Below, one piece after another: positions 1 through 64,000 of a stretch of 64,000 nt of DNA. Source of the stretch: Flagellimonas marinaquae (GTDB lineage Bacteria > Bacteroidota > Bacteroidia > Flavobacteriales > Flavobacteriaceae); contig NZ_CP092415.1 in assembly GCF_023716465.1 (NCBI RefSeq), positions 2,643,501-2,707,500 on the forward strand. The letters are read 5' to 3'. Position 1 is the stretch's first letter; each line of letters opens with the position of its first letter. Position numbers and translations under genes: made by a program. The notes below the pieces were generated by a model. That model saw nothing but the letters and a program-made list of their open reading frames with translations. It was not told the DNA's origin and made no database searches.

Positions 1-190
1 GGTTGTTCAAAATTTCAGGACAAAAAAGAAGGGTCTGCATGGTATAACCGCCCTTTAGGGCCAACGCTATTTCCCTTTGCCCTTCAACGATAAAAAGCCC
101 GCTCTTTTTTCGTTCACGGGATTTTTCTTTGAGCTGCATAATTCTTTTCACCAAAGAATTTTGGGTGCTGCTTATGAGTTTAACTTCCAT
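1..190 (-). CDS. TrmH/SpoU-family RNA methyltransferase, N-terminal fragment
   Basis: Reading the minus strand from an ATG at 190 gives 63 codons that stay open to the window edge, so this is a 5' fragment. The start reads MEVKLISSTQNSLVKRI, followed by a basic helix and FIVEGQREIALAL. This is the usual opening of the substrate-binding domain in SpoU/TrmH 2'-O-ribose methyltransferases, in which the S-x-N-x-x-(V/I)-K and F-x-(V/I)-E-G blocks are typical. The catalytic SPOUT knot domain lies outside the window. It is transcribed divergently from the lipoprotein gene at 268. The family call is good; the RNA target cannot be inferred. Confidence 0.75.
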   Translation of the reverse strand, partial: MEVKLISSTQNSLVKRIMQLKEKSRERKKSGLFIVEGQREIALALKGGYTMQTLLFCPEILNN

Positions 191-267
191 AGATCGGTAA
201 AAATAGATATTCCTGTAATTATAATAAGAGGTTTTCGACCAACTAGCTTAATTATAAACTGTAAACC

Positions 268-1071
268 ATGAACAAATTAACCATCCTATTACTTTTACTG
301 GCTCTATCTGCCTGTAAACAAAGCACAAAAACCAAAGAGATCCAAACACCGGTAAAGCAAGTGGTCTCAGAACACGAAGCAAATTACCCAGAGGCCCTAG
401 CAAAGGTTTTCGATGCGCATGGAGGACTAGAGCAGTGGAAAGCGCAACGTACATTGTCTTTTGTTCTTCCGAAACCAGAGCGACCAGAAACGCATACAGT
501 AGATTTATGGACAAGAATGGATCGAATCGATACCGATGTTGTGACCATGGGCTTTGACGGAGAGCAAGCATGGTTGTTGGATAGCGATGAAAACTACAAG
601 GGAGATGTAGGCTTCTATCATAATTTAATGTTCTATTTCTATGCGATGCCCTTTGTTTTGGCAGATGATGGTATCATGTATTCGGAAACCAAGGATTTGC
701 AATATGGGGGCAAAAGTTATCCTGGGGTTAAGATCGGGTATAAGAATGGAGTTGGTGCCTCATCTAAAGATGAGTATTTTATCCATTTTGATGCGAACAC
801 ACATAAAATGACCTGGTTGGGCTATACGGTGACCTATCGTTCTGGGGAGAGCTCCGATAATGTGAGATGGATAAATTATAACGATTGGCAATCCGTAAAC
901 GGTTTGCAATTGCCCAGGACAATTACCTGGTATAAACATGAGGGAGATACTATTTTAGAGCCTGCAAGTACCGTAAGTTTTGAGGAAGTTACATTAAGTG
1001 AGCAAGTAAAGCCTGCATCATTTTACTTCAAACCGGATGAAGGCCAATATGTGGATGTAAAATTAAATTAA
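268..1071 (+). CDS. DUF6503-like lipoprotein
   Basis: This 267-residue protein has a lipoprotein signal peptide: an N-terminal hydrophobic stretch ends in the lipobox LSAC with Cys at about residue 16. It should therefore be lipid-anchored after export. The mature part resembles the flavobacterial DUF6503 family, which has an outer-membrane-lipoprotein-like beta fold (LolA/LppX-like in general shape), with DAHGGLEQWK near the N-terminus and alternating strands up to FYFKPDEGQ. No catalytic motif is visible. It stands alone, divergent from the methyltransferase and convergent with the amidohydrolase genes, with a shared terminator. The family assignment comes from remembered sequence style; the function is unknown. 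Confidence 0.7.
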   Translation: MNKLTILLLLLALSACKQSTKTKEIQTPVKQVVSEHEANYPEALAKVFDAHGGLEQWKAQRTLSFVLPKPERPETHTVDLWTRMDRIDTDVVTMGFDGEQAWLLDSDENYKGDVGFYHNLMFYFYAMPFVLADDGIMYSETKDLQYGGKSYPGVKIGYKNGVGASSKDEYFIHFDANTHKMTWLGYTVTYRSGESSDNVRWINYNDWQSVNGLQLPRTITWYKHEGDTILEPASTVSFEEVTLSEQVKPASFYFKPDEGQYVDVKLN

Positions 1072-1103
1072 AAAAAAGGCGCTCATTTGAGCGCCTTTTT
1101 TAT
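1072..1103. terminator. Bidirectional intrinsic terminator
   Basis: A 7-bp GC-rich stem (GGCGCTC / GAGCGCC, 1078-1095) with a 4-base loop is flanked by an A-run on the left and a T-run on the right. It lies directly between two convergent genes and can end transcription from both sides. Confidence 0.85.
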
Positions 1104-1108
1104 TTGGT

Positions 1109-2407
1109 TTATTGTCCTGTTTTTTCCCTATCGTATTTTTCCATATATCTTTTCCATAATTCAGTTTGGTGTGTTTCCAAGGAAACGTCCCTACCATCAA
1201 TATATGCTTTGGAAAGTTTATTGGTGCGCATGTCCAACGCATCCCCTTCGGAAATGAACAAAGTGGCGCTCTTGCCTTCCTCTAAGGTCCCGTACCTGTC
1301 ATCGATCCCTAAGATCTTAGCTGTGTTGCCTGTAATCAATTGAAGTGCTGTTTCTTTGTCCAGGCCTTGCGCTACGGTTTGACCTGCATAAAATGCAAGA
1401 TTCCTGGTTTGGAAATTGGCCGCGTCCTCATTTTGTAATCCCACCAGCAGTCCTGCATCCAGCAATAGTTTTGGCAATTTGTACGTGATATCGTAATCGT
1501 CGTCATCAAAATTGGGCAGGGAGTGGGTACGACCTACAAGCACAGGAATGTTGTGTGATTTTAACAGGTCGGCAATTTTATTGGCTCGGTATCCGCCAAT
1601 GATCACCACATTCTTAACCCCCATGTCCTTGGACAACAAAACGGCATCTGTAATCTCCTTTTCACCATCGGCATGTATGTAAAGGCGTTGAGACCCATCA
1701 AATAGTCCTTGCATGGCTGCAAACGGTAGGTTTTTCTCTTTTCCGCCTGCTTTGCCATAAGCAATGGAGTTAAGAAAGAACATTTTTATGTCCTCCATCT
1801 CCTTGCCATACTCTTTATTGGGGATAAACCCTCTTTCTTCGCCCATCCACCATCGGCCTCTTCTAAAAAAGTTCGGCCAGTTCAAATGGATTCCATCATC
1901 TGTTTTAATGGAGGCGTCCTCCCAGTTCCATGCATCGAACTGAACAATGCTTGAGGTGCCGGAGATGGTCCCTCCCTGAGGGGTGACTTGTCCGATCAAT
2001 ACACCGTTGGGACGCATACTTTCCACTACTTGAGATTCTGCATTATAGGCAATTATGCTCCGTACATGCGGAATCATTTCACCTATTTCATCTTGATCAT
2101 CACTGGCCCTAACGGCATCGACCTCTACCAGTCCGAGTGATTTGGACGGAGCGATAAAGCCAGGGTATACGTGTTTGCCTTCGGCATTGATCATGGTGCC
2201 TATCGTGGGAACCATAAGATCGGCACCAATGGCGGTGATTTTACCATCTTTGAAAACTATGGTGCAGTTTTCAATAACCTCTCCGTTGCCAATATGGGCC
2301 GTAGCACCGATTATGGCTATTTGTTCGGATTGAGGAGGAGCTGGGGTTTGCTGAGCGTTTAGCGACACTCCAAAAACAATTGCTATGATTAAAAATATTT
2401 TTTTCAT
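1109..2407 (-). CDS. Secreted amidohydrolase-like protein lacking the HxH metal motif
   Basis: This 432-residue protein has a Sec signal peptide (cleavage likely after SLNA, about residue 18). It has the beta-sandwich plus TIM-barrel layout of imidazolonepropionase-like amidohydrolases: VFKDGKITAIG near residue 50, GKHVYPGFI near 80, and a C-terminal GTLEEGKSATLFI strand block. The position that normally carries the metal-binding HxH after the first barrel strand reads GFIAPSKSLGL, with no histidines, so the usual metal centre should be missing or altered. It lies 10 bp downstream of the 981-residue amidohydrolase and is surely co-transcribed with it. A role in periplasmic peptide or cyclic-amide turnover, or a non-catalytic partner role, is inference. 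Confidence 0.8.
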   Translation of the reverse strand: MKKIFLIIAIVFGVSLNAQQTPAPPQSEQIAIIGATAHIGNGEVIENCTIVFKDGKITAIGADLMVPTIGTMINAEGKHVYPGFIAPSKSLGLVEVDAVRASDDQDEIGEMIPHVRSIIAYNAESQVVESMRPNGVLIGQVTPQGGTISGTSSIVQFDAWNWEDASIKTDDGIHLNWPNFFRRGRWWMGEERGFIPNKEYGKEMEDIKMFFLNSIAYGKAGGKEKNLPFAAMQGLFDGSQRLYIHADGEKEITDAVLLSKDMGVKNVVIIGGYRANKIADLLKSHNIPVLVGRTHSLPNFDDDDYDITYKLPKLLLDAGLLVGLQNEDAANFQTRNLAFYAGQTVAQGLDKETALQLITGNTAKILGIDDRYGTLEEGKSATLFISEGDALDMRTNKLSKAYIDGRDVSLETHQTELWKRYMEKYDREKTGQ

Positions 2408-2417
2408 GATTTACTTT

Positions 2418-5363
2418 TTAAAGGCTGTCACAGTGAAACTCTCTTTTCTTGTTCTGAACCGGAGTACGTGTTTTACCTCCATTATTTTTTTCGTTCAGCA
2501 TCATTCCAATCAATTGGTTACGTTCCTTTTTGATGGAGTCCCTCATTTGCTTGTCTTTTTCAATATCAAAATAGACTTTACCTTGTATCAAGGTTTTTTC
2601 TGCCTTGGCATATACGGACAAGGGGTGGTCGCTCCAAAGTACAACATCAGCTTCTTTACCTTCGGCAATACTTCCTACACGATCATCCAAGTGAAGTAAT
2701 TTTGCTGGGTTCAGGGTTACGGTTTTCCATGCTTCAATTTCGGACAACCCTCCATACTTTACTGCCTTTCCAGCTTCTTGGTTCAATCTTCTGGACATTT
2801 CGGCATCATCACTGTTTATGGCCACGGTGACACCTTGGCTCATCATTATGGCTGCATTGTGTGGTATGGCGTCTTTTACTTCGTACTTGTATGCCCACCA
2901 ATCGCTGAACGTTCCACCACCGGCACCGTGCTCTGCCATTTTATCAGCTACTTTGTAGCCTTCCAAAATGTGGGTGAAGGTGTTAACGCGGAAACCGAAT
3001 TTCTCGGCCACTTTCATCATCATGTTGATTTCGCTCTGAACGTAGGAGTGGCAAGAGATGAATCGTTCCCCGTTCAAGATTTCTGCCAGGGTTTCCATTT
3101 CTTCATCATGGCGATAGGGTTGACCACTTTTTTTCTTTTCGTCATATTCTTTGGCGCGCTGAAAATAATCGGTGTACACCTGTTCAACTCCCATTCTGGT
3201 TTGTGGGAAACGGGAGTAACTGCCCCAATTGGATTGTTTTACGTTTTCCCCCAAGGCGAATTTTATGAACTTTGGTGAGTTTTCGAACACCATATTATCG
3301 GCACTTTCGCCCCATTTTAAACGTAGAATCGCAGATTGTCCTCCAATGGGGTTGGCAGAACCATGCAGCAATTGGGCAGTGGTCACTCCTCCGGCCAAAT
3401 CGCGGTATATGGCTACATCTTTGGCATCGACTACATCTTCCATTCGGACTTCGGCAGAGGAATTTTGACCTCCTTCGTTTATGGCCAAGGCCGCAATATG
3501 GGTGTGTTCGTCGATAATACCGGCTGTAAGGTGCTTGCCTGTGGCATCCACAACGGTAGCTCCTCCGGCACGAAGCCCTTTACCTACCTTATCTATTTTA
3601 CCATTTTTTACAAGTACATCGGTGTTTTCCAAAATTTCTTCCCCGGTCCAAACGGTTGCGTTTTGGAAAAGGATGTTCTCTTGCTTCGGTTTTTCTTTGT
3701 AACCATAACCTACATTTGGGGAGGTCATGGCTATCAATTGTGGTTTTTCTACTGCTTCATTGCCCTTGGGTTTTTCTTCAAAGGGTGAAGTTTTTGTCAA
3801 TGTGGCCATTGTCTCGTTCCCATTGGGATGTACAACGCTTCCTTTAATGGTTTGGGTGTTCGGCTCAATGTGGGCTACCATTCTGTAGGATCCCATATTG
3901 TCCTCACTAAAGGAAATGTTCACCCAATCCGAGGAATAATCAATTTTGGAATCTAAGGTTTCCTCCCCTTTTTTAATTTCCAAAGAAGGCTTGCTTGCAC
4001 TACCGGTAATGGAAACCGTGTATGTGGTTCCTGAAACTGCGAGATTATAGTCTCCACGAATATCGACGATATCCATGTTTTCGATTACGTTTTTAGACCC
4101 TTGGACCCAGTTTTCGTAAAGGGTGGTTCCCTCGTCGAATATATCTCCGGAGGTAATCAGGAAATTGGCCTGACTACCGGCTTGCAATGAACCAATTTCG
4201 TTGGATTTGCCCAAAATCTGAGCGGGTACGGTGGTCAGCGCCTCAAGTGCCTTGGTCTTGGGTAGGCCGTAAGCAATGGCTTTCATTAGCTTCTCCTTTA
4301 ATTCTTTTGGAGACTTAAGGCCATGCGTTGTAATGGAGAACTCTACACCCATATCGTTCAGAACCTTGGGGTTGGTAGGTGCTAAATTCCAATGTCTCAT
4401 ATCCTTTAGGGCAATGTACTTAGCTTCGAACGGGTCGGAAACATCAAAGGCATCCGGGAAATTTAGAGGAAGAATCAACTTGGCATTGGTAGCTTTGATT
4501 TCATCAATATATTCGTATTCGTCTCCACCGCCCAAGATAGTGTATTGAATTCCAAAGAGGTCCCCGATTTTGTCGGCCCGCAAAACGTTGCCCTGATCTC
4601 CGGCAGCATAGATTTGGGTCATTCCCTTATTGGCGATCAATGCTTCCAAGGAACGGTCTTTGGTATCTACATTTCCTTTGCTGTACCAATCCATGTCGTA
4701 ATACAGTTGGCGCATCAATGCCATGGCTCCCATCAAAGAACCTGGGTAGGATTGCCTGGAGGCTTGACTTTTCTTAAAGGAGAAGTATTGTGCGGATCTA
4801 TCGGAAAGAATTCGTTGCGCTTCGGACGCTTCGTCATTCAGTGTGACCAAAAGACCTGTGCCTCTTGCGATTCCATCTTCAATATGGGTGTTGATGGTTC
4901 CAAAACCAGCATCCCTCAATTCTTTGGCCTCTTTGGCATCGTACTTAAAGTTGTTGATGGCATCATTTTCTGGCATTATATGGTCGTTCCAGTAAAAACC
5001 TTCCCTGGACGGACCGTACTGTGCGGACCTGCCCCCACCGTTCGCCTTTTCTGGAAGCTTGACGCCAAATCCAGAAAATACATCGATAAATGACGGATAA
5101 ATGGATTTTCCGCTCAAGTCCTCTATGACCGCATTTTTAGGAATCGTCACAGATTTTCCCACTTGTACTACTTTCCCATTTTGAATCAGTAAAGTACCAT
5201 TGTTGATGATTTGTGTGGGAGTAACGTAGATCTTGGCATTGGTAAATGCCATGTAATTGTTGTTTTTCTTTGCTTTAACACCGTCGTTAATTGGAAAGTA
5301 ATCCTGTGCAAACAAAGAAACACTGCCCATGAAGAGAAACAGGGCTAAAATTTTAAGTTTCAT
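2418..5363 (-). CDS. Tandem two-domain secreted amidohydrolase
   Basis: At 981 residues this exported protein (signal peptide ending near LFA-QD, residue 20) contains two complete amidohydrolase units. The first unit (about residues 30-450) has the family scaffold (GSLQAGSQANFLI) but reads YPSFIDVFSGFG where HxH should be. The second (about 560-960) keeps the metal site: IIDEHTHIAAL, a CHSYVQ histidine, FTHILEG, and INSDDAE with the catalytic Asp. A beta-rich linker joins them. The protein is thus one apparently active and one degenerate copy. It is first in a two-gene operon with the 432-residue paralogue. The substrate is unknown; related Bacteroidota proteins are simply called amidohydrolases. 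Confidence 0.85.
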   Translation of the reverse strand: MKLKILALFLFMGSVSLFAQDYFPINDGVKAKKNNNYMAFTNAKIYVTPTQIINNGTLLIQNGKVVQVGKSVTIPKNAVIEDLSGKSIYPSFIDVFSGFGVKLPEKANGGGRSAQYGPSREGFYWNDHIMPENDAINNFKYDAKEAKELRDAGFGTINTHIEDGIARGTGLLVTLNDEASEAQRILSDRSAQYFSFKKSQASRQSYPGSLMGAMALMRQLYYDMDWYSKGNVDTKDRSLEALIANKGMTQIYAAGDQGNVLRADKIGDLFGIQYTILGGGDEYEYIDEIKATNAKLILPLNFPDAFDVSDPFEAKYIALKDMRHWNLAPTNPKVLNDMGVEFSITTHGLKSPKELKEKLMKAIAYGLPKTKALEALTTVPAQILGKSNEIGSLQAGSQANFLITSGDIFDEGTTLYENWVQGSKNVIENMDIVDIRGDYNLAVSGTTYTVSITGSASKPSLEIKKGEETLDSKIDYSSDWVNISFSEDNMGSYRMVAHIEPNTQTIKGSVVHPNGNETMATLTKTSPFEEKPKGNEAVEKPQLIAMTSPNVGYGYKEKPKQENILFQNATVWTGEEILENTDVLVKNGKIDKVGKGLRAGGATVVDATGKHLTAGIIDEHTHIAALAINEGGQNSSAEVRMEDVVDAKDVAIYRDLAGGVTTAQLLHGSANPIGGQSAILRLKWGESADNMVFENSPKFIKFALGENVKQSNWGSYSRFPQTRMGVEQVYTDYFQRAKEYDEKKKSGQPYRHDEEMETLAEILNGERFISCHSYVQSEINMMMKVAEKFGFRVNTFTHILEGYKVADKMAEHGAGGGTFSDWWAYKYEVKDAIPHNAAIMMSQGVTVAINSDDAEMSRRLNQEAGKAVKYGGLSEIEAWKTVTLNPAKLLHLDDRVGSIAEGKEADVVLWSDHPLSVYAKAEKTLIQGKVYFDIEKDKQMRDSIKKERNQLIGMMLNEKNNGGKTRTPVQNKKREFHCDSL

Positions 5364-5400
5364 AAGGTTAAAATTGAATTAGTCGGATTAAAGATAACCT

Positions 5401-5419
5401 TTGTAGGAGTACTCTACAA
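5401..5419. repeat. Short palindrome upstream of the amidohydrolase operon
   Basis: TTGTAG and CTACAA arms flank a central AGTACT core; removing one extra G makes the whole block a perfect 18-base palindrome. It lies 38 bases upstream of the 981-residue amidohydrolase start and 4 bases past the DUF3810 stop. It could be an operator or part of a weak hairpin; there is no T-run, so it is a poor terminator. Confidence 0.4.
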
Positions 5420-5422
5420 GTT

Positions 5423-6496
5423 TCAATCTTGCATGGAATGCTGTTTTTTATAATTGACCATAAGCCCAACGACCGAGTTGTAACTTTTTATACCCTCCTT
5501 TTGGTTGTTTACCTTTAAAAAAGTGTTGAACACGGATTTGAACAATGGCTCGAAGGGATTTTTATATTTTTCCCAGAATATGCGCAATTCATTAAAATTT
5601 TCCTTGACCCCAAGGTTAATGCTCGCCACAACTTCTTTGTATTTTTCTTCGTCTTTGTAATATAGATCGGATAAGCAGTAACCCAAAGCATGATTGTAAG
5701 CTGAATACTTGAAATAAGGGTCGTTACTGTGGGAAGTGACCAAAAAGCCTATAAAATTGGTGGCGTCCTCTGCGGAATATCCCAATTGGTGACCAACTTC
5801 GTGACAACTAATTGTGGGCAGCCTAAATTTTGGGGTGACTCCGTTCACTTGTGCCTCGTTGGTAAATGGATTTAAATATCCGCCGTAACCCATATATGTG
5901 AGGGGTATACTGTAAATGGACGATTTTAAACTCAAGTGTCTGTGTTTAAAATTGGGATACTGTTTTTCAAATTTGGTGTAAGCTTCTTCGGTTTTGGAAA
6001 AAATCTGTTTTTTGGTGTAGGGGATATGTACCGGTGAAATTGTATCCCCTGTTAACTCCATCTGGTAATGATTTGCTTTTTTTGCAATAAAATGGGTGAA
6101 ATCGACCAATTCATCCACTGTATATTCGCGTTCTATTCCAAATTTATGGTCAATCGGTTGGCGATGATAGTTCATTCCCCATAAAAAATGAAAGGCAAAA
6201 TAGACTAAGGAAATCACCACCAAAATGTCCTTTAGAAAGAACAAAGGTTTCATTTTGATGTGTTTCCAGTGTTTAAAAAGATATCTTACGGCCATAAATG
6301 TAAATACAGTGTACAGCACATCTCCAAAAGAGAATGGAATCCAACCGAACAGCGTTCTCAGAGCAATGGAAATATACGGGTAGATTCCATTACTGTAATA
6401 TTCTTCAATAAACGAAGGAAAGTTGCCCAACCATTTTACCAGCAGAATCTGTATCGGCAGGGCAATGGCAATTATGGTCTTTGTTTTTTGTCTCAT
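5423..6496 (-). CDS. DUF3810 family membrane protein with HExxH motif
   Basis: This 357-residue protein has three N-terminal hydrophobic segments (about residues 8-24, 45-70 and 88-108), followed by the conserved FLWGMNYHR block and a soluble domain. The soluble domain carries HEVGHQLGY at residues 232-240, a zincin-type HExxH site, with a further Glu in SAEDATNF as a possible third ligand. The family is DUF3810, widespread in Bacteroidota and of unknown substrate. The motif supports a membrane-anchored zinc metallopeptidase, but activity is inference. It lies between the amidohydrolase operon and the PPIase genes, all on the minus strand. Confidence 0.8.
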   Translation of the reverse strand: MRQKTKTIIAIALPIQILLVKWLGNFPSFIEEYYSNGIYPYISIALRTLFGWIPFSFGDVLYTVFTFMAVRYLFKHWKHIKMKPLFFLKDILVVISLVYFAFHFLWGMNYHRQPIDHKFGIEREYTVDELVDFTHFIAKKANHYQMELTGDTISPVHIPYTKKQIFSKTEEAYTKFEKQYPNFKHRHLSLKSSIYSIPLTYMGYGGYLNPFTNEAQVNGVTPKFRLPTISCHEVGHQLGYSAEDATNFIGFLVTSHSNDPYFKYSAYNHALGYCLSDLYYKDEEKYKEVVASINLGVKENFNELRIFWEKYKNPFEPLFKSVFNTFLKVNNQKEGIKSYNSVVGLMVNYKKQHSMQD

Positions 6497-6521
6497 CTAA
6501 AAATGAAGCAATATATGGCAT

Positions 6522-6554
6522 AAAAAAGCCGCACGGAAAAGTACGGCTTTTTGA
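6522..6554 (-). terminator. Intrinsic terminator after the PPIase gene
   Basis: An AAAAGCCG-x-AC stem pairs with GTACGGCTTTT around a short A-rich loop, with a T-run on the minus strand. It follows the cyclophilin-FKBP gene and precedes the DUF3810 start, separating the two transcription units. Confidence 0.75.
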
Positions 6555-6575
6555 TCAATATTTGAATGGTCTTAT

Positions 6576-7679
6576 TTATTCTATACCGACCACCTCAATG
6601 TCGAAGACCAAAGTTGAGCCACCAGGGATGGGGCCATAGTCGTTGTCACCATATCCCAAATGTGGGGGGATGAACAAACGGAGCTTATCGCCGACCTTCA
6701 TGGTCAACAATCCTTCACGGAAACCAGCGGCAAGCTGCGCGTCGGGACTGTAATCCATTGGGAAAGGTAGGTAGCCTCCCTGGTCTCTTCTGCCCGGGTT
6801 CAACTGGTTGAAATCCATTGCTATTTTTTCAATATTGGTATCGAACAATTCTCCATTGAACAACCACCCAGCATAATTGACCAATGCTTTTTGGCCTATT
6901 TTTGGTTGTTCCCCGTTACCTTCTACCAAGGTCAATATGCGCAGTCCGCTGGAGGTTTCTTCGGCTTCTTCGAATTGCTCCGCAAACTGAATGGCCAAAT
7001 CTTCTTTCATTTTTATAAATGCAGCCTCTGCTTCTTTGGCTTCCTTGAAATAATCGGTCAAGACCTGAATGGCATCAAATTGTCTGGCTTCTTTCCCATT
7101 TCTAACAATTTCCACGTGGTTCATAACAACATCAGTGGTTGGTCTGTCACTTGCTCCGGTTTCCACATTGGCAATGCTGTCCACAACATCCATTCCTTTG
7201 ACCACTTCGCCAAAAACGGTATGCTTGTTATCCAGCCATGGTGTTTCTTTATGGGTGATAAAAAACTGGCTACTGTTCGTTTTTGGCCCTCGGTTGGCCA
7301 TGGATAGTATCCCTTTTTTGGAGTGGCGCAGGGAATCATTGAACTCATCTTTAAAAGTGTATCCAATATTTCCACTTCCGGTTCCGGTGGGATCACCACC
7401 TTGAATCATGAAATCTTTGATCACCCTGTGGAAAACTATACCGTCATAGAATTTTTTGTCCTTGTATTCATCATTGACATAGGGGTTTTTACCTTCTGCC
7501 AAGGATACAAAGTTGGCCACGGTTACCGGGGTTTTTTCAAACTCCAACTGAATAATAATATCTCCTTTGGTGGTTTGGATGTCGGCAAAGATACCATCGC
7601 CCAAATCGGCATATTTGCTCGATTTGCAACCTATGATCACTAGGAGGAACAGGGGGATGATGTAAATTAATTTCTTCAT
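6576..7679 (-). CDS. Cyclophilin-FKBP fusion peptidyl-prolyl isomerase lipoprotein
   Basis: This is a 367-residue lipoprotein (lipobox VIIGC, Cys18). Residues of about 30-195 form a cyclophilin domain with FHRVIKDFMIQGGDPTGTG, SMANRGPKTNSSQFFIT and the usual WLDNKHTVFGEV. After a helical, acidic linker (about 200-240), residues 245-367 form an FKBP domain with VNYAGWLFNGELFDTN, GFREGLLTMKVGD and the typical ending LVFDIEVVGIE. Both isomerase folds look complete. It lies 11 bp downstream of gldI, another FKBP-type lipoprotein, so this is an envelope protein-folding cluster. Periplasmic, membrane-anchored prolyl isomerisation is the likely role. Confidence 0.9.
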   Translation of the reverse strand: MKKLIYIIPLFLLVIIGCKSSKYADLGDGIFADIQTTKGDIIIQLEFEKTPVTVANFVSLAEGKNPYVNDEYKDKKFYDGIVFHRVIKDFMIQGGDPTGTGSGNIGYTFKDEFNDSLRHSKKGILSMANRGPKTNSSQFFITHKETPWLDNKHTVFGEVVKGMDVVDSIANVETGASDRPTTDVVMNHVEIVRNGKEARQFDAIQVLTDYFKEAKEAEAAFIKMKEDLAIQFAEQFEEAEETSSGLRILTLVEGNGEQPKIGQKALVNYAGWLFNGELFDTNIEKIAMDFNQLNPGRRDQGGYLPFPMDYSPDAQLAAGFREGLLTMKVGDKLRLFIPPHLGYGDNDYGPIPGGSTLVFDIEVVGIE

Positions 7680-7690
7680 GGTCTATAAAT

Positions 7691-8239
7691 TTAATTTAAA
7701 CTGTCGTTAGCTATTATAATTGTGTGTAATTCCACTGATGATTTGAGGGGTGTTTTTGGACCTATAGCTTTATTGTCCCCCTGATACCCAAAGGCCATTG
7801 GTGATGGGAACAAAAACGTAACCTTTTCGTTAATCTTTAAAAGTTTTACCGCGTTTTGAAGTCCGGGAAACAATTGTTGCTTGTCTATTACATGGGAGGT
7901 TGGCCCAATATCGCTGGCCGAGTAAATGGTGTCGTTGTCGAGGGTCATTAAATTGTAGGAGAACAGAATCTGGTCTCCCGTTCTGGGTAAATAGGTGGCC
8001 GTATCGTTTTTGCTCTCATAATAATACCAAAACCCGTTGGGACTTGATACATACTCGTTGGCCGTGTCTTTGGCGATAATGGCCTGAATCGTTTTTTCTT
8101 CTTCTGCCAAGAGCTTTTTTGTACGCTCGATGGATTCTTTAAAGAAACTTCCGGTTTTAACCTCGACCGGTCTTCTTGGTTCTGGGCCTTGACACCCAAC
8201 AAAGATGGCAACTACAAGTACGGCTAGGAAAATTCTCAT
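7691..8239 (-). CDS. gldI: Gliding motility-associated peptidyl-prolyl isomerase GldI
   Basis: This 182-residue lipoprotein has a signal peptide ending in VGC (Cys16). A helical segment is followed by an FKBP-type domain: GDQILFSYNLMTLDNDTIYS, FPGLQNAVKLLKINEKVTF, and the proline-rich-flap equivalent SPMAFGYQGD. Length, lipobox and domain match GldI, an FKBP-like lipoprotein needed for gliding and T9SS function in Flavobacterium. Its start overlaps the nrnA stop by 4 bases, indicating translational coupling. The large T9SS substrate at 50366 fits a T9SS-proficient organism. Confidence 0.85.
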   Translation of the reverse strand: MRIFLAVLVVAIFVGCQGPEPRRPVEVKTGSFFKESIERTKKLLAEEEKTIQAIIAKDTANEYVSSPNGFWYYYESKNDTATYLPRTGDQILFSYNLMTLDNDTIYSASDIGPTSHVIDKQQLFPGLQNAVKLLKINEKVTFLFPSPMAFGYQGDNKAIGPKTPLKSSVELHTIIIANDSLN

Positions 8240-9252
8240 GGGTTTAATTGGTCTTTATAACTTTTCAAAATTGTATTGAATTTGGATAAGGTTTCCTCCA
8301 TGTTGGTTTCGCTCCTTCCGCCTGCGGCGTTGTTGTGGCCCCCTCCGTTAAAATGTTCTCTCGCAAATTCGTTTACGGAAAAATCACCTACCGAACGGAA
8401 AGAAATTTTTATGATGCCCTCTTCCCGGTTTTCGATAAAAATCACGGCAAAAACAATACCTTCCAAAGTTAAGCCATAATTTACAAAGCCTTCGGTATCA
8501 CCTTTTTTAAAATCGTGTTGGTCCAGTTCGTCTTGGGTCAAGGTAATGTAAGCGGTACGGTAATCGGGCAAAATCACCATGTTGCTCAATGCAACGCCCA
8601 AAAGGTGCAAACGCGAAGGTGAATTGGTATCAAAAACTTCTTGGTGGATGGCCATATTGTCCGCCCCTTTATCTATAAGGTCAGCTACTACACGATGGGT
8701 TTTGCTGGATGTGGAACGGTACTTAAAAGAACCGGTGTCCGTCATTATGCCAGTATATAGATTAGTGGCGATATCTGCATCAATACCGTTGGTCTCCCCT
8801 AAAAAATCTATAAAGTTGTATACCATTTCGCAGGTAGAGCTCATGGTCACATCGGAATAGGTAACCTTGGCGTAATCGCTAGGTTGCTGGTGGTGATCGA
8901 TCATAATAAAATCAGCAGTGGCCTCTTGCAGGGCCGATGCCATTTGTCCAACCCGGGAAAAGTCGTTAAAATCCAAGGTAAAAATTACGGAGGCATTTTC
9001 AATGGCTTCTTTGGCCTTTGGGTTTTCCCTTTCAAAATTGATGACTTCGTCGTTCCCCGGCATCCATTTTAAAAATTTTGGATAGTCGTTAGGGGAAACA
9101 ACACGGACATTGTGTCCTTTGGTCTTTAAAAATCCGCTTAGCCCCAAGCACGATCCCATAGCGTCGCCATCTGGGTTTCTATGGGGTACGATTACGATGT
9201 TCTGAGGTTGGGAAAGAATGGATTTTACTGTCGTGATATCCGCTGAATTCAT
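8236..9252 (-). CDS. nrnA: DHH-family oligoribonuclease / pAp phosphatase (NrnA-like)
   Basis: The protein has 338 residues with an N-terminal DHH domain and a C-terminal DHHA1 domain. Visible motifs are NPDGDAMGS (about residue 26), LDFND (about 95), DHH at 119-121, and the nucleotide-binding GGGHNNAAGG near residue 310. These are the metal and substrate elements of NrnA, which degrades short oligoribonucleotides and dephosphorylates 3'-phosphoadenosine 5'-phosphate. The length matches the family. It heads the nrnA-gldI-PPIase run on the minus strand, and a perfect -7 promoter box lies just before its ATG. Confidence 0.88.
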   Translation of the reverse strand: MNSADITTVKSILSQPQNIVIVPHRNPDGDAMGSCLGLSGFLKTKGHNVRVVSPNDYPKFLKWMPGNDEVINFERENPKAKEAIENASVIFTLDFNDFSRVGQMASALQEATADFIMIDHHQQPSDYAKVTYSDVTMSSTCEMVYNFIDFLGETNGIDADIATNLYTGIMTDTGSFKYRSTSSKTHRVVADLIDKGADNMAIHQEVFDTNSPSRLHLLGVALSNMVILPDYRTAYITLTQDELDQHDFKKGDTEGFVNYGLTLEGIVFAVIFIENREEGIIKISFRSVGDFSVNEFAREHFNGGGHNNAAGGRSETNMEETLSKFNTILKSYKDQLNP

Positions 9253-9257
9253 GCGGC

Positions 9258-9265
9258 CAAATATA
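9258..9265 (-). promoter_or_regulatory. Promoter -7 box (TATATTTG) of nrnA
   Basis: The minus strand reads TATATTTG, a perfect match to the Bacteroidota TAnnTTTG element. A TTA lies 19 bases further upstream as a weak -33. The box ends only 5 bases before the ATG, so any transcript from it would be nearly leaderless. Confidence 0.5.
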
Positions 9266-9300
9266 CAATAATATAATATAGAGGTAACTTGGTTAATGTG

Positions 9301-9308
9301 TATTTTTG
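9301..9308 (+). promoter_or_regulatory. Promoter -7 box (TATTTTTG) of the phosphatase gene
   Basis: This is a perfect TAnnTTTG element 18 bases before the ATG at 9327. No well-spaced TTG -33 is present. Confidence 0.5.
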
Positions 9309-9326
9309 ATGGATTAAAATTACTTC

Positions 9327-10361
9327 ATGAAACATTTTCAAATTTTAATGGCCGCGGTAATTCTTTTTGCATCCTGTAAAAAGAAGGAGGAAAAAAAGGA
9401 TGAAACCGAAGAAACTCCGACCATCGATTTTGTGGTTGCCTTTGGTTCTTGCAATATGTCACAAGAACCAAATCCTTTTTGGGACGATATTTTGGCAGAA
9501 AAACCAAATGTTTGGGTCTGGGGCGGCGATATTGTGTACGCGGATACGGACGACGTAGACAGATTGAGAACTATATATGCCATGCAGGATACGGTTCCGG
9601 GATATGCAAAATTAAAAAAAGAGGTTCCTATAATCGGAACATGGGACGATCACGATTTTGGTCTAAACGATGGGGGCGCGGAGTTTGCCATAAAGGCAGA
9701 GAGTCAGCAAGTGTTTCTCGATTTTATGGGTGTGCCCAAAGAGAGTGAACGGAGAAACCGTGAGGGCGTATATGCGGCGCACGAATACGAGGTAGGGGCT
9801 GGAAAAGTAAAAGTGATCGTATTGGATACCCGATATTTTAGAAGCGAACTGCTAAAAAGTGAAGATACCAATAAAAGGTACCGACCAACGATGGATTCCA
9901 CGGCAACCGTACTGGGGAGTGCACAATGGCAATGGCTGGAAAACGAGCTCAACGAGTCCGATGCCGATTTTAACCTGATTATGTCCAGCATTCAGGTGCT
10001 TTCCGGCGAGCATGGTTTCGAATCCTGGGGCAACTTTCCTTTGGAAGTTGAGAGATTGGAGAACATAATTGTACGGTCCGGCGCAAAGGGAGTTATCATT
10101 TTATCCGGAGATCGACATATTTCAGAATTCTCAAAAACCGCTGTTTCCGGACTTTCTTACCCATTGATAGATTTTACCAGTAGTGGACTTACACATTCCT
10201 ATGCTAGCTTTGACGGAGAGCCGAACCAATATAGGGTAGGAGAGGTGGTTTCGGATAAAAGCTATGGAATCATCAACCTAAATATTAAAAAAATGGAGGC
10301 TGAGTTTAAGATTATGGGAGATAACGGGTCAGTGCTCCAAGAGTTAAAACAAAGCTATTGA
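9327..10361 (+). CDS. PhoD-like alkaline phosphatase family lipoprotein
   Basis: This 344-residue lipoprotein (lipobox FASC, Cys15) belongs to the calcineurin-like PhoD family of metal-dependent phosphatases. The motifs fit: AFGSCN at the start of the domain, VWGGDIVYAD, GTWDDHDFGLND (the family D-D-H-D site), an aspartate-arginine block VLDTRYFRS, and a late ILSGDRHISE. It should act outside the cytoplasm on phosphomonoesters or phosphodiesters; the precise substrate is not predictable. It is divergent from nrnA and 48 bp upstream of ndk, which has its own promoter. Confidence 0.85.
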   Translation: MKHFQILMAAVILFASCKKKEEKKDETEETPTIDFVVAFGSCNMSQEPNPFWDDILAEKPNVWVWGGDIVYADTDDVDRLRTIYAMQDTVPGYAKLKKEVPIIGTWDDHDFGLNDGGAEFAIKAESQQVFLDFMGVPKESERRNREGVYAAHEYEVGAGKVKVIVLDTRYFRSELLKSEDTNKRYRPTMDSTATVLGSAQWQWLENELNESDADFNLIMSSIQVLSGEHGFESWGNFPLEVERLENIIVRSGAKGVIILSGDRHISEFSKTAVSGLSYPLIDFTSSGLTHSYASFDGEPNQYRVGEVVSDKSYGIINLNIKKMEAEFKIMGDNGSVLQELKQSY

Positions 10362-10364
10362 GCC

Positions 10365-10394
10365 TTGTACCTTGGTCGAAAAAGTGTAAGTTTG
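10365..10394 (+). promoter_or_regulatory. Promoter of ndk
   Basis: TTG at 10365-10367 is followed by a 19-base spacer and TAAGTTTG at 10387-10394, a full match to the Bacteroidota TTG-N(17-23)-TAnnTTTG consensus. The predicted start site leaves a very short leader before the ATG at 10410. Confidence 0.65.
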
Positions 10395-10409
10395 CGCAAA
10401 ATTTAAAAA

Positions 10410-10829
10410 ATGACTGGAAATAGAACATTTACCATGATTAAGCCTGATGCCGTAGAAAATGGGTATATCGGGGCAATTTTGGATAAAATTACGGCTGCCG
10501 GATTTAAGATTGTGGCCATGAAGTACACACAATTGAGCAAAAGGGATGCCGAAATATTCTATGCCATCCACAAGGAGCGTCCATTTTTTGGCGAATTGGT
10601 GGAGTTTATGACAAGGGGTCCCATTGTGGCGGCCATTTTGGAAAAGGACAATGCGGTGGACGATTTCCGTGCTTTGATAGGGGCAACCAACCCAGAGGAA
10701 GCAGCAGAAGGAACCATCCGTAAACTGTACGCTGCCAGCATCGGAGAAAATGCCGTTCACGGTTCCGATAGTGATGAAAATGCCGCTATCGAAGGGACTT
10801 TCCACTTTTCAGGAAGGGAAATCTACTAG
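10410..10829 (+). CDS. ndk: Nucleoside diphosphate kinase
   Basis: The 139-residue product matches NDK in length and sequence. It opens with [14 protein letters not shown], has the Kpn-loop-type region and [17 protein letters not shown], and carries the phospho-acceptor histidine in NAVHGSDS (His117). It transfers gamma-phosphate from ATP to other nucleoside diphosphates through that phosphohistidine. It has its own consensus promoter and a strong terminator, so it is probably monocistronic. Confidence 0.97.
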
Positions 10830-10848
10830 TTTAATACAACATTGATAT

Positions 10849-10880
10849 AAAAAAAGCCACCTGAAAAAGGTGGCTTTTTT
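10849..10880. terminator. Bidirectional intrinsic terminator (ndk / DUF721)
   Basis: A GCCACC / GGTGGC stem extended by A/T pairs flanks a TGAAAAA loop and ends in T-runs on both strands. It sits between the convergent ndk and DUF721 genes. Confidence 0.9.
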
Positions 10881-10893
10881 GTTTTTTAGTTGA

Positions 10894-11190
10894 TCACCGT
10901 AAAACCAATTTTTTAACCAGCTCCTTTCCCATTTCCTCATTGATCATTTTAATGATCTTGCTCTTGCCCAAGCTCAATTCTTCCCGAAGTACGGAGGAGG
11001 AAAGAGAAACAAACAAAGTTTCATTTTTAAGCTCAACGGCAGTGGTGTAATTGTTTACCCCGTTTCCCATCAAGTTGGTCCATGCCTCCCTGGCGTTCAC
11101 CTTATCCATTCCCTTTTGGAGCTTGTTCTCTTGGATAAACTCGTTCAGTGCTTCGCTGAGTGGAATATGTGAACTGTGTCTCTTGGCCAT
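10894..11190 (-). CDS. DUF721 (DciA-like) protein
   Basis: This 98-residue protein belongs to DUF721, recognisable by AWTNLMGNGVNNYT and the ending that contains LFVSLSSSVLREEL. DUF721 includes DciA, a loader or regulator of the replicative helicase DnaB in bacteria lacking DnaC. Its start overlaps the stop of the upstream lipoprotein gene by one base (TAATG). It sits third in a recF-lipoprotein-DUF721 run, which supports a replication or repair link. It is shorter than classical DciA and lacks the long C-terminal part, so the DciA function remains inference. Confidence 0.8.
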   Translation of the reverse strand: MAKRHSSHIPLSEALNEFIQENKLQKGMDKVNAREAWTNLMGNGVNNYTTAVELKNETLFVSLSSSVLREELSLGKSKIIKMINEEMGKELVKKLVLR

Positions 11191-11612
11191 TATTGGGGAA
11201 TTTTAATGGGTTCGAACCGTTTATATTTATAGGTAATACCTTCTTGGTTGGTTACCGAAAACGAAAGGGAATCCAATTGTACCAGTTTTTCTTCCCACTC
11301 GCTCAAAGGGGTGGAATAGCGTAAAATTACTGATTCGTTGATGTTCGATATTTGAAAGCTTTCTACATCTTTTGTTGTGTCGTAGGTGCCATCAAATTGC
11401 GGTTTCATTTTTTTACGATATCCTTGGTCATCATTTACTTGGATGAAATCTATGTTCGGATTGATGCCATATTCCTTTACGGAACCATCGGGGAAAATTA
11501 CTTCTGAAATTTCCCAATAGCCGTTCAAGTGGTGCAAATCCTCTTTGTTTATGGAAGAATCCGCACACGCCCAAAACATAATGATCAATACAATGGAAAG
11601 GATTCGTTTCAT
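11190..11612 (-). CDS. Small lipoprotein, lipocalin-like (unknown function)
   Basis: The reading frame can be extended further upstream, but that part overlaps recF. The ATG at 11612 gives a clean lipoprotein signal (MKRILSIVLIIMFWAC) 4 bases after recF ends, and a 140-residue product. The body begins LNGYWEISEVIFPDGS, a typical lipocalin-like W-x-I opening, and continues in strands to FEPIKIPQ. It is probably a membrane-anchored small beta-barrel. Its place between recF and DUF721 probably reflects operon packing. Confidence 0.75.
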   Translation of the reverse strand: MKRILSIVLIIMFWACADSSINKEDLHHLNGYWEISEVIFPDGSVKEYGINPNIDFIQVNDDQGYRKKMKPQFDGTYDTTKDVESFQISNINESVILRYSTPLSEWEEKLVQLDSLSFSVTNQEGITYKYKRFEPIKIPQ

Positions 11613-11616
11613 ACTA

Positions 11617-12696
11617 TCACAAGTTAAATATTTTATAGCTCTGATGAATATTTTTAACAACGCTTTCTGTTCTATCCGCATGGGTGTCGCTAATAAAAAT
11701 CTGACCAAAATTGTCGTTTTTAACCAAGCCAACAATATGCGCTACGCGATTTTCGTCCAATTTGTCAAAAATATCATCCAATAATAGAATGGGGGTGGTG
11801 TCCGCCAATTGCTTTATAAAATGGAACTGTGCCAATTTTAAGGCGATCAAAAAAGACTTTTGTTGTCCCTGACTTCCAAATTTTTTGATGGGGTGACCGG
11901 CAATGGTGAAATTAAGATCGTCCTTGTGCACCCCGACCGAAGTGTATTGTAGTGCACGGTCTTTTTCAATATTACTTTCCAAAAGGGATAAAAGGGAGGT
12001 GTTGCTCAACTGACTTTCGTAGGCAAGATTTATTTGTTCGTCCTTTTCTGATATATTTTGGTATTGCTCCTTAAAAATGGGCAGAAAAGAGTTAATGAAT
12101 TCAACCCTTTTTTGATGGATTTCCGTTCCCAAGGAATACAACTGTTCGTTGTAAATACTCAAGGTGTCCTGGTCGAACGTACGGTTGGCAGCAAAGTATT
12201 TTAATAGCGAGTTTCGCTGTGATACAACTTTGTTGTACTTAATGAGGTTTTGCAGATACACTTTGTCCGATTGGGATATAACGCCATCCATAAACTTTCT
12301 TCTGGTGTCGCTCCCTTCTAAAATTAGGTCGCGATCCGATGGGGAAATTATCACAAGTGGTAAAAAACCTATATGTTCGGAGAACTTCTCATAAGGTTTG
12401 CCATTGCGCTTTATCACTTTTTTTGTGCCTTTTTTAAAGGAGCAGAGTATTTTTTCCGTTCTGCTGTTTTTCTCAAACTCACCTTCGACCACAAAAAAAT
12501 CAGTATTGTGTTTTATGTTTTGGGTGGACACGGGATTAAAGTAGCTTTTCCCAAAACACAAGTGGTAAATTGCATCCAAAACATTGGTCTTTCCCACACC
12601 GTTATCGCCCACCAAACAATTGATCACAGGGTCGAAATCCAGTGTTTTGGAATCAAAATTTTTGTAATTGACTAAAGATAAATGTCTTAAAAACAT
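11617..12696 (-). CDS. recF: DNA replication/repair protein RecF
   Basis: Starting at the ATG at 12696 (an upstream TTG at 12714 would add six residues), the protein has about 359 residues, normal for RecF. It begins [14 protein letters not shown] and has Walker [10 protein letters not shown] at about residues 30-38, the ABC signature FGSQGQQKS, and Walker [16 protein letters not shown] with the D-loop Asp. RecF binds ATP and DNA at gap junctions and helps load RecA in the RecFOR pathway. It is divergent from the TPR-ribH cluster and leads the recF-lipoprotein-DUF721 operon. Confidence 0.95.
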
Positions 12697-12751
12697 AAAA
12701 AAATAGAGAAACAATTCGGAATTAAAAGGTGGCCCCTTAAAAAAGGGAATT

Positions 12752-12759
12752 CAAAAATA
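12752..12759 (-). promoter_or_regulatory. Possible -7 box (TATTTTTG) of recF
   Basis: The minus strand carries a perfect TAnnTTTG match 55 bases upstream of the recF ATG. No convincing TTG partner was seen at the right spacing. Confidence 0.35.
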
Positions 12760-12775
12760 ACGAATAAATTACCTT

Positions 12776-12803
12776 TTGGTTTTGGATAAAAACTTTATTT
12801 TTG
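12776..12803 (+). promoter_or_regulatory. Promoter of the TPR-ribH operon
   Basis: TTG at 12776-12778, a 17-base spacer and TATTTTTG at 12796-12803 match the Bacteroidota promoter consensus. The ATG follows 20 bases after the -7 box. Confidence 0.6.
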
Positions 12804-12823
12804 CGCGACCAATTAAATGATGG

Positions 12824-13585
12824 ATGGCAACATACAAGAAGAGAGGCTTTAAGCCAAAAAATAAGGAAGAGGAAGCTCAGATAGAAGAACACGACAGCAC
12901 AACGGCCGAAGTTTTTAATACTTTGGACGAGAGCGCTTCCAAAACCGAAGCATGGGTTCAAAAGAACCAAAACTATATTTTGGGCGTAATTGGCGTAATT
13001 GCGGTGGGAGTTTTGGCCTACTTGGGTTACCATCAATTTATCCAGAACCCAAAAGAAGCGTCAGCAGCGAACGAGCTTTTTTATCCACAACAATATTTTG
13101 ACCAAGCTTTGGCAAGTGAAACCGAGAAAGATTCATTGTTCACCCTTGCACTGAACGGAGCACAAGGTAAATATGGTTTTTTGGATATTATCGAAGAGTA
13201 TAGTGGTACCAAGGCCGCCAATCTTGCCAAATATTCGGCGGGCATGACCTACCTTAACCTTAAACAGTACGATCAAGCGGTTGCTCAATTGGAAGGTTTC
13301 TCTTCTGATGATGATATTATGGGCGCCATGGCCAAAGGGGGTATTGGGGATGCTTTTTCCCAGTTGAACCAGCAAGAAGACGCTTTGGATTATTACGAAA
13401 AAGCCATTGCACATAGCGATAACGAATTTACAGCACCAAGATTTTTGCACAAAGCTGGTATTGTTGCATTGGACTTGGGGGACAAAAGCAAAGCTTTGGA
13501 ATATTTTGAGCGCATTAAAGAAGAATACCCGAACTCTCAAGAAGCCAATAACGTGGATGCCCTGATTGGATTGGCACAAAACTAA
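12824..13585 (+). CDS. Membrane-anchored tetratricopeptide repeat protein (YfgM-like)
   Basis: This 253-residue protein has a charged N-terminal tail (about 1-45), one transmembrane segment (YILGVIGVIAVGVLAYLGY, about 51-69), and a helical repeat domain. TPR-type units are visible, for example AKYSAGMTYLNLKQYDQAVA, GDAFSQLNQQEDALDYYEKA and IVALDLGDKSKALEYFERI. The layout resembles YfgM/AncM-type proteins that hold a TPR domain on the membrane as a folding or docking platform. It is 3 bp upstream of ribH and has its own consensus promoter. The function is inferred from architecture only. Confidence 0.8.
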   Translation: MATYKKRGFKPKNKEEEAQIEEHDSTTAEVFNTLDESASKTEAWVQKNQNYILGVIGVIAVGVLAYLGYHQFIQNPKEASAANELFYPQQYFDQALASETEKDSLFTLALNGAQGKYGFLDIIEEYSGTKAANLAKYSAGMTYLNLKQYDQAVAQLEGFSSDDDIMGAMAKGGIGDAFSQLNQQEDALDYYEKAIAHSDNEFTAPRFLHKAGIVALDLGDKSKALEYFERIKEEYPNSQEANNVDALIGLAQN

Positions 13586-13588
13586 ACC

Positions 13589-14071
13589 ATGGCCACAGAG
13601 AACAAAAACTTGTCCGTTTACGATAAAAATAAAATCCCAAACGCGAAAGAACTTCGGTTTGGGATTGTTGTTTCTGAATGGAACGATGAAATTACCGAAG
13701 CCCTGTACAAAGGGGCGGAAGAGGCTCTTTTGGATTGCGGTGCGCTTTCGGAAAATGTTATCCGTTGGAACGTACCCGGAAGTTTTGAGCTCACGTTCGG
13801 GTGCAAAAAAATGATCCAAACGGAAAAAGTGGATGCTATAGTTGCCATAGGTAGTGTTATCCGGGGAGAAACCAGTCATTTCGACTTTGTTTGCAGTGCT
13901 ACCGCCCAAGGGATCAAAGACTTGAACGTAACCTACGATGTTCCTGTGATTTTCTGCGTATTGACGGACGATAACATAGAGCAGTCCAGAGCTCGAAGTG
14001 GAGGAAAGCATGGGAACAAAGGGACCGAAGCTGCCATTGCCGCTATTCAGATGTCTGTTTTGGGCAAATAA
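13589..14071 (+). CDS. ribH: 6,7-dimethyl-8-ribityllumazine synthase
   Basis: The 160-residue product is lumazine synthase, the penultimate enzyme of riboflavin synthesis, which condenses the ribityl-aminouracil with 3,4-dihydroxy-2-butanone 4-phosphate. Motifs in order are IVVSEWNDEIT, WNVPGSFELTFG, AIVAIGSVIRGETSHFDFV with the catalytic His, PVIFCVLTDDN and GNKGTEAA. The length matches the icosahedral family. It is co-transcribed with the TPR gene. No FMN riboswitch was seen upstream. Confidence 0.96.
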   Translation: MATENKNLSVYDKNKIPNAKELRFGIVVSEWNDEITEALYKGAEEALLDCGALSENVIRWNVPGSFELTFGCKKMIQTEKVDAIVAIGSVIRGETSHFDFVCSATAQGIKDLNVTYDVPVIFCVLTDDNIEQSRARSGGKHGNKGTEAAIAAIQMSVLGK

Positions 14072-14162
14072 ATTCGCGCCGCTAGCACACTAATAACCTA
14101 AACATACAGGGTCTGTTAACATTTTTTGGGACTTACCGTCTACCCTTTTTTTCTAATTTGAG

Positions 14163-14170
14163 TACCTTTG
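14163..14170 (+). promoter_or_regulatory. Promoter -7 box (TACCTTTG) before the mutL operon
   Basis: This is a perfect TAnnTTTG match 22 bases before the ATG at 14193. The -33 region is weak. It would start transcription of the small membrane protein, mutL and the rhomboid genes. Confidence 0.5.
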
Positions 14171-14192
14171 AGATTACAGCGACAAGGATACC

Positions 14193-14477
14193 ATGCGAAA
14201 CCCTTTAAAACTTAGAAAAAACAAAAGCTTCGATTATACCCCTAGATATTACAAAGGGGAGGGGAATCCTTTTAAAATTGAGCACAGGTTGGATAAATTC
14301 CGGACTACGGCGCATTCCAACAAGGGTCTCAAGAATAAGTTTACCTCCGCAATGGACGATTTACAGAACGAAGGCGATAAGAATTTAAAGCTTCGATTTT
14401 GGGTCATTGTGGCCGTATTGGTGTTAGTGTTCCTGTTTATTATCGATTTTGACCTATCAATATTCCTAAACCCATAA
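14193..14477 (+). CDS. Small membrane protein found between ribH and mutL
   Basis: This 94-residue basic protein has one C-terminal transmembrane segment (WVIVAVLVLVFLFIIDFDL). Close relatives in flavobacteria are often labelled 'riboflavin synthase subunit beta', but nothing here resembles riboflavin synthase or lumazine synthase; the label probably spread from the neighbouring ribH. The N-terminal RNPLKLRKNKSFDYTPRYYKG block is well suited to membrane-surface or nucleic-acid contacts. The stop codon overlaps the mutL ATG by one base (TAATG), indicating coupling. The function is unknown. Confidence 0.75.
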   Translation: MRNPLKLRKNKSFDYTPRYYKGEGNPFKIEHRLDKFRTTAHSNKGLKNKFTSAMDDLQNEGDKNLKLRFWVIVAVLVLVFLFIIDFDLSIFLNP

Positions 14478-16327
14478 TGGCGGACATCATTAAACTTTTA
14501 CCGGACCATGTTGCTAACCAAATAGCCGCAGGGGAGGTGGTTCAACGACCTGCCTCTGTTGTAAAGGAGCTTATGGAAAATGCCATTGATGCAGGGGCGA
14601 CCGCGATAAAATTGATTATTAAGGACGGTGGTAAAACACTTATTCAAGTAGTGGATAATGGCGTGGGAATGACCGAAACCGACGCTCGATTGTCCTTTGA
14701 GCGGCATGCAACTTCCAAAATATCCTCGGCCCAGGACTTGTTCAATTTGCAGACCAAAGGGTTTCGGGGCGAAGCCTTGGCATCCATAGCGGCAATTGCA
14801 CATGTGGATATGCAAACAAGGACCAATGTCAACGAAATCGGGACACAAATAAAAATTGAAGGCAGTAAAATAGTGTCCCAAGATGTGGTCGCAACGCCAA
14901 AGGGAACCTCTATTTCCGTTAAAAACCTGTTTTTTAATATTCCCGCCAGGCGTAATTTTTTAAAATCCAACCAGGTAGAACTTCGGCATATAACGGATGA
15001 ATTCCAACGTGTGGCCATGGTTCATCCCAATATCGAGTTCCATTTTTATAATAATGGTTCGGAAATCTTTAATCTTCCCATTACAAAGCCCCGACAACGT
15101 ATAGTACATATTTTTGGCAGTAAAATGGAAAATCGATTAGTGCCAGTAAACGAGGAGACCGAAGTGGTTAAAGTTTCCGGCTTTATCTGTAAGCCCGAAT
15201 TTGCCAAAAAAAGTAGGGGGGAACAGTTCTTTTTTGCCAACAACCGATTTATTAAGAGCCCTTATTTGCACCATGCCGTAGTGGCAGCTTTCGAAGGTTT
15301 GATCAAATCCGACACTTATCCCGGCTACTTTTTGTATTTGGATGTTGATCCATCTTCTATCGACATCAACATACACCCCACTAAAACAGAGGTAAAGTTT
15401 GATGATGAGAATACGCTGTATGCCATTTTACGGTCTACCATTAAGCATAGCTTAGGGCAATTTAATGTGGCACCAGTTTTGGATTTTGATCACGACCCAA
15501 ACTTGGATACCCCTTATTCCTACAAAGAAAAGGGCGCTATAATCCCAAAAGTAACCGTGGATGCCGCATTTAATCCTTTTGAAGAAACTGCGACACAAAG
15601 AAGTAATGGGGGCGGAAGTTTTCGAAAACAGAGTGCCAAAGGTTGGGAAGACCTCTACGAAGGGCTTGGTCATCAGAGCGATCAAAATACCTTTAGCAGC
15701 ATTGTGATCGAATCCGAAAGTGAAGAACAGGGAACCTTATATTCCAGTGAAGAGGTTGAGGAGCATTTGGCCAGCACCTTTCAATTGAGAAGGAAATATG
15801 TAGTGAGCACGGTGAAATCGGGAATGCTGGTAATTCATCAAAATAGAGCGCACGAGCGTGTTCTTTTTGAAAAGTTTTTAGGCGAGATCACGGTAAAAGA
15901 AGGCGTAAGCCAACAATTGTTGTTTCCATTGAAACTAACGTTCAATCAACAAGAATTAACGGTGCTCAAAGAAATTCATGAAAGCCTGACAAACATTGGT
16001 TTTGCTTTTCAAAGTTTGGACGAGGAAACTGTAAAAGTGACAGGCGTGCCCATGATGGTTCCCGAAAGTGGAATTGGCACGGTATTGGACCGTTTGATTG
16101 CGGATTATACGGAAGGTTTTGCTGATGGTTCCATTTCGCAGGCAGAGATGTTGGCCAAGGCACTGAGCAGGAACTTGGCCGTTAAAACAGGGAATGTTTT
16201 GGACCAAGAATCGCAATTAATGTTGGTGAACAATCTTTTTGCATGCAAGGAGCCAACTTTGAGTCCTTTTCAAAAAATAACATATACCATTATCTCCGAA
16301 GGGGATATTGATAAAAAATTCAATTAG
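14477..16327 (+). CDS. mutL: DNA mismatch repair protein MutL
   Basis: At 616 residues this is full-length MutL. The N-terminal GHKL ATPase has IAAGEVVQRPASVVKELMEN, the VDNGVGM box, FERHATSKI and TKGFRGEALASIA; the transducer domain and a C-terminal dimerisation domain follow. The endonuclease motif DQHA(x)2E(x)4E of many bacterial MutL proteins is here HQNRAHERVLFE (about residues 454-465), with the Asp and the first His replaced. The later CPHGRP motif is replaced by ACKEPTLSP. The nicking centre is therefore probably absent. It lies in an operon with the upstream small membrane protein and the downstream rhomboids. Confidence 0.95.
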   Translation: MADIIKLLPDHVANQIAAGEVVQRPASVVKELMENAIDAGATAIKLIIKDGGKTLIQVVDNGVGMTETDARLSFERHATSKISSAQDLFNLQTKGFRGEALASIAAIAHVDMQTRTNVNEIGTQIKIEGSKIVSQDVVATPKGTSISVKNLFFNIPARRNFLKSNQVELRHITDEFQRVAMVHPNIEFHFYNNGSEIFNLPITKPRQRIVHIFGSKMENRLVPVNEETEVVKVSGFICKPEFAKKSRGEQFFFANNRFIKSPYLHHAVVAAFEGLIKSDTYPGYFLYLDVDPSSIDINIHPTKTEVKFDDENTLYAILRSTIKHSLGQFNVAPVLDFDHDPNLDTPYSYKEKGAIIPKVTVDAAFNPFEETATQRSNGGGSFRKQSAKGWEDLYEGLGHQSDQNTFSSIVIESESEEQGTLYSSEEVEEHLASTFQLRRKYVVSTVKSGMLVIHQNRAHERVLFEKFLGEITVKEGVSQQLLFPLKLTFNQQELTVLKEIHESLTNIGFAFQSLDEETVKVTGVPMMVPESGIGTVLDRLIADYTEGFADGSISQAEMLAKALSRNLAVKTGNVLDQESQLMLVNNLFACKEPTLSPFQKITYTIISEGDIDKKFN

Positions 16328-17062
16328 ATGGGTAGACTTACCGAAGCAGTAAAACATATTTTGATCATTAACGTGATCATGTTTTTTGCTACATCCTTAT
16401 ATGGGGACCAAATGTACCAATGGATGTCGCTCTGGTTTCCAAAAAATCCAAATTTTGAATGGTGGCAAGTGGTTACCCATATGTTTATGCACGGTAACCT
16501 AATGCATATTTTGTTCAATATGTATGCCCTGTGGGCCTTTGGAACGCCTCTGGAGCAGATATGGGGAAAAAGCAAGTTTCTCTTTTTCTACTTTTCGGCC
16601 GGTTTGGGATCGGCAGCATTGCATACAGGTGTCAATTACTACCTTTTTACCGAAGGAATGAATGCTTTGGAAGGTGCAGGTATTGCCAGAGCTCAGATTT
16701 TGGATATTTTGGCCAATGGTCAATATAGCCCTAGTTGGTACGATATTGCAGGGAAAAGTACCATTGATAGCATGTTAACGGCCTTTAACACCCCAGCAGT
16801 GGGTGCATCCGGGGCAATTTATGGTATTTTGGTGGCCTTTGCCTTTATGTATTCGGAAGCCAAACTGATGCTCATTTTTTTGCCCGTGCCGATAAAGGCA
16901 AAATATTTTGTTCCGATATTGATCGCTGTGGACTTGATTTTTGGTATTGGCAACGTGAACACTGGAGTGGCCCATTTCGCCCATATCGGTGGAGCATTGA
17001 TAGGATTTTTAATGATGTGGTACTGGAAAAAAAACCAATTTAACAATAATCGTTGGGATTGA
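16328..17062 (+). CDS. Rhomboid-family intramembrane serine protease
   Basis: This 244-residue protein begins immediately at the mutL stop. It has six hydrophobic segments with the rhomboid signature: HMFMHGNLMHILFNM (oxyanion-side histidines and Asn), the nucleophile in GASGAIYGILV, and the catalytic histidine in FAHIGGALIGF. All parts of the Ser-His dyad are present, so it should cleave transmembrane substrates. An extra loop between the second and third conserved helices carries a soluble insertion (about 100-145). A second rhomboid follows 3 bp downstream. Confidence 0.88.
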   Translation: MGRLTEAVKHILIINVIMFFATSLYGDQMYQWMSLWFPKNPNFEWWQVVTHMFMHGNLMHILFNMYALWAFGTPLEQIWGKSKFLFFYFSAGLGSAALHTGVNYYLFTEGMNALEGAGIARAQILDILANGQYSPSWYDIAGKSTIDSMLTAFNTPAVGASGAIYGILVAFAFMYSEAKLMLIFLPVPIKAKYFVPILIAVDLIFGIGNVNTGVAHFAHIGGALIGFLMMWYWKKNQFNNNRWD

Positions 17063-17065
17063 TTT

Positions 17066-17929
17066 ATGATGAACGGAGGACTTAGATATCAGTTCGCTAG
17101 ACTGAACATAGCAGAAAAACTGATTGCCATCAACATACTTATTTTTATTGTTGATGGACTTTCGGGAGCATTGTTCGGTAAAACGTTTTCGCACTGGTTT
17201 CATTTGCCCAAGGATTTTTTTGAGTTTTTGGTGCAACCCTGGTCCTTAGTGACCTACTCTTTTTTTCATGCTGGCTTGGGACATATTTTTTGGAATATGA
17301 TCGTGCTGTATTTTGCCAGCAGAATATTTCTGAATCTTTTTGATGCACAAAGATTTATCAATGTGTATTTTTTAGGGTTAATGTTGGGCGGCATGCTATT
17401 TCTATTAAGCTACAACGTTTTTCCGACCTTGATCAACTCCAACACGGCTTTGATCGGTGCCTCCGCCGGTGTGAACGCTGTTTTGATCTTTGTGTGCGCC
17501 TATTTGCCCAACCAGGAGGTTCGTCTAATTTTCTTTAATATCAAATTATGGTATATCGGCGCGGCTTTGGTGATCAAGGATTTGGTGCTGATCGGAATGG
17601 GAGAGAATATTGGCGGGGGAATGGCCCACTTGGGCGGTGCATTTTTAGGCTATATGTATGCACGACAGTTATATAAAGGTAATGATATAGGTGCTGGTTT
17701 TTCCAAATTTAGACAGTCTATCATGGACCTTTTTAAGCCAAAAGAAAAAAAGGCTCCGTTAAAAACGGTCTACAAGAAAAAATCGGCGTCCCAGAATTCG
17801 GAGGCATATAATAAACAAGCTAAACAACGGAAAATTGATACGATTTTGGATAAGATCAGTAAATCGGGTTATGAGAGCCTATCCAAAGAAGAAAAGGATT
17901 TTTTGTTTAAAGCCGGTAAAGAGGATTAA
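17066..17929 (+). CDS. Rhomboid-family intramembrane protease with C-terminal DUF6576-like tail
   Basis: The 287-residue product is a second rhomboid: SFFHAGLGHIFWNMIVLY, the nucleophile block GASAGVNAVLIF and the catalytic histidine in MAHLGGAFLGY are present. Beyond the last membrane helix it carries a basic cytoplasmic linker and a short helical tail (KIDTILDKISKSGYESLSK...), matching the small DUF6576 module seen at the end of many Bacteroidota rhomboids. It lies in a tight tandem with the first rhomboid and is followed 3 bp later by the EEP gene. Confidence 0.88.
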   Translation: MMNGGLRYQFARLNIAEKLIAINILIFIVDGLSGALFGKTFSHWFHLPKDFFEFLVQPWSLVTYSFFHAGLGHIFWNMIVLYFASRIFLNLFDAQRFINVYFLGLMLGGMLFLLSYNVFPTLINSNTALIGASAGVNAVLIFVCAYLPNQEVRLIFFNIKLWYIGAALVIKDLVLIGMGENIGGGMAHLGGAFLGYMYARQLYKGNDIGAGFSKFRQSIMDLFKPKEKKAPLKTVYKKKSASQNSEAYNKQAKQRKIDTILDKISKSGYESLSKEEKDFLFKAGKED

Positions 17930-17932
17930 ATT

Positions 17933-18973
17933 GTGAAAAAATCGGCCTCCATATTAGTCAAGGCGGTTTTTTCGGTCAACTTACTTGTTGCACTGTTGCT
18001 AATAATCACTGGAGTTATATCTTTTGTGCCTTTTAAGCTTGTCTCGCCAATTGCTGTATTAAGTTTGTTCGTACCCTTTCTTTTTATATTTAATACATTC
18101 TTCCTTTTTTTATGGCTGTTGAGGTTAAATAAGCGGTTTTGGCTTTCCGCAATAGCTATATTGGTGAGTTATGTTTTGCTAGGTCCCTTTTATGGTTTTG
18201 AAGACTCCGATCAAATTGAAGAAAAACCGTCTGACTTAAAGATCATGTCATATAATGCTTGGGGATTCAACAAGAATGGGTGGATAAAAAAGCCAGGGAT
18301 AGGAGATAGTATTGTAGAGTTTATAACAACGCAAAACCCTGATATTGTATGTATACAGGAGCACAATAGAATACGCCATCGACAATTAACGCAGTACGCC
18401 TATCGTAGTGAGACTCCTTACTCAGAACCAAGAACTATACAGGCTATATTTTCTAAATACCCGATCGTAAACAATGGCTCCTTAAATCTGCCTGGAACCA
18501 TAAACAACATTATTTATGCAGATATTGCGTTGAACAACGATACTGTGAGGGTTTATAATGTGCATTTACAGTCTTTTAGTATAGTACCCAGCGCAGATAA
18601 TTTTTCCGATGGGGAAAAGTCTGAGCGTACCTACCATAGATTGGTCGATACATTCTCAAAACAATTGGAACAAGCTAAAATATTTGAAGAACATTTGAGA
18701 AAAAGTCCTTACGCCAATATTTTATGCGGGGATTTTAATAATACACAGTTTTCCAACGTCTATAAAATAGTGAAAGGAAATCTTCAGGATTCTTTCTTGG
18801 AAAGCGGAAGTGGTTTTGGTCGGACCTACGATTTATGGAAACTCCCACTGCGTATCGATTATATATTGGCAGACCCTGATTTTGAGGTTGTTTCACATCA
18901 AAATTTTGATGTGAAATTATCCGATCACTATCCGGTTATGGCCACCTTGCGCTTAAAGCCTTCACATGAGTAG
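17933..18973 (+). CDS. Membrane-anchored endonuclease/exonuclease/phosphatase family protein
   Basis: The start is a GTG 3 bases after the rhomboid stop. The 346-residue protein has three hydrophobic helices (about 10-32, 40-65 and 68-90), then an EEP domain: MSYNAWGFN, CIQEHNR (metal-binding Glu), a CGDFNNTQFS block, RIDYILADPDF and LSDHYPVMATL. The last two carry the catalytic Asp and His. Such proteins hydrolyse phosphodiesters in nucleic acids or lipids; the membrane anchor suggests an envelope site. Its 3' end overlaps the convergent DUF6122 gene by 12 bases. Confidence 0.85.
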   Translation: MKKSASILVKAVFSVNLLVALLLIITGVISFVPFKLVSPIAVLSLFVPFLFIFNTFFLFLWLLRLNKRFWLSAIAILVSYVLLGPFYGFEDSDQIEEKPSDLKIMSYNAWGFNKNGWIKKPGIGDSIVEFITTQNPDIVCIQEHNRIRHRQLTQYAYRSETPYSEPRTIQAIFSKYPIVNNGSLNLPGTINNIIYADIALNNDTVRVYNVHLQSFSIVPSADNFSDGEKSERTYHRLVDTFSKQLEQAKIFEEHLRKSPYANILCGDFNNTQFSNVYKIVKGNLQDSFLESGSGFGRTYDLWKLPLRIDYILADPDFEVVSHQNFDVKLSDHYPVMATLRLKPSHE

Positions 18974-19270
18974 GCAATCTGCTATATCAGCAATAATATG
19001 AAGGAGCAGGGCAAGGCCCACGAGTCTGGTCGGTTTAAAAAAAGGCAAAAGGCTGTAAACTAAAACGGCCCAAACACTATGTAACGGGTGGAAACCTATG
19101 CTGCAACGATCGGGGTCAAAAAGAGGGGTGGCAAACAAGTGGTCCAAATCAATTACAATACCGGCCAAAAGTATTAAAGCAACCTTTATTTTGTTGTCTT
19201 TAAAAAAATAAAGAGCAATAAGGATTGGGACCAAAAAATGTATTCCGTAGTGGATAATGTGCCTAAGCAT
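18962..19270 (-). CDS. DUF6122 family membrane protein
   Basis: This 102-residue protein has three to four hydrophobic helices and a conserved pattern: HYGIHFLVP, IDLDHLFATPLFDP and GFHPLHS. The histidines and aspartates lie at membrane edges, as in metal-dependent hydrolase-like membrane proteins (LexA-binding-inner-membrane / YdjM-like layout). The family is DUF6122; the function is unknown. It is the last gene of the parA-parB-DUF5683-dapB-lepB-WbqC run and overlaps WbqC by 8 bases. Confidence 0.75.
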   Translation of the reverse strand: MLRHIIHYGIHFLVPILIALYFFKDNKIKVALILLAGIVIDLDHLFATPLFDPDRCSIGFHPLHSVWAVLVYSLLPFFKPTRLVGLALLLHIIADIADCLLM

Positions 19271-19898
19271 GTGGGTTAAGATCTAAAGGGAAGCTTTTTA
19301 GATAACTCAGGGTATTGGTACCTTCGTTGAACAAAAGGTCCAGCACACTCAAATTGGGGATAAAATCATGGCGTTCCTCAAATACTTGTGTGTATGTTTC
19401 CATCTCCCATACCTGTTCTTTTTTGGCATTGACCAAAAAACGGGCATCTATTAGGTTTTTAGGCGCTGTTTGGTATCGATCTGTTGTTTCGTTCGGCACT
19501 TTGATTCCGATACAGTCCGCAATACAAGAAATCGTCTTTTGGTTGAAACGGAAAAGTGATTCGTCGGGTCCGGTAAAGAGTGTTTTTAGGTCATCTTCAT
19601 AAAACTCGAAAAAGGGAGAGGTCCGATAGGCTGTCTCCAAGGTGCGCCAATGCTCCTTTTTCCAATTGTAGCTGTTTTCCATAACAACATCGGCATATTT
19701 TTGACGCCCTTCTTTACCGCCAACGTGTTTAATTGGGATATTGAGCATGTGTTTGCCTTTGTCCGTGGAAATATAGCAGCGATTTCTATACGTCTGTTTT
19801 TGAAAATTGTCGTGCGCTTCCCAAAGAACTTCATATTGAGCAATAGCTGCAAAGGTGGCAATACTCGGAAAATAAGATGGGTGCAACAGAATTTTCAA
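19263..19898 (-). CDS. WbqC family protein
   Basis: This 211-residue protein starts from TTG (LLHPSYFPSIATFAAIAQ) and follows the WbqC-like family: NRCYISTDKGKHMLNIPI, KKEHWRTLETAYRTSPFF and a C-terminal SVLDLLFNEG. WbqC proteins occur in O-antigen loci and elsewhere and are proposed to act on activated sugars or amino groups, but no reaction is firmly assigned. It lies 23 bp downstream of lepB in a housekeeping operon conserved across flavobacteria. Confidence 0.82.
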   Translation of the reverse strand: MKILLHPSYFPSIATFAAIAQYEVLWEAHDNFQKQTYRNRCYISTDKGKHMLNIPIKHVGGKEGRQKYADVVMENSYNWKKEHWRTLETAYRTSPFFEFYEDDLKTLFTGPDESLFRFNQKTISCIADCIGIKVPNETTDRYQTAPKNLIDARFLVNAKKEQVWEMETYTQVFEERHDFIPNLSVLDLLFNEGTNTLSYLKSFPLDLNPHA

Positions 19899-19921
19899 GG
19901 AACAACAATATTAAATATTAG

Positions 19922-21664
19922 CTATGCTTTTTTCTTCTTTTTCTTTCTAAAGAAATCAAATACGAACCAACCTGCCAAAAGGGCAATAAAGTACCAAAAA
20001 TAGGATACGGGTTCTCCACTACCTCCAACTGTGGTAAATACTCGCTCCCAGCGAATCCTCCAATTGGAAATACCTTGCCTAAAGTTATCAAAGCTCATCC
20101 AAAGGAATACGGGTTTGCCAACAATATGGTCTTCGGGCACATACCCCCAAGTCCTGCTGTCTTCGGAGTGGTCGCGATTGTCGCCCATCATCCAATAATA
20201 ATCTTGCTTAAAGGTGTAGCTATCGGCTTCCTCGCCATTGATCAATACTTTGTTGCCGGTAACCTTGACATCGTTGTGTTCATAATCGCGAATAATTTTT
20301 TTGTACAACGGAATGGTTTTGGAATTGATTTCTACCGTTGTACCGGCCTTGGGTATGTAAATTGGTCCAAAATTGTCGTTGTTCCAAGGATATAAATTAG
20401 GCTTTTGCGGAAATGTATTGCCACCGTACATGCCCTTAGGGTCGTTGGTTTGAACAACAGAATCAATGGCGGGATTGTTTCTTAACTCAGTAACCATGTC
20501 ACTGGTTAAATTCGCCATACGTGAGCGTGGTTTTTGTTCCGACAGCGAAATCCTAAATTGCCGGATAACCTCTGTGGGTATCCCATTCTCGCTTGTGTAA
20601 AGTTCTATTTTTCCATCGTTACCTGTTTTTGCCCCGGATACGTATGGTACAAGTGCATTGTACTGTGCTTCGTTGAGGTTGGTGGCAATGTATGTTCGTA
20701 GGTAATCGGAGGCATCTACCTCTTCCAAATATCTACTGGACACCCCATTTTTGGCATAAACATCATAAACGTACATAGGTTTTGCCCTGTCCGATAACTG
20801 TAATTGCTCTCCGTTAATGTAAACATACCCGCCAATTACCTCTAACGAGTCACCTGGTGTTCCAACACATCGTTTTACATAGTTGGATTTTTTATCGATG
20901 GGTTTTATAACTGCCTTTTGAGCTTTAAAGAATTGGTACAAGGTGTCCGCGGGCAAACTGAAAACCACAATATCGTTCTTCTTGACCTTTTCAAAACCGG
21001 GCAATCGCATGTAGGGCAATTGCAGTTTGTTTATCCACGAGGTTTTGTGGGTTTCTGGATTTACATCCGCCAAATACGATCTGGTTTTTAGCACTGGTAG
21101 CGTATCGTGTACCATGGGTGCGGCCAGCGTGGTCATGGGTACTCTTGCGCCGTAATGAAACTTACTTACAAATAAGAAATCTCCCACTCGCAAAGTACGT
21201 TCCAAAGACCCTGTTGGAATTACGTATGGTTGTATAAAATAGGTGTGCACAAATGTGGCGGCAACTATAGCAAAAACTATAGAGCTTACCCACTCGCCCA
21301 AACCTGTTTTTGGCTTTAAACTACGGTCTTTAATGTATTCCACATCTTCAGAATAGTTGATGTAATAGATGTAAAAGCCTAAGGTCAGAATTACCAACCA
21401 GGTATCCACCAACGTGTTTTTTCCAAAACTTCTAATGGTTTCGACCCACACTACAGGGAACATCAATAAATTGATTATAGGGATGAACAATAATAAAACC
21501 CACCACCATGGCCTATTTATTATTTTCATCAACACTATACCGTTATAAATTGGAATGGCCGCTTCCCAAGGTTTTCTACCTGCTTTAACATATAGTTTCC
21601 AAGTTCCCAAAAAATGGATGACCTGAATGATCAGGATAAAAATGATCCACTGTGTACCGTCCAT
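19922..21664 (-). CDS. lepB: Signal peptidase I, large Bacteroidota form
   Basis: At 580 residues this is much longer than Escherichia coli LepB. Residues 1-105 form a DUF5684-like membrane region with three helices; a further anchor is near 125-145. The catalytic serine is in PTGSLERTL (Ser153) and the general-base lysine in NYVKRCVG (Lys264). The late MGDNRDHSEDSR and WGYVPEDHIVGK boxes are intact. The extra length is a large insertion between the Lys box and the GDNRDHS box, plus a C-terminal membrane helix. It removes signal peptides from exported proteins. It lies between dapB and WbqC. Confidence 0.93.
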   Translation of the reverse strand: MDGTQWIIFILIIQVIHFLGTWKLYVKAGRKPWEAAIPIYNGIVLMKIINRPWWWVLLLFIPIINLLMFPVVWVETIRSFGKNTLVDTWLVILTLGFYIYYINYSEDVEYIKDRSLKPKTGLGEWVSSIVFAIVAATFVHTYFIQPYVIPTGSLERTLRVGDFLFVSKFHYGARVPMTTLAAPMVHDTLPVLKTRSYLADVNPETHKTSWINKLQLPYMRLPGFEKVKKNDIVVFSLPADTLYQFFKAQKAVIKPIDKKSNYVKRCVGTPGDSLEVIGGYVYINGEQLQLSDRAKPMYVYDVYAKNGVSSRYLEEVDASDYLRTYIATNLNEAQYNALVPYVSGAKTGNDGKIELYTSENGIPTEVIRQFRISLSEQKPRSRMANLTSDMVTELRNNPAIDSVVQTNDPKGMYGGNTFPQKPNLYPWNNDNFGPIYIPKAGTTVEINSKTIPLYKKIIRDYEHNDVKVTGNKVLINGEEADSYTFKQDYYWMMGDNRDHSEDSRTWGYVPEDHIVGKPVFLWMSFDNFRQGISNWRIRWERVFTTVGGSGEPVSYFWYFIALLAGWFVFDFFRKKKKKKA

Positions 21665-21714
21665 ATTAAAATATTTCTTTGTTAGACCTTTGGTCTATAT
21701 TCTTGTTACGTTTT

Positions 21715-22416
21715 TTAGCTTAGGTTTAACACATCCCTCATGGTAAAAACGCCCTTTTTTCCTTGAATCCATTCCGAGGCAATAACCGCACCCAGTGCAA
21801 AACCTTCCCTATTGTGCGCTTCGTGCTTTATTTGGATGTTGTCCACTGCACTACCGTAGTTTACGGTGTGGGTGCCGGGTACCGTACTTTCCCGTATCGA
21901 TTTTATGGGAACAATATGGTCTCCGGATTCATTTAATTTCCATTTGTCGTAAGTTGAATTTGAAATAATCCCCTCTGCAAGAGTAATTGCCGTGCCACTA
22001 GGGGCGTCCAACTTTTGGGTATGATGGATCTCTTCCATGGAAACCCTGTACTGGTCTAATCCGGCCATCATTTGGGCCAGTTTCTTGTTAAGTTCAAAAA
22101 AAATATTGACTCCCAAACTAAAATTGGAAGCATAGATAAAGGCGCTCTGGTTGGCATTGCAAATCTCGATGGCATCTTCGTATTTTTCCAACCAACCTGT
22201 TGTGCCACTAATTACGGGAACTTTGTGCTTAAAACAACGGGTTATGTTCTCAAAAGCTGCTTCCGGGGTGCTAAAATCTATAGCAACATCGAATGCGGAA
22301 TAATCAACTTCCTGCGAGCTATCGTTTATTTTTGCGGTTATGGTATGACCTCTATCCTGAGCAATTTGCTCGATTTTTTTTCCCATTTTACCATATCCGA
22401 AGAGACCAATATTCAT
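21715..22416 (-). CDS. dapB: 4-hydroxy-tetrahydrodipicolinate reductase
   Basis: The ATG at 22416 is preferred over a TTG one codon earlier. The 233-residue enzyme has the Rossmann motif GLFGYGKMGKKI, DFSTPEAAF, a GTTGW block, and the catalytic and substrate motif EIHHTQKLDAPSGTA. It catalyses the NAD(P)H-dependent reduction step of lysine and diaminopimelate synthesis, so it feeds peptidoglycan precursor supply. It is in an operon between DUF5683 and lepB. Confidence 0.95.
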   Translation of the reverse strand: MNIGLFGYGKMGKKIEQIAQDRGHTITAKINDSSQEVDYSAFDVAIDFSTPEAAFENITRCFKHKVPVISGTTGWLEKYEDAIEICNANQSAFIYASNFSLGVNIFFELNKKLAQMMAGLDQYRVSMEEIHHTQKLDAPSGTAITLAEGIISNSTYDKWKLNESGDHIVPIKSIRESTVPGTHTVNYGSAVDNIQIKHEAHNREGFALGAVIASEWIQGKKGVFTMRDVLNLS

Positions 22417-22420
22417 CAAA

Positions 22421-23068
22421 CTAAAATTTTATGACCATAGCCATTCCATAGTTTGGCCTATTGGTGAAAGGATTAATTTCTATGTAGGGGTTAAAATCCA
22501 CTGCAAGGTCATCGCTTACATTGTATTGTTTAAGGTGGGAATCCACATTGGCATCGATAATATTAAGGGCGTATAGTGCAATGCTGATCACCAAGGCCAA
22601 ATCCCTGTCTCTTTGACTACTTTCCTGAGCTTCTTGCAATGCTTCGGAAGATACATCGGGTCCGCTTCCATCCCCATTGATATCATAAAATTCGTCGTCG
22701 GCAAACCCGGCAAGTCTTCTTTTAAAGGCATTTCTTGCCCTGCGATATTCTGTATTATTGAAGGAATACACATAGATACTGGTTCCCAGAGCTCCCCAGA
22801 CTATTGGAGCTTTCCAATACCGTTTGTTGTATATCTGCCCCAAACCTGGAAGAATGGCAGAATAGAATGCGGCTTTACTGGGTGCCAATGGGTTGATGTT
22901 CTCTTTTTTTGTGACTTCTTCAAAAGTAACACCCTCTCCCTCCATTTTTTGGGTAAGGGAATCGGTATCTGGAGTTTTTTTCGTCTGCTCAGTTTTTTCT
23001 TCTTCTTGAGAAAAGCTGGACTGAAACATCAAAAAGGCAAAGAGCAATAAAAGGAGGTTTTTATTCAC
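22421..23068 (-). CDS. DUF5683 family envelope protein
   Basis: This 215-residue protein starts from GTG inside the parB 3' end (8-base overlap). It has an N-terminal signal peptide (LLLLLFAFLMFQSSFS), a charged low-complexity segment, and the family core with AAFYSAILPGLGQIYNKRYWK and a WGALGTSIYVYSF helix. The PGLGQ-(I/F)-YN-(K/R)-(K/R/Y)-W-K pattern marks DUF5683, which is common next to parAB in Bacteroidota. The function is unknown; it is likely a membrane or periplasmic protein. Confidence 0.82.
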   Translation of the reverse strand: MNKNLLLLLFAFLMFQSSFSQEEEKTEQTKKTPDTDSLTQKMEGEGVTFEEVTKKENINPLAPSKAAFYSAILPGLGQIYNKRYWKAPIVWGALGTSIYVYSFNNTEYRRARNAFKRRLAGFADDEFYDINGDGSGPDVSSEALQEAQESSQRDRDLALVISIALYALNIIDANVDSHLKQYNVSDDLAVDFNPYIEINPFTNRPNYGMAMVIKF

Positions 23069-23966
23069 CTGTCAATAATTTTTTGATGCGCTGGAATTCT
23101 TCTTCGGAATGAAATGGTATCACAATCTTTCCTTTTCCGTTCTTCGAGGCGGTGATATCCACTTTGGTGGCCAACCGGTTCTTGATGGAATCCAAACTTT
23201 CGGAAACAAACCCGGGTACGTTCTGCGAACTTTTTTTGCTCTCGGATGCAGCGGCTTTTGGGTTTTTGTGCGATTTAACCAATTGTTCCGTAGCTCTAAC
23301 GGAAAGGCCGTCCGATACAATTTTTTCGTAGATCGCTATCTGTTCCTTTTTCTTGTCGATATTGATCAATGCCCTACCATGCCCCATGCTTATAAACCCA
23401 TCTCTCATACCCGTTTGGATAATGGGGTCGAGTTTTAACAATCGTAGATAGTTGGTAATGGTGGAACGTTTTTTGCCCACACGATCGCTCAATTTTTCTT
23501 GGGTGATTTCTATTTCATCAATCAACCTTTGGTAGGAGAGCGCGATTTCGATAGGGTCAAGATCCTGTCTTTGGATGTTTTCCACCAAGGCCATCTCTAA
23601 GGATTCCTGATCGTTGGCGATGCGGATGTAGGCGGGAATAGTTTCCAATCCTACCAATTTTGAAGCACGGAACCTACGTTCCCCGGAAACCAGTTGGAAC
23701 TTGTTAAAGTCCAGTTTTCTAACGGTTATGGGTTGTATAATGCCCAACTCACGTATGGAACTGGCCAGTTCTTCGAGTGCTTCGTCGTTAAAATTGGAAC
23801 GAGGTTGAAAAGGGTTTACTTCTATGGAATTTACATCCAGTTCCACTACATTGCCGATTACCTGATCCGCATTTTTGTCCGACACGGACTTTATATCGTT
23901 GTCCGGGTCTTTTAAAAGGGCGGACAGGCCTCTTCCCAAAGCCTGTTTTTTTGTTGCTTTCGCCAT
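23061..23966 (-). CDS. parB: Chromosome partitioning protein ParB
   Basis: The 301-residue product opens QALGRGLSALL and contains the ParB/Srx nuclease-like CTP-binding core with PFQPRSNF, IIQPITVRKL and SGERRFRASK. A helix-turn-helix follows (EKLSDRVGKKRSTITNYLRLL), then a lysine-rich C-terminal dimerisation end. It binds parS sites and works with ParA in chromosome segregation. Its ATG follows the parA stop with no spacer. No obvious palindromic parS of the TGTTNCACGTGNAACA type was seen in this window. Confidence 0.95.
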   Translation of the reverse strand: MAKATKKQALGRGLSALLKDPDNDIKSVSDKNADQVIGNVVELDVNSIEVNPFQPRSNFNDEALEELASSIRELGIIQPITVRKLDFNKFQLVSGERRFRASKLVGLETIPAYIRIANDQESLEMALVENIQRQDLDPIEIALSYQRLIDEIEITQEKLSDRVGKKRSTITNYLRLLKLDPIIQTGMRDGFISMGHGRALINIDKKKEQIAIYEKIVSDGLSVRATEQLVKSHKNPKAAASESKKSSQNVPGFVSESLDSIKNRLATKVDITASKNGKGKIVIPFHSEEEFQRIKKLLTGE

Positions 23967-24740
23967 TTAAACTTTCTCCTTGTTTTTTTTCAAAATTTCG
24001 TTGGCCAAGTTAAGGTAATTGGACGCTCCTTTGCTACTGGCGTCATATTTTATGATGCTCTCCCCGTAACTTGGAGCTTCACTGAGCCTAACGTTTCTTT
24101 GGATAATGGTATCGAAGACCATATCCGCAAAGTGTTTTTTTACTTCTTCAACAACTTGGTTGGACAGTCGTAACCTGGAATCGTACATGGTCAAGAGCAT
24201 GCCCTCGATGTCCAAATCGTTGTTGTGTATTTTTTGGACGCTCTTTACTGTGTTCAATAGTTTGCCAAGACCTTCCAAGGCAAAATACTCACATTGTATA
24301 GGAATCATTACGGAGTCTGCAGCCGTAAGTGCGTTCAAGGTCAATAGGCCTAGTGAGGGGGCGCAATCAATCAATACAAAATCGTACTTATCGCCCAGAT
24401 TTTTCAAGGCTTCTTTGAGCATGTATTCCCGATTGTCCTTGTCCACCAATTCGATCTCGATGGCAACCAAATCAATATGTGCAGGTACCAAATCTACATT
24501 CGGGGAATCTGTAGGTATGGTCACTTCTTCAACACTCATGGTGTGTTCCAAAAGCTGATAGGTTCCTTTTTCTACAGAATCCACGTCAACACCTAAACCA
24601 GATGTTGCATTGGCTTGGGGGTCGGCATCAATAAGTAATACCTTTTTTTCCAATACACCAAGGGAGGCCGCAAGGTTTACCGTAGTGGTAGTTTTGCCTA
24701 CACCACCCTTTTGGTTTGCAATTGCAATAATCTTGCCCAT
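23967..24740 (-). CDS. parA: Chromosome partitioning ATPase ParA (Soj)
   Basis: The 257-residue protein is a deviant-Walker ParA: ANQKGGVGKTTTTVNLA at the N-terminus, LLIDADPQANAT (Walker A'), LIDCAPSLGLLTLNAL (Walker B) and PIQCEYFALEGL. The length is that of chromosomal Soj-type proteins without an N-terminal DNA-binding domain. It heads the operon parA-parB-DUF5683-dapB-lepB-WbqC-DUF6122. A 133-bp gap separates it from the methylmalonyl-CoA mutase gene end; I see no clear consensus promoter in it. Confidence 0.96.
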   Translation of the reverse strand: MGKIIAIANQKGGVGKTTTTVNLAASLGVLEKKVLLIDADPQANATSGLGVDVDSVEKGTYQLLEHTMSVEEVTIPTDSPNVDLVPAHIDLVAIEIELVDKDNREYMLKEALKNLGDKYDFVLIDCAPSLGLLTLNALTAADSVMIPIQCEYFALEGLGKLLNTVKSVQKIHNNDLDIEGMLLTMYDSRLRLSNQVVEEVKKHFADMVFDTIIQRNVRLSEAPSYGESIIKYDASSKGASNYLNLANEILKKNKEKV

Positions 24741-24873
24741 TTCATAGTAAGTTAGGGGCTAAAAATACGATTATTTAGGATGCAATAAAATGTAATTTGT
24801 TAACAGTGGGTGAATAAACCCGGTATTCTGCGTTAAAGTACGTTAAACTTGTGATTGGTAGAGTCTTAAAGTT

Positions 24874-26946
24874 TTAGTCCATTAAAATATTCAGCATCTC
24901 TGTGGCGGCATCGGCTATTTTGGTCCCTGGACCAAAAACGGCAACGGCACCATTTGTCAATAAATGGTCGTAATCTTGCTTTGGGATAACTCCCCCCACG
25001 ATTACCATAATATCCTCACGCCCATATTTTCTCAATTCCTTTACTACCTCTGGAACCAAGGTCTTGTGTCCTCCGGCCAAGGAAGAAATTCCTAAGATAT
25101 GCACATCGTTTTCTACGGCTTGTTTGGCTACTTCGGCCGGGGTTTGGAACAATGGTCCTATATCTACATCAAAACCAAGGTCGGCATATCCTGTGGCAAC
25201 GACTTTGGCTCCACGGTCGTGACCGTCTTGACCCATTTTTGCAACCATAATACGAGGTCTCCGGCCTTCTTGTTCAGCAAAGCTGTCTGCCAGTTTTCGA
25301 GCCTTCTCAAAGCTCGCGTCGTTTTTAATTTCTTTGGAATACACTCCGGTAAAAGATTGAATTTTAGCTCTGTATCGTCCAAATGCACTCTCCATGGCAT
25401 CGCTAATTTCGCCGAGGGTTGCACGTAATTTAGCTGCTTCTACTGCTAAAGCTAGCAAATTTCCACGGTCCGAATCGTTGTTCATGGCTTTTTTCGATGC
25501 AATTCGAATTGCATCGAGCGCTTTTTCTACAGCTTTTGAGTCCCTTTTGTGTCGAATTTCGTCAAGACGCGCCATTTGTTGTTTTCTCACCTTGGCATTG
25601 TCCACCTCCAAAATTTGAAGGTCGTCCTCATTTTCCAAGCGGTATTTGTTCACTCCTACAATAACATCTTGTCCACTGTCGATACGAGCTTGTTTTTTGG
25701 CTGCGGCCTCTTCAATACGCATTTTTGGGATACCTTTTTCAATGGCTTTTGTCATGCCGCCCAATTTTTCTACTTCTTGGATCAATTCCCATGCGTTTTC
25801 GGCAATTTCTTGGGTGAGTTGTTCCACTTTATGGCTCCCGGCCCAAGGGTCAACGGTTTTAGTGATGTGTGTTTCTTGCTGAAGATATATTTGTGTGTTT
25901 CGAGCAATCCGTGCAGAAAAATCGGTTGGCAGTGCTATGGCTTCGTCCAAGGCATTTGTGTGAAGACTTTGTGTGCCCCCAAATGCTGCCGCCATGGCTT
26001 CGATCGTAGTTCTTGCGACATTGTTGAATGGATCTTGCTCCGTTAAGCTCCAGCCACTGGTCTGACTGTGTGTTCGGAGCATGGATGATTTTGGGTTGGT
26101 CGGGTTGAACTGTTCGACCAATTTGGCCCAGAGCATCCTACCTGCCCTCATTTTGGCAATTTCGGAGAAATGATTCATTCCGATCCCCCAGAAAAATGAT
26201 AGGCGAGGAGCGAACTCATCAATTTTTAGTCCTGCCTTTATCCCGGTTCTAATATATTCTACTCCATCGGCCAAGGTGTAGGCCAATTCCATAGCAGCAG
26301 GAGCTCCTGCTTCGTGCATATGGTACCCGGAAATACTGATACTGTTGAATCGAGGCATATGTTTGCTGGTGAATTCAAAAATATCCGCCACAATCTGCAT
26401 GGATGGCGAGGGAGGGTAAATGTATGTATTCCGAACCATGAATTCTTTCAAAATATCATTTTGGATGGTCCCGGAAAGTTGCTCCATGGACACTCCTTGC
26501 TCCAACCCTGCTACAATGTAAAAGGCCATAATGGGAATTACGGCCCCGTTCATGGTCATGGAAACCGACATTTTATCCAAAGGTATCCCGTTGAACAGGA
26601 TTTTCATATCCTCGATAGAATCTATGGCAACTCCCGCTTTGCCCACATCGCCAACAACACGATCGTTGTCCGAATCATATCCACGGTGGGTGGGTAGGTC
26701 AAAAGCAACTGAAAGTCCTTTTTGTCCTGCCTCTAAATTCCTTCGGTAAAAGGCGTTGCTTTCCTCGGCTGTTGAAAACCCGGCATACTGGCGAATGGTC
26801 CATGGTCTGCGTACATACATTGTAGAGTAGGGGCCACGCAAGAAAGGGGCAATGCCCGCGGCAAAATTTTCGTGTCCGTTTTTTTGGGTCTCGACTGCAC
26901 TCGACCTGACAGATAGTTCCAGATGTTGAAGGTCTTTTCTACTCAT
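24874..26946 (-). CDS. mutB: Methylmalonyl-CoA mutase, large (catalytic) subunit
   Basis: The 690-residue protein has the mutase TIM barrel: [20 protein letters not shown] near residue 45, [25 protein letters not shown], and a C-terminal cobalamin-binding domain with [12 protein letters not shown] (His576 as lower axial ligand) and [15 protein letters not shown]. It interconverts (R)-methylmalonyl-CoA and succinyl-CoA with adenosylcobalamin. Its start overlaps the small-subunit gene by 8 bases. The propionyl-CoA carboxylase genes lie 2.5 kb away on the other strand. Confidence 0.96.
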
Positions 26947-28324
26947 CGTTCAATCTTTTTTGTTCGGTGGCTTCGGCCAATCGTTTTTCAATAATGGGCT
27001 CGATAATGGTTTTGCGCGCTTTGGTTTTTACAAAGGGATAGAGTTCAAGGTCGTCTTTCATCCTATCTTGTGGGTTCTGGTATTTATTGGTGCCTAGGGA
27101 AACGATCTTTCCTGCATCAAATAGTTGCTGTTCTTTTTCGGCACTCTCCTTTATTTTTTGTTGGATGTTGCCCTTTTTTAAGTTTTCCAAAAAACCTCCG
27201 GATTTTTCAACCTGTTTAAAAAGTGAAAGGGCCCTTTCCGCCAATTGATGAGTTACCGATTCTATATAATAGGCACCGTCCGTGAATTGGGCTGCATCGG
27301 AGAAATACCCTTCTTCTTTTAAAAGTAGCAATTGGTTGCGGGCTATGCGTTCTCCAAATGCATTGTCCTTATGGTATATGGCATCGTATGCCGAATTGGA
27401 AATCGTGTCGGCGCCCCCCAAAACGGCGGACATGCTTTCGGATGTGGTCCGCAGCATGTTTACGTTGTAATCGTAGAGTGTTTTATTACGTTTGGAGGGT
27501 TGGGCCATAATATGGCACTCACCGGAAATTCCATATTCCGAAGCCAAGGAGTTCCAAAGCCACCGAAGTGCTTTTATTTTGGCTATTTCAAAAAAATAAT
27601 TACTGCCCACCGCAACTTTAAATGTAATGGGGAGATGTGCCTCGATTTTTTTGGAATTGACAAAATGGTCGAGGTATTCGTTGGCATGGGCCAAGCCGTA
27701 GGCCAATTGCTGGACCATATTTGCTCCAGCATTTTGATAAAGCGATAGATCTACTCCTATTAAGGAGATGTCCGAAGTGCCCAATGACACCAATTCGGTA
27801 AAAATATCGTGGTCTTTTTCCAAATTGTAGAACCAGTTGCCTTCTTTGGCCAAATTGCCGATAATGTCTATGTTCAGATAAGCCTTAGCCTTTTCTTTAG
27901 ATAGGAGAGAGACTAGCTTTTTTGTAGGTTCCAGGGCTAAAAACTCGAAATTGAAATAAAGTACCACTCCGGTCTTGTCGATGCCCGATAGCAATTTTTC
28001 AAAATCGATGGATTCCTCTGGTATGGTAAATACAAGGCTCTCCACACCTTTTTTCAAAATTTCCAGAGCTTTGGAATTGGCTTTGATAGGGTCTGCGACA
28101 TAAATGGCTTGCCCAATGTGCCATTTGTGGTCGCTGGGCATCGAATAGGAGTGAATGTCCTTTAGATCATCTTGGTTGTAAAATGGTTTTACATTGATGC
28201 CTTCCAAAGATTCCCAGACCAATGCTTCGTTGTAATCTGCGCCTTTAAGGTCTACCTGTATTTTTTGTTTCCATTCTTTGGTGGAGACTTCGGGAAATTC
28301 TTGAAATAAGTTAGTGTCGCTCAT
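26939..28324 (-). CDS. mutA: Methylmalonyl-CoA mutase, small subunit (short form)
   Basis: This 461-residue protein is homologous to the barrel domain of the large subunit (for example [20 protein letters not shown] and [19 protein letters not shown]) but stops before any cobalamin-binding domain; there is no DGHDRG equivalent. Small subunits from Propionibacterium and Porphyromonas are longer and keep a degenerate B12-like domain, so this is the shorter flavobacterial form. It likely stabilises the catalytic subunit. The gene overlaps mutB by 8 bases and the DivIC-like gene by 4. Confidence 0.9.
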
Positions 28325-28650
28325 TTTTGTTTAGTCTTTAAGCTGTCTTCATATTCGATAAGGAATATTTCTTCGTTGTCCTTTTTCATAAAATATTTTT
28401 CTCGGGCCAACTTCTCCAATTCTTTATCGTCGGACATTTTTTTTAAGATTTCCTTGTCCTTCTCAATTTCAGTTTCCAGAAATTCTTTTTCTTTTTCGAG
28501 CTTGTCTATTTCATTTTCCAGCTCCAAATGGATCAACAAGGAATTGGTATCAAAAAAGGCCATCCAGATCACGAATATGGTCAATACCAAAATATAGGTA
28601 TTGGTCATAATTTTGAACCACTTCTTTTTTTTCAATTCCTTTAACCCCAT
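28321..28650 (-). CDS. FtsB/DivIC-family septum formation initiator
   Basis: The 109-residue protein has one transmembrane helix (about residues 13-32), then a coiled coil (LELENEIDKLEKEKEFLETEIEKD), and the short conserved tail ELEKLAREKYFMKKDNEEIF. That tail pattern is typical of FtsB/DivIC division proteins, which form a complex with FtsL and FtsQ/DivIB. It overlaps mutA by 4 bases and follows udk by 2 bases. The exact FtsB versus DivIC name cannot be settled from sequence alone. Confidence 0.85.
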   Translation of the reverse strand: MGLKELKKKKWFKIMTNTYILVLTIFVIWMAFFDTNSLLIHLELENEIDKLEKEKEFLETEIEKDKEILKKMSDDKELEKLAREKYFMKKDNEEIFLIEYEDSLKTKQK

Positions 28651-28652
28651 AC

Positions 28653-29261
28653 CTATACAAGTTTATTGTTGATTATGGTTCTAACAATATCCACGGCTAC
28701 GGTATTATAGTGGTTGTTCGGGATAATTATGTCCGCAAACTCCTTGGATGGTTCAATAAATTGAAGGTGCATGGGTTTAACAGCGGTTTGGTACCTTGTT
28801 AGAACCTTGTCCAAATCATGTCCCCGTTCGCGGGTGTCCCTTTGTAACCGTCTGATCAAACGTTCATCCGAATCGGCATGCACATAGATTTTAATGTCGA
28901 ACATTTCCCTTAATTTGGGGTTGCTCAGAACTAAAATACCTTCCACGATCATTACTTTGCGGGGGTGTGTGGTAATGGTTTCCTTCATCCGGGTTTCTTC
29001 CACGAACGAATAAATGGGGGTTTCTATGGACTTTCCCTGTCTTAATAGTTCTATGTGCTCGATCAGCAGATCAAAATCTATGGAGTTGGGGTGGTCAAAA
29101 TTTACCTTCGCTCTTTCTTCTTTGCTTAAATGGGAAAGATCGTTATAATAGGAATCTTGGGATATTATACCCACTTCATCTTGGGGCAATTGCTCCACGA
29201 TCTGGTTTACAACCGTTGTTTTTCCGCACCCTGTGCCCCCTGCTATCCCTAAGATCAACAT
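28653..29261 (-). CDS. udk: Uridine kinase
   Basis: The 202-residue kinase has a P-loop (GIAGGTGCGKTTVV) at its N-terminus, SQDSYYNDLSHL, NFDHPNSIDFDLL, the lid-type RLIRRLQRDTRERG, and a C-terminal IIPNNHYNTVAVDIV. These match uridine/cytidine kinases of pyrimidine salvage. It heads the run udk-divIC-mutA-mutB on the minus strand, divergent from the carboxylase operon across a 180-bp gap. Confidence 0.94.
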   Translation of the reverse strand: MLILGIAGGTGCGKTTVVNQIVEQLPQDEVGIISQDSYYNDLSHLSKEERAKVNFDHPNSIDFDLLIEHIELLRQGKSIETPIYSFVEETRMKETITTHPRKVMIVEGILVLSNPKLREMFDIKIYVHADSDERLIRRLQRDTRERGHDLDKVLTRYQTAVKPMHLQFIEPSKEFADIIIPNNHYNTVAVDIVRTIINNKLV

Positions 29262-29441
29262 AGTTTAAAATTTGTCGTCAAAAATAAACAAATGATTTTG
29301 TTCCCAACTATCCCAGTATACTGCATAATTAATGATTACAATAAAAACAATTAATGATGATTGTCATAATTTATCCTGCTTATTAGGTATAGCTTTACAT
29401 GGTTTTTTATTCATTAACCTTTATATTTATCAAGCTAACCA

Positions 29442-29942
29442 ATGGAAACCTTTTTTATGGACAATATATACTCTGTTAAAGTAGGGGATGGCTTCGACTT
29501 TAAACTCTCCACCGACACTATATCTTCGTTAGATCTGATCAAAACCGGTAACGGCACCTTTCATTTATTAAAGGAGGGTAGGTCGTACCATGTAAAGATC
29601 TTGGAGACCGATTTTAACAATGGCGTTTATACCATTAGTGTCGATGGAAGCGAACATCGGGCCACCATACAAACTCCTCTGGACGAACTTATAGAAAAAA
29701 TGGGCTTTGCCACCAATGGCGGTAAAAACATAGACTCCATTGCTGCCCCCATGCCGGGACTGATTTTGGATATTTTGGTAAAGGAAGGCCAAGAAGTATC
29801 CGAAGAGGACCAATTGGTAATTTTGGAAGCCATGAAAATGGAAAATATAATTACCTCACCACGTAATGGTGTGATAAAAAAAATTGGCGTGTCGCAAGGT
29901 GATGCCGTTGAAAAGAAACAATTGTTGATAGAATTTCAATAA
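29442..29942 (+). CDS. Biotin carboxyl carrier protein of propionyl-CoA carboxylase
   Basis: The 166-residue protein (an ATG at 29457 is an alternative start, giving MDNIYSVKV) carries a C-terminal biotinyl domain with ILEAMKMEN; the biotinylated lysine is Lys132. The N-terminal part forms a small beta domain that probably contacts the carboxylase subunits. A proline-free MPGLILDILVKEGQEV block precedes the biotin loop. It is 6 bp upstream of the biotin carboxylase gene and belongs to a three-gene acyl-CoA carboxylase operon. The AT-rich 180-bp upstream gap holds a near-repeat of AATTAATGATTA / AATTAATGATGA of unknown meaning. Confidence 0.9.
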   Translation: METFFMDNIYSVKVGDGFDFKLSTDTISSLDLIKTGNGTFHLLKEGRSYHVKILETDFNNGVYTISVDGSEHRATIQTPLDELIEKMGFATNGGKNIDSIAAPMPGLILDILVKEGQEVSEEDQLVILEAMKMENIITSPRNGVIKKIGVSQGDAVEKKQLLIEFQ

Positions 29943-29948
29943 AACATC

Positions 29949-31391
29949 ATGAGAAAAATATTAGTGGCCAACCGTGGCGAAATTGCAGTTCGTGTAATGA
30001 GGACCGCAAAAAAAATGGGCATAAAGACCGTAGCTGTTTTCTCGGAAGTAGATCGCAATGCACCGCATGTCCAATTTGCGGATGAGGCGGTTTGTATTGG
30101 TGAGGGACCATCCAACCAATCTTATTTACGAGGTGACAAAATAATTGAGGTGGCCAGGAGCCTGAATGTGGATGGTATTCATCCGGGATACGGGTTTTTA
30201 AGCGAGAATGCCGATTTTGCCGAGGCTGTGGAAAAAAGCGGCATCACGTTTATTGGGCCAAAATCCAAGGCCATTCGAATAATGGGAAGCAAATTGGCCG
30301 CCAAGGAAGCGGTAAAGGCTTACGATATTCCTATGGTCCCCGGTATAGACGAAGCAATTTCCGATGTGGCAAAGGCCCACGACATAGCCAATGAAGTAGG
30401 TTACCCTGTGTTGATCAAGGCCTCTGCTGGTGGTGGAGGAAAGGGAATGCGGATCGTTGAAAAAGAAGAAGATCTCGAATCCGGAATGCAACGTGCCATT
30501 AGTGAGGCTACTTCGGCCTTTGGAGATGGTTCCGTTTTTGTGGAAAAGTATGTTACATCTCCCAGGCATATCGAGGTTCAGGTTATGGCCGATACCCACG
30601 GAAACGTACTTCATTTTTTTGAAAGGGAATGTAGCGTGCAACGTCGCCACCAAAAAGTGGTAGAAGAGGCACCATCGGCCATCCTAACTCCTGAACTGCG
30701 CAAAGAAATGGGGATTGCTGCTTGTAAAGTGGCAAAATCATGCGATTATATTGGGGCTGGCACAGTGGAGTTTTTAATGGATGCCGACCACAATTTTTAC
30801 TTTCTGGAAATGAATACCCGTTTGCAAGTGGAGCACCCGGTCACCGAAATAATATCCGGAGTGGATTTGGTTGAGCTACAAATAAAAGTGGCCCGGGGAG
30901 AAGAACTACCTATGAAACAGGAAGACTTGAAAATTCAAGGACATGCAGTGGAATTACGGGTATATGCGGAAGATCCCTTAAACGATTTTCTCCCTAGTGT
31001 AGGAAACTTGGAGACCTATCAATTGCCCGTTGGCGATGGCATTCGGGTGGACAATGGATTTAGGGAGGGCATGGACATACCTATTTACTATGACCCTATG
31101 TTATCCAAGCTCATTACTTATGGTAAAACAAGGGAAGAGGCCATTGAACTTATGCTCGAAGCAATTCAGAATTATAAAGTTAAAGGAGTGCAGACGACAT
31201 TGCCCTTTGGAAGTTTTGTTTTTGCCCACGAAGCATTCCGATCAGGGAATTTTGATACCCATTTTGTAAAGAATTATTATTCTCCAGAGAAAATAAAGGA
31301 TCAAATGGGCAACGAGGCCGAGATTGCCGCAATGGTTGCACTGCATCAATATCTGGAAGATAAAAAAATAGTACGATTACCTTCAAACTGA
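29949..31391 (+). CDS. Biotin carboxylase subunit of propionyl/acyl-CoA carboxylase
   Basis: The 480-residue protein is an ATP-grasp biotin carboxylase: [20 protein letters not shown] at the start, [14 protein letters not shown], the glycine-rich ATP loop [29 protein letters not shown], and [16 protein letters not shown] with catalytic residues. It charges the biotin of the preceding carrier protein with CO2. The neighbouring methylmalonyl-CoA mutase supports propionyl-CoA as the acyl substrate; acetyl-CoA activity cannot be excluded. Confidence 0.93.
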
Positions 31392-31396
31392 ATCCT

Positions 31397-32938
31397 ATGG
31401 ATCCCAAAATAAAAGCATTACAAGAAAAAATTGCCGAAGCCCATTTAGGGGGTGGCGAAAAACGGATTGAAAAACAACATCAAAAGAAAAAGCTTACCGC
31501 CCGAGAACGAATCCTTTATTTTTTAGACGAAGGTTCCTTTGAAGAAATGGGAATTTTGGTGACCCACCGTACCACCGATTTTGGTATGGACAAGGAAATG
31601 TATTACGGGGACGGCGTTGTAACCGGGTATGGAACGGTAAACGGAAGATTGGTTTATGTGTATGCACAGGACTTTACTGTTTTTGGTGGCGCATTGTCGG
31701 AAACACACGCCGAAAAAATATGTAAGATCATGGACCTGGCCATGAAGGTAGGCGCTCCAATTATTGGTTTAAATGATTCGGGAGGTGCTAGAATACAAGA
31801 GGGAGTTCGGTCCTTGGGAGGTTATGCCGATATTTTTTACCGAAATGTGCAGGCATCCGGCGTAATTCCTCAAATTTCCGCTATCATGGGGCCTTGTGCA
31901 GGCGGTGCAGTGTATTCTCCCGCCATGACGGATTTTATTATAATGGTAGAGGAAACCAGTTATATGTTCGTAACGGGACCCAATGTGGTAAAAACAGTAA
32001 CAAACGAAACCGTTACATCCGAGGAATTGGGCGGGGCAAGTACCCACGCGGTAAAATCGGGAGTGGCCCACAAAACCTCTACCAACGATGCAGCTTGTTT
32101 GGACGATATCCGAAAATTATTGGATTATCTTCCTCAAAACAATAAAGAAACCACGCCATTATTGCCCTATGAACTTGGGGATGAAACCAGAGAGGAGCTG
32201 ATGGAGATCGTACCCGATAATCCCAACAAACCTTACGATATGCACGATGTGATCAATGGGATCATCGACGCAGACTCGTTTTATGAGATCCATAAGGATT
32301 ATGCGGAAAACATAATTACCGGTTTTGCCCGGTTGGGTGGAAGAAGTATAGGTGTAATTGCCAATCAACCCATGTTCTTGGCCGGGGTACTTGGTGTAAA
32401 GAGTTCCAGGAAAGCGGCACGATTTACGAGATTCTGTGATTCCTTTAATATTCCTTTATTGGTGCTGGTGGACGTTCCCGGATTTTTGCCAGGAACTGAT
32501 CAGGAATGGAGCGGAATTATAATGCATGGCGCTAAATTACTATATGCCTTAAGTGAAGCAACCGTGCCAAGAGTCACCGTAATTACACGCAAAGCCTATG
32601 GCGGTGCTTATGATGTAATGAACTCCAAACACATTGGTGCGGACTTTAACTATGCTTGGCCTTCTGCCGAAATTGCCGTAATGGGTGCGAAAGGTGCTAG
32701 TGAGATCATCTTTAGGCGTGAAATTGCAGCAGCCGAAGATCCAGAAACCAAACTGAAGGAAAAGGAAACCGAATATGCCGACAAGTTCGCCAATCCGTAC
32801 AGGGCGGCCAAACGCGGTTTTATTGATGAGGTAATCTTACCAAAGGATACCCGAAGTAAATTGTTGAAAACGTTTGCCATGTTGGAAAAAAAAGAAGTGC
32901 AGACCCCTTGGAAGAAGCACGGCAACATTCCGTTGTAG
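31397..32938 (+). CDS. Acyl-CoA (propionyl-CoA) carboxylase carboxyltransferase subunit
   Basis: The 513-residue protein has the two crotonase-fold halves of PccB-type carboxyltransferases: [20 protein letters not shown], the oxyanion-hole region [40 protein letters not shown], then [21 protein letters not shown] and [17 protein letters not shown] in the second half. It transfers CO2 from carboxybiotin to the acyl-CoA. It closes the carrier-carboxylase-transferase operon, with 5 bp to the preceding gene. A 235-bp gap follows. Confidence 0.94.
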
Positions 32939-33161
32939 GTTAGTCCGGATTTAAGAGGTTTCAACTTTAAGGTTGGAAAATAATAATATTGAAGTAGTTA
33001 TAAAGTGAATTGTTGGGTAAATTGATTTTTTACATCGAATCCTGAGCGAAACCGAGAGAAAATTCCAAGGATTGATTTTACTTATTTTTAACTACAACGT
33101 TATAAGTGTTTCCATAACATTAAACCTTTCTTAAAAGCTTTAGCGATCCATTGGGTATCAC

Positions 33162-33169
33162 TAATTTTG
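33162..33169 (+). promoter_or_regulatory. -7 box (TAATTTTG) abutting the MFS start codon
   Basis: This is a perfect TAnnTTTG match whose last base lies 4 bases before the ATG at 33174. Transcription from it would start at or just after the ATG, so either the mRNA is leaderless or the match is fortuitous. The rest of the 32939-33173 gap shows no gene. Confidence 0.3.
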
Positions 33170-33173
33170 CCGG

Positions 33174-34388
33174 ATGCAAAAACAAAATCAAAAACCCAAT
33201 TTTGAGTTTGTGGCCATGATGGCTGCTTTAATGTCCATCGTGGCCTTGGCCATAGATGCCATTTTGCCTGCCATTTCCAATATCGGAGAAGCTATTAATA
33301 GTACCGACCCAACGGATAACCAGTTATTGGTCACCATGATTTTCTTGGGTCTTGGTCTGGGACAATTATTTTTTGGCCCCATATCCGATAGTTTTGGGAG
33401 AAAACCGGTGGTTTATGTCGGTTTCGTAATATTTTTAGTGGCAAGTATTATTTGTTTATATGCGCCCTCGTTGGAAATTATGGTGGTCGGAAGAATTTTA
33501 CAGGGTATTGGACTTTCCGCTCCAAGAACCATTTCCATCTCTATAATTCGGGATACCTACGAAGGAGACTACATGGCAAAAATTATGTCTTTTGTGGTTG
33601 CTTTCTTTATTCTGGTACCGGTCGTGGCTCCTGCCATTGGTAAGCTTATCTTGGATGCTGCCGGGTGGAAGGCCATCTTCTACGTTCAATTGGTATTTGT
33701 ACTTATTGTTGCTATTTGGTTTTGGAAACGTCAAAAGGAAACTTTACATCCACAATATAAAATACCGTTCACTAAGCATGTGTTTATCGATGGTGTTCGC
33801 GAATTTATCAAACATAGGGAAACGGTTGCCTTTACATTGACATCGGGACTGGTGACCGGAGCATTTTTGGTGTATTTAAGTTCTGCCCAGCATATTTTTG
33901 AAGATCAATACGCACTCAAGGAAATGTTTCCATACATTTTTGCAGGATTGGCCATTTCCATAGGTCTTTCAACTTTTTTAAACGGAACTCTGGTTATGCG
34001 TTTTGGAATGCGGAAACTTTCGCTTATGGCCACTATAGCCTTTTGTGTTATTGCCATTTTGTATTCCATTTTGTTTTTGAACTCACCAAATCCCAGCATT
34101 TATATTTTGGTAGGGTTTCTTTCCATCCAGTTTTTCTGTCTTGGGTTTATGTGGGGAAATTTCCGATCCATTGCCATGGAGCCTATCGGTCATATTGCTG
34201 GTATCGGTGCTGCTATTAACGGATTTGTATCCACTCTACTGTCCATACCTATAGCCACTTTTATCGGTGAATTCGTAAAAGACACGGTTTGGCCTTTATT
34301 TGCCGGTCTGGCCATTTGCGGATTGTGCGCATTGACCATTTTTCTTTGGGTGAACAAACCTAAAAGAAAAAGGGTAGCTACGACTTAA
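33174..34388 (+). CDS. Bcr/CflA-type multidrug efflux MFS transporter
   Basis: The 404-residue protein has 12 predicted transmembrane helices. It shows the DHA1 Bcr/CflA pattern: an early AIDAILPAI in helix 1, the helix 2-3 loop GQLFFGPISDSFGRKPVVYVG (motif A), and an R-x-L-Q-G-I-G motif (RILQGIGLSAPRTIS). It should be a proton-driven drug or metabolite exporter in the inner membrane. The 3' end overlaps the convergent anmK gene by 4 bases. It is not obviously linked to its neighbours. Confidence 0.87.
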   Translation: MQKQNQKPNFEFVAMMAALMSIVALAIDAILPAISNIGEAINSTDPTDNQLLVTMIFLGLGLGQLFFGPISDSFGRKPVVYVGFVIFLVASIICLYAPSLEIMVVGRILQGIGLSAPRTISISIIRDTYEGDYMAKIMSFVVAFFILVPVVAPAIGKLILDAAGWKAIFYVQLVFVLIVAIWFWKRQKETLHPQYKIPFTKHVFIDGVREFIKHRETVAFTLTSGLVTGAFLVYLSSAQHIFEDQYALKEMFPYIFAGLAISIGLSTFLNGTLVMRFGMRKLSLMATIAFCVIAILYSILFLNSPNPSIYILVGFLSIQFFCLGFMWGNFRSIAMEPIGHIAGIGAAINGFVSTLLSIPIATFIGEFVKDTVWPLFAGLAICGLCALTIFLWVNKPKRKRVATT

Positions 34389-35473
34389 ACCTTTGCGGGC
34401 ATGAATATTTCACCACTGCAAGAATCCTCCGTTGCACCGGTAACTGACTTTAACACGTTTGTTTTACCTTCTAGCCGTAAAACGCCCATTAAAGCAAAAA
34501 CCAAGGCTTCCTTATAAGCGATCAAAGTTTTGCTAGGTACAACAACTTGGATTTCCCTGCCCAACTTTTCTTGAAGCGTTTCGATAAAGAAAGAGTTAAG
34601 TGCACCCCCTCCCGTAGCAAATAATTTGGTGTCAGTTTCGCTACTGTTCTTGTGCAGATGTACTGCATTTGCGATTTGTTCGCAATTATGGTGGATAAAT
34701 GTGTGCAACAGGTCTTTATTGGAAGCTTTTGAGCTTTCTATTATTGGTAGAATCTCGGAGGAAAACCATTCAAAGCCCGTGGATTTGGGATTGGGCAGTT
34801 GGTAGTACTCCAAGTTGTTCAGTTTGTCCAGCATGGTCCGGTCCAGTTTTCCAGAACGTGCCAATTTTCCATCTTCGTCATAGGCCATACCCATTTTATG
34901 GGTAATAAAGTTCAAGGGCATATTGGCCAAACCAATATCATAGGCTATACGTTTACCGTCCTTTTTAAAAGAAATATTGCTGATGCCGCCCAAATTCAGA
35001 CAAAAGTCATACTCATGGAACAAAAGCTCATCACCAATGGGTACCAAGGGAGCTCCTTGTCCCTTTAGGGACACATCTTTAGTTCTAAAGTCGCACACTA
35101 CCTTTTTTCCGGAAGTGTTGGCCAATAGTTGACCATCGCCAAGTTGAAACGTAATCCCTTCTTCCGGTCTGTGATGGGAAGTATGTCCATGACTTGCAAT
35201 AAAATCCACATCTCCTTTCAAGTTTTCTATAAACTCCTTGGTCTTTTGCCCTAAAAAAATTCCATAATCTTTGTGCAATTGATCGTGGTCTTCTTCGGAA
35301 AGGTGGATGGCGTTTTTAAGATGTTCCCGCATTTTGTCGGAATAATCTATTTCTGCGGTTTCTTTAATGGAAAAATTCCATTTTCCGGCCTCTTCCCAAA
35401 TATGACAATAGGCAATATCGAGACCGTCCAAAGAAGTACCGGACATTAGTCCCAAGACTTTATACGTGTTCAT
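34385..35473 (-). CDS. anmK: Anhydro-N-acetylmuramic acid kinase
   Basis: The 362-residue protein starts LGLMSGTSLDGLDIAYC, the hallmark of AnmK, and has SHGHTSHHRPEEGITFQLG, NLGGISNISF and an ATGGGALN block of the ASKHA fold. AnmK opens the 1,6-anhydro bond of anhMurNAc and phosphorylates it to MurNAc-6-phosphate, the substrate of MurQ (encoded at 48269). It ends the peptidoglycan-salvage operon, overlapping the methyltransferase gene by 4 bases. AnmK and MurQ on opposite arms of the same locus strongly support a common pathway. Confidence 0.95.
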   Translation of the reverse strand: MNTYKVLGLMSGTSLDGLDIAYCHIWEEAGKWNFSIKETAEIDYSDKMREHLKNAIHLSEEDHDQLHKDYGIFLGQKTKEFIENLKGDVDFIASHGHTSHHRPEEGITFQLGDGQLLANTSGKKVVCDFRTKDVSLKGQGAPLVPIGDELLFHEYDFCLNLGGISNISFKKDGKRIAYDIGLANMPLNFITHKMGMAYDEDGKLARSGKLDRTMLDKLNNLEYYQLPNPKSTGFEWFSSEILPIIESSKASNKDLLHTFIHHNCEQIANAVHLHKNSSETDTKLFATGGGALNSFFIETLQEKLGREIQVVVPSKTLIAYKEALVFALMGVLRLEGKTNVLKSVTGATEDSCSGEIFMPAKV

Positions 35474-36135
35474 ATATTACTTATTTCTATGATTAAAGAA
35501 ATCGGCTTGTGTTCATTATTCAAGATTTCTTTAAAACTAAATTTACTCTGCTCAACCATATTTAATACCTCGATCCAATCTTCCATGGTCCGAGCATACC
35601 AAGAATGTCCGTCGGTAAAGTTGCCCGGCAGGCCTTTCCAAGAATCGGAGAGCCATTGACTTTGATAAGGTAGACCGTTTTCAATCAAAAAATAGGGGTG
35701 CAAAGTCTGAATCACAATGGCGCCGTTTGCTTTTAATTGCTTTAAAGTATTGGAAAACAACTCTTGTGTTCCATCTTTTAGATACAGGCAAAAATTGAAG
35801 ACTGCAACATCAAAAGGTGCATTTGGAATTGCTTTTCCGTCAATAATATCCTCAAAAGTGAACACTTCAAAAGAATGGTTACCTTGTTTTTTTGCTTGCT
35901 CGATTAAGCCTGGTATTGCATCTACTCCTGTAGTTTTCCAACCCAAGGTGTGCATTTCCCGCGATAACCAACCTTCTCCGCAGCCAATGTCCGCCAAGGA
36001 GTCACCATCCAAAGATTTTAGTGTGTCGAGAATGGCCGTATTCGTATATTTTCTTGATGGAATTGCGTTGTTTTGAATAATTTTCACCCATTCTTCGGCA
36101 TTTTTATGCCAAGATTTTTTGATTTCATCACTCAT
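35470..36135 (-). CDS. Class I SAM-dependent methyltransferase
   Basis: This 221-residue protein has the Rossmann-like methyltransferase core. Motif I is LADIGCGEGWLSREM (about residues 55-69), followed by GVDAIPGLIEQAKK with the acidic residue that contacts SAM, and FDVAVFNFCLYL further on. Its substrate is unknown. It overlaps both neighbours (anmK and nagZ) by 4 bases, so it belongs to the salvage operon transcriptionally, but I know of no methylation step in amino-sugar salvage. It may be an unrelated passenger or act on a modified cell-wall sugar. Confidence 0.85.
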   Translation of the reverse strand: MSDEIKKSWHKNAEEWVKIIQNNAIPSRKYTNTAILDTLKSLDGDSLADIGCGEGWLSREMHTLGWKTTGVDAIPGLIEQAKKQGNHSFEVFTFEDIIDGKAIPNAPFDVAVFNFCLYLKDGTQELFSNTLKQLKANGAIVIQTLHPYFLIENGLPYQSQWLSDSWKGLPGNFTDGHSWYARTMEDWIEVLNMVEQSKFSFKEILNNEHKPISLIIEISNI

Positions 36136-37715
36136 AGCTGGAATGTTTTCAGTTGAATGGGAAGTGTTCCTTTAGCTTCTATTTTTCCTAAAAAGTGTTC
36201 AACGGCAACTTCTTGGAATTCTGGAAAATCCTGATAGATCAATGCTACATTGGAATTCGCTGCCAATTGTAAAATATCGAGCACGTAAGGGTTGCCAAAA
36301 AGGTAGATCAAGATGTTTTTTTCTTGAATCAGTCTATGGATCAACGCCAATGTCTTCTTATCAAACCCAAAAAAATCTTTAGGTTTTACAGCGGGTGGAA
36401 ATATACTCAGCAAGGCATTTTTTTTATCCGATGCCAATGCAGTATCCAAATCTATGGCTTGTATTCCCGAATGTGCCGCTATTTGTTCCGAAAAGTGGTT
36501 CTTTTTTCCAGAACTTATAGAAACATTCAAGAAGTTGGAGGATTTGATTTCTTCTGCCAGGAGTGGATTGCCATAAAGCTCCGTAATGGTATTTTGGGCG
36601 ATTTCTTTGTTTAATTGGACAGTATCCCCATTTGAAGTTTGCACAGCGGTATTTGGGGCGAAAACTTTCTGTTTTAATGCCCAAACCCTTTCAAAGCTTT
36701 GTTCTATTTGTTTTTTAGTTGAATTATTTACGATTCTTGTAATGCCTTCCGCCACATTTTCGGTAAAGCATAGTACATCCATACCAGCAGAAAACGCAGC
36801 CGCTTCCAACGCCCCTTTTTCAGCGAACTTTTTGGATACGGCATGCATATTTAGTGCATCGGAAATTACTACGCCATTAAAACCCAACTCTTTTCGGAGT
36901 AGCTCGGAAATAATCTTTGATGATGTAGTGGATGGGTGATCGGGATCTATCTGTGGCAAGAGCAAATGCCCGACCATAACGGAGTCGACCCCTTTATCTA
37001 TCAGTTTTTTAAAAGGATATAGTTCATTCTTCAATAGATCATCCAAGGGTTTATCGATAACAGGCAGTCCCAAATGGGAGTCGGTGGCCGTATCGCCATG
37101 CCCGGGAAAGTGTTTAATGGAGTTAAGAGTCCCACTTTCCGACATTCCCTTTAGAAATGCTTCTGCCTTGGAGAGTACACTATCCCTATCGTCCCCAAAA
37201 GACCGATACCCAATAACAGGATTTTCCGGATTGTTGTTGATATCGACCACGGGGGCCAAATTCCATTGGATGCCTGCATGTTTACAATCTTTCCCGATGG
37301 CTTCTCCCACTTTATAAATAAGTTCGTTGTTATTGTTGAGGGCGCCCAATGTGATCGCATAAGGAAATTGTGGTGTGTTCTCGATGCGCATGGCAAGTCC
37401 CCATTCAGCATCGATGGCTATGATGAGCGGAATTTGAGCGGCTTTTTGGTATCGGTTTATAAGCTCCAATAGCCGATCATAGCTTTTTTCGTTGTGAACC
37501 ACTTTTTTCTTGCCTTCGAAGTTGGTTGCGGCACTGGCCCTGCTGTGGAAAAAACAAATGGATCCTACATGGTAATCCTTGATCAATTTTTCCATTTTTT
37601 GAACCTCTTCCTCGGTATCGTTGATGAATACGGCAGGCATAAATAATTGCCCTACCTTTTGTTGTAAAGAAAGTTGTTCAGAGGTAAGTGTGTATGTTCT
37701 ATGGGTATCAATCAT
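36132..37715 (-). CDS. nagZ: Glycoside hydrolase family 3, NagZ-like beta-N-acetylhexosaminidase
   Basis: The 527-residue protein has no signal peptide. It carries a GH3 barrel: QQKVGQLFMPA at the N-terminus, IAIDAEWGLAMR, NSIKHFPGHGDTATDSHLGL (the NagZ-specific KH(F/I)PGHGxxxxDSH loop with the catalytic His-Asp pair), and the nucleophile in VVISDALNMHA (Asp286). A C-terminal domain of about 180 residues follows, longer than in E. coli NagZ. NagZ removes GlcNAc from GlcNAc-anhMurNAc muropeptides in the cytosol, feeding AnmK. It overlaps the AmpG gene by 8 bases. Confidence 0.92.
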   Translation of the reverse strand: MIDTHRTYTLTSEQLSLQQKVGQLFMPAVFINDTEEEVQKMEKLIKDYHVGSICFFHSRASAATNFEGKKKVVHNEKSYDRLLELINRYQKAAQIPLIIAIDAEWGLAMRIENTPQFPYAITLGALNNNNELIYKVGEAIGKDCKHAGIQWNLAPVVDINNNPENPVIGYRSFGDDRDSVLSKAEAFLKGMSESGTLNSIKHFPGHGDTATDSHLGLPVIDKPLDDLLKNELYPFKKLIDKGVDSVMVGHLLLPQIDPDHPSTTSSKIISELLRKELGFNGVVISDALNMHAVSKKFAEKGALEAAAFSAGMDVLCFTENVAEGITRIVNNSTKKQIEQSFERVWALKQKVFAPNTAVQTSNGDTVQLNKEIAQNTITELYGNPLLAEEIKSSNFLNVSISSGKKNHFSEQIAAHSGIQAIDLDTALASDKKNALLSIFPPAVKPKDFFGFDKKTLALIHRLIQEKNILIYLFGNPYVLDILQLAANSNVALIYQDFPEFQEVAVEHFLGKIEAKGTLPIQLKTFQL

Positions 37716-38988
37716 TTGAATCGGTAGTTTTTTTGCCGTAATCGGCAGGGTATTTTAAATAACGAAGCACAATAAAAGCCGGCAAGGCGGCAATTACCAC
37801 CCATATAAAGAAGCCATCATAACCCAACCATTCTTGTATGTAGCCGCTTAGCATTCCGGGCAGCATCATTCCAAGAGCCATAAAACCGGTCGCTATGGCA
37901 TAGTGCGATGTTTTCGAAGCTCCTTCTGCCACATAGATGAGGTACATCATAAATGCTGCAAAACCGAAACCATAACCAAATTGTTCTATGATTACGGTGC
38001 CCACCACTGCGTAAATACTGGTCGTTTGTGTAACGGCCAACAATGCATACAGAGCGTTGGGCAAATTTAGTGCGAGCAGCATGGGAAGCATCCATTTTTT
38101 TAGGCCATCCCGAGATATTAAAATACCGCCCAAAATGCCGCCAAGTGATAGCATAATTACGCCTACGGTGCCATAAATGGTGCCCACGGCTTCGGTGGAA
38201 TAGGCCAATCCGCCCATTTCCAGTCCGTCCAGTAGGAAAGGGGAGGCCATCTTAACTAATTGGGATTCCCCCAAGCGATACGTTAGGATAAACAGCAATG
38301 CTACCCCGATTTGATGTTTTCTAAAAAAGGTGGCGAATACTTCGAAAAATCCAGCAGGTTTTTCATCCGATTGCGAGGCAGGCTCTTCAAATTTTGGTGC
38401 GGTAAAAAAGTTGGATATGGTCAAAGCGATCATTAAAACAGCAGCGCAGATCATTGTAATAGACCATGCTTTGGTATTGTCCCCGTATTTATTTTCCAGA
38501 AAACCGGCAAAGATTACCAAAAGTCCTTGTCCGGTAACCATGGCCAAACGGTAAAAAGTGCTGCGAAGTCCTATAAAAAACGACTGTTTTTTCTGTGTAA
38601 GGCCGATCATATAATACCCATCGGAGGCAATGTCGTTTGTGGCCGATGCAAAAGCAGCCATCCAGAAAAACGCTAAGGTGATAATAAAGAACGAGTTGGA
38701 CGGTAGAAAAAGTCCGATTCCCAAAAATGCCAACGAAATAATCAATTGCATGGCCAAGAACCACTTTCGTTTGGTACCGTTAATGTCCACCAAGGGGCTC
38801 CATAATGGTTTTATTACCCATGGCAGATATAACCAACTTGTGTACAGGCCGATTTCTGCATTTCCAATGCCCAATCGTTTGTACATAATTACTGAAACGG
38901 TTACCACTAGAATGTATGGGATTCCCTGAGTGAAATATAAAAAAGGAATCCACAACCAAGCGTTTTTATCTTTTGGAGCTACATTCAT
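37708..38988 (-). CDS. ampG: AmpG-family muropeptide MFS permease
   Basis: The 426-residue membrane protein has 12 predicted helices. It opens with WLWIPFLYFTQGIPYILV and has LYLPWVIKPLWSPLVDING, a typical AmpG/acetyl-CoA-transporter family signature, and later VGTVIIEQFGYGFGFAAFMMYL. AmpG brings GlcNAc-anhMurNAc and its peptides from periplasm to cytosol. Its place directly upstream of nagZ (8-base overlap) and close to anmK agrees with this role. The specificity is inferred from family and context. Confidence 0.9.
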   Translation of the reverse strand: MNVAPKDKNAWLWIPFLYFTQGIPYILVVTVSVIMYKRLGIGNAEIGLYTSWLYLPWVIKPLWSPLVDINGTKRKWFLAMQLIISLAFLGIGLFLPSNSFFIITLAFFWMAAFASATNDIASDGYYMIGLTQKKQSFFIGLRSTFYRLAMVTGQGLLVIFAGFLENKYGDNTKAWSITMICAAVLMIALTISNFFTAPKFEEPASQSDEKPAGFFEVFATFFRKHQIGVALLFILTYRLGESQLVKMASPFLLDGLEMGGLAYSTEAVGTIYGTVGVIMLSLGGILGGILISRDGLKKWMLPMLLALNLPNALYALLAVTQTTSIYAVVGTVIIEQFGYGFGFAAFMMYLIYVAEGASKTSHYAIATGFMALGMMLPGMLSGYIQEWLGYDGFFIWVVIAALPAFIVLRYLKYPADYGKKTTDSND

Positions 38989-39467
38989 TTAGGCTGTTTT
39001 AATAGATTTTGATAAATACTTTTTTCCGACTTTTCTATGATCTTGGCGCCTACGGCCTGTTCATAATAGCCAGCAGGGCCGACCCCTCCAATAATTGCAT
39101 AGGTGTATCCCATATTTTTGAGGGCCATAAGTGCCTTTATCAGTAATATTTTACCAATGCCTTTACCTCTTTGGTCGGTTAGGACACCGGTAGGGCCAAA
39201 AAAATTCTTGGCGGTACTTTCAAAACAAGCGAAACCTAAAATTTCCTGTCCACGCTGAGCAATAAAGCAGTTTACGGGCTTGGAGGCAAAGGCAACTTCT
39301 GTTTCGTCCGCCCAATTTTTGCTGAAATGCTTCTTTGTCCAATCCACAACAATACTTTTTTCCGGACTAATGGGTCTTTTAAATATTACACCGTGATTTT
39401 CGAAGAGGTTTTTTTCCGCCTCAGAAATGTCGGGAAGGTCCAAAAGTCGAACAAGCATATCGTGCAT
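38985..39467 (-). CDS. GNAT-family N-acetyltransferase
   Basis: This 160-residue protein has the GNAT fold: EILGFACFES (strand 4), then VLTDQRGKGIGKILLIKAL with the acetyl-CoA pyrophosphate loop RGKGIG, and the C-terminal YAIIGGVGPAGYYEQAVGAK. Its start overlap with ampG (4 bases) and 7-bp gap to the glycosidase lipoprotein put it in the salvage operon. An amino-sugar or peptide amine as acceptor would fit the context but is only a suggestion. Confidence 0.83.
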   Translation of the reverse strand: MHDMLVRLLDLPDISEAEKNLFENHGVIFKRPISPEKSIVVDWTKKHFSKNWADETEVAFASKPVNCFIAQRGQEILGFACFESTAKNFFGPTGVLTDQRGKGIGKILLIKALMALKNMGYTYAIIGGVGPAGYYEQAVGAKIIEKSEKSIYQNLLKQPK

Positions 39468-39474
39468 GAGTGGT

Positions 39475-40959
39475 CTATTTTAAATTTAGTGGCTGCACAG
39501 CGCTTTCGTTGCCGTATGCATCACTTATGTTGATTACTAAATCTTTTCGTAGATGTTTTTTTGTAATATTGAATTGATAACACCCTTCTACTTCACTTTC
39601 GGAAAGGTATTCTTTTCCAATGAGTTCTGTTTTGCCTTGTTTTACAACGTAAAGGTTTATAAAACGAGGAACATTATCCGTATGGGAAACACATAGATCG
39701 ATGATTGTATTGCTGACTTCGACTGATTTGATAGCGGGAAGTAGAACTACACGCACTACACGATTTAATGGCCCTGGATTTTTTGCGGGCAGATTGTAAA
39801 ATTTCTTTTGGAGTTTTTTGTTGACCTTTTCATGCTGACCGATCAAGGATTTTGCGCTGAAAAAGATATTACCGTCAATGTTATCCAAATCCCGGGCAAA
39901 ATGCAACTGCTTGGGAATTTCATTGTTTTTCTTCCAAGCCTTGTCCGCATTATTTTTGATTTTGTACGTGCCATTGCCCACGTATAGATTGGTGTTGGGT
40001 GTGTTTTTGGCCCACCAAGATGTGATAATCTTATGTGATGCCACGGGGTAATCCATGCTCCAATACACTTGGGGCGCTAAATAATCCAGCCAACCTTCTT
40101 GGACCCAAAGTACGGGGTCGGCATATAGGTCTTCATAGGTGGTTTGTCCGGCTTTGGTATCGGAGCCCAAAGGGTCGGTACTTTTGTTTTTCCAAACGCC
40201 AAATGGACTAATGCCGAACTGTACCCAAGGTTTATGTTTTTTGATGGTTTTGTGCACATCCTTCACCAAGGAATCCACATTGCTTCTTCTCCAATCTTCC
40301 AAAGACTGACCCGGCAATCCATATTTTTTATAGCTTTCGGTATCATCAAAAGTTTCCCCTTCAACTTTGTAGGGGTAGAAATAATCATCAAAATGAATGG
40401 CATCTATTTCATAATTGGTGACCAGTTCTTCAATGATTTTATTGAATTTTTCCCGTACCGCTGGCAGTCCGGGGTTGTAGTAATATTTTTTTCCGTATTT
40501 GATGATCCAATCGGGATGTTGGAAAAAGTCGTGCTTTTGTGAGAGCTGGGTGGTGTCCAAGCTAACTGTAGCTCTGTACGGATTGAGCCAAGCATGAAAT
40601 TCCATACCTCGTTTGTGTGTTTCTTCGATCATCCATTTTAGAGGTCCATCGAACTTTTTTGGTGCCTCACCTTCCTTACCGGTCAGATACCTGGACCACG
40701 GTGCTAAATCAGTAGGGTAGAGGGCATCTCCTGCGGTCCTAACTTGAACAATGGACGCGTTGAAGTTCATTTTTTGGTAGAAGTCCAAGATTTGGATGTA
40801 ATCCTTTTTTTTCTTGATTACTTCGTCATTGGGATTTTTGGGCCAATCGATATTGGCCACAGTGGCAACCCAAACACCTCTAAATTCTTCTTTTGGGGCT
40901 TTGGTGGTAGCACAGGAAAGAAAAATAAAAACTGGGATTATGTATAGAATTCGAAACAT
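39475..40959 (-). CDS. DigH/YddW-like glycosyl hydrolase lipoprotein (GHL10 family)
   Basis: The 494-residue lipoprotein (lipobox FLSC, Cys16) begins with the family mark FRGVWVATVANIDWPKNP, followed by a TIM barrel. AIHFDDYFYPY at about residues 186-196 has catalytic-type acidic residues, and VQFGISPFGVWKNK and YLAPQVYWSMDYPV follow. A C-terminal Ig/FN3-like domain ends the protein. In E. coli the homologue DigH (formerly YddW) is an outer-membrane lipoprotein that cleaves denuded peptidoglycan glycan strands. Here it lies between susD and the AmpG-NagZ-AnmK genes, a fitting place for a hydrolase that releases importable cell-wall saccharides. A hairpin terminator lies just before its ATG. 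Confidence 0.88.
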   Translation of the reverse strand: MFRILYIIPVFIFLSCATTKAPKEEFRGVWVATVANIDWPKNPNDEVIKKKKDYIQILDFYQKMNFNASIVQVRTAGDALYPTDLAPWSRYLTGKEGEAPKKFDGPLKWMIEETHKRGMEFHAWLNPYRATVSLDTTQLSQKHDFFQHPDWIIKYGKKYYYNPGLPAVREKFNKIIEELVTNYEIDAIHFDDYFYPYKVEGETFDDTESYKKYGLPGQSLEDWRRSNVDSLVKDVHKTIKKHKPWVQFGISPFGVWKNKSTDPLGSDTKAGQTTYEDLYADPVLWVQEGWLDYLAPQVYWSMDYPVASHKIITSWWAKNTPNTNLYVGNGTYKIKNNADKAWKKNNEIPKQLHFARDLDNIDGNIFFSAKSLIGQHEKVNKKLQKKFYNLPAKNPGPLNRVVRVVLLPAIKSVEVSNTIIDLCVSHTDNVPRFINLYVVKQGKTELIGKEYLSESEVEGCYQFNITKKHLRKDLVINISDAYGNESAVQPLNLK

Positions 40960-40966
40960 ATAAGCG

Positions 40967-41006
40967 AAAAAAAAGGCCTACGTATGCACTAAATGTAGGC
41001 CTTTTT
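40967..41006 (-). terminator. Intrinsic-terminator-like hairpin between susD and the glycosidase gene
   Basis: GGCCTAC and GTAGGCC arms (40975-40981 and 40995-41001) extend into A/T pairs around a 13-base loop and end in a run of eight Ts on the minus strand. The T-run stops only 7 bases before the glycosidase ATG, so it could dampen transcription from susCD into the downstream genes. Confidence 0.7.
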
Positions 41007-41049
41007 GCAAGATTAAATTAAACAACTAACAACTTAAAACAAAATTGTA

Positions 41050-42384
41050 TCAGATGGCTGGGTCATCTGGTGTATTGGTGTTATTATCTCTTTCCGTGTT
41101 AGGGTAAGGATAAAAGTTTCTATTACGTTCTTCGTCAAAATTCTGAACTGTAGGGGTCGGGTCGGGTCTTCCAAATCGTCGGCTATCTTCCAAACTCATT
41201 CCTGTTAAGAACAGTTCTGCTCTTCTGTTTTTGTATACCTCGTCCAACAATACGGCAACCGAAGTATCCCCATCATAAGCAGAAACGTTGGCATTTACCC
41301 CAAAAACATCATCGGTATCGGTTAGCACTAAATTTAAAGCGGTAACAGCGGCACCGGTATCGGGGGATGATTTTCTTAGATTGGCCTCGGCAATAATCAG
41401 GTTCATCTCGTCCGGTAGATAAATTGGAATAGATCCTGTGTCGGCATTAAAGAAACCTGCTAAATCTTCGATCGGGAATTGGTTTTGGTTCAATTCATCC
41501 AAAGGAACCATGTAAAAGTCAAATCTACCGTCACCGTCTTCGAATACAAAACTAGCTGGCAAGCCAAAATTGTCCTGTGGTTTAAAGTTCGGAGCGCTGT
41601 TCTGGAAAACCCTGCTCCAAATTGGATTTAGGTTTTGAGTATCGTAGGTAAAAACGGAACTAGAGGTTTGGTCCACTTCGGATGCTGCAGCGATGGCCGC
41701 ATCGTAGTTGCCCGCAAACAGATTAAATCTGGCCAACATGGCATTTATGGTGTTCTCCAAATCAATATCCCCTCTTAAAACCTCTGCTTCGAACTCTGCA
41801 GAAATCGGATTTGCAGCGATGGCACTCTTGGCTTCGTTCAACAAGGCGATTGCGGTGTTGTACCCTTCAATTCTTGATATGAAAGGAGGGTTGTCCTCGG
41901 AAGTCGCCACAATTACTTGCTCATAGTTCTGAGCCATGGCTCCAATGCTCATGGCGTGAAATAGTTTCGCATTGGCGATCAAACCACTTTTGGTCCCTGC
42001 ATCGATATCGAGTTCGGCAGCATTTGCTGCAATGTCCTCGGCAATTCCCACTACTCTTAGCATTGTTGTCCACAATCCCACTACATTGGAATTGGTATTA
42101 GGGATGTCCCCACCGTCTTCCAAATCGATCATGTTTTGGAAAGTAGTGGTTATTCCTCCTTCTCTTGTAGTAATTGCAGGGGTTTCGATAATATATCGCA
42201 TACCGGTAGTGGAATACAGTTCCTGCATTCCAATTGTAGTGGCCAAAATCCCTTCCCTGGAAGTGAAAACTTGATCACTTGCAGCGGCATTTGGATTGTC
42301 AAAGTCTGTTTCGCACGATGTGATTGCCAATACGGTGGTTAGCAGGAACATCAGCTTATATGTAGAATATCTATAAAATTTCAT
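41050..42384 (-). CDS. SusD/RagB-family outer-membrane lipoprotein
   Basis: The ATG at 42384 (a TTG lies two codons earlier) gives a 444-residue lipoprotein with lipobox AITSC. It is a SusD-like helical TPR protein: many alanine-rich helices, DEMNLIIAEANLRKS in the conserved C-terminal helix, and the family ending RRAELFLTGMSLEDSRRFGRPD before FYPYPNTE. SusD proteins bind ligand at the cell surface as a lid on SusC. At this size it is smaller than polysaccharide SusD proteins (often over 500 residues), in line with a small ligand. It is 17 bp downstream of susC. Confidence 0.93.
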   Translation of the reverse strand: MKFYRYSTYKLMFLLTTVLAITSCETDFDNPNAAASDQVFTSREGILATTIGMQELYSTTGMRYIIETPAITTREGGITTTFQNMIDLEDGGDIPNTNSNVVGLWTTMLRVVGIAEDIAANAAELDIDAGTKSGLIANAKLFHAMSIGAMAQNYEQVIVATSEDNPPFISRIEGYNTAIALLNEAKSAIAANPISAEFEAEVLRGDIDLENTINAMLARFNLFAGNYDAAIAAASEVDQTSSSVFTYDTQNLNPIWSRVFQNSAPNFKPQDNFGLPASFVFEDGDGRFDFYMVPLDELNQNQFPIEDLAGFFNADTGSIPIYLPDEMNLIIAEANLRKSSPDTGAAVTALNLVLTDTDDVFGVNANVSAYDGDTSVAVLLDEVYKNRRAELFLTGMSLEDSRRFGRPDPTPTVQNFDEERNRNFYPYPNTERDNNTNTPDDPAI

Positions 42385-42401
42385 TGTCAATTTTTTTAAG
42401 A

Positions 42402-45374
42402 TTAGAAGCTTACGTTTACACCTAACTGGTAGGTTCTCGGTATTGGCACCGTAGCAAAATCAAATCCTCTTACACCGTTGCTTTGTCCGGCAGCACTTAC
42501 TTCTGGGTCCCATCCGGAATAGTCGTCCCAAGAGATCAGGTTACGTCCTACCAGGCTGAACTTCACATTGTCTATATAATCCCATTTTGGTTTAAGGGTG
42601 TAGCTCAAAGCAACCTCTCTAAGTTTTACAAAAGAACCATCTTCAACGAACTCTTCGAAGATGTTAGCTTGTGCACTACCATATCCTTTGGGAAGCTCAC
42701 CTAACAATTCTGCACCAACTTGTGCACCTCCACCAAAGATTACGTTATCCATCAATCTTCTGTTCCAATTGAAAACATCGTAGCCTTGGATGGCGTCGAA
42801 TTGAACTCTAAGACCGAAATCTTTATAGGAGAATTCGTTGATTATAGAACCAAACCAATCTGGATTTGGATCACCGATTACCTTGGATGCTTCACCATCT
42901 TCGGTTGTACCTCTGTATGGGTATCCATTTTCATCCAAAGCAATGGAACCGTCTTCGTTTCTTGCGTAGAACTGACGATAGAATACACCCAATGGCTCAC
43001 CTTCGATTACGTAGTTGGTAGAGAAACTTCCTCCAAGCGCAATTCTTCCACCTCCGGCAACATTGGTAACCTCGTTTTTGTTTTTGGAGAAAGTAGCGGT
43101 CACATCCCAGTTAAAATCTTGGGACTTGATCGGGGTTCCTCTCAATAGTATTTCAACACCGGTATTTTCCAAGTTACCAACGTTTTCAAAACGAGAACCA
43201 AACCCACTCGATGGGCCAAGTACCCTTTGCAGTAGCAAATCGGTTACTTTTTGTTTGTAATAAGTAAACTCGATACCTAAGCGGTTGTTCATAAAGCCTG
43301 AATCGAAACCTAATTCGAACTCATCTTGTCTTTCGGGTTTTAGATCGGCATTACCAAGTAGTGTGCTTGGAGTAAGACTAACTGCTCCGGTCAATGCTGA
43401 TGGATTGTAATTCGTAAATCTTGAATAGGCGCCAAGTGCGGTAAGGTTACCTGCCTGACCCCAAGATGCCCTAACTTTAAAGATGTTGAAAGCGTCACCA
43501 AAGGTGTTTTTCCAAAACTCTTCGTCCGACATTACGTAAGAACCACTGGCTTTAAAATACAATTGGTTACGTTCGTCTTCTCCAAAAGAAGAAGCTCCGT
43601 CCATACGCACGGCACCATTGATGTAAATTTTGTCCTTGTACGAGAATGATTGCTGATAGAAGGCACCCCAATAAGAGATCTGTGAACGGCTTTCGCCTTG
43701 CTCTAAAATACTTCCACCTGTTGCCGTTTGAACCAATGGAGGAAGCCCTGTTGCGTTAATGCCAACGCTCTCGCGTTCCTCATACTGCCAAGATCCGCCA
43801 ATGGTAGAGGTTGACCTAATATCATCAGTAAGCTCGGTTCTATACGTTACGTTAAGGTCAGAGTTGTACTGAAAGTTGTTCAAATCAGCTCTTCTTGCAT
43901 ATCCATCGGCATTTGGAGATGTATTGTTAATTGGAATGTATGCCGTTGCCGATTGGTTATAGTAATCCATACCAAAAGTGTATTTGGCACTTAAGTTATC
44001 GTTGAACTTTGCATCCAAAGCAAGGCTGGTGATAAAACGATTGGTTTTCTGACCGAAATCGAAACGAGCCACTGCTTCTGCAGGATTGGTTCTTGGAACC
44101 AATGGAGAGGTTACAGGGTATACCCCGGATTCGTCCGGTGACGGGTCTATTGAGTTGTCACTGAACACATAACCAGTTATTGCACCGTATGGGTTGTTGA
44201 TACCACCATTGGGTACATCCTTGCTTACACTGCGAACGTAGTTGAACCCACCGGTAATGTCCAGCCAATCCGAAGCCTTTTGGGTAATGTTCGCTTTAAA
44301 ACCGTACCTTTTAAAATCGGTGTTTTTAATGATTCCTTCGTTGTCCAGGTGTGAAGCTGATAGGAAGTATGATGTTTTTTCTGTACCTCCTGTCATGGAT
44401 AGGTAATTTTCTATACCAAAACCAGTATCGAACAACTCATCTTGCAGGTTGTAACGGTCCACTTCGTAAGTTGCCAGGTTAGATCGGTCCGTAGGAACTT
44501 CCCAGGCCAATGGTACTGTATTGTAATCAATTTCTTTTCTTAGTTCATTGATACGGGCATTGGTCATAAAAGTAAACTTGGGTTCACCGCTCCTACCTTG
44601 TTTGGTAAAGATCTGTACAACTCCGTTACTTGCTCGAGAACCATAAATAGCTGCCGCAGCAGCTCCTTTGATTACCTCGATTTTTTCAATGTCGTTAGGG
44701 TTAATGTCGGCTAACCTGTTCTGGGCATTTCCCCCTAAGTCCACCAACTCGTTACTTGAGTTGCTAATGATGATTCCATCAATAATATACAACGGATCGG
44801 AACTACCGGCGATGGTACTTGGTCCCCTTAAACGGATACTGATACCTCCGGCAGGATCTCCAGAATTTTGTTGTACCAATGCGCCGGTGATCTTACCCGA
44901 AATGGCCTGATCGATCTGTGTAGCACCATTTTCTACCAATTGTTCGGCTTTAACAGAAGAAATGGCGTTCCCTAAAGTCCTTTTGTTTACACCGGCGCCA
45001 CTACCAGTAACAACTACCTCGTCCAAGCTCAAAAGGTCTTCGGCCAAGGCCATGTCGTTGGTAATAGTGGTTGACCCACCGGCATCAATGGATATTCGTT
45101 GTGATGTAAATCCTAGTGAACTGAACACTAGTGTGTAAGAACCCGAGTCAAGAGTTGCAGTAAACGTGTAGTTTCCATCAAAATCGGTAACAGTGCCGAA
45201 TGATGAGTTTTCAATAAAAACCGATGCACCTGCCAAGGGAAGGTTGGTTCCGGTTTCTGTAACGGTTCCAGAAAAAGTGTACTGGCTCTGGCCAAACGCG
45301 GAAAGCGTTGATACCAAGAGTGCAAATAGCACCAATCGGAACCTCAATCCTAAATAGTCATGAAGTTTTCGCAT
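42402..45374 (-). CDS. SusC/RagA-family TonB-dependent transporter
   Basis: The 990-residue outer-membrane protein has a signal peptide (cleavage near FG-QSQ, residue 29), a carboxypeptidase-regulatory-like domain (about 31-112), a TonB-box-like DEVVVTG (118-124), and a plug with the SusC hallmark SDPLYIIDGIII. A 22-strand beta-barrel follows. It imports a ligand captured by SusD using TonB energy. It starts 53 bp after nagB on the same strand, with no promoter of consensus type between them, so it probably shares the nagB promoter. Its neighbours point to peptidoglycan-derived saccharides. Confidence 0.94.
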   Translation of the reverse strand: MRKLHDYLGLRFRLVLFALLVSTLSAFGQSQYTFSGTVTETGTNLPLAGASVFIENSSFGTVTDFDGNYTFTATLDSGSYTLVFSSLGFTSQRISIDAGGSTTITNDMALAEDLLSLDEVVVTGSGAGVNKRTLGNAISSVKAEQLVENGATQIDQAISGKITGALVQQNSGDPAGGISIRLRGPSTIAGSSDPLYIIDGIIISNSSNELVDLGGNAQNRLADINPNDIEKIEVIKGAAAAAIYGSRASNGVVQIFTKQGRSGEPKFTFMTNARINELRKEIDYNTVPLAWEVPTDRSNLATYEVDRYNLQDELFDTGFGIENYLSMTGGTEKTSYFLSASHLDNEGIIKNTDFKRYGFKANITQKASDWLDITGGFNYVRSVSKDVPNGGINNPYGAITGYVFSDNSIDPSPDESGVYPVTSPLVPRTNPAEAVARFDFGQKTNRFITSLALDAKFNDNLSAKYTFGMDYYNQSATAYIPINNTSPNADGYARRADLNNFQYNSDLNVTYRTELTDDIRSTSTIGGSWQYEERESVGINATGLPPLVQTATGGSILEQGESRSQISYWGAFYQQSFSYKDKIYINGAVRMDGASSFGEDERNQLYFKASGSYVMSDEEFWKNTFGDAFNIFKVRASWGQAGNLTALGAYSRFTNYNPSALTGAVSLTPSTLLGNADLKPERQDEFELGFDSGFMNNRLGIEFTYYKQKVTDLLLQRVLGPSSGFGSRFENVGNLENTGVEILLRGTPIKSQDFNWDVTATFSKNKNEVTNVAGGGRIALGGSFSTNYVIEGEPLGVFYRQFYARNEDGSIALDENGYPYRGTTEDGEASKVIGDPNPDWFGSIINEFSYKDFGLRVQFDAIQGYDVFNWNRRLMDNVIFGGGAQVGAELLGELPKGYGSAQANIFEEFVEDGSFVKLREVALSYTLKPKWDYIDNVKFSLVGRNLISWDDYSGWDPEVSAAGQSNGVRGFDFATVPIPRTYQLGVNVSF

Positions 45375-45427
45375 AAAATTGAGTAGTTTAATTGAATTTA
45401 GTTTATCGAGTTGTTAGTGTTCATTCT

Positions 45428-47335
45428 TTAAAAATGATAGCGTACAAATCCCTCCATGGCTTCATATTCTGCCATTCCAAGCTCGTTGTATCTGTTCGCC
45501 GTGTCCTTGTTTCTTTGTTCGGCGCGTTGCCAAAACTCACGATCGTCGTTGCCCGGGAACATAGCGCTGTCCTTTTGGGATTGATGTTTAAAGATGGCAG
45601 TGATCTTACGGGCCATATCCTTGGGGCCGATCGGTACTGCCATTTCCATATCGGCAATGTCCCATTCTTGCCATGCTCCACGGTACAGCCATACGTAACA
45701 GTTCCGTATCCAATCTACCCTGTCCTCTTTTAGTTTTTCCAGTGCCTTAAAAATAATCTGAAGACATACTCTATGTGTTCCGTGTGGGTCCGACAGATCT
45801 CCGGCGGCGAAAATCTGGTGCGGCTTCAATTTGTTGAGCAAGTCGTACGTTAACTGTACATCCTCATCGGAAAGTGGTTTTTTGCGAACTGCCCCTGTTT
45901 CGTAGAACGGAAGGTTCTGGAAATGGGCGTTCTCTTCCGGTACGCCACAATATCTACAAGCGGCCAAAGCCTCTCCTTTTCTGATCAGGCCTTTGAACTC
46001 TTGTACTTCGGGGCTATCCAATTCACCAGGCTTTTTATTGGCCAAGAATTCTCTAACTTTCTTTATCTTTTGTTTAAGCTCTTTGTTGTCTTTTTGTACA
46101 TCTATGGCAAAATCCAAGAAGCGGATTACTTCATCATCAAAAACAGCAATGTTCCCTGAGGTTTGATATGCCACATGTACATTGTGACCCTGATCTACCA
46201 GGCGCAATAAGGTGCCTCCCATCGAAATCACATCATCATCTGGATGCGGACTAAAGATCAAGGAAGTTTTTGGGTGCGGTTGTGCTCTTTCAGGACGTTG
46301 GCTATCGTCTGCATTCGGTTTTCCTCCTGGCCAGCCCGTAATGGTGTGCTGTAACTGGTTAAAAACCTTTAGGTTTATTTGTTCTGCGGAACCGATCTCT
46401 GCGATCAGATTGCCCATTCCGTATTCGTTGTAGTCCTCGTTGGTCAATTTTAGAATGGCTTTTCCAAGCTTTTCTGATAGCCAGATGGTGGCGGTTTTGA
46501 TCAATTTATCGTCCCAGTCACACTCTGTGGCCAACCAAGGGGTCTTTTTTCTGGTTAGGGATGATGCAGCCGCTTCGTCCAAAACAAAATCACAATTGTC
46601 GTGATGCTGAAGGAAGGTTGCCGGAACCGATTCTTTTATTTTTCCCTCTACGGCTTGTTGTACAATGCTGGACTTTCCTTCGCCCCAAGCCATAAGAATT
46701 ATTTTACGGGCACTCATAATAGTACCGACTCCCATGGTAATGGCTCGTTTGGGAACATTTTCCTCGCCAAAGAAGTCGCTTGCGGCATCGAGTCTCGTCA
46801 TTCTGTCCAAACGGATCAGACGGGTTTTACTGTTCAATGTGGATCCCGGTTCGTTAAAACCAATGTGACCCGTTCGTCCAATACCCAATATTTGGATGTC
46901 TATTCCGCCTACATTTTTAATTTTCTCCTCATAATCCTCACAGTACTTTCTTATTTCGTCCATGGAAATATTACCATCTGGGATATGGATATTGTGTGGT
47001 TCAATATCAATATGATCGAACAGGTGCTCGTTCATAAATCTCACATAGCTATGGATGGAATCCGGTTTCATTGGGAAGTACTCATCCAAGTTAAAGGTGA
47101 TGACATTTTTAAAGCTCAACCGTCCTTCTTTATGAAATTGAACTAGGTAATCGTAAACTTTTACAGGGGTTGAGCCCGTAGCCAAGCCCAAAACGGCTTT
47201 TTTTCCTTCTTCCTGTTTTTGGTTGATCAAACTGGCAATTTCGTTGGCAACGGATAACGAAGCTACATCAGAATTTCCATGAATAATGGTGTGGATTTTC
47301 TCAAATCTTAATTCTTCTTGATAAGGCTGGTACAT
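45428..47335 (-). CDS. nagB: Glucosamine-6-phosphate deaminase fused to a PIG-L/LmbE-like deacetylase domain
   Basis: The 635-residue protein has two parts. Residues 1-290 form NagB: LATGSTPVKVY, NLDEYF with a catalytic Asp (about 83-87), and GIGRTGHIGFNEPG (151-164). After a linker, residues 355-600 form a LmbE/PIG-L domain with SPHPDDDVISMGG (zinc-binding HPDDD near 364-368), LSDPHGTHR as the distal His motif, and an ACRYCGVPEEN insert. NagB turns GlcN-6-P into Fru-6-P and ammonia. PIG-L enzymes remove N-acetyl groups from GlcNAc compounds, so the fused domain could supply the deacetylation step; this is inference. It is first in the minus-strand operon. Confidence 0.93.
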   Translation of the reverse strand: MYQPYQEELRFEKIHTIIHGNSDVASLSVANEIASLINQKQEEGKKAVLGLATGSTPVKVYDYLVQFHKEGRLSFKNVITFNLDEYFPMKPDSIHSYVRFMNEHLFDHIDIEPHNIHIPDGNISMDEIRKYCEDYEEKIKNVGGIDIQILGIGRTGHIGFNEPGSTLNSKTRLIRLDRMTRLDAASDFFGEENVPKRAITMGVGTIMSARKIILMAWGEGKSSIVQQAVEGKIKESVPATFLQHHDNCDFVLDEAAASSLTRKKTPWLATECDWDDKLIKTATIWLSEKLGKAILKLTNEDYNEYGMGNLIAEIGSAEQINLKVFNQLQHTITGWPGGKPNADDSQRPERAQPHPKTSLIFSPHPDDDVISMGGTLLRLVDQGHNVHVAYQTSGNIAVFDDEVIRFLDFAIDVQKDNKELKQKIKKVREFLANKKPGELDSPEVQEFKGLIRKGEALAACRYCGVPEENAHFQNLPFYETGAVRKKPLSDEDVQLTYDLLNKLKPHQIFAAGDLSDPHGTHRVCLQIIFKALEKLKEDRVDWIRNCYVWLYRGAWQEWDIADMEMAVPIGPKDMARKITAIFKHQSQKDSAMFPGNDDREFWQRAEQRNKDTANRYNELGMAEYEAMEGFVRYHF

Positions 47336-47379
47336 AACAAAATGTATAAGGTTCTAGCAAAATGCTGAAAAGTTAATTC

Positions 47380-47411
47380 CAAATGTATGCAAAAAACTGC
47401 ATTAAATGCAA
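47380..47411 (-). promoter_or_regulatory. Promoter of the nagB-susCD operon
   Basis: On the minus strand TTG (47409-47411), a 21-base spacer and TACATTTG (47380-47387) match the Bacteroidota consensus. The -33 falls within one TGCA-N6-TGCA palindrome and the -7 touches another. The ATG follows 44 bases downstream of the -7 box. Confidence 0.65.
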
Positions 47412-47462
47412 TAAAATGCAAATAATATACAATTACACTTGAAAACTGCATTTATTTGCAGT
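47387..47462. promoter_or_regulatory. Three TGCA-N6-TGCA palindromic operators
   Basis: Site 1 (47387-47402) is ATGCA-N6-TGCAT, site 2 (47406-47421) is ATGCA-N6-TGCAA, and site 3 (47445-47462) is ACTGCA-N6-TGCAGT. Half-sites recur at 9-10 bp steps, one helical turn. Sites 1 and 2 cover the nagB promoter; site 3 fills the spacer of the deoR promoter. The adjacent DeoR-family regulator is the obvious candidate to bind them. Confidence 0.7.
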
Positions 47463-47468
47463 ATTTTG
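47439..47468 (+). promoter_or_regulatory. Probable promoter of deoR-murQ
   Basis: TTG (47439-47441), a 20-base spacer and TATTTTG (47462-47468), one base short of the full TAnnTTTG, form a likely promoter. Operator site 3 lies inside its spacer. The regulator ATG is 46 bases further on. Confidence 0.45.
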
Positions 47469-47514
47469 CGGTTATTAGTTCCGTTTTTGGGATTTATTTA
47501 ACTTTATCCCACGT

Positions 47515-48264
47515 ATGTTAAAAGAAGAAAGACACCAGTTTATATTGAATGAAGTGGGAATCCACAACAGAATATTGCTGACGGATATCGCCGATCGGTT
47601 AAATGTTTCGGTGGATACCATTCGACGGGATATTAAGGAGTTACATAGTTCCAAGCAATTAAAAAAAGTGCATGGCGGAGCTGTTTCTCTTGGGTTTAAT
47701 AATTATAATCCTACAGGAAAAAAAATTTATTCCTTAGAAAAAAAATCGCAAATTGCGGAAAAAGCACTTGGACTCATTAAGGATGGACAGGTAATTTTAC
47801 TGAGTGGAGGGACAACCAATCTGGAACTGGCCAGAAAACTCCCCCCGAAAATAAAACTCACATGTTTTACCCCGAGCCTTCCCATTGCAGTTCAACTTTT
47901 GAGCAAGGACAATATTGAAGTGATCTTTATTGGGGGCCGATTGTCCAAAGACTCACAAATTACCATTGGCGGCAGCGCTATCAACATGCTGTCGGAAATA
48001 AAAGTGGATATCTGCTTTTTGGGAACCAACTCGATTCATCCCATGGAGGGGTTAACGGAATTTGATTGGGAGATAGTCCAAATGAAAAAGGCTATGATAC
48101 ATAGTTCAAGAAAAGTAGTGTCGCCTTGCATATCAGAAAAAATCGGGTCGACCCAACGTTATAAAATATGCGGGGTAGAAGAAGTTGATGTAATGATAAC
48201 AGAATTGGAACCTTGGGACATGAAACTGGACGCATTTAAAAATCTGAACATACAAATATTATAA
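47515..48264 (+). CDS. DeoR-family transcriptional regulator
   Basis: The 249-residue protein opens with the DeoR winged helix-turn-helix: KEERHQFILNEVGIHNRILL, then DIADRLNVSVDTIRRDIKEL with the recognition helix, and KKVHGGAVS. Residues of about 75-235 form the DeoR C-terminal sugar-phosphate sensor (ISL2-like fold) with ILLSGGTTNLELARKL and IGGRLSKDSQITIGGSA. Such repressors are released by phosphorylated sugars; GlcNAc-6-P, GlcN-6-P or MurNAc-6-P are good candidates here. It is divergent from nagB and 4 bp upstream of murQ. Confidence 0.92.
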   Translation: MLKEERHQFILNEVGIHNRILLTDIADRLNVSVDTIRRDIKELHSSKQLKKVHGGAVSLGFNNYNPTGKKIYSLEKKSQIAEKALGLIKDGQVILLSGGTTNLELARKLPPKIKLTCFTPSLPIAVQLLSKDNIEVIFIGGRLSKDSQITIGGSAINMLSEIKVDICFLGTNSIHPMEGLTEFDWEIVQMKKAMIHSSRKVVSPCISEKIGSTQRYKICGVEEVDVMITELEPWDMKLDAFKNLNIQIL

Positions 48265-48268
48265 TATA

Positions 48269-49084
48269 GTGATAGAAAAGCACATTAAGATTACGGAGGA
48301 GCCATCCAATTACGACGGATTGGACCAAATGGATACCTTGGAAATAGTTGCCAACATCAACAACGAAGATAAAAAGATTGCAGATGCAGTGGAGTCGGTG
48401 CTGCCGCAAGTAGCCCAAATAGTGGATGAGACTGCCAAACGTTTTGAAAAAGGGGGCAGGCTTTTCTATATTGGTGCAGGTACCAGTGGGAGATTAGGTA
48501 TTTTAGACGCTTCCGAAATACCACCTACGTTCGGGATGCCCTACGATAAGGTGATCGGACTCATTGCCGGTGGTGATCAAGCTATTAGAAAAGCAGTGGA
48601 GTTTGCCGAGGATGATACCGAACAGGCTTGGAAAGACCTCATGGAATACGATATTAATGAAAATGATGTTCTTGTGGGTATAGCGGCCTCGGGTACAACA
48701 CCATACGTTTTGGGTGGAATTGCCGATGCCAAGGCCCATGGTATTCTTACGGGTGGAATTACAAACAATCCAGGTTCGCCTTTGGCCACATCCGTTGATA
48801 TTCCCATTGAGGTAAATGTTGGACCAGAGTTTTTAACAGGAAGTACCCGAATGAAGAGCGGAACAAGTCAAAAACTGGTATTGAACATGATTTCTACGGC
48901 CCTAATGATTCGCATCGGCAGGGTAAAAGGAAATAAAATGGTGAACATGCAGTTGAGCAATACCAAGCTGGTGGACAGGGGCACGCGCTACATAATGGAA
49001 GAGCTTGGTCTTAGTTACGATGAAGCTGAAAAAGTACTCAAAAAATACGGTTCTGTTAAGCTGGCCATCGATGCATTAAAGTAG
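48269..49084 (+). CDS. murQ: N-acetylmuramic acid 6-phosphate etherase
   Basis: The 271-residue protein, from a GTG start 4 bases after the regulator stop, is MurQ. It has ITEEPSNYDGLDQM, the SIS-domain block YIGAGTSGRLGILDASEIPPTFG with the catalytic Glu, IAASGTTPYVLGGI, and TGSTRMKSGTSQKLVLNMIST. It removes D-lactate from MurNAc-6-P to give GlcNAc-6-P. It links AnmK (34385) to NagB (45428) within one locus. The C-terminal three-helix part is slightly shorter than in E. coli MurQ. Confidence 0.95.
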   Translation: MIEKHIKITEEPSNYDGLDQMDTLEIVANINNEDKKIADAVESVLPQVAQIVDETAKRFEKGGRLFYIGAGTSGRLGILDASEIPPTFGMPYDKVIGLIAGGDQAIRKAVEFAEDDTEQAWKDLMEYDINENDVLVGIAASGTTPYVLGGIADAKAHGILTGGITNNPGSPLATSVDIPIEVNVGPEFLTGSTRMKSGTSQKLVLNMISTALMIRIGRVKGNKMVNMQLSNTKLVDRGTRYIMEELGLSYDEAEKVLKKYGSVKLAIDALK

Positions 49085-49092
49085 TGGGTCGA

Positions 49093-50211
49093 TTACTTGG
49101 GCACCAAACGGAATATTCCCTTCCCTTCGATACCCACATAAATAAAACCATCCGGAGCTTGACGCACGTTTCGGACTCGCCCCATACCATCGAGTAATTT
49201 TTCTCGATAGGTGACCGTGTTGTTTTCGACTACCAATCGTTCCAAATATTGGAATGCCAAAGAGCCGACCAGCAGATTTCCTTGCCAATCAGGATATTTA
49301 TCCGAAGTAACAATGGTAACACCGGACGGAGCAATGGATGGTGTCCACTGATGGATGGGTTGTTCCATGCCCGGTCTACTGGTTTCGTCGGTGATTGGTG
49401 TTCCACTATAATTTATTCCGTAAGTAATAACGGGCCATCCGTAGTTTTTGCCCTTTTGTACAATATTTAGTTCGTCACCACCTCTTGGGCCGTGTTCATG
49501 CTCCCATAGTTCTCCTGTTTCTGGATGCAATACTAGGCCTTGCGGGTTGCGGTGTCCATAACTGTAAATTGCTTTTTTTGCATTGGGTTCGTTTACAAAG
49601 GGGTTGTCGTTCGGAATCCGACCATCATCGTGTAGACGATAAATCTTGCCTCCATCTCTTGTAATGTCTTGGGGGTTTACATCTCTGTCTCCCCTGTCAC
49701 CAACAGAAAAGTATAGATAGCCATCGTTGTCGAACTCTATGCGTGACCCAAAGTGTTGCCCTTTGGTCGAATTGGGTGATGCTTTGTACAATACCTCTTG
49801 TTGAATCAATTTGTACCCGGACAGTTTTGCGCGCATAATGGCAGTGTTTCCACCTTTTCCTTCTCCCTCTTCCGAAGCGTAGGAGAAATATATCCATCCA
49901 TTTTGGGAATAATCGGGATGCAGTTCAATATCCATTAATCCGCCTTGGCCACGGTTATAAATTGAAGGTGTATTTTCAACTTCAATGGCTTCTCCAGATT
50001 TGCTAAGTATCAGTTTGCCAGACTTATCGGTAACCAAAAAGGTAGTGTTGGACAGAAAAACCATTCCCCAAGGGTTTTGTATGCCTCCTTGGACAAGTTC
50101 CGTAGTAAAATCAAGGGATTTGGGAGTTTTTATGTCTTTATCGGACGTTTGGGCGCAAGATGTACCTAGCAGTACAACGAAAAAATAGATGATCAGGATA
50201 ATTTTTTGCAT
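49093..50211 (-). CDS. PQQ-dependent aldose dehydrogenase-like lipoprotein
   Basis: The 372-residue protein has a lipoprotein signal (LLGTSC) and a six-bladed beta-propeller of the glucose/sorbosone dehydrogenase type: NPWGMVFLSN, GGLMDIELHPDYSQNGWIYFSY, HFGSRIEFDNDGYLYFSVGDRG, YGHRNPQGLVLHP and WEHEHGPRGGDELN. These include the conserved histidine and arginine that sit over PQQ. It probably oxidises sugars in the periplasm if PQQ is available. It is convergent with murQ (8-bp gap); a link to the sugar locus is possible but unproven. Confidence 0.88.
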   Translation of the reverse strand: MQKIILIIYFFVVLLGTSCAQTSDKDIKTPKSLDFTTELVQGGIQNPWGMVFLSNTTFLVTDKSGKLILSKSGEAIEVENTPSIYNRGQGGLMDIELHPDYSQNGWIYFSYASEEGEGKGGNTAIMRAKLSGYKLIQQEVLYKASPNSTKGQHFGSRIEFDNDGYLYFSVGDRGDRDVNPQDITRDGGKIYRLHDDGRIPNDNPFVNEPNAKKAIYSYGHRNPQGLVLHPETGELWEHEHGPRGGDELNIVQKGKNYGWPVITYGINYSGTPITDETSRPGMEQPIHQWTPSIAPSGVTIVTSDKYPDWQGNLLVGSLAFQYLERLVVENNTVTYREKLLDGMGRVRNVRQAPDGFIYVGIEGKGIFRLVPK

Positions 50212-50365
50212 ACTTTTACGTTAAAGTAACAGATTTTATAGATTAACGGCAATATTTTGGTGCCGTGTGTGTTTAAGATAATCAGAATTATATAAGAAAA
50301 GAAAATTACTATCAAAGAATATTAAGACCCCAAATCTGAGTGTTCTTCTTAACAAGGCTTAACCT

Positions 50366-53300
50366 ATGCTCCCACAAAAAACAAGGCATTTATTATATGT
50401 CGTGTTGTTGGTGTTCATATCAATCTTCGGCTCAACAGTTTTGGCAAAGACCAATGTAACAAGGATACTGGTTAATTTGGTATCCGATACTACAGAGTCC
50501 AAAACAGAAAAGAAGGTTCCCAGCACTACGATCCAAAGAGCATCCTCCGAAGATATTGAATTATTCGCGACTGCTCCAATGTTTGCTACCATAATTAATG
50601 GAGCGAACGAGGAAGTGGTATGTCCGAACGATGGAAGCACTTTGGCAAAATTCTTCTTGTGTGGTACCAGTGATATCCGCACACTAACATTAAGTCAGTC
50701 CGGAAACTTGTACGAATGGCAACAGCTTGACCCCAATTCTTGTGCCCCTACAGTTGTAGATGATTGTCCAACAATAAATAACGCATGTACTTGGAATACA
50801 GTAGGTATGGATCCTACATTTGATCTTTCCACTGCTGGCGAATTTAGGGTGCGTGTTGATTCCGGTCAATACTTTTACTTTAAATCCACACTAAACCCAT
50901 TAAATCCACAATTGATCAAAGAAGATATCATCTGTGGCAATCCGGGCAGGGTAGAAGTGACCAATGTTCCAGCAGGTTATGAATATAGCTTGAACAGTGC
51001 TGCCGGACCTTTTCAAGACGATCCTTTTTTTGATATCACGGCTGCAGGCGATTACCGAGTATACGTTCGGTTAAAGAATGTTTCTGCTACGGCATGTGTT
51101 TTTCCTTCCAATCTTGTCACCGTTGATGATCTGGACATCAATGTAGATGTTACTGCAAACGATATTTTATGTAGTGGCGAGTTGGGCAGTATAGATGTCG
51201 CTGTTTCCGGAGTACCGGGTTTTTATACCTATCGATTGGTTAAAAATGGGGTTACTGTGGACACCTTCGGTCCTAACGGATCGGATACATACACTTTTGC
51301 AAATGTAAGCCCCGGAACATATAGTATTCGGGTGGAAACCAATAACTGTTCGGAAACCATTACAACCGATATTGATGGTGACCCCATAACAATCGGTGGA
51401 GGTATAAGTCCTTTGGCCGTTTCTGCAACCGCATCGGATAGTTTTGGTTGTGGAGCTGCTTCTGTAAATGTGAACGTGGTCACCAATGGAGGAACCGCAC
51501 CTTACCGTTTTAGTGTGGATGGAGGGCCATTTGGTTCTACCTACACCTCTAGCTCCACCTTTTCCGTAACTACCGCAGGTACATATAATATATTGGTGGA
51601 GGATGCCAATGGATGCCAACGAACCGCAGCAGTGGATGTAGAGGATATACCACCGCCAATTTTTAGTTTTACAGAAGAAGATGCCAATTGCGGAGGAGCC
51701 AATGATGGAAGGATTACCATAAATGTGACCAGTGGTTTTGGATACGAAATACTGTATAGTGTAGATAACGGAGTTACTTTTCAGATAAGTAATGTATTCT
51801 CCAATTTAGCCCCGGGAAATTACGATGTTGTGCTCCGGTACGAGCAAGACTCGTTCTCCTGTACTACAACGCCACAAACGGCAACTATCGGTACACCGTC
51901 AACAATTACCGCTACAGCTACCCCGGACAGCGAACCGACCTGTTTGGACGAAAATGGAGGACAGATCACCATTTCGGGAGTAGGTGGAGGAACGGCTCCT
52001 TATGAGTATAGTGTTGGGGCCGGTTTTAGTGCAAATCCGGTATTTCCCAATTTGGGAGTTGGAACTTATACACCAATGATTCGTGATGCCAATGGCTGTG
52101 TACAGGCGCTTTCCGATATCACCTTTAATGCTTTGAACAAGCCATCGGATATCGGTTTTAGTATTTCCAGTTTGGATTGTATCACCACAACCGCCACTTT
52201 GGACTTAACGGTTACAGGAGGTTCGGGAACCTATACTTATGAGATTATCGCCCCTGCAGCCAGTGCAGTAAACAATGGAGGCAGCAGCACGTTCCCAGGT
52301 TTGGGATTAGGGACCTATACTTTTAGGGTGACCGATGATGAAGGCTGTTCGTATGATGAAAATTATGCCATTACAGATATTAGTTCCATTGGGGTGCAAG
52401 GACAACAGACCAAAGTAGTTACCTGTGTTGGCGATTCTGATGGTGAGGGACGTTTTTTGGTGGATGGATTCAATACCACATATAGTTATAGTATTGACGG
52501 AGGTCCGGTAACCACGGGCCAGAACAGCAATATTTTACCGTTAACGGGATTAACAGCAGGTAGTTATGTAATTTTAGTGACCGATGAAGAAACCAATTGT
52601 ACCGATACGGCAACTTTGGTCATCGAAGAACCAGCCACGGCATTTGCAATAGCTAGTCTCGATGTTACCGATATGAGCTGTCAAAACGGAAACATAGGAG
52701 CAGTTCGTATCAATACCGTTGGCGGTTGGGGCGGTAATCGGTATACTTTGACCCAGCCCGATGGATCTACTCGTGGGCCCAAAAATGGCAGTACATTCTC
52801 CAATTTGTCCCAAGATGGAACCTATCAAGTAAGTGTAACGGATGCCAACGGATGTACCGTGACCGACAGTTTTACATTGACTCGACTCGCTGCACCGACT
52901 TTGACTCTGGACAATGTGGCATCGGACTATTGTTATGATAACTTTACAGCGGCAACGTTGGTGGTAAACGCTTCTGGTGGTTTGGCGCCCTATCAATATA
53001 GGATCAATGGAGGTCCCTTGGGAGCTAGCAATAGTTTTGCGGGACTAACCCCGGGAACCTATACCATTCAAGTAGTGGATGCCAACGATTGTAGAGACAC
53101 CGTAACGGCAACTATAGAACCACAGGTAATGGCCAATGCAACCACCATCCAAGAATTGGATTGTGCAGGACCTCCTGGTCAGATTCAGGTGGATATAAGC
53201 AATGGATATACCTCTTCTGGAGATTATGATATATATGAAGTGAGCATCAATGGTGCTCCATATACTTCAGATAACAACAATATTGCAGGAAACTCTTTTG

Positions 53301-56300
53301 TGTACAATATTCCCAACGATGGTTCCATAATTTCGGATACCACCTTCCAGTTCTTGATTACAGATGCTAGAGGATGTACTACAGAGACCAATACTGTGAC
53401 CATTTCCCCGCCAGAAACCATTGCTGGAACGGCAGTGGCCACGGATACTCAATGTGGGGATAATACCAGTGGATTGGTAGAATTGATTCCTGACACTACT
53501 CAGGGCGTTCCGCCATATGAGTTCAGTAACGATAATGGAGCGACCTTTAGCACACAAAATATATTTTCTGGTTACGGACCTGGTGTGCATGGTGGATTTA
53601 TAATCAGGGATAGCCGAGGATGTGTGAGTCCGGCATATTCGGTAACCATAGCACCAAGTGATCCATTAGATGCAACAGCTACCCCAACAGATGCCGTTTG
53701 TGCGATAGGATCTGTGAATGGATCTATATCCACTACCATAAACAATGGTGTAGGACCATATGATTATGTTTTAGTGGATGAATTTGGGGGAATGGTAGCG
53801 TCTTCTACAGGAACGGCAAGTACAACGGTAAACTTCCCGAATCTACCCATAGGTAACTATACCGTAATTACTACAGATTCTCAAGGGTGTGAGGACAGAG
53901 ATCAGGTAGTTATTGATCAAAACCAGCTCAATCTTACGCCTTTGGATGCAGCACCGCTATTGTGTTCCGATACTGTATTTCCATATAGGGTTCAGGCCTC
54001 GGGAGGAACAGGGCCTTATGAATTCAGATTAGTGGGAGACCCTATTTGGACCCCAGGAACAGGAGCAGGTAATGATATTTTCGATGTAACCGGACTTGTG
54101 GTGCCTGGAGTAACTTACTTTGTGGAAGTAAGGGACGCTTTGGGCTGTACCTATATTCAAGAAATAGCTCCAATTGGCCCTGTAAATCCCGTGGCCGTTA
54201 CGGCAACCTCTTTGTCTGCATCGTGTAATGTGGCGGGCAGTGGTTCTATTGATTATGAAGTTTCTGGAATTTCGGCACCAGGGGACTTTACGGTAACCCT
54301 GCAAAATACAGATACGGGAACAACGGTTTCTACCCAATCATTCAGCGGAGAAACCATACCTTATACGGATACATTTACAAGTTTGGCACCCGGGAACTAT
54401 CAGATTATAGTTACAGACGACACTAATGGTTGTAGTGGAAGTACTTTAGCTTTTATTGATATTAGTTCGGTATCTATTGCCATCGATAATTTTGTGGAGG
54501 CCACCTGTAACGTCGGGGCATTGGTCACCGTAAGAGGTTTTGGGAGTACAGGCCCATATACCTACGGTTATGTGCCAAGAGGGAACCCTGCGCCAGTAAC
54601 ATTTACCTCCGAAACAACATTTGAAATACCGGGTCCGTACCCGAACGATTATGATTTTTATGTGCAGGATGCCAATGGGTGTACTGCGCTCACAACACTT
54701 TCCGTTACTCAAGAAGCAGGGGTGCCCAACCCTGTGATCGATGTAGTCAATCAATGTACAGCAACAAGTGGTTATCAAATTAATATGGTATCCCCACTTT
54801 CAACAGGTTCGGGATTGCCAGAAGAAACTTTTCAGTACGATATTGGTAGTGGATTCCAGACCGGGACAACATTTATAGTGCCCAATCCAGGAAGCTACGT
54901 CATCACGGTTAGGGATGGTAATGGATGTATCAATACGGTAACGGCAGATGTATTCGATTTCTTTGCGATCAGTGCCGATGCTACCTCGTACCCGACCTGT
55001 AACGCAGGCGATGGTGAGATAACCGTGAATACCACTGGGGGAAGTGGCACTTTTGAATATCAATTGAGAGATGCCGCCACATTGACCAATATTGGTCCAG
55101 CGCAGAGCACCAATATTTTTACGAACGTGTTACCGGGAGATTACAATATTCTGGTTACGGATTTAAACTCCAACACTATGCCTTTGTGTTCCGATGAAGC
55201 GATAGTAAACGTTTCTTTGGTGGACACTCCAGTGATTACGGCGACACCAAGCAGCGATGTTACTTGTTTTGGGGCGGATGACGGGACGATAACTGTGGAA
55301 CTTCAACCGGGAAGTGACACCGATACGCCTATCAGCTATATTTTGTATCAAGGATCAACATCAAATATTATTGCCGGGCCACAGGGTTCACCTGTGTTCG
55401 ATAATCTTCAGCCCGATACCTATCAGGTAGAAGTGGTTTCGGATAGAGGCTGTTCCGATCGAACAGGCAACATCATTATAGATGAACCTACCGAATTATT
55501 GGTGAATGCTGTCAATACCGAATTTAGCTGTAACCCATCGAGTAATCAATTTAGTACGGCAACCATAACTATTTATACCGATGATAATGGAGATGGCACC
55601 GGCGCCCCAACAGGTTCGGGTTCCTATACGTATAGCATGAATGATGGTACGCCACAATTTGATGGCACCAATTTCCAGACCAGCAATACCTTTGAAGTTA
55701 TTGATAATGGTACGGACCAAACCATTATTCTGACCGCCAGAGATCAAAATGGATGTGAAGAAACCGCCACGGTAACCATCAATACGCCAACAGACATTAC
55801 CTTTAGTTACAATGTGAACCAAATTACTTGCGATGCTTCAGGAGCAGGTGTAAGTCCCGGTTCTATTGATATTATTATGAACGAAGGCCCAGGAAATTAT
55901 GAAGTGGAAATCTTGCCGTTAGGTTCGGAGCCCGCACGAAGTTCAGGCGGTAGCGATAGGGTAAGCTGGGATATTTCCACACCAGGTGATTATATTTTTG
56001 CAGTAACCGATGTAGGCAGCGGGGGATGTACATATTTGACCACTACGATCACTATGCCCGAATACAACAATATTGAGGCGGTAATCTCAGAAGTAGATCC
56101 TGTAACCTGTTTTAATGGTAGTGACGGTTCCATAAGTCTGGAAATAAATAATTATAGCGGAGTTTATAATTATGAGGTTTTCACACGAGACAATGCAGGA
56201 GTTGAAACATCCACAGGGGTCACGGGAACTTTTGATACCAATGCACCGATAAACAGCCCTGAAATTATTCAAAATGTACCTGCCGGAAACTTGGTGGTCA

Positions 56301-58675
56301 GGATCGAAGCCTTGAATACTCCATTTTGTGATGCGGTAAGTAATGTTACTACCGTTCGTTCCCCCGATAGAGCGCTATCGGTGGATGCGGTTCAGACATC
56401 ACCGGTTACCTGTAATGTGCCCGGTTTTGGTGAAATAACTGCTACTGGTGATGGGGGATGGGGTACCTATGAATATCAATTGGTAGCATCGGATGGTACT
56501 ATTTTGGTGGATTATCCGAACACCAACCCCGTTTTTGAAAACTTGTCTACGGATACCTACACCGTAAATGTGCGTGATTTGAGAGGTTGTGAATCTACAA
56601 TCGACATTGACCTACCATTGCCCACACCAATAACTGCAGATATCCAAGTGGTAAGCCCATTGGCCTGTAACAACGATAACAATGCCGTAATCGAAGCATT
56701 CAACGAATCTGGAGGACAGGGAATTGGAAACTACTTATATCAATTGAATAGAATTACGGACGGTACCAATAGTGGTCTTCAAACCACACCGAGATTTGCC
56801 AATTTGTCTGCAGGAGAATATACCATAACCATTTTTGATGGGTGGAACTGTAGTTTTACAACCCTTCCCATTGATATTCAAGACCCCGAAATCGTAGTTG
56901 CCGAACTAGTGGAATTACAACCACCGGGATGCGGAAATTTAGGTAGAATGGAACTTACTGTGACCAATCCAGAACCAGGAGTGGATTATTTTTATAGAAG
57001 ATCGGGAACCACTGACCCATTTGTGCCTTTCGGGGCTGGAATGACCAGCGTAGAGATTGCCGCAGATATAACCTTGGATCCAGGGCCGTTCCAGTACGAT
57101 GTTCAAAATTCCAATGGATGTCCATTTGAGAAATCCAACCAAATCTCGTTAGATCCAGCTGCACCTTTGGTAATCGATTTGGATTTGACCAACGCCACCA
57201 TTAATTGTGCTGGAGAGGCAACGGGAATAATACGATCTGAAGCTTTTGGGGGTATCGGAAACTATGTATATACCTTGGTAAACTCCAATACGTTGCCTCC
57301 ATCGACTGCAACAATTGTTCGTCCTGCACAAAGCTCGGGTATCTTTAGGGAGTTGAATCCCGGTACGTATTATGTTTTTGCTCAAAGTGGAGGATGCGAG
57401 GCCATATCCGATCCTATTATCATTGAACCAAAAGACCCTTTGGTATTGGATTATTTGGAAGCTGTACCGGTAGTTTGTGCGGGAGATATGAATGGACAGA
57501 TTATTATTGAGGCCAGTGGGGGAACCGGACAAATTAGATATTCCATTTCGGATACCTTAAGTGAATTTTTTGAAGGGGATGATCCAGTAAATCCAAATAG
57601 AAAAACCTTTACGGACTTGGCACCTCGCACGTACGACATCATCATTCAAGATGATTTGGGTTGTACCATAACAAGAACAGTAGAGATTACCCAGCCCATG
57701 GAGTTGGTAGCAGGAGTGGTCAATACCACGCCCGAAACCTGTATGGGCGATGCCAACGGAACCCTGACCCTTGAAGTGACCGGAGGTACCGCTCCTTATT
57801 TTACTAGTGTAAATTCTGCCGACGATGCGGATTTCGTTCAAAACGATAGTTTGTTCTTTGATAATCTTCAGGGAGGTGAAACCTATGTCATATTTGTTAG
57901 GGATGCCAATGGTTGTCAAACCAATGTTATTGCGGAAATAGGAATAGGGATAGATATTGTTGCGGAACCAATGGTTGAATATGGTTGTGAGGGAATATTT
58001 CCCAATAGCACTACGACCATAACTATTGAGGACCAGTCCCAGTTGTCGGATTTATTGTTTTCTTTAGATGTGGACGATATTACATTGGCTACCACTCAAA
58101 GAACGTTCGGGAATCTTCCGGCTGGAGAGCATACTGTATATGTATACCATGCCAACGGATGTGTCACTTTTGTGGAATTTGAAATAGATGCATATGAACC
58201 GCTCACATTGGAAGCCACAAAAACCGGTCCAGATGAAATTACGGCCATTGCCACCGGTGGTTTTGGTGGATATGAATATTTCTTCCAAGGAGAATCCTAC
58301 GGAGAGGTGAATACCTTTAATGTCACAGTTGACTCAAACATAACGATTATGGTGCGAGATCAAAATGGATGTGAAGCAACACTGATAATGCCGTTTGATT
58401 TTGAAGGAATGCCGGAAATGCCGAACTTCTTTACTCCAGATGGAGATAATATGAACGACTATTGGTATCCGGAAAATCGTGAATACTTCCCATTTATCGA
58501 TGTAATTATATATGATAGGTACGGTAGAGTGGTGGCCCGCTTAGATCAAGTTAAAAAATGGGATGGCACGTATGAAGGTAAGCCTTTGCCCACTGGGGAT
58601 TATTGGTATGTGGTTTATGCCAACGACAATGAAAAGCAACAGTTCGTAGGACACTTTACGTTGTACCGGGAGTAA
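50366..58675 (+). CDS. Giant SprB-repeat surface protein with T9SS type B sorting domain
   Basis: At 2,769 residues this is the largest gene here. It has a signal peptide (HLLYVVLLVFISIFGSTVLA), an N-terminal unique region of about 150 residues, then tandem immunoglobulin-like SprB repeats of roughly 75-95 residues. I count about 27 repeat ends of the V-x-D-x-x-G-C type (for example VEDANGCQ, VTDANGCT, VRDQNGCE). The C-terminus is a T9SS type B domain: FFTPDGDNMNDYW, IYDRYGRVV and PTGDYWYVVYA. SprB in Flavobacterium johnsoniae is a cell-surface gliding adhesin, so a similar adhesion role is likely. A PorP/SprF partner gene, which often follows such genes, is absent. Confidence 0.93.
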   Translation: MLPQKTRHLLYVVLLVFISIFGSTVLAKTNVTRILVNLVSDTTESKTEKKVPSTTIQRASSEDIELFATAPMFATIINGANEEVVCPNDGSTLAKFFLCGTSDIRTLTLSQSGNLYEWQQLDPNSCAPTVVDDCPTINNACTWNTVGMDPTFDLSTAGEFRVRVDSGQYFYFKSTLNPLNPQLIKEDIICGNPGRVEVTNVPAGYEYSLNSAAGPFQDDPFFDITAAGDYRVYVRLKNVSATACVFPSNLVTVDDLDINVDVTANDILCSGELGSIDVAVSGVPGFYTYRLVKNGVTVDTFGPNGSDTYTFANVSPGTYSIRVETNNCSETITTDIDGDPITIGGGISPLAVSATASDSFGCGAASVNVNVVTNGGTAPYRFSVDGGPFGSTYTSSSTFSVTTAGTYNILVEDANGCQRTAAVDVEDIPPPIFSFTEEDANCGGANDGRITINVTSGFGYEILYSVDNGVTFQISNVFSNLAPGNYDVVLRYEQDSFSCTTTPQTATIGTPSTITATATPDSEPTCLDENGGQITISGVGGGTAPYEYSVGAGFSANPVFPNLGVGTYTPMIRDANGCVQALSDITFNALNKPSDIGFSISSLDCITTTATLDLTVTGGSGTYTYEIIAPAASAVNNGGSSTFPGLGLGTYTFRVTDDEGCSYDENYAITDISSIGVQGQQTKVVTCVGDSDGEGRFLVDGFNTTYSYSIDGGPVTTGQNSNILPLTGLTAGSYVILVTDEETNCTDTATLVIEEPATAFAIASLDVTDMSCQNGNIGAVRINTVGGWGGNRYTLTQPDGSTRGPKNGSTFSNLSQDGTYQVSVTDANGCTVTDSFTLTRLAAPTLTLDNVASDYCYDNFTAATLVVNASGGLAPYQYRINGGPLGASNSFAGLTPGTYTIQVVDANDCRDTVTATIEPQVMANATTIQELDCAGPPGQIQVDISNGYTSSGDYDIYEVSINGAPYTSDNNNIAGNSFVYNIPNDGSIISDTTFQFLITDARGCTTETNTVTISPPETIAGTAVATDTQCGDNTSGLVELIPDTTQGVPPYEFSNDNGATFSTQNIFSGYGPGVHGGFIIRDSRGCVSPAYSVTIAPSDPLDATATPTDAVCAIGSVNGSISTTINNGVGPYDYVLVDEFGGMVASSTGTASTTVNFPNLPIGNYTVITTDSQGCEDRDQVVIDQNQLNLTPLDAAPLLCSDTVFPYRVQASGGTGPYEFRLVGDPIWTPGTGAGNDIFDVTGLVVPGVTYFVEVRDALGCTYIQEIAPIGPVNPVAVTATSLSASCNVAGSGSIDYEVSGISAPGDFTVTLQNTDTGTTVSTQSFSGETIPYTDTFTSLAPGNYQIIVTDDTNGCSGSTLAFIDISSVSIAIDNFVEATCNVGALVTVRGFGSTGPYTYGYVPRGNPAPVTFTSETTFEIPGPYPNDYDFYVQDANGCTALTTLSVTQEAGVPNPVIDVVNQCTATSGYQINMVSPLSTGSGLPEETFQYDIGSGFQTGTTFIVPNPGSYVITVRDGNGCINTVTADVFDFFAISADATSYPTCNAGDGEITVNTTGGSGTFEYQLRDAATLTNIGPAQSTNIFTNVLPGDYNILVTDLNSNTMPLCSDEAIVNVSLVDTPVITATPSSDVTCFGADDGTITVELQPGSDTDTPISYILYQGSTSNIIAGPQGSPVFDNLQPDTYQVEVVSDRGCSDRTGNIIIDEPTELLVNAVNTEFSCNPSSNQFSTATITIYTDDNGDGTGAPTGSGSYTYSMNDGTPQFDGTNFQTSNTFEVIDNGTDQTIILTARDQNGCEETATVTINTPTDITFSYNVNQITCDASGAGVSPGSIDIIMNEGPGNYEVEILPLGSEPARSSGGSDRVSWDISTPGDYIFAVTDVGSGGCTYLTTTITMPEYNNIEAVISEVDPVTCFNGSDGSISLEINNYSGVYNYEVFTRDNAGVETSTGVTGTFDTNAPINSPEIIQNVPAGNLVVRIEALNTPFCDAVSNVTTVRSPDRALSVDAVQTSPVTCNVPGFGEITATGDGGWGTYEYQLVASDGTILVDYPNTNPVFENLSTDTYTVNVRDLRGCESTIDIDLPLPTPITADIQVVSPLACNNDNNAVIEAFNESGGQGIGNYLYQLNRITDGTNSGLQTTPRFANLSAGEYTITIFDGWNCSFTTLPIDIQDPEIVVAELVELQPPGCGNLGRMELTVTNPEPGVDYFYRRSGTTDPFVPFGAGMTSVEIAADITLDPGPFQYDVQNSNGCPFEKSNQISLDPAAPLVIDLDLTNATINCAGEATGIIRSEAFGGIGNYVYTLVNSNTLPPSTATIVRPAQSSGIFRELNPGTYYVFAQSGGCEAISDPIIIEPKDPLVLDYLEAVPVVCAGDMNGQIIIEASGGTGQIRYSISDTLSEFFEGDDPVNPNRKTFTDLAPRTYDIIIQDDLGCTITRTVEITQPMELVAGVVNTTPETCMGDANGTLTLEVTGGTAPYFTSVNSADDADFVQNDSLFFDNLQGGETYVIFVRDANGCQTNVIAEIGIGIDIVAEPMVEYGCEGIFPNSTTTITIEDQSQLSDLLFSLDVDDITLATTQRTFGNLPAGEHTVYVYHANGCVTFVEFEIDAYEPLTLEATKTGPDEITAIATGGFGGYEYFFQGESYGEVNTFNVTVDSNITIMVRDQNGCEATLIMPFDFEGMPEMPNFFTPDGDNMNDYWYPENREYFPFIDVIIYDRYGRVVARLDQVKKWDGTYEGKPLPTGDYWYVVYANDNEKQQFVGHFTLYRE

Positions 58676-58753
58676 AAGGATCGGCAAAAACTGTAGACCT
58701 ATATTTTAGAAAAAAGTTTTAAGGGTATCGGTTAAAAATATCATCAAAATTTC

Positions 58754-58761
58754 TATTTTTG
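58754..58761 (+). promoter_or_regulatory. Promoter -7 box (TATTTTTG) of tRNA-Pro
   Basis: This is a perfect TAnnTTTG element 11 bases before the mature tRNA 5' end. A TTA lies about 19 bases upstream as a weak -33. Confidence 0.55.
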
Positions 58762-58772
58762 CAATCCCTTTT

Positions 58773-58846
58773 CGGGATGTGGCGCAGTCTGGTAGCGTAC
58801 ACGCATGGGGTGCGTGTGGTCGCTGGTTCGAATCCAGTCATCCCGA
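58773..58846 (+). tRNA. tRNA-Pro (anticodon GGG)
   Basis: A 74-base cloverleaf: acceptor arm CGGGATG pairs with CATCCCG followed by discriminator A; the D-arm contains GGTAGCG; the anticodon stem CACGC/GCGTG encloses loop ATGGGGT with anticodon GGG; the T-arm has GGTTCGAATCC. The CCA end is not encoded. A tyrosine recombinase gene lies just downstream, so the 3' end of this tRNA is the likely integration site. Confidence 0.93.
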
Positions 58847-58869
58847 CGAACCACTAAATAGGTGGTATC

Positions 58870-58908
58870 AAAGCACTGTCAACTGACTGATTGACAGTGC
58901 TTTTTGTT
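58870..58908 (+). terminator. Intrinsic terminator downstream of tRNA-Pro
   Basis: A 13-bp stem (AAAGCACTGTCAA / TTGACAGTGCTTT) with an 8-base loop is followed by a T-rich tail. It should end the tRNA transcript and insulate the integrase region. Confidence 0.8.
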
Positions 58909-58955
58909 TTTATTGCATTCAATTGAATTCATTTAAAACCATATAAAAGGTGTAG

Positions 58956-58975
58956 GGTTCGGTGAATGGTTCGGT
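58956..58975 (+). repeat. Direct repeat GGTTCGGT x2 upstream of the integrase
   Basis: Two copies of GGTTCGGT start 12 bases apart (58956 and 58968), between the terminator and the integrase. They may be integrase or excisionase binding sites. The rest of 58676-59064 outside the tRNA and terminator shows no gene. Confidence 0.35.
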
Positions 58976-59064
58976 ACGTTCATTGTGCATAATTTAGATA
59001 GCGTTTGACGCTGTTCATGGGTGTTTTGCAAACCTGTTTTGTCAAACCCAAAAAGTTATGTATT

Positions 59065-60333
59065 ATGCGCAATTCCAACACTTTAAAAGTACTTCTCTTC
59101 ACTCGGGACATTTCAAATAACCCCCAAAACTTGACCATTTATGCCCGTATCACGGTCAATGGGAAGAGGGCAGAAATCAGTCTGAAACGGTATGTTTCGG
59201 TGAATGAATGGGACGAAAACAAGGGAAGGCTCCATGGACTTACCCATAAGGCCCGTTTATTGAACAGCTATCTTGATGAGGTGTATGCTACAATAATGGA
59301 CACCCATAAGGTATTGTTGCGGGAGGAAAAGGTGATCACGGCACAGTCAATCAAAGCCCGTTATCTAGGGCAGGACGAGCAACATAGTACCCTTCATGAA
59401 CTTATCGAGTACCATAATAAAACCCAAAAGAGTGTACTCCGCCCCGGAACGATGAAGAACTATTATGGGACCAAAAAGTATCTACTACGTTTTTTGGAAT
59501 CCAAATACAAACTCCCCGACATCCGATTGAAACAATTGAACTATAAGTTCATTACCGATTTTGAACACTATCTATTGAACGGCCCGCAGCTCCAAAAGGG
59601 AAAGAAATGTACCAATAATGGGGCGATGAAACATTTGGAGCGTTTGATGAAAATGGTCAAGCTGGGCGTTAAGTTGGAATGGTTGGACAAAGACCCCTTC
59701 ATTAACTATAAGCTCCGGTTTCATAAAACTGAACGAAGTTACCTTACGGAAAGGGAACTTAGGCTCATTGAAGAAACGGACTTCACCGGGGCAGGCTATG
59801 AAAAAGTTAAGGATGCTTTCCTTTTCGCCTGTTATACTGGCCTATCTTATATCGATGTTCGGGAACTTGAAAAGAACCAACTGGTACTTGGTATTGATGG
59901 AAATCAATGGATCTATACCAAAAGGGAAAAAACATCGGAAAGTGTAAAACTTCCCCTATTGCCCAAAGCAAAAGAAATCATCGAAAAGTATTGGGACAGT
60001 CCAGAGACCGATACAAAAATTCTACCTGTGCTTTCCAACCAGAAGACAAACAAATATCTAAAGGAAATTGCTAAGGCCTGTGGTATTTACAAAACCATAT
60101 CCTTTCATTCAGCCAGGCACACTTTTGCAACAACGGTAACCCTTTCCAATGGTGTACCAATTGAAACAGTTTCCAAAATGCTCGGTCATACCAAACTGTC
60201 CACTACCCAGATCTATGCAAGGGTACTGGAACATAAGATAGGTGAGGACATGCAAAACCTAATAGACCATATGAACCAAAAGGAACATAAAAGGCAATCG
60301 GGGATTGAAAAGAGTATTCAGAACTACGACTGA
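59065..60333 (+). CDS. Tyrosine recombinase / integrase (Bacteroidota CTn type)
   Basis: The ATG at 59065 (MRNSNTLKVLLF) is preferred over an in-frame ATG 20 codons upstream because it fits the family start; the product is 422 residues. It has an N-terminal arm-binding domain, a SAM-like core-binding domain (about 105-210), and the catalytic domain: YTGLSYIDVREL, HSARHTFATT, MLGHTKLSTTQIYARV with His and the nucleophile Tyr. The first catalytic Arg position reads Ser (TGLS), as in IntDOT of CTnDOT. It should catalyse integration and excision at the tRNA-Pro gene. A short GC-poor tail follows the catalytic domain. Confidence 0.92.
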   Translation: MRNSNTLKVLLFTRDISNNPQNLTIYARITVNGKRAEISLKRYVSVNEWDENKGRLHGLTHKARLLNSYLDEVYATIMDTHKVLLREEKVITAQSIKARYLGQDEQHSTLHELIEYHNKTQKSVLRPGTMKNYYGTKKYLLRFLESKYKLPDIRLKQLNYKFITDFEHYLLNGPQLQKGKKCTNNGAMKHLERLMKMVKLGVKLEWLDKDPFINYKLRFHKTERSYLTERELRLIEETDFTGAGYEKVKDAFLFACYTGLSYIDVRELEKNQLVLGIDGNQWIYTKREKTSESVKLPLLPKAKEIIEKYWDSPETDTKILPVLSNQKTNKYLKEIAKACGIYKTISFHSARHTFATTVTLSNGVPIETVSKMLGHTKLSTTQIYARVLEHKIGEDMQNLIDHMNQKEHKRQSGIEKSIQNYD

Positions 60334-60353
60334 ATGGGAGTTGTTCGGAATAG

Positions 60354-60554
60354 CAAGAGGGTGATGCGCAAATTGCGCCATCACAGTTGTTTTCGGGTCT
60401 TCAACAAGTTGAAAACCAGTTAATTGAATGGATTTTGGAATACTGTACAAAATCAGGGGCTACAGTAGACTTTTCCGAAATCTACAGTAAACCTTTTGGG
60501 AAGCCCTATAAACACTGGAAATTTTTGACGAAAAAACTGACGCAATTTCACTAA
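60354..60554 (+). other. Possible overlooked small ORF or gene remnant
   Basis: This stop-free frame between the integrase and the mobilization gene encodes protein-like sequence without an ATG: QQVENQLIEWILEYC, then TVDFSEIYSKPFGKPYKHW. A TTG at 60387 would give 55 residues. The amphipathic pattern with W and Y looks more like real protein than chance. It may be a small TTG-started gene or the 3' end of a decayed gene. No family was recognised. Confidence 0.35.
60361..60416 (+). repeat. Two adjacent inverted repeats upstream of mob genes (candidate oriT)
   Basis: Hairpin 1 (60361-60384) pairs GTGATG-CGCA with TGCG-(C)-CATCAC around AAT. Hairpin 2 (60389-60416) has GTTTTC/GAAAAC outer arms and a TTCAAC/GTTGAA inner palindrome. 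Such clustered dyads just upstream of mobilization genes are common at transfer origins. They overlap the possible small ORF. Confidence 0.4.
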
Positions 60555-60571
60555 AAAACAAAATCACACCT

Positions 60572-61156
60572 ATGGAAAAGCAAGAAACCAATGACAGAAC
60601 AAAGAAAGGGACAGGTGGTTATTCCAATATCACCATAAAGAAAGAAACGGCCACACGCTTTCGCATCTATTCCAAAAGATTCAGCAAATCCCATAGCGAG
60701 GTATTGGATGGAATGATACAATACTTCAAGGAGAACAACCTTGACCCTTTTGGTGGGGGAACAAAGATCATCCTTGACAGTATCAAAAAGTTGGAGCGTC
60801 AGATGATGAAAAAATTCGATAGGCTCATCGCCATTATCAAAAACATGGAAAAGACCAGTATCCGGCCCACCTATGAAATGGTGCTCATTCTTTATGAGGC
60901 CTATGTAAAGGATGGGAGGAAGCCTAGATGGGAACCTGTCCAAATTCAGGAAGAACGAATGGATTTTCTGGAGCCTAGGAATACCGTTACGAAAACGGAG
61001 CATGATAGAATGCTGCAAGAATTCAATAGATATAAAAAGCACTGCAATGAAATCCTCAGCAGTGTTGAAAAGGTGGAGCCTATGATGGGAAAGCCCTATC
61101 TCAAGATCAATATGGGCATCGGGGATTTTGAAAGCCTGAAATACCAATTAAAATAA
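60572..61156 (+). CDS. BfmA/BtgA-family mobilization protein
   Basis: This 194-residue protein has a lysine-rich N-terminus leading into GGYSNITIKKETATRFRIYSK, a ribbon-helix-helix-like start (strand then two helices, SHSEVLDGMIQYFKEN), followed by a long helical region. This matches BfmA/BtgA accessory proteins of Bacteroides mobilizable elements, which bind oriT DNA and help the relaxase. It is 5 bp upstream of the relaxase gene, as expected for a mob pair. DNA binding is inferred from the family. Confidence 0.85.
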   Translation: MEKQETNDRTKKGTGGYSNITIKKETATRFRIYSKRFSKSHSEVLDGMIQYFKENNLDPFGGGTKIILDSIKKLERQMMKKFDRLIAIIKNMEKTSIRPTYEMVLILYEAYVKDGRKPRWEPVQIQEERMDFLEPRNTVTKTEHDRMLQEFNRYKKHCNEILSSVEKVEPMMGKPYLKINMGIGDFESLKYQLK

Positions 61157-61161
61157 CGCTC

Positions 61162-62184
61162 ATGTACCTAACCATCTCAGCACAGAAAATGGGAAGTACC
61201 TACAACTCCAGTGTAGGGAACTATGTGGACTATCTGGAAAAGGAGAACCAAGAAAGGTTGCCCGAACAAAGGGAAGAATTCTTTGACCAAGAAAATGACA
61301 GCGTAAGCCCTCAAACGGTCATTGATGAAATAGATGCCAATACGGCCAAACTAAGGCAGAAAGACCCGAAATTCTATTCCATAGTGGTCAGTCCCAATAA
61401 AAGGGAATTACAGTCCATCGGAAATGACCCAAACATGCTCAGGGAATATACAAGGAAGCTCATGGAGGACTATGCCAAGAGTTTCCATCGCAACCAAGAG
61501 GTCAAGACCGAAAACCTGAAATATTACGCCAAGATAGAGCATGAACGCACCTATCGGGGCTTCGATAAGCAGGTTCAGGAAAATGCACCTTACCGCGGGG
61601 AAATAGCAAGGCTCAGGAACGAGATACGGAAGGTGGAACGGGGCGAATCCATCGGGAATGTCAAGGAGCTTGAAAAAAGTATCAAAGAGCAAGAAAGATT
61701 GGCCCCACATAAACAGAACGAGCAATTGGTGGCCGCAGGGATGAAAAAAGAAGGGCCACAGACCCATATCCATATCATAGTGAGTAGAAGAGACGTTACG
61801 AACACCTATACGCTTTCCCCAATGGCGAAGCACAAGGCATCCGAAGTTGAACTGAACGGGAAGATAGTCAAGAGAGGCTTTGATAGGGACAGTTTTTACC
61901 AAGCAGCAGAGAAGACTTTCGATAAAACAACGGGATTCAAACGGAATTATGTGGAATCCTATGTTGGGAGAAAGGCCCATACCAAGGAACCGGGAAAGTT
62001 CTTTGCGAAGGTCATGGGATTGCCCACAAAGGAAAAGGACATGGCCTTTAAACTACTTAAAACAATGGGCGTAAAAGCTCCAAGTATACCGACCAATAAA
62101 GTGCAAATTGCTGCCAAGATCATCAAAGCCCTTGGAAGGGGCATTGATAAGGCAAGGGGAGCGGGTGAGGATATGGGCTATTGA
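61162..62184 (+). CDS. MobB-type relaxase (DUF5712-like)
   Basis: The 340-residue protein begins MYLTISAQKMGSTYNSSVGN and has YSIVVSPNKREL, KYYAKIEHERTYRGFD, and a metal-binding THIHIIVSRRD (His202 and His204) that matches relaxase motif III. The likely catalytic Tyr is in the N-terminal YVDYLEKEN or the YYAKIEHER block, which I cannot decide. The C-terminal part is basic. It should nick oriT for transfer with the BfmA-like protein. It matches the DUF5712/MobB-type group of Bacteroidota mobilizable elements. Confidence 0.85.
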   Translation: MYLTISAQKMGSTYNSSVGNYVDYLEKENQERLPEQREEFFDQENDSVSPQTVIDEIDANTAKLRQKDPKFYSIVVSPNKRELQSIGNDPNMLREYTRKLMEDYAKSFHRNQEVKTENLKYYAKIEHERTYRGFDKQVQENAPYRGEIARLRNEIRKVERGESIGNVKELEKSIKEQERLAPHKQNEQLVAAGMKKEGPQTHIHIIVSRRDVTNTYTLSPMAKHKASEVELNGKIVKRGFDRDSFYQAAEKTFDKTTGFKRNYVESYVGRKAHTKEPGKFFAKVMGLPTKEKDMAFKLLKTMGVKAPSIPTNKVQIAAKIIKALGRGIDKARGAGEDMGY

Positions 62185-62209
62185 AAACCAAAAAGTAGGT
62201 TGCGCCCTG

Positions 62210-62257
62210 TCGGGTTTTTGCTTTACGCTTATCTACCCGAACACTTCAAAAACCCGA
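62210..62257 (+). repeat. Long-spaced inverted repeat downstream of the relaxase
   Basis: TCGGGTTTTTG (62210-62220) and CAAAAACCCGA (62247-62257) are perfect 11-base inverted arms 26 bases apart. It could be a terminator-like structure for the mob operon or a processing site. The rest of the gap 62185-62435 is AT-rich with no gene visible. Confidence 0.45.
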
Positions 62258-62435
62258 TAGGATCCATGCGCAAAAGTTGGAGGTAAGATTTGGGGTTTAT
62301 ATACCTAATGCAATATAATATGGACACATTTGATTCACGAAAGTTTTTTCACACAAAAAATGATAGTCTTTTAATAATCAATTCATTATTCTTCCGTTTG
62401 TTTATCAGATGTTCAATTATATTCAATAACAAACC

Positions 62436-63257
62436 ATGTTGTATTTAAATAGAAAGATAGGTTTTGTAGTGATTGCAATAAGTTTACTGATGGGGTGTAC
62501 TTCCAATTCACAAATAATTAAGGTTGGAGGCGAGCACGACTATACTATACTCAGAGGCCCTGTAAAAAAAATTGAAACGAACACCTATGAGCCTATCCTC
62601 AAGAATGGTGATATAGTAAAAGGAAAATTATTCAACAGTTTAAAAAAACTATCAGGCAGTGGAGGAAAACAAGAATTTGATGAAGCGGGGAATGTAATTA
62701 GGGCAATGCAATTTAAGCAAGGAGATACAATCGCTGAGTTCTATAACGAGTATAAATATTCAAATGGCAATCGAATAGAATATAATGCATATAAATCTCC
62801 ATTAAAAAAAATCAAACAAGACAAACAGAAATTTGAATATGATTCAAGAAATAGAATAATTGTTCAAAAGTACTATGGCCCCTCATTTTGTGTAAATGAA
62901 TGGATGCTTAACAGAAAAAAGAATTTCAATTACAATGAATATGATGACATTATAAAACAGATTGACAGTTCTTTCACTCCTTTCGATTGTAATGATATCC
63001 GAATCAGTACCAAGGTTTTCAATCGCCATCCTAAATATGAAAACGGGCTAAAGATTGAAGATGATTCTTATATCTACAAATATGATCCTGAGAGAAATTT
63101 GGTTAGAAAGAATTTTAAGGGTGATATTCAGTACGAAGAGTTCTATCCAAGTGGTGTAAGGAAGAAGAAATTTATTCACGATAGCTATTATTTTGAATAC
63201 AATGAAGATGGTTATTATAAGAAAAGAGTTCATTCACTTAGGTTAGGGCATCTTTAA
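62436..63257 (+). CDS. Cargo lipoprotein with YD-like repeats, apparently cut short by a stop codon
   Basis: The 273-residue product has a lipoprotein signal (LLMGC, Cys21) and repeated tyrosine-rich units such as FEYDSRNRIIVQKYYG and YIYKYDPERNLVRK, loosely like YD/RHS-type antiparallel strands. The frame stops at 63257 (TAA) but continues openly for 36 more codons with the typical family-like end YEYSIKDEYGNWTQM. The next gene's ATG overlaps that distal stop. The original protein was probably 310 residues. AT-rich codon use contrasts with the mob genes. The function is unknown. Confidence 0.7.
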   Translation: MLYLNRKIGFVVIAISLLMGCTSNSQIIKVGGEHDYTILRGPVKKIETNTYEPILKNGDIVKGKLFNSLKKLSGSGGKQEFDEAGNVIRAMQFKQGDTIAEFYNEYKYSNGNRIEYNAYKSPLKKIKQDKQKFEYDSRNRIIVQKYYGPSFCVNEWMLNRKKNFNYNEYDDIIKQIDSSFTPFDCNDIRISTKVFNRHPKYENGLKIEDDSYIYKYDPERNLVRKNFKGDIQYEEFYPSGVRKKKFIHDSYYFEYNEDGYYKKRVHSLRLGHL

Positions 63258-63368
63258 TTGTATGAATATTCAATTAAAGATGAATACGGAAATTGGACTC
63301 AAATGATCATCTATGAAGACGGCACACCTTATTTAATCGGGGAAAGAAAAATCACGTATTATGAATAA
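63258..63368 (+). other. In-frame continuation of the interrupted lipoprotein gene
   Basis: Directly after the TAA at 63255-63257 the same frame stays open to a second TAA at 63366-63368, encoding LYEYSIKDEYGNW... to KITYYE. The D-x-x-GNWT pattern is usual at the end of such YD-like proteins. The last 8 bases overlap the next ATG (ATGAATAA), a normal operon junction, which supports this as the ancestral 3' end. Confidence 0.5.
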
Positions 63369-64000
63369 ATTGGTAAAGTTTAAGCCATATATAGTACTTA
63401 TAATTTACGCAACAGTTGTTTTTCAGTCTTGTAAAAGAGAAAAATCTGAAGAGAAGAACGCAATTTCTCAAAGCCCTCAGGAAATTCAACAAGGACAACC
63501 TGAATCCAACGGAAAACAAAAAGGGCTTAGTGAGAAAAGAAATATTCCATATAGAAAGAAATTATTACAAAAGGACAGTCTTGCCAAATACCTTACGAAA
63601 GAGGAAAAGAATCTGATGGAGTATGATAGTTTGGATATCTGGAACAAATTCATGGAAATCGCCAAAGAACGGTGGTTTAAATACAAAAAAATACCAAATG
63701 TGGATTACTTGACCATCGATGAAGCCTTGACGGTTATCATGGATAGTACTGAAAACTGGTCCTCTAAACAAGAACTGGCATTACAAAGAAAACAAAGCGA
63801 GAGTTTACGAGGAAACTATATCGATAGCTTGAAAGGAGTTATCCATCCAATAGATTCTACCATACCATTTGGGCCAGCACCACTCTTAAAATTGTCATCC
63901 AATCGTAAAAGAAGAACAAGTTTCACTAAAAAGGTCGGTAAGGCATTGCAAGATACGGATTCTACCCAATCTCGAAAGACAATCTATGAAAGTTGGATGT
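63361..64000 (+). CDS. Cargo lipoprotein of unknown function, 3' end outside the window
   Basis: From the ATG at 63361 the frame is open to the window edge (213 codons). It starts MNKLVKFKPYIVLIIYATVV and reaches the lipobox FQSC (Cys24), followed by a charged, glutamine-rich linker and a helical region (LTKEEKNLMEYDSLDIWNKF; later TIDEALTVIMDSTENW). I recognise no family. It is AT-rich like the preceding lipoprotein and overlaps that gene's distal stop, so the two form one cargo unit of the mobile element. Confidence 0.7.
   Translation, partial: MNKLVKFKPYIVLIIYATVVFQSCKREKSEEKNAISQSPQEIQQGQPESNGKQKGLSEKRNIPYRKKLLQKDSLAKYLTKEEKNLMEYDSLDIWNKFMEIAKERWFKYKKIPNVDYLTIDEALTVIMDSTENWSSKQELALQRKQSESLRGNYIDSLKGVIHPIDSTIPFGPAPLLKLSSNRKRRTSFTKKVGKALQDTDSTQSRKTIYESWM

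Follow-up and report, generated by a model that had tools for sequence, protein, structure and literature searches.

The window, the whole stretch of 64,000 nucleotides of Flagellimonas marinaquae DNA analysed here, carries what is probably a locus for scavenging murein saccharides, in which an outer-membrane SusCD pair joins a conserved cytoplasmic recycling core (AmpG, NagZ, AnmK, MurQ, NagB and DeoR). The initial annotation had claimed that SusC/SusD, a DigH-like glycosidase, AmpG, NagZ, AnmK, MurQ, NagB and a DeoR regulator share one locus at 34385-49084, and every gene is indeed present there (Table 1); a methyltransferase, a GNAT acetyltransferase and the PIG-L domain fused to NagB had been missed. 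The gaps between the minus-strand genes of 34385-47335 range from -8 to +90 bp. Curated cut-offs were passed by AnmK, MurQ and NagB (NCBIfam) and by the DeoR and GHL10 domains (Pfam), and AnmK and MurQ are true family members by score. When the operon was scanned with family models, none of its proteins matched amidases, peptidases or GlcNAc kinases.

Table 1. Features of the locus, with positions in the window and the matches on which each assignment rests.
Feature	Position	Strand	Evidence
AnmK	34385..35473	-	PF03702 223 bits; NF007144 508.8, cut-off 436
Class I SAM methyltransferase, predicted	35470..36135	-	Pfam Methyltransf_23
GH3 NagZ-like beta-N-acetylglucosaminidase	36132..37715	-	PF00933 270 bits; PRK05337 172 bits, cut-off 207
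AmpG-like inner-membrane MFS permease	37708..38988	-	TIGR00901 187 bits, cut-off 350, E 3e-55
GNAT acetyltransferase	38985..39467	-	PF00583
GHL10 murein glycan-cleaving lipoprotein, Cwp19/DigH type	39475..40959	-	PF02638 245 bits; Cwp19 structure 5oq2
SusD-like surface lipoprotein	41050..42390	-	SusD_RagB in 36/45 relatives; PDB SusD matches by profile; lipobox
SusC-like TonB-dependent transporter	42402..45374	-	CarbopepD_reg_2 and Plug domains; relatives named SusC/RagA
NagB glucosamine-6-phosphate deaminase and PIG-L de-N-acetylase domain fusion	45428..47335	-	PRK02122, TIGR00502, PF02585
Divergent promoter region	47336..47514	.	TTGC-N6-TTGC direct repeats; promoter-like site
DeoR-family regulator	47515..48264	+	PF00455, PF08220
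MurQ, MurNAc-6-phosphate etherase	48269..49084	+	TIGR00274 315 bits, cut-off 302; GAGTSGRLG motif

The GH3 protein and the permease score under their NCBIfam subfamily cut-offs, and both are therefore named '-like'. The GH3 protein has the motif KHFPGHG-x4-DSH at residue 201, in keeping with the KH-F-PG-x-G-x4-D-S-H loop of NagZ; its closest PDB match is a GH3 N-acetylglucosaminidase, and no signal peptide is evident by eye. As for the permease, the AmpG of Tannerella forsythia is itself just 27% identical to that of E. coli (PMC7670621). The lipoprotein had been annotated as a DigH-like glycosidase. DigH is presumably a GHL10 protein, and the glycan-cleaving GHL10 family assignment stands, with a catalytic domain that is full length (PF02638 positions 1-310 of 311). 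Residues 23-388 also align with the catalytic domain of the Cwp19 structure 5oq2 (E 4.9e-102), so that a DigH hydrolase as the sole reading was widened to a Cwp19/DigH type. Cwp19 is a lytic transglycosylase giving 1,6-anhydro ends (PMC6016235), and by sequence the lipoprotein may work in the same way.

The susC and susD genes are adjacent and separated by 11 bp. The listed start of SusD is a TTG codon, an ATG start would give 444 residues, and the protein has the lipobox TSC-ETDFD. The window SusD alone matched no Pfam model; PF07980 was matched by 36 of 45 aligned relatives, and a profile recovered 25 PDB sequences, the majority with SusD or SusD-like names, at E-values from 8e-14 to 5e-3. 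One published rule for a polysaccharide utilization locus (PUL) asks for three or more CAZyme genes in a cluster with the susC-susD pair (PMC11573768). Since one GH3 and one GHL10 gene are the only ones here, the layout is PUL-like and not that of a PUL under this rule.

The initial annotation had also drawn a reaction chain from GlcNAc-anhMurNAc to fructose-6-phosphate. The enzyme families are present, but the conversion of GlcNAc-6-phosphate to fructose-6-phosphate requires a deacetylation that the chain overlooked, and no nagA above cut-off was found in the genome (TIGR00221 best 26 bits, cut-off 225.65; in a control, this model matched in 14 of 14 genomes and exceeded the cut-off in seven). 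The missing step is probably performed by the PIG-L domain of the NagB fusion, a candidate substitute for NagA; the fusion scores 1064 bits with PRK02122 and 266.6 with TIGR00502 (cut-off 236.9), matches PF02585 and has the motif PHPDD at residue 363.

Between nagB and deoR lie TTGC-N6-TTGC direct repeats, at 47408 and 47456, together with a promoter-like TTG-N19-TAnnTTTG site pointing to nagB. Across 41 operator regions the repeat was observed 86 times against 1.9 expected, a comparison between related regions and so not 41 independent tests. The second SusCD locus described below has the repeat only at N7 spacing. The stricter motif TTGCNRTNTTTTGC occurs at five sites in the genome, one of them in the divergent promoter; a genome-wide DeoR regulon was rejected, the other four sites all falling within ORFs. 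One of these intra-ORF sites is in the gene next to glmS.

Conserved linkage of SusCD with these genes had been proposed as a check on the initial annotation, with a pair usually found without them counting against it. Of 26 close relatives, which were found by the window SusD and belong mostly to two genera, 24 keep AmpG, NagZ, AnmK, GHL10 and MurQ together with SusCD; GNAT is present in 11 of the 26 and the NagB fusion lies near SusCD in only 10. The methyltransferase accompanies the SusCD subclade of the window and is absent from five SusCD-less core loci seen. Among 397 Flavobacteriaceae, 25 of the 35 SusD-clade copies listed are near murein or amino-sugar genes, where at most four to six candidates were scored per genome, so that copy counts may be low, and where only coordinates were used to count G807, G794, G778, G943, G814, G847 and G646. 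Ten of the 35 are without the enzymes and transporters: three have DeoR and the methyltransferase, and seven have nothing, two of the seven at contig ends. In a sample of the order, one clade copy of ten stands alone (L072). Outside the Flavobacteriales 12 of 21 SusD-clade loci have such genes, two of these by DeoR alone, and nine have none. Separation of the pair from these genes is thus mostly not what is seen in close relatives and the family, which supports the initial annotation, and the linkage is weaker beyond the order.

A paralogous SusCD pair, 37-40% identical, lies about 21 kb away with NamZ (of the GH171 family), a symporter and a second MurQ. In a SusC tree built by a quick method that gave long-branch warnings, both copies fall in one clade (54 rows, SH-aLRT 99), apart from 19 other SusCs of the same genome, a sample of its SusC-like genes. 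One SusC of this genome, L163, sits immediately outside the clade, but its branch is so long that the exclusion is unsure. None of these genes occurs near any of the 19 control SusCs, for each of which about 20 kb was covered, and this, with the linkage in relatives, rules out a chance neighbourhood. It is also very unlikely that SusCD is an unrelated transporter, for another glycan, a peptide or a cofactor, that landed in the operon by accident: this would agree with the nine clade loci outside the order and the seven family copies listed near which none of these genes occurs, but the genome has two paralogues that are both accompanied by a murQ, and this and the empty control loci argue against it, as does the presence of murQ within 10 kb of 15 of the 35 family copies listed, against about 0.2 expected by arithmetic. 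One murQ copy lies in a SusCD locus in all 11 two-murQ genomes examined (of 12); in seven of these 11 the SusDs are of other Pfam types.

The pair might instead import GlcNAc glycans generally, such as chitin or host and algal oligomers, and share an operon with the core since their products meet at GlcNAc-6-phosphate and NagB. Around 12 of the 21 clade members outside the Flavobacteriales, NagB, AnmK or DeoR is present but neither murQ nor NamZ is, and the loci with NagB or DeoR only would fit GlcNAc or chitin too; GH18 genes also adjoin the L140 and L160 clade copies. Nevertheless, this reading is unlikely. AmpG, AnmK and MurQ, which as far as known work on murein sugars, are kept with SusCD in nearly all the close relatives; clade copies lie beside NamZ, an exo-muramidase family, in eight genomes (G000, G810, G079, G087, G138, G605, G755 and G892); and chitinase families were unmatched in the ten window proteins scanned.

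The recycling core also exists without SusCD (L077-L080 and L252), which makes the pair look like an add-on. In G958, which belongs to the window's genus, the corresponding position holds the core but no SusCD, GHL10, GNAT or methyltransferase. In another genus, G947 has a different SusCD next to deoR-murQ at the site where its congener G791 carries the window's type. The idea that SusCD and murQ are linked in flavobacteria generally was rejected, since one of 40 further MurQ neighbourhoods has a SusCD pair (L204). Among these, L199 is a murein cluster without clear SusCD, and a weakly matching protein of 791-798 residues near murQ in L188, L190, L191 and L194 was left out of the counts; the one scanned (L188) is a TonB receptor by Pfam. 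A SusD-clade match lies within 10 kb of only six of 76 MurQ matches of at least 380 bits, a level that we read as core-like and counted by hand. With most of the locus made up of a core that also stands alone, SusCD might return the cell's own shed turnover fragments and merely tighten ordinary recycling. We regard this as quite unlikely: classical recycling draws fragments from the periplasm, the G958 species retains the core without SusCD, and NamZ and the symporter at the second locus add catabolic capacity.

Gene content, conserved linkage, clade membership, operator-like repeats and the lack of a nagA above cut-off are what the sequences show. For the murein-scavenging reading, we infer how transport and catalysis would proceed in this organism, what SusCD binds and what DeoR responds to as follows. 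SusD and SusC would bind and import cell-wall glycan fragments from dead or growing neighbours, or from the cell's own shed material, and the GHL10 lipoprotein, acting like Cwp19, would cleave strands into GlcNAc-anhMurNAc-type disaccharides that AmpG would carry to the cytoplasm. There NagZ would remove GlcNAc, AnmK would yield MurNAc-6-phosphate and MurQ would convert this to GlcNAc-6-phosphate, which the PIG-L domain would deacetylate before the NagB domain forms fructose-6-phosphate. DeoR probably represses both divergent transcripts via the TTGC repeats until released by a sugar phosphate.

Murein recycling in E. coli (AmpG, NagZ, AnmK, MurQ, NagA and NagB) has the same cytoplasmic reaction order, whereas its genes are scattered, a separate NagA takes the place of the PIG-L fusion and, to our knowledge, no outer-membrane TonB importer takes part. 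The Tannerella forsythia ampG-murTKQ operon, also from the Bacteroidota, serves external murein sugars via AmpG and MurQ in a MurNAc auxotroph; as listed in the passages available, it is without a SusCD pair, AnmK and NagZ, has the MurNAc kinase MurK and the transporter MurT, and is regulated by GppX, not DeoR (PMC7670621, PMC5388701, PMC5790795). In Caulobacter GlcNAc clusters, too, a TonB-dependent outer-membrane receptor accompanies amino-sugar genes, among them NagA/NagB, but these clusters have GlcNAc and PTS permeases, and SusD, AnmK and MurQ are not named in the available part of that account (PMC13046382). Closest is a PUL of the Urechidicola symbiont of Idas mussels, which in the passages available likewise holds susCD (two pairs), deoR, murQ, nagB and ampG, with a sodium co-transporter, GH3, GH171 and 'GH10', and, unlike the window locus, ampD, dacA, an epimerase and GH18 (PMC10199937). 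Its authors state that most genes act in murein metabolism and leave the substrate open; the cluster is described in passing, from one metagenome-derived genome, and those passages contain neither a test across the family nor a clade, an operator or a comparison with SusCD-less loci (PMC10199937). The initial annotation's suggestion of a distinct type of utilization locus is weakened by the fact that a similar cluster had already been drawn. In the literature searched, mostly non-subscription, no paper was found joining SusD, AnmK and peptidoglycan recycling, or peptidoglycan PUL, SusD-like and MurNAc.

The glycans with which SusCD systems are chiefly associated come from plants, algae and animals, and the bacterial cell wall is a large pool of carbon and nitrogen. 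The evidence is evenly poised on a broader proposal: that murein-saccharide loci are widespread in the Bacteroidota and repeatedly assembled, with various SusCD lineages swapped beside a deoR-murQ core, turning self-recycling into feeding on the walls of others, and that the present clade imports anhMurNAc-containing glycans. Species pairs that differ in the importer are at hand, G000 and G958 (with and without it) and G791 and G947 (with a different one), and the NagB-deacetylase fusion may stand in for NagA. If the SusCD clade is tied to murein sugars, it would provide a gene marker for murein feeding and would explain SusCD pairs that are without the usual CAZyme set.

Domain and family searches confirmed that the genes named in the initial annotation are present at 34385–49084; a methyltransferase and a GNAT gene had been left out of its list. 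AnmK, MurQ and NagB pass the NCBIfam cut-offs, and DeoR and GHL10 those of Pfam; the NagZ-like and AmpG-like proteins fall under the curated NCBIfam cut-offs, yet are clearly related. No Pfam model was matched by the window SusD alone; SusD_RagB was matched by 36 of 45 aligned SusD members, and the profile of these members retrieved SusD structures. The minus-strand genes include four overlaps of 4–8 bp and are otherwise separated by gaps of no more than 90 bp, a spacing from which a single transcript is likely.

Features of the locus, its surroundings and related loci (window positions unless a locus or contig is named)
Feature	Position	Strand	Content
anmK to nagB fusion, nine genes	34385–47335	minus	anmK, methyltransferase, GH3 NagZ-like, ampG-like, GNAT, GHL10, susD, susC, nagB fusion (gene calls, domain searches)
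Methyltransferase	35470–36135	minus	between anmK and nagZ
NagB fusion	45428–47335	minus	NagB fused to PIG-L de-N-acetylase domain; PHPDD motif there
Promoter region	47336–47514		
deoR and murQ	47515–49084	opposite to nagB fusion	
PQQ-type sugar dehydrogenase gene	49093–50211		adjoins murQ
Giant gene	50366–58675		2769 aa
L001, second SusCD locus of this genome (G000)	G000:C1:2709515–2717504		2 kb past the right end of the window, ~21 kb from the first SusCD
DUF5009/HGSNAT-type gene, locus L151	1457–2599		
DUF5009/HGSNAT-type gene, locus L158	17114–18256		
DUF5009/HGSNAT-type gene, locus L084	3097–4368		

The conversion of GlcNAc-6-P to Fru-6-P had been proposed with NagB, which stands, and with the prior deacetylation omitted. 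No nagA in this genome exceeded the model cut-off (best match 26 bits against 225.65); in the proposed route GlcNAc-6-P would be deacetylated by the PIG-L domain of the fusion and then passed to NagB. The glycosidase, previously termed DigH-like, is indeed of the glycan-cleaving GHL10 type, and the solved catalytic part of Cwp19 also matches (residues 23–388, E 4.9e-102). According to the accessible parts of the respective reports, the substrate of E. coli DigH is denuded glycans (PMC12288456), and Cwp19 is a lytic transglycosylase that produces 1,6-anhydroMurNAc ends, with reducing ends where the terminal MurNAc is without peptide (PMC6016235). Anhydro ends would be best suited to AmpG, NagZ and AnmK. 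SusD, a putative surface lipoprotein, carries ETDFD after its lipobox, resembling SDDFE, the consensus of F. johnsoniae SusD proteins, which directed a lipoprotein to the surface in the available portion of that study (PMC5080379). The GHL10 lipoprotein has C-ATTKA instead and so may face the periplasm.

Across 41 deoR-divergent regions there are 86 TTGC-N6-TTGC direct repeats, where Markov shuffles predict 1.9, and 32 of the 41 contain the repeat, where 1.8 would be expected; many of these regions are close orthologues. Seven of the 41 (L069, L074, L076, L084–L086 and L151) have no repeat even at N5–7. Three of the repeats lie in the window: two in the promoter region between the nagB fusion and deoR, and the third within the methyltransferase gene. 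Of the five genomic sites of the stricter motif TTGCNRTNTTTTGC, four are inside ORFs and the fifth is in the same promoter. Among the repeats, towards nagB, lies a TTG-N19-TAnnTTTG site, which we take to be the Bacteroidota promoter form; this is the placement that repression, putatively by DeoR, would need.

The window SusD, used as a query against genomes of named species, returned 26 loci, mostly from Flagellimonas/Allomuricauda and Arenibacter. The linkage of susCD with ampG, nagZ, anmK and murQ holds in these close relatives: AmpG, NagZ, AnmK, GHL10 and MurQ all accompany SusCD in 24 of the 26, with the methyltransferase nearby in 25, GNAT in 11 and the NagB fusion in 10. Two loci depart from this set. 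That of Arenibacter amylolyticus (L023) has AnmK together with a GH3, a GHL10 relative and a symporter. In that of a Bacteroidetes MAG (L026), SusCD is accompanied by MurQ and DeoR, along with a symporter and a distant AnmK. The methyltransferase is also found in L076, L232, L234, L235 and L253 (directly after susD in L232, L234 and L235), is absent from five SusCD-less core loci (L077–L080, L252) and from L243; its distribution seems to follow that of this SusCD subclade. The sugar dehydrogenase gene is kept as a neighbour in 24/26 relatives, and giant genes also come next in L076–L080. A contig titled Algicola sp. MAG (L002) carries this locus with 95% SusD identity; for what would be a flavobacterium, that name is probably erroneous or outdated.

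The SusC and SusD of L001 are paralogues of the first-locus proteins (40% and 37% identical), and the locus encodes NamZ (both Pfam NamZ domains; by its Pfam name an exo-beta-N-acetylmuramidase), an SSF symporter and a second MurQ (59%), with a DeoR paralogue (56%) beside them. Both full MurQ matches of the genome thus adjoin SusCD pairs; a third, weak match lies within glmS. In a tree of 81 SusC proteins, built by a quick method with long-branch warnings, both copies fall in one clade of 54 (SH-aLRT 99) that holds none of 19 other sampled SusCs of this genome; one of the 19, the L163 SusC, has a very long branch that joins the tree immediately outside the clade, and its placement is unsure. 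Within stretches of ~20 kb, none of the 19 control SusCs is accompanied by AnmK, NagZ, AmpG, GHL10 or the NagB fusion, nor by MurQ, NamZ, the symporter or this type of DeoR.

Counts from close relatives, order, family and phylum show that the association of SusCD with murein or amino-sugar genes is strong among close relatives and weakens as they become more distant. In Flavobacteriales the SusD clade occurs in 9/246 genomes (10 copies, nine with murein or amino-sugar genes), and in Flavobacteriaceae in 34/397 (35 copies, seven genomes being judged from coordinates alone). As to whether the pair usually lacks these genes in relatives, which the initial annotation had set as the opposing outcome, 25 of the 35 family copies have one or more of the enzymes or transporters in their vicinity, three have DeoR and the methyltransferase only, and seven have none, two of them at contig ends. 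murQ lies within 10 kb of 15/35, against a chance expectation of ~0.2/35 (our own arithmetic from ~1.1 murQ per 3.5 Mb genome). In the phylum sample the clade occurs in 30/395 genomes, 21 outside the order; such genes stand near 12 of these (AnmK in six, DeoR alone in two), and nine have none. The NagB fusion is the only gene of these families near the clade SusCD in L149, L153, L154, L159, L242 and L244. PF00144 beta-lactamase-family genes stand beside L140, L141 and L160, clade members from another class that were all scanned, with GH18 genes beside L140 and L160 (both scanned) and AnmK and a symporter in L141 and L160. A DUF5009/HGSNAT-type membrane acetyltransferase-like gene, which could act on amino sugars, was found in three scanned loci, with similar starts, by eye, in L085, L086, L233 and L234.

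A partial-coverage literature search returned no paper defining this SusCD clade. In the accessible text of PMC10199937, a 27-kb cluster of a Urechidicola symbiont holds two susCD pairs, deoR, murQ, nagB, ampG, ampD, dacA and GH3, 18, 171 and 10; most of its genes are placed in murein metabolism and the substrate is left open. The T. forsythia ampG-murTKQ operon serves uptake of external murein sugars and, unlike the window locus, is without SusCD among the genes listed in the portions available (PMC7670621, PMC5388701, PMC5790795). In discussing laminarin, PMC11345257 mentions a GH3 of Maribacter that adjoins an AnmK gene and a 'GH10'; this is perhaps the same core.

The core also occurs without SusCD, in four order-sample genomes (L077–L080; AnmK was not in the stretch seen of L078, and GHL10 is not present in L079). 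In G958, of the window's genus, AnmK-NagZ-AmpG-NagB and the divergent DeoR-MurQ stand at the same place, with flanking genes that match by eye, and SusCD, GHL10, GNAT and methyltransferase are missing (L252); a more distant clade member occupies the window's position in G944 (L243). G791 has the window arrangement minus NagB, and in G947, of the same genus as G791, the neighbours of deoR-murQ are another SusC (293 bits to the window clade) and a SusD_RagB protein of 571 aa, along with a GHL10 relative and a symporter; AmpG, NagZ and AnmK are not in the 16-kb stretch examined (L253 and L254 cover these two genomes). Twelve order-sample genomes have two murQ copies; in each of the 11 examined (G213 left out), a SusCD locus contains one of the two. 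The SusCD is of the window clade in L001, L073, L074 and L075; L070, L084–L086 and L224–L226 have SusDs of two other Pfam types, the SusCs of L070 and L084–L086 falling outside the clade and those of L224–L226 reaching only 248–252 bits. SusCD beside murQ is not a general state: most single murQ genes are not beside SusCD, and 1/40 further murQ neighbourhoods has a pair.

Overall, the murein-saccharide reading of the putative SusCD locus is supported, with these corrections, and SusCD looks like an add-on to the recycling core. Since both clade and non-clade SusCDs occur at murQ and the core is found elsewhere without them, SusCD lineages seem to have been swapped or recruited beside murQ.
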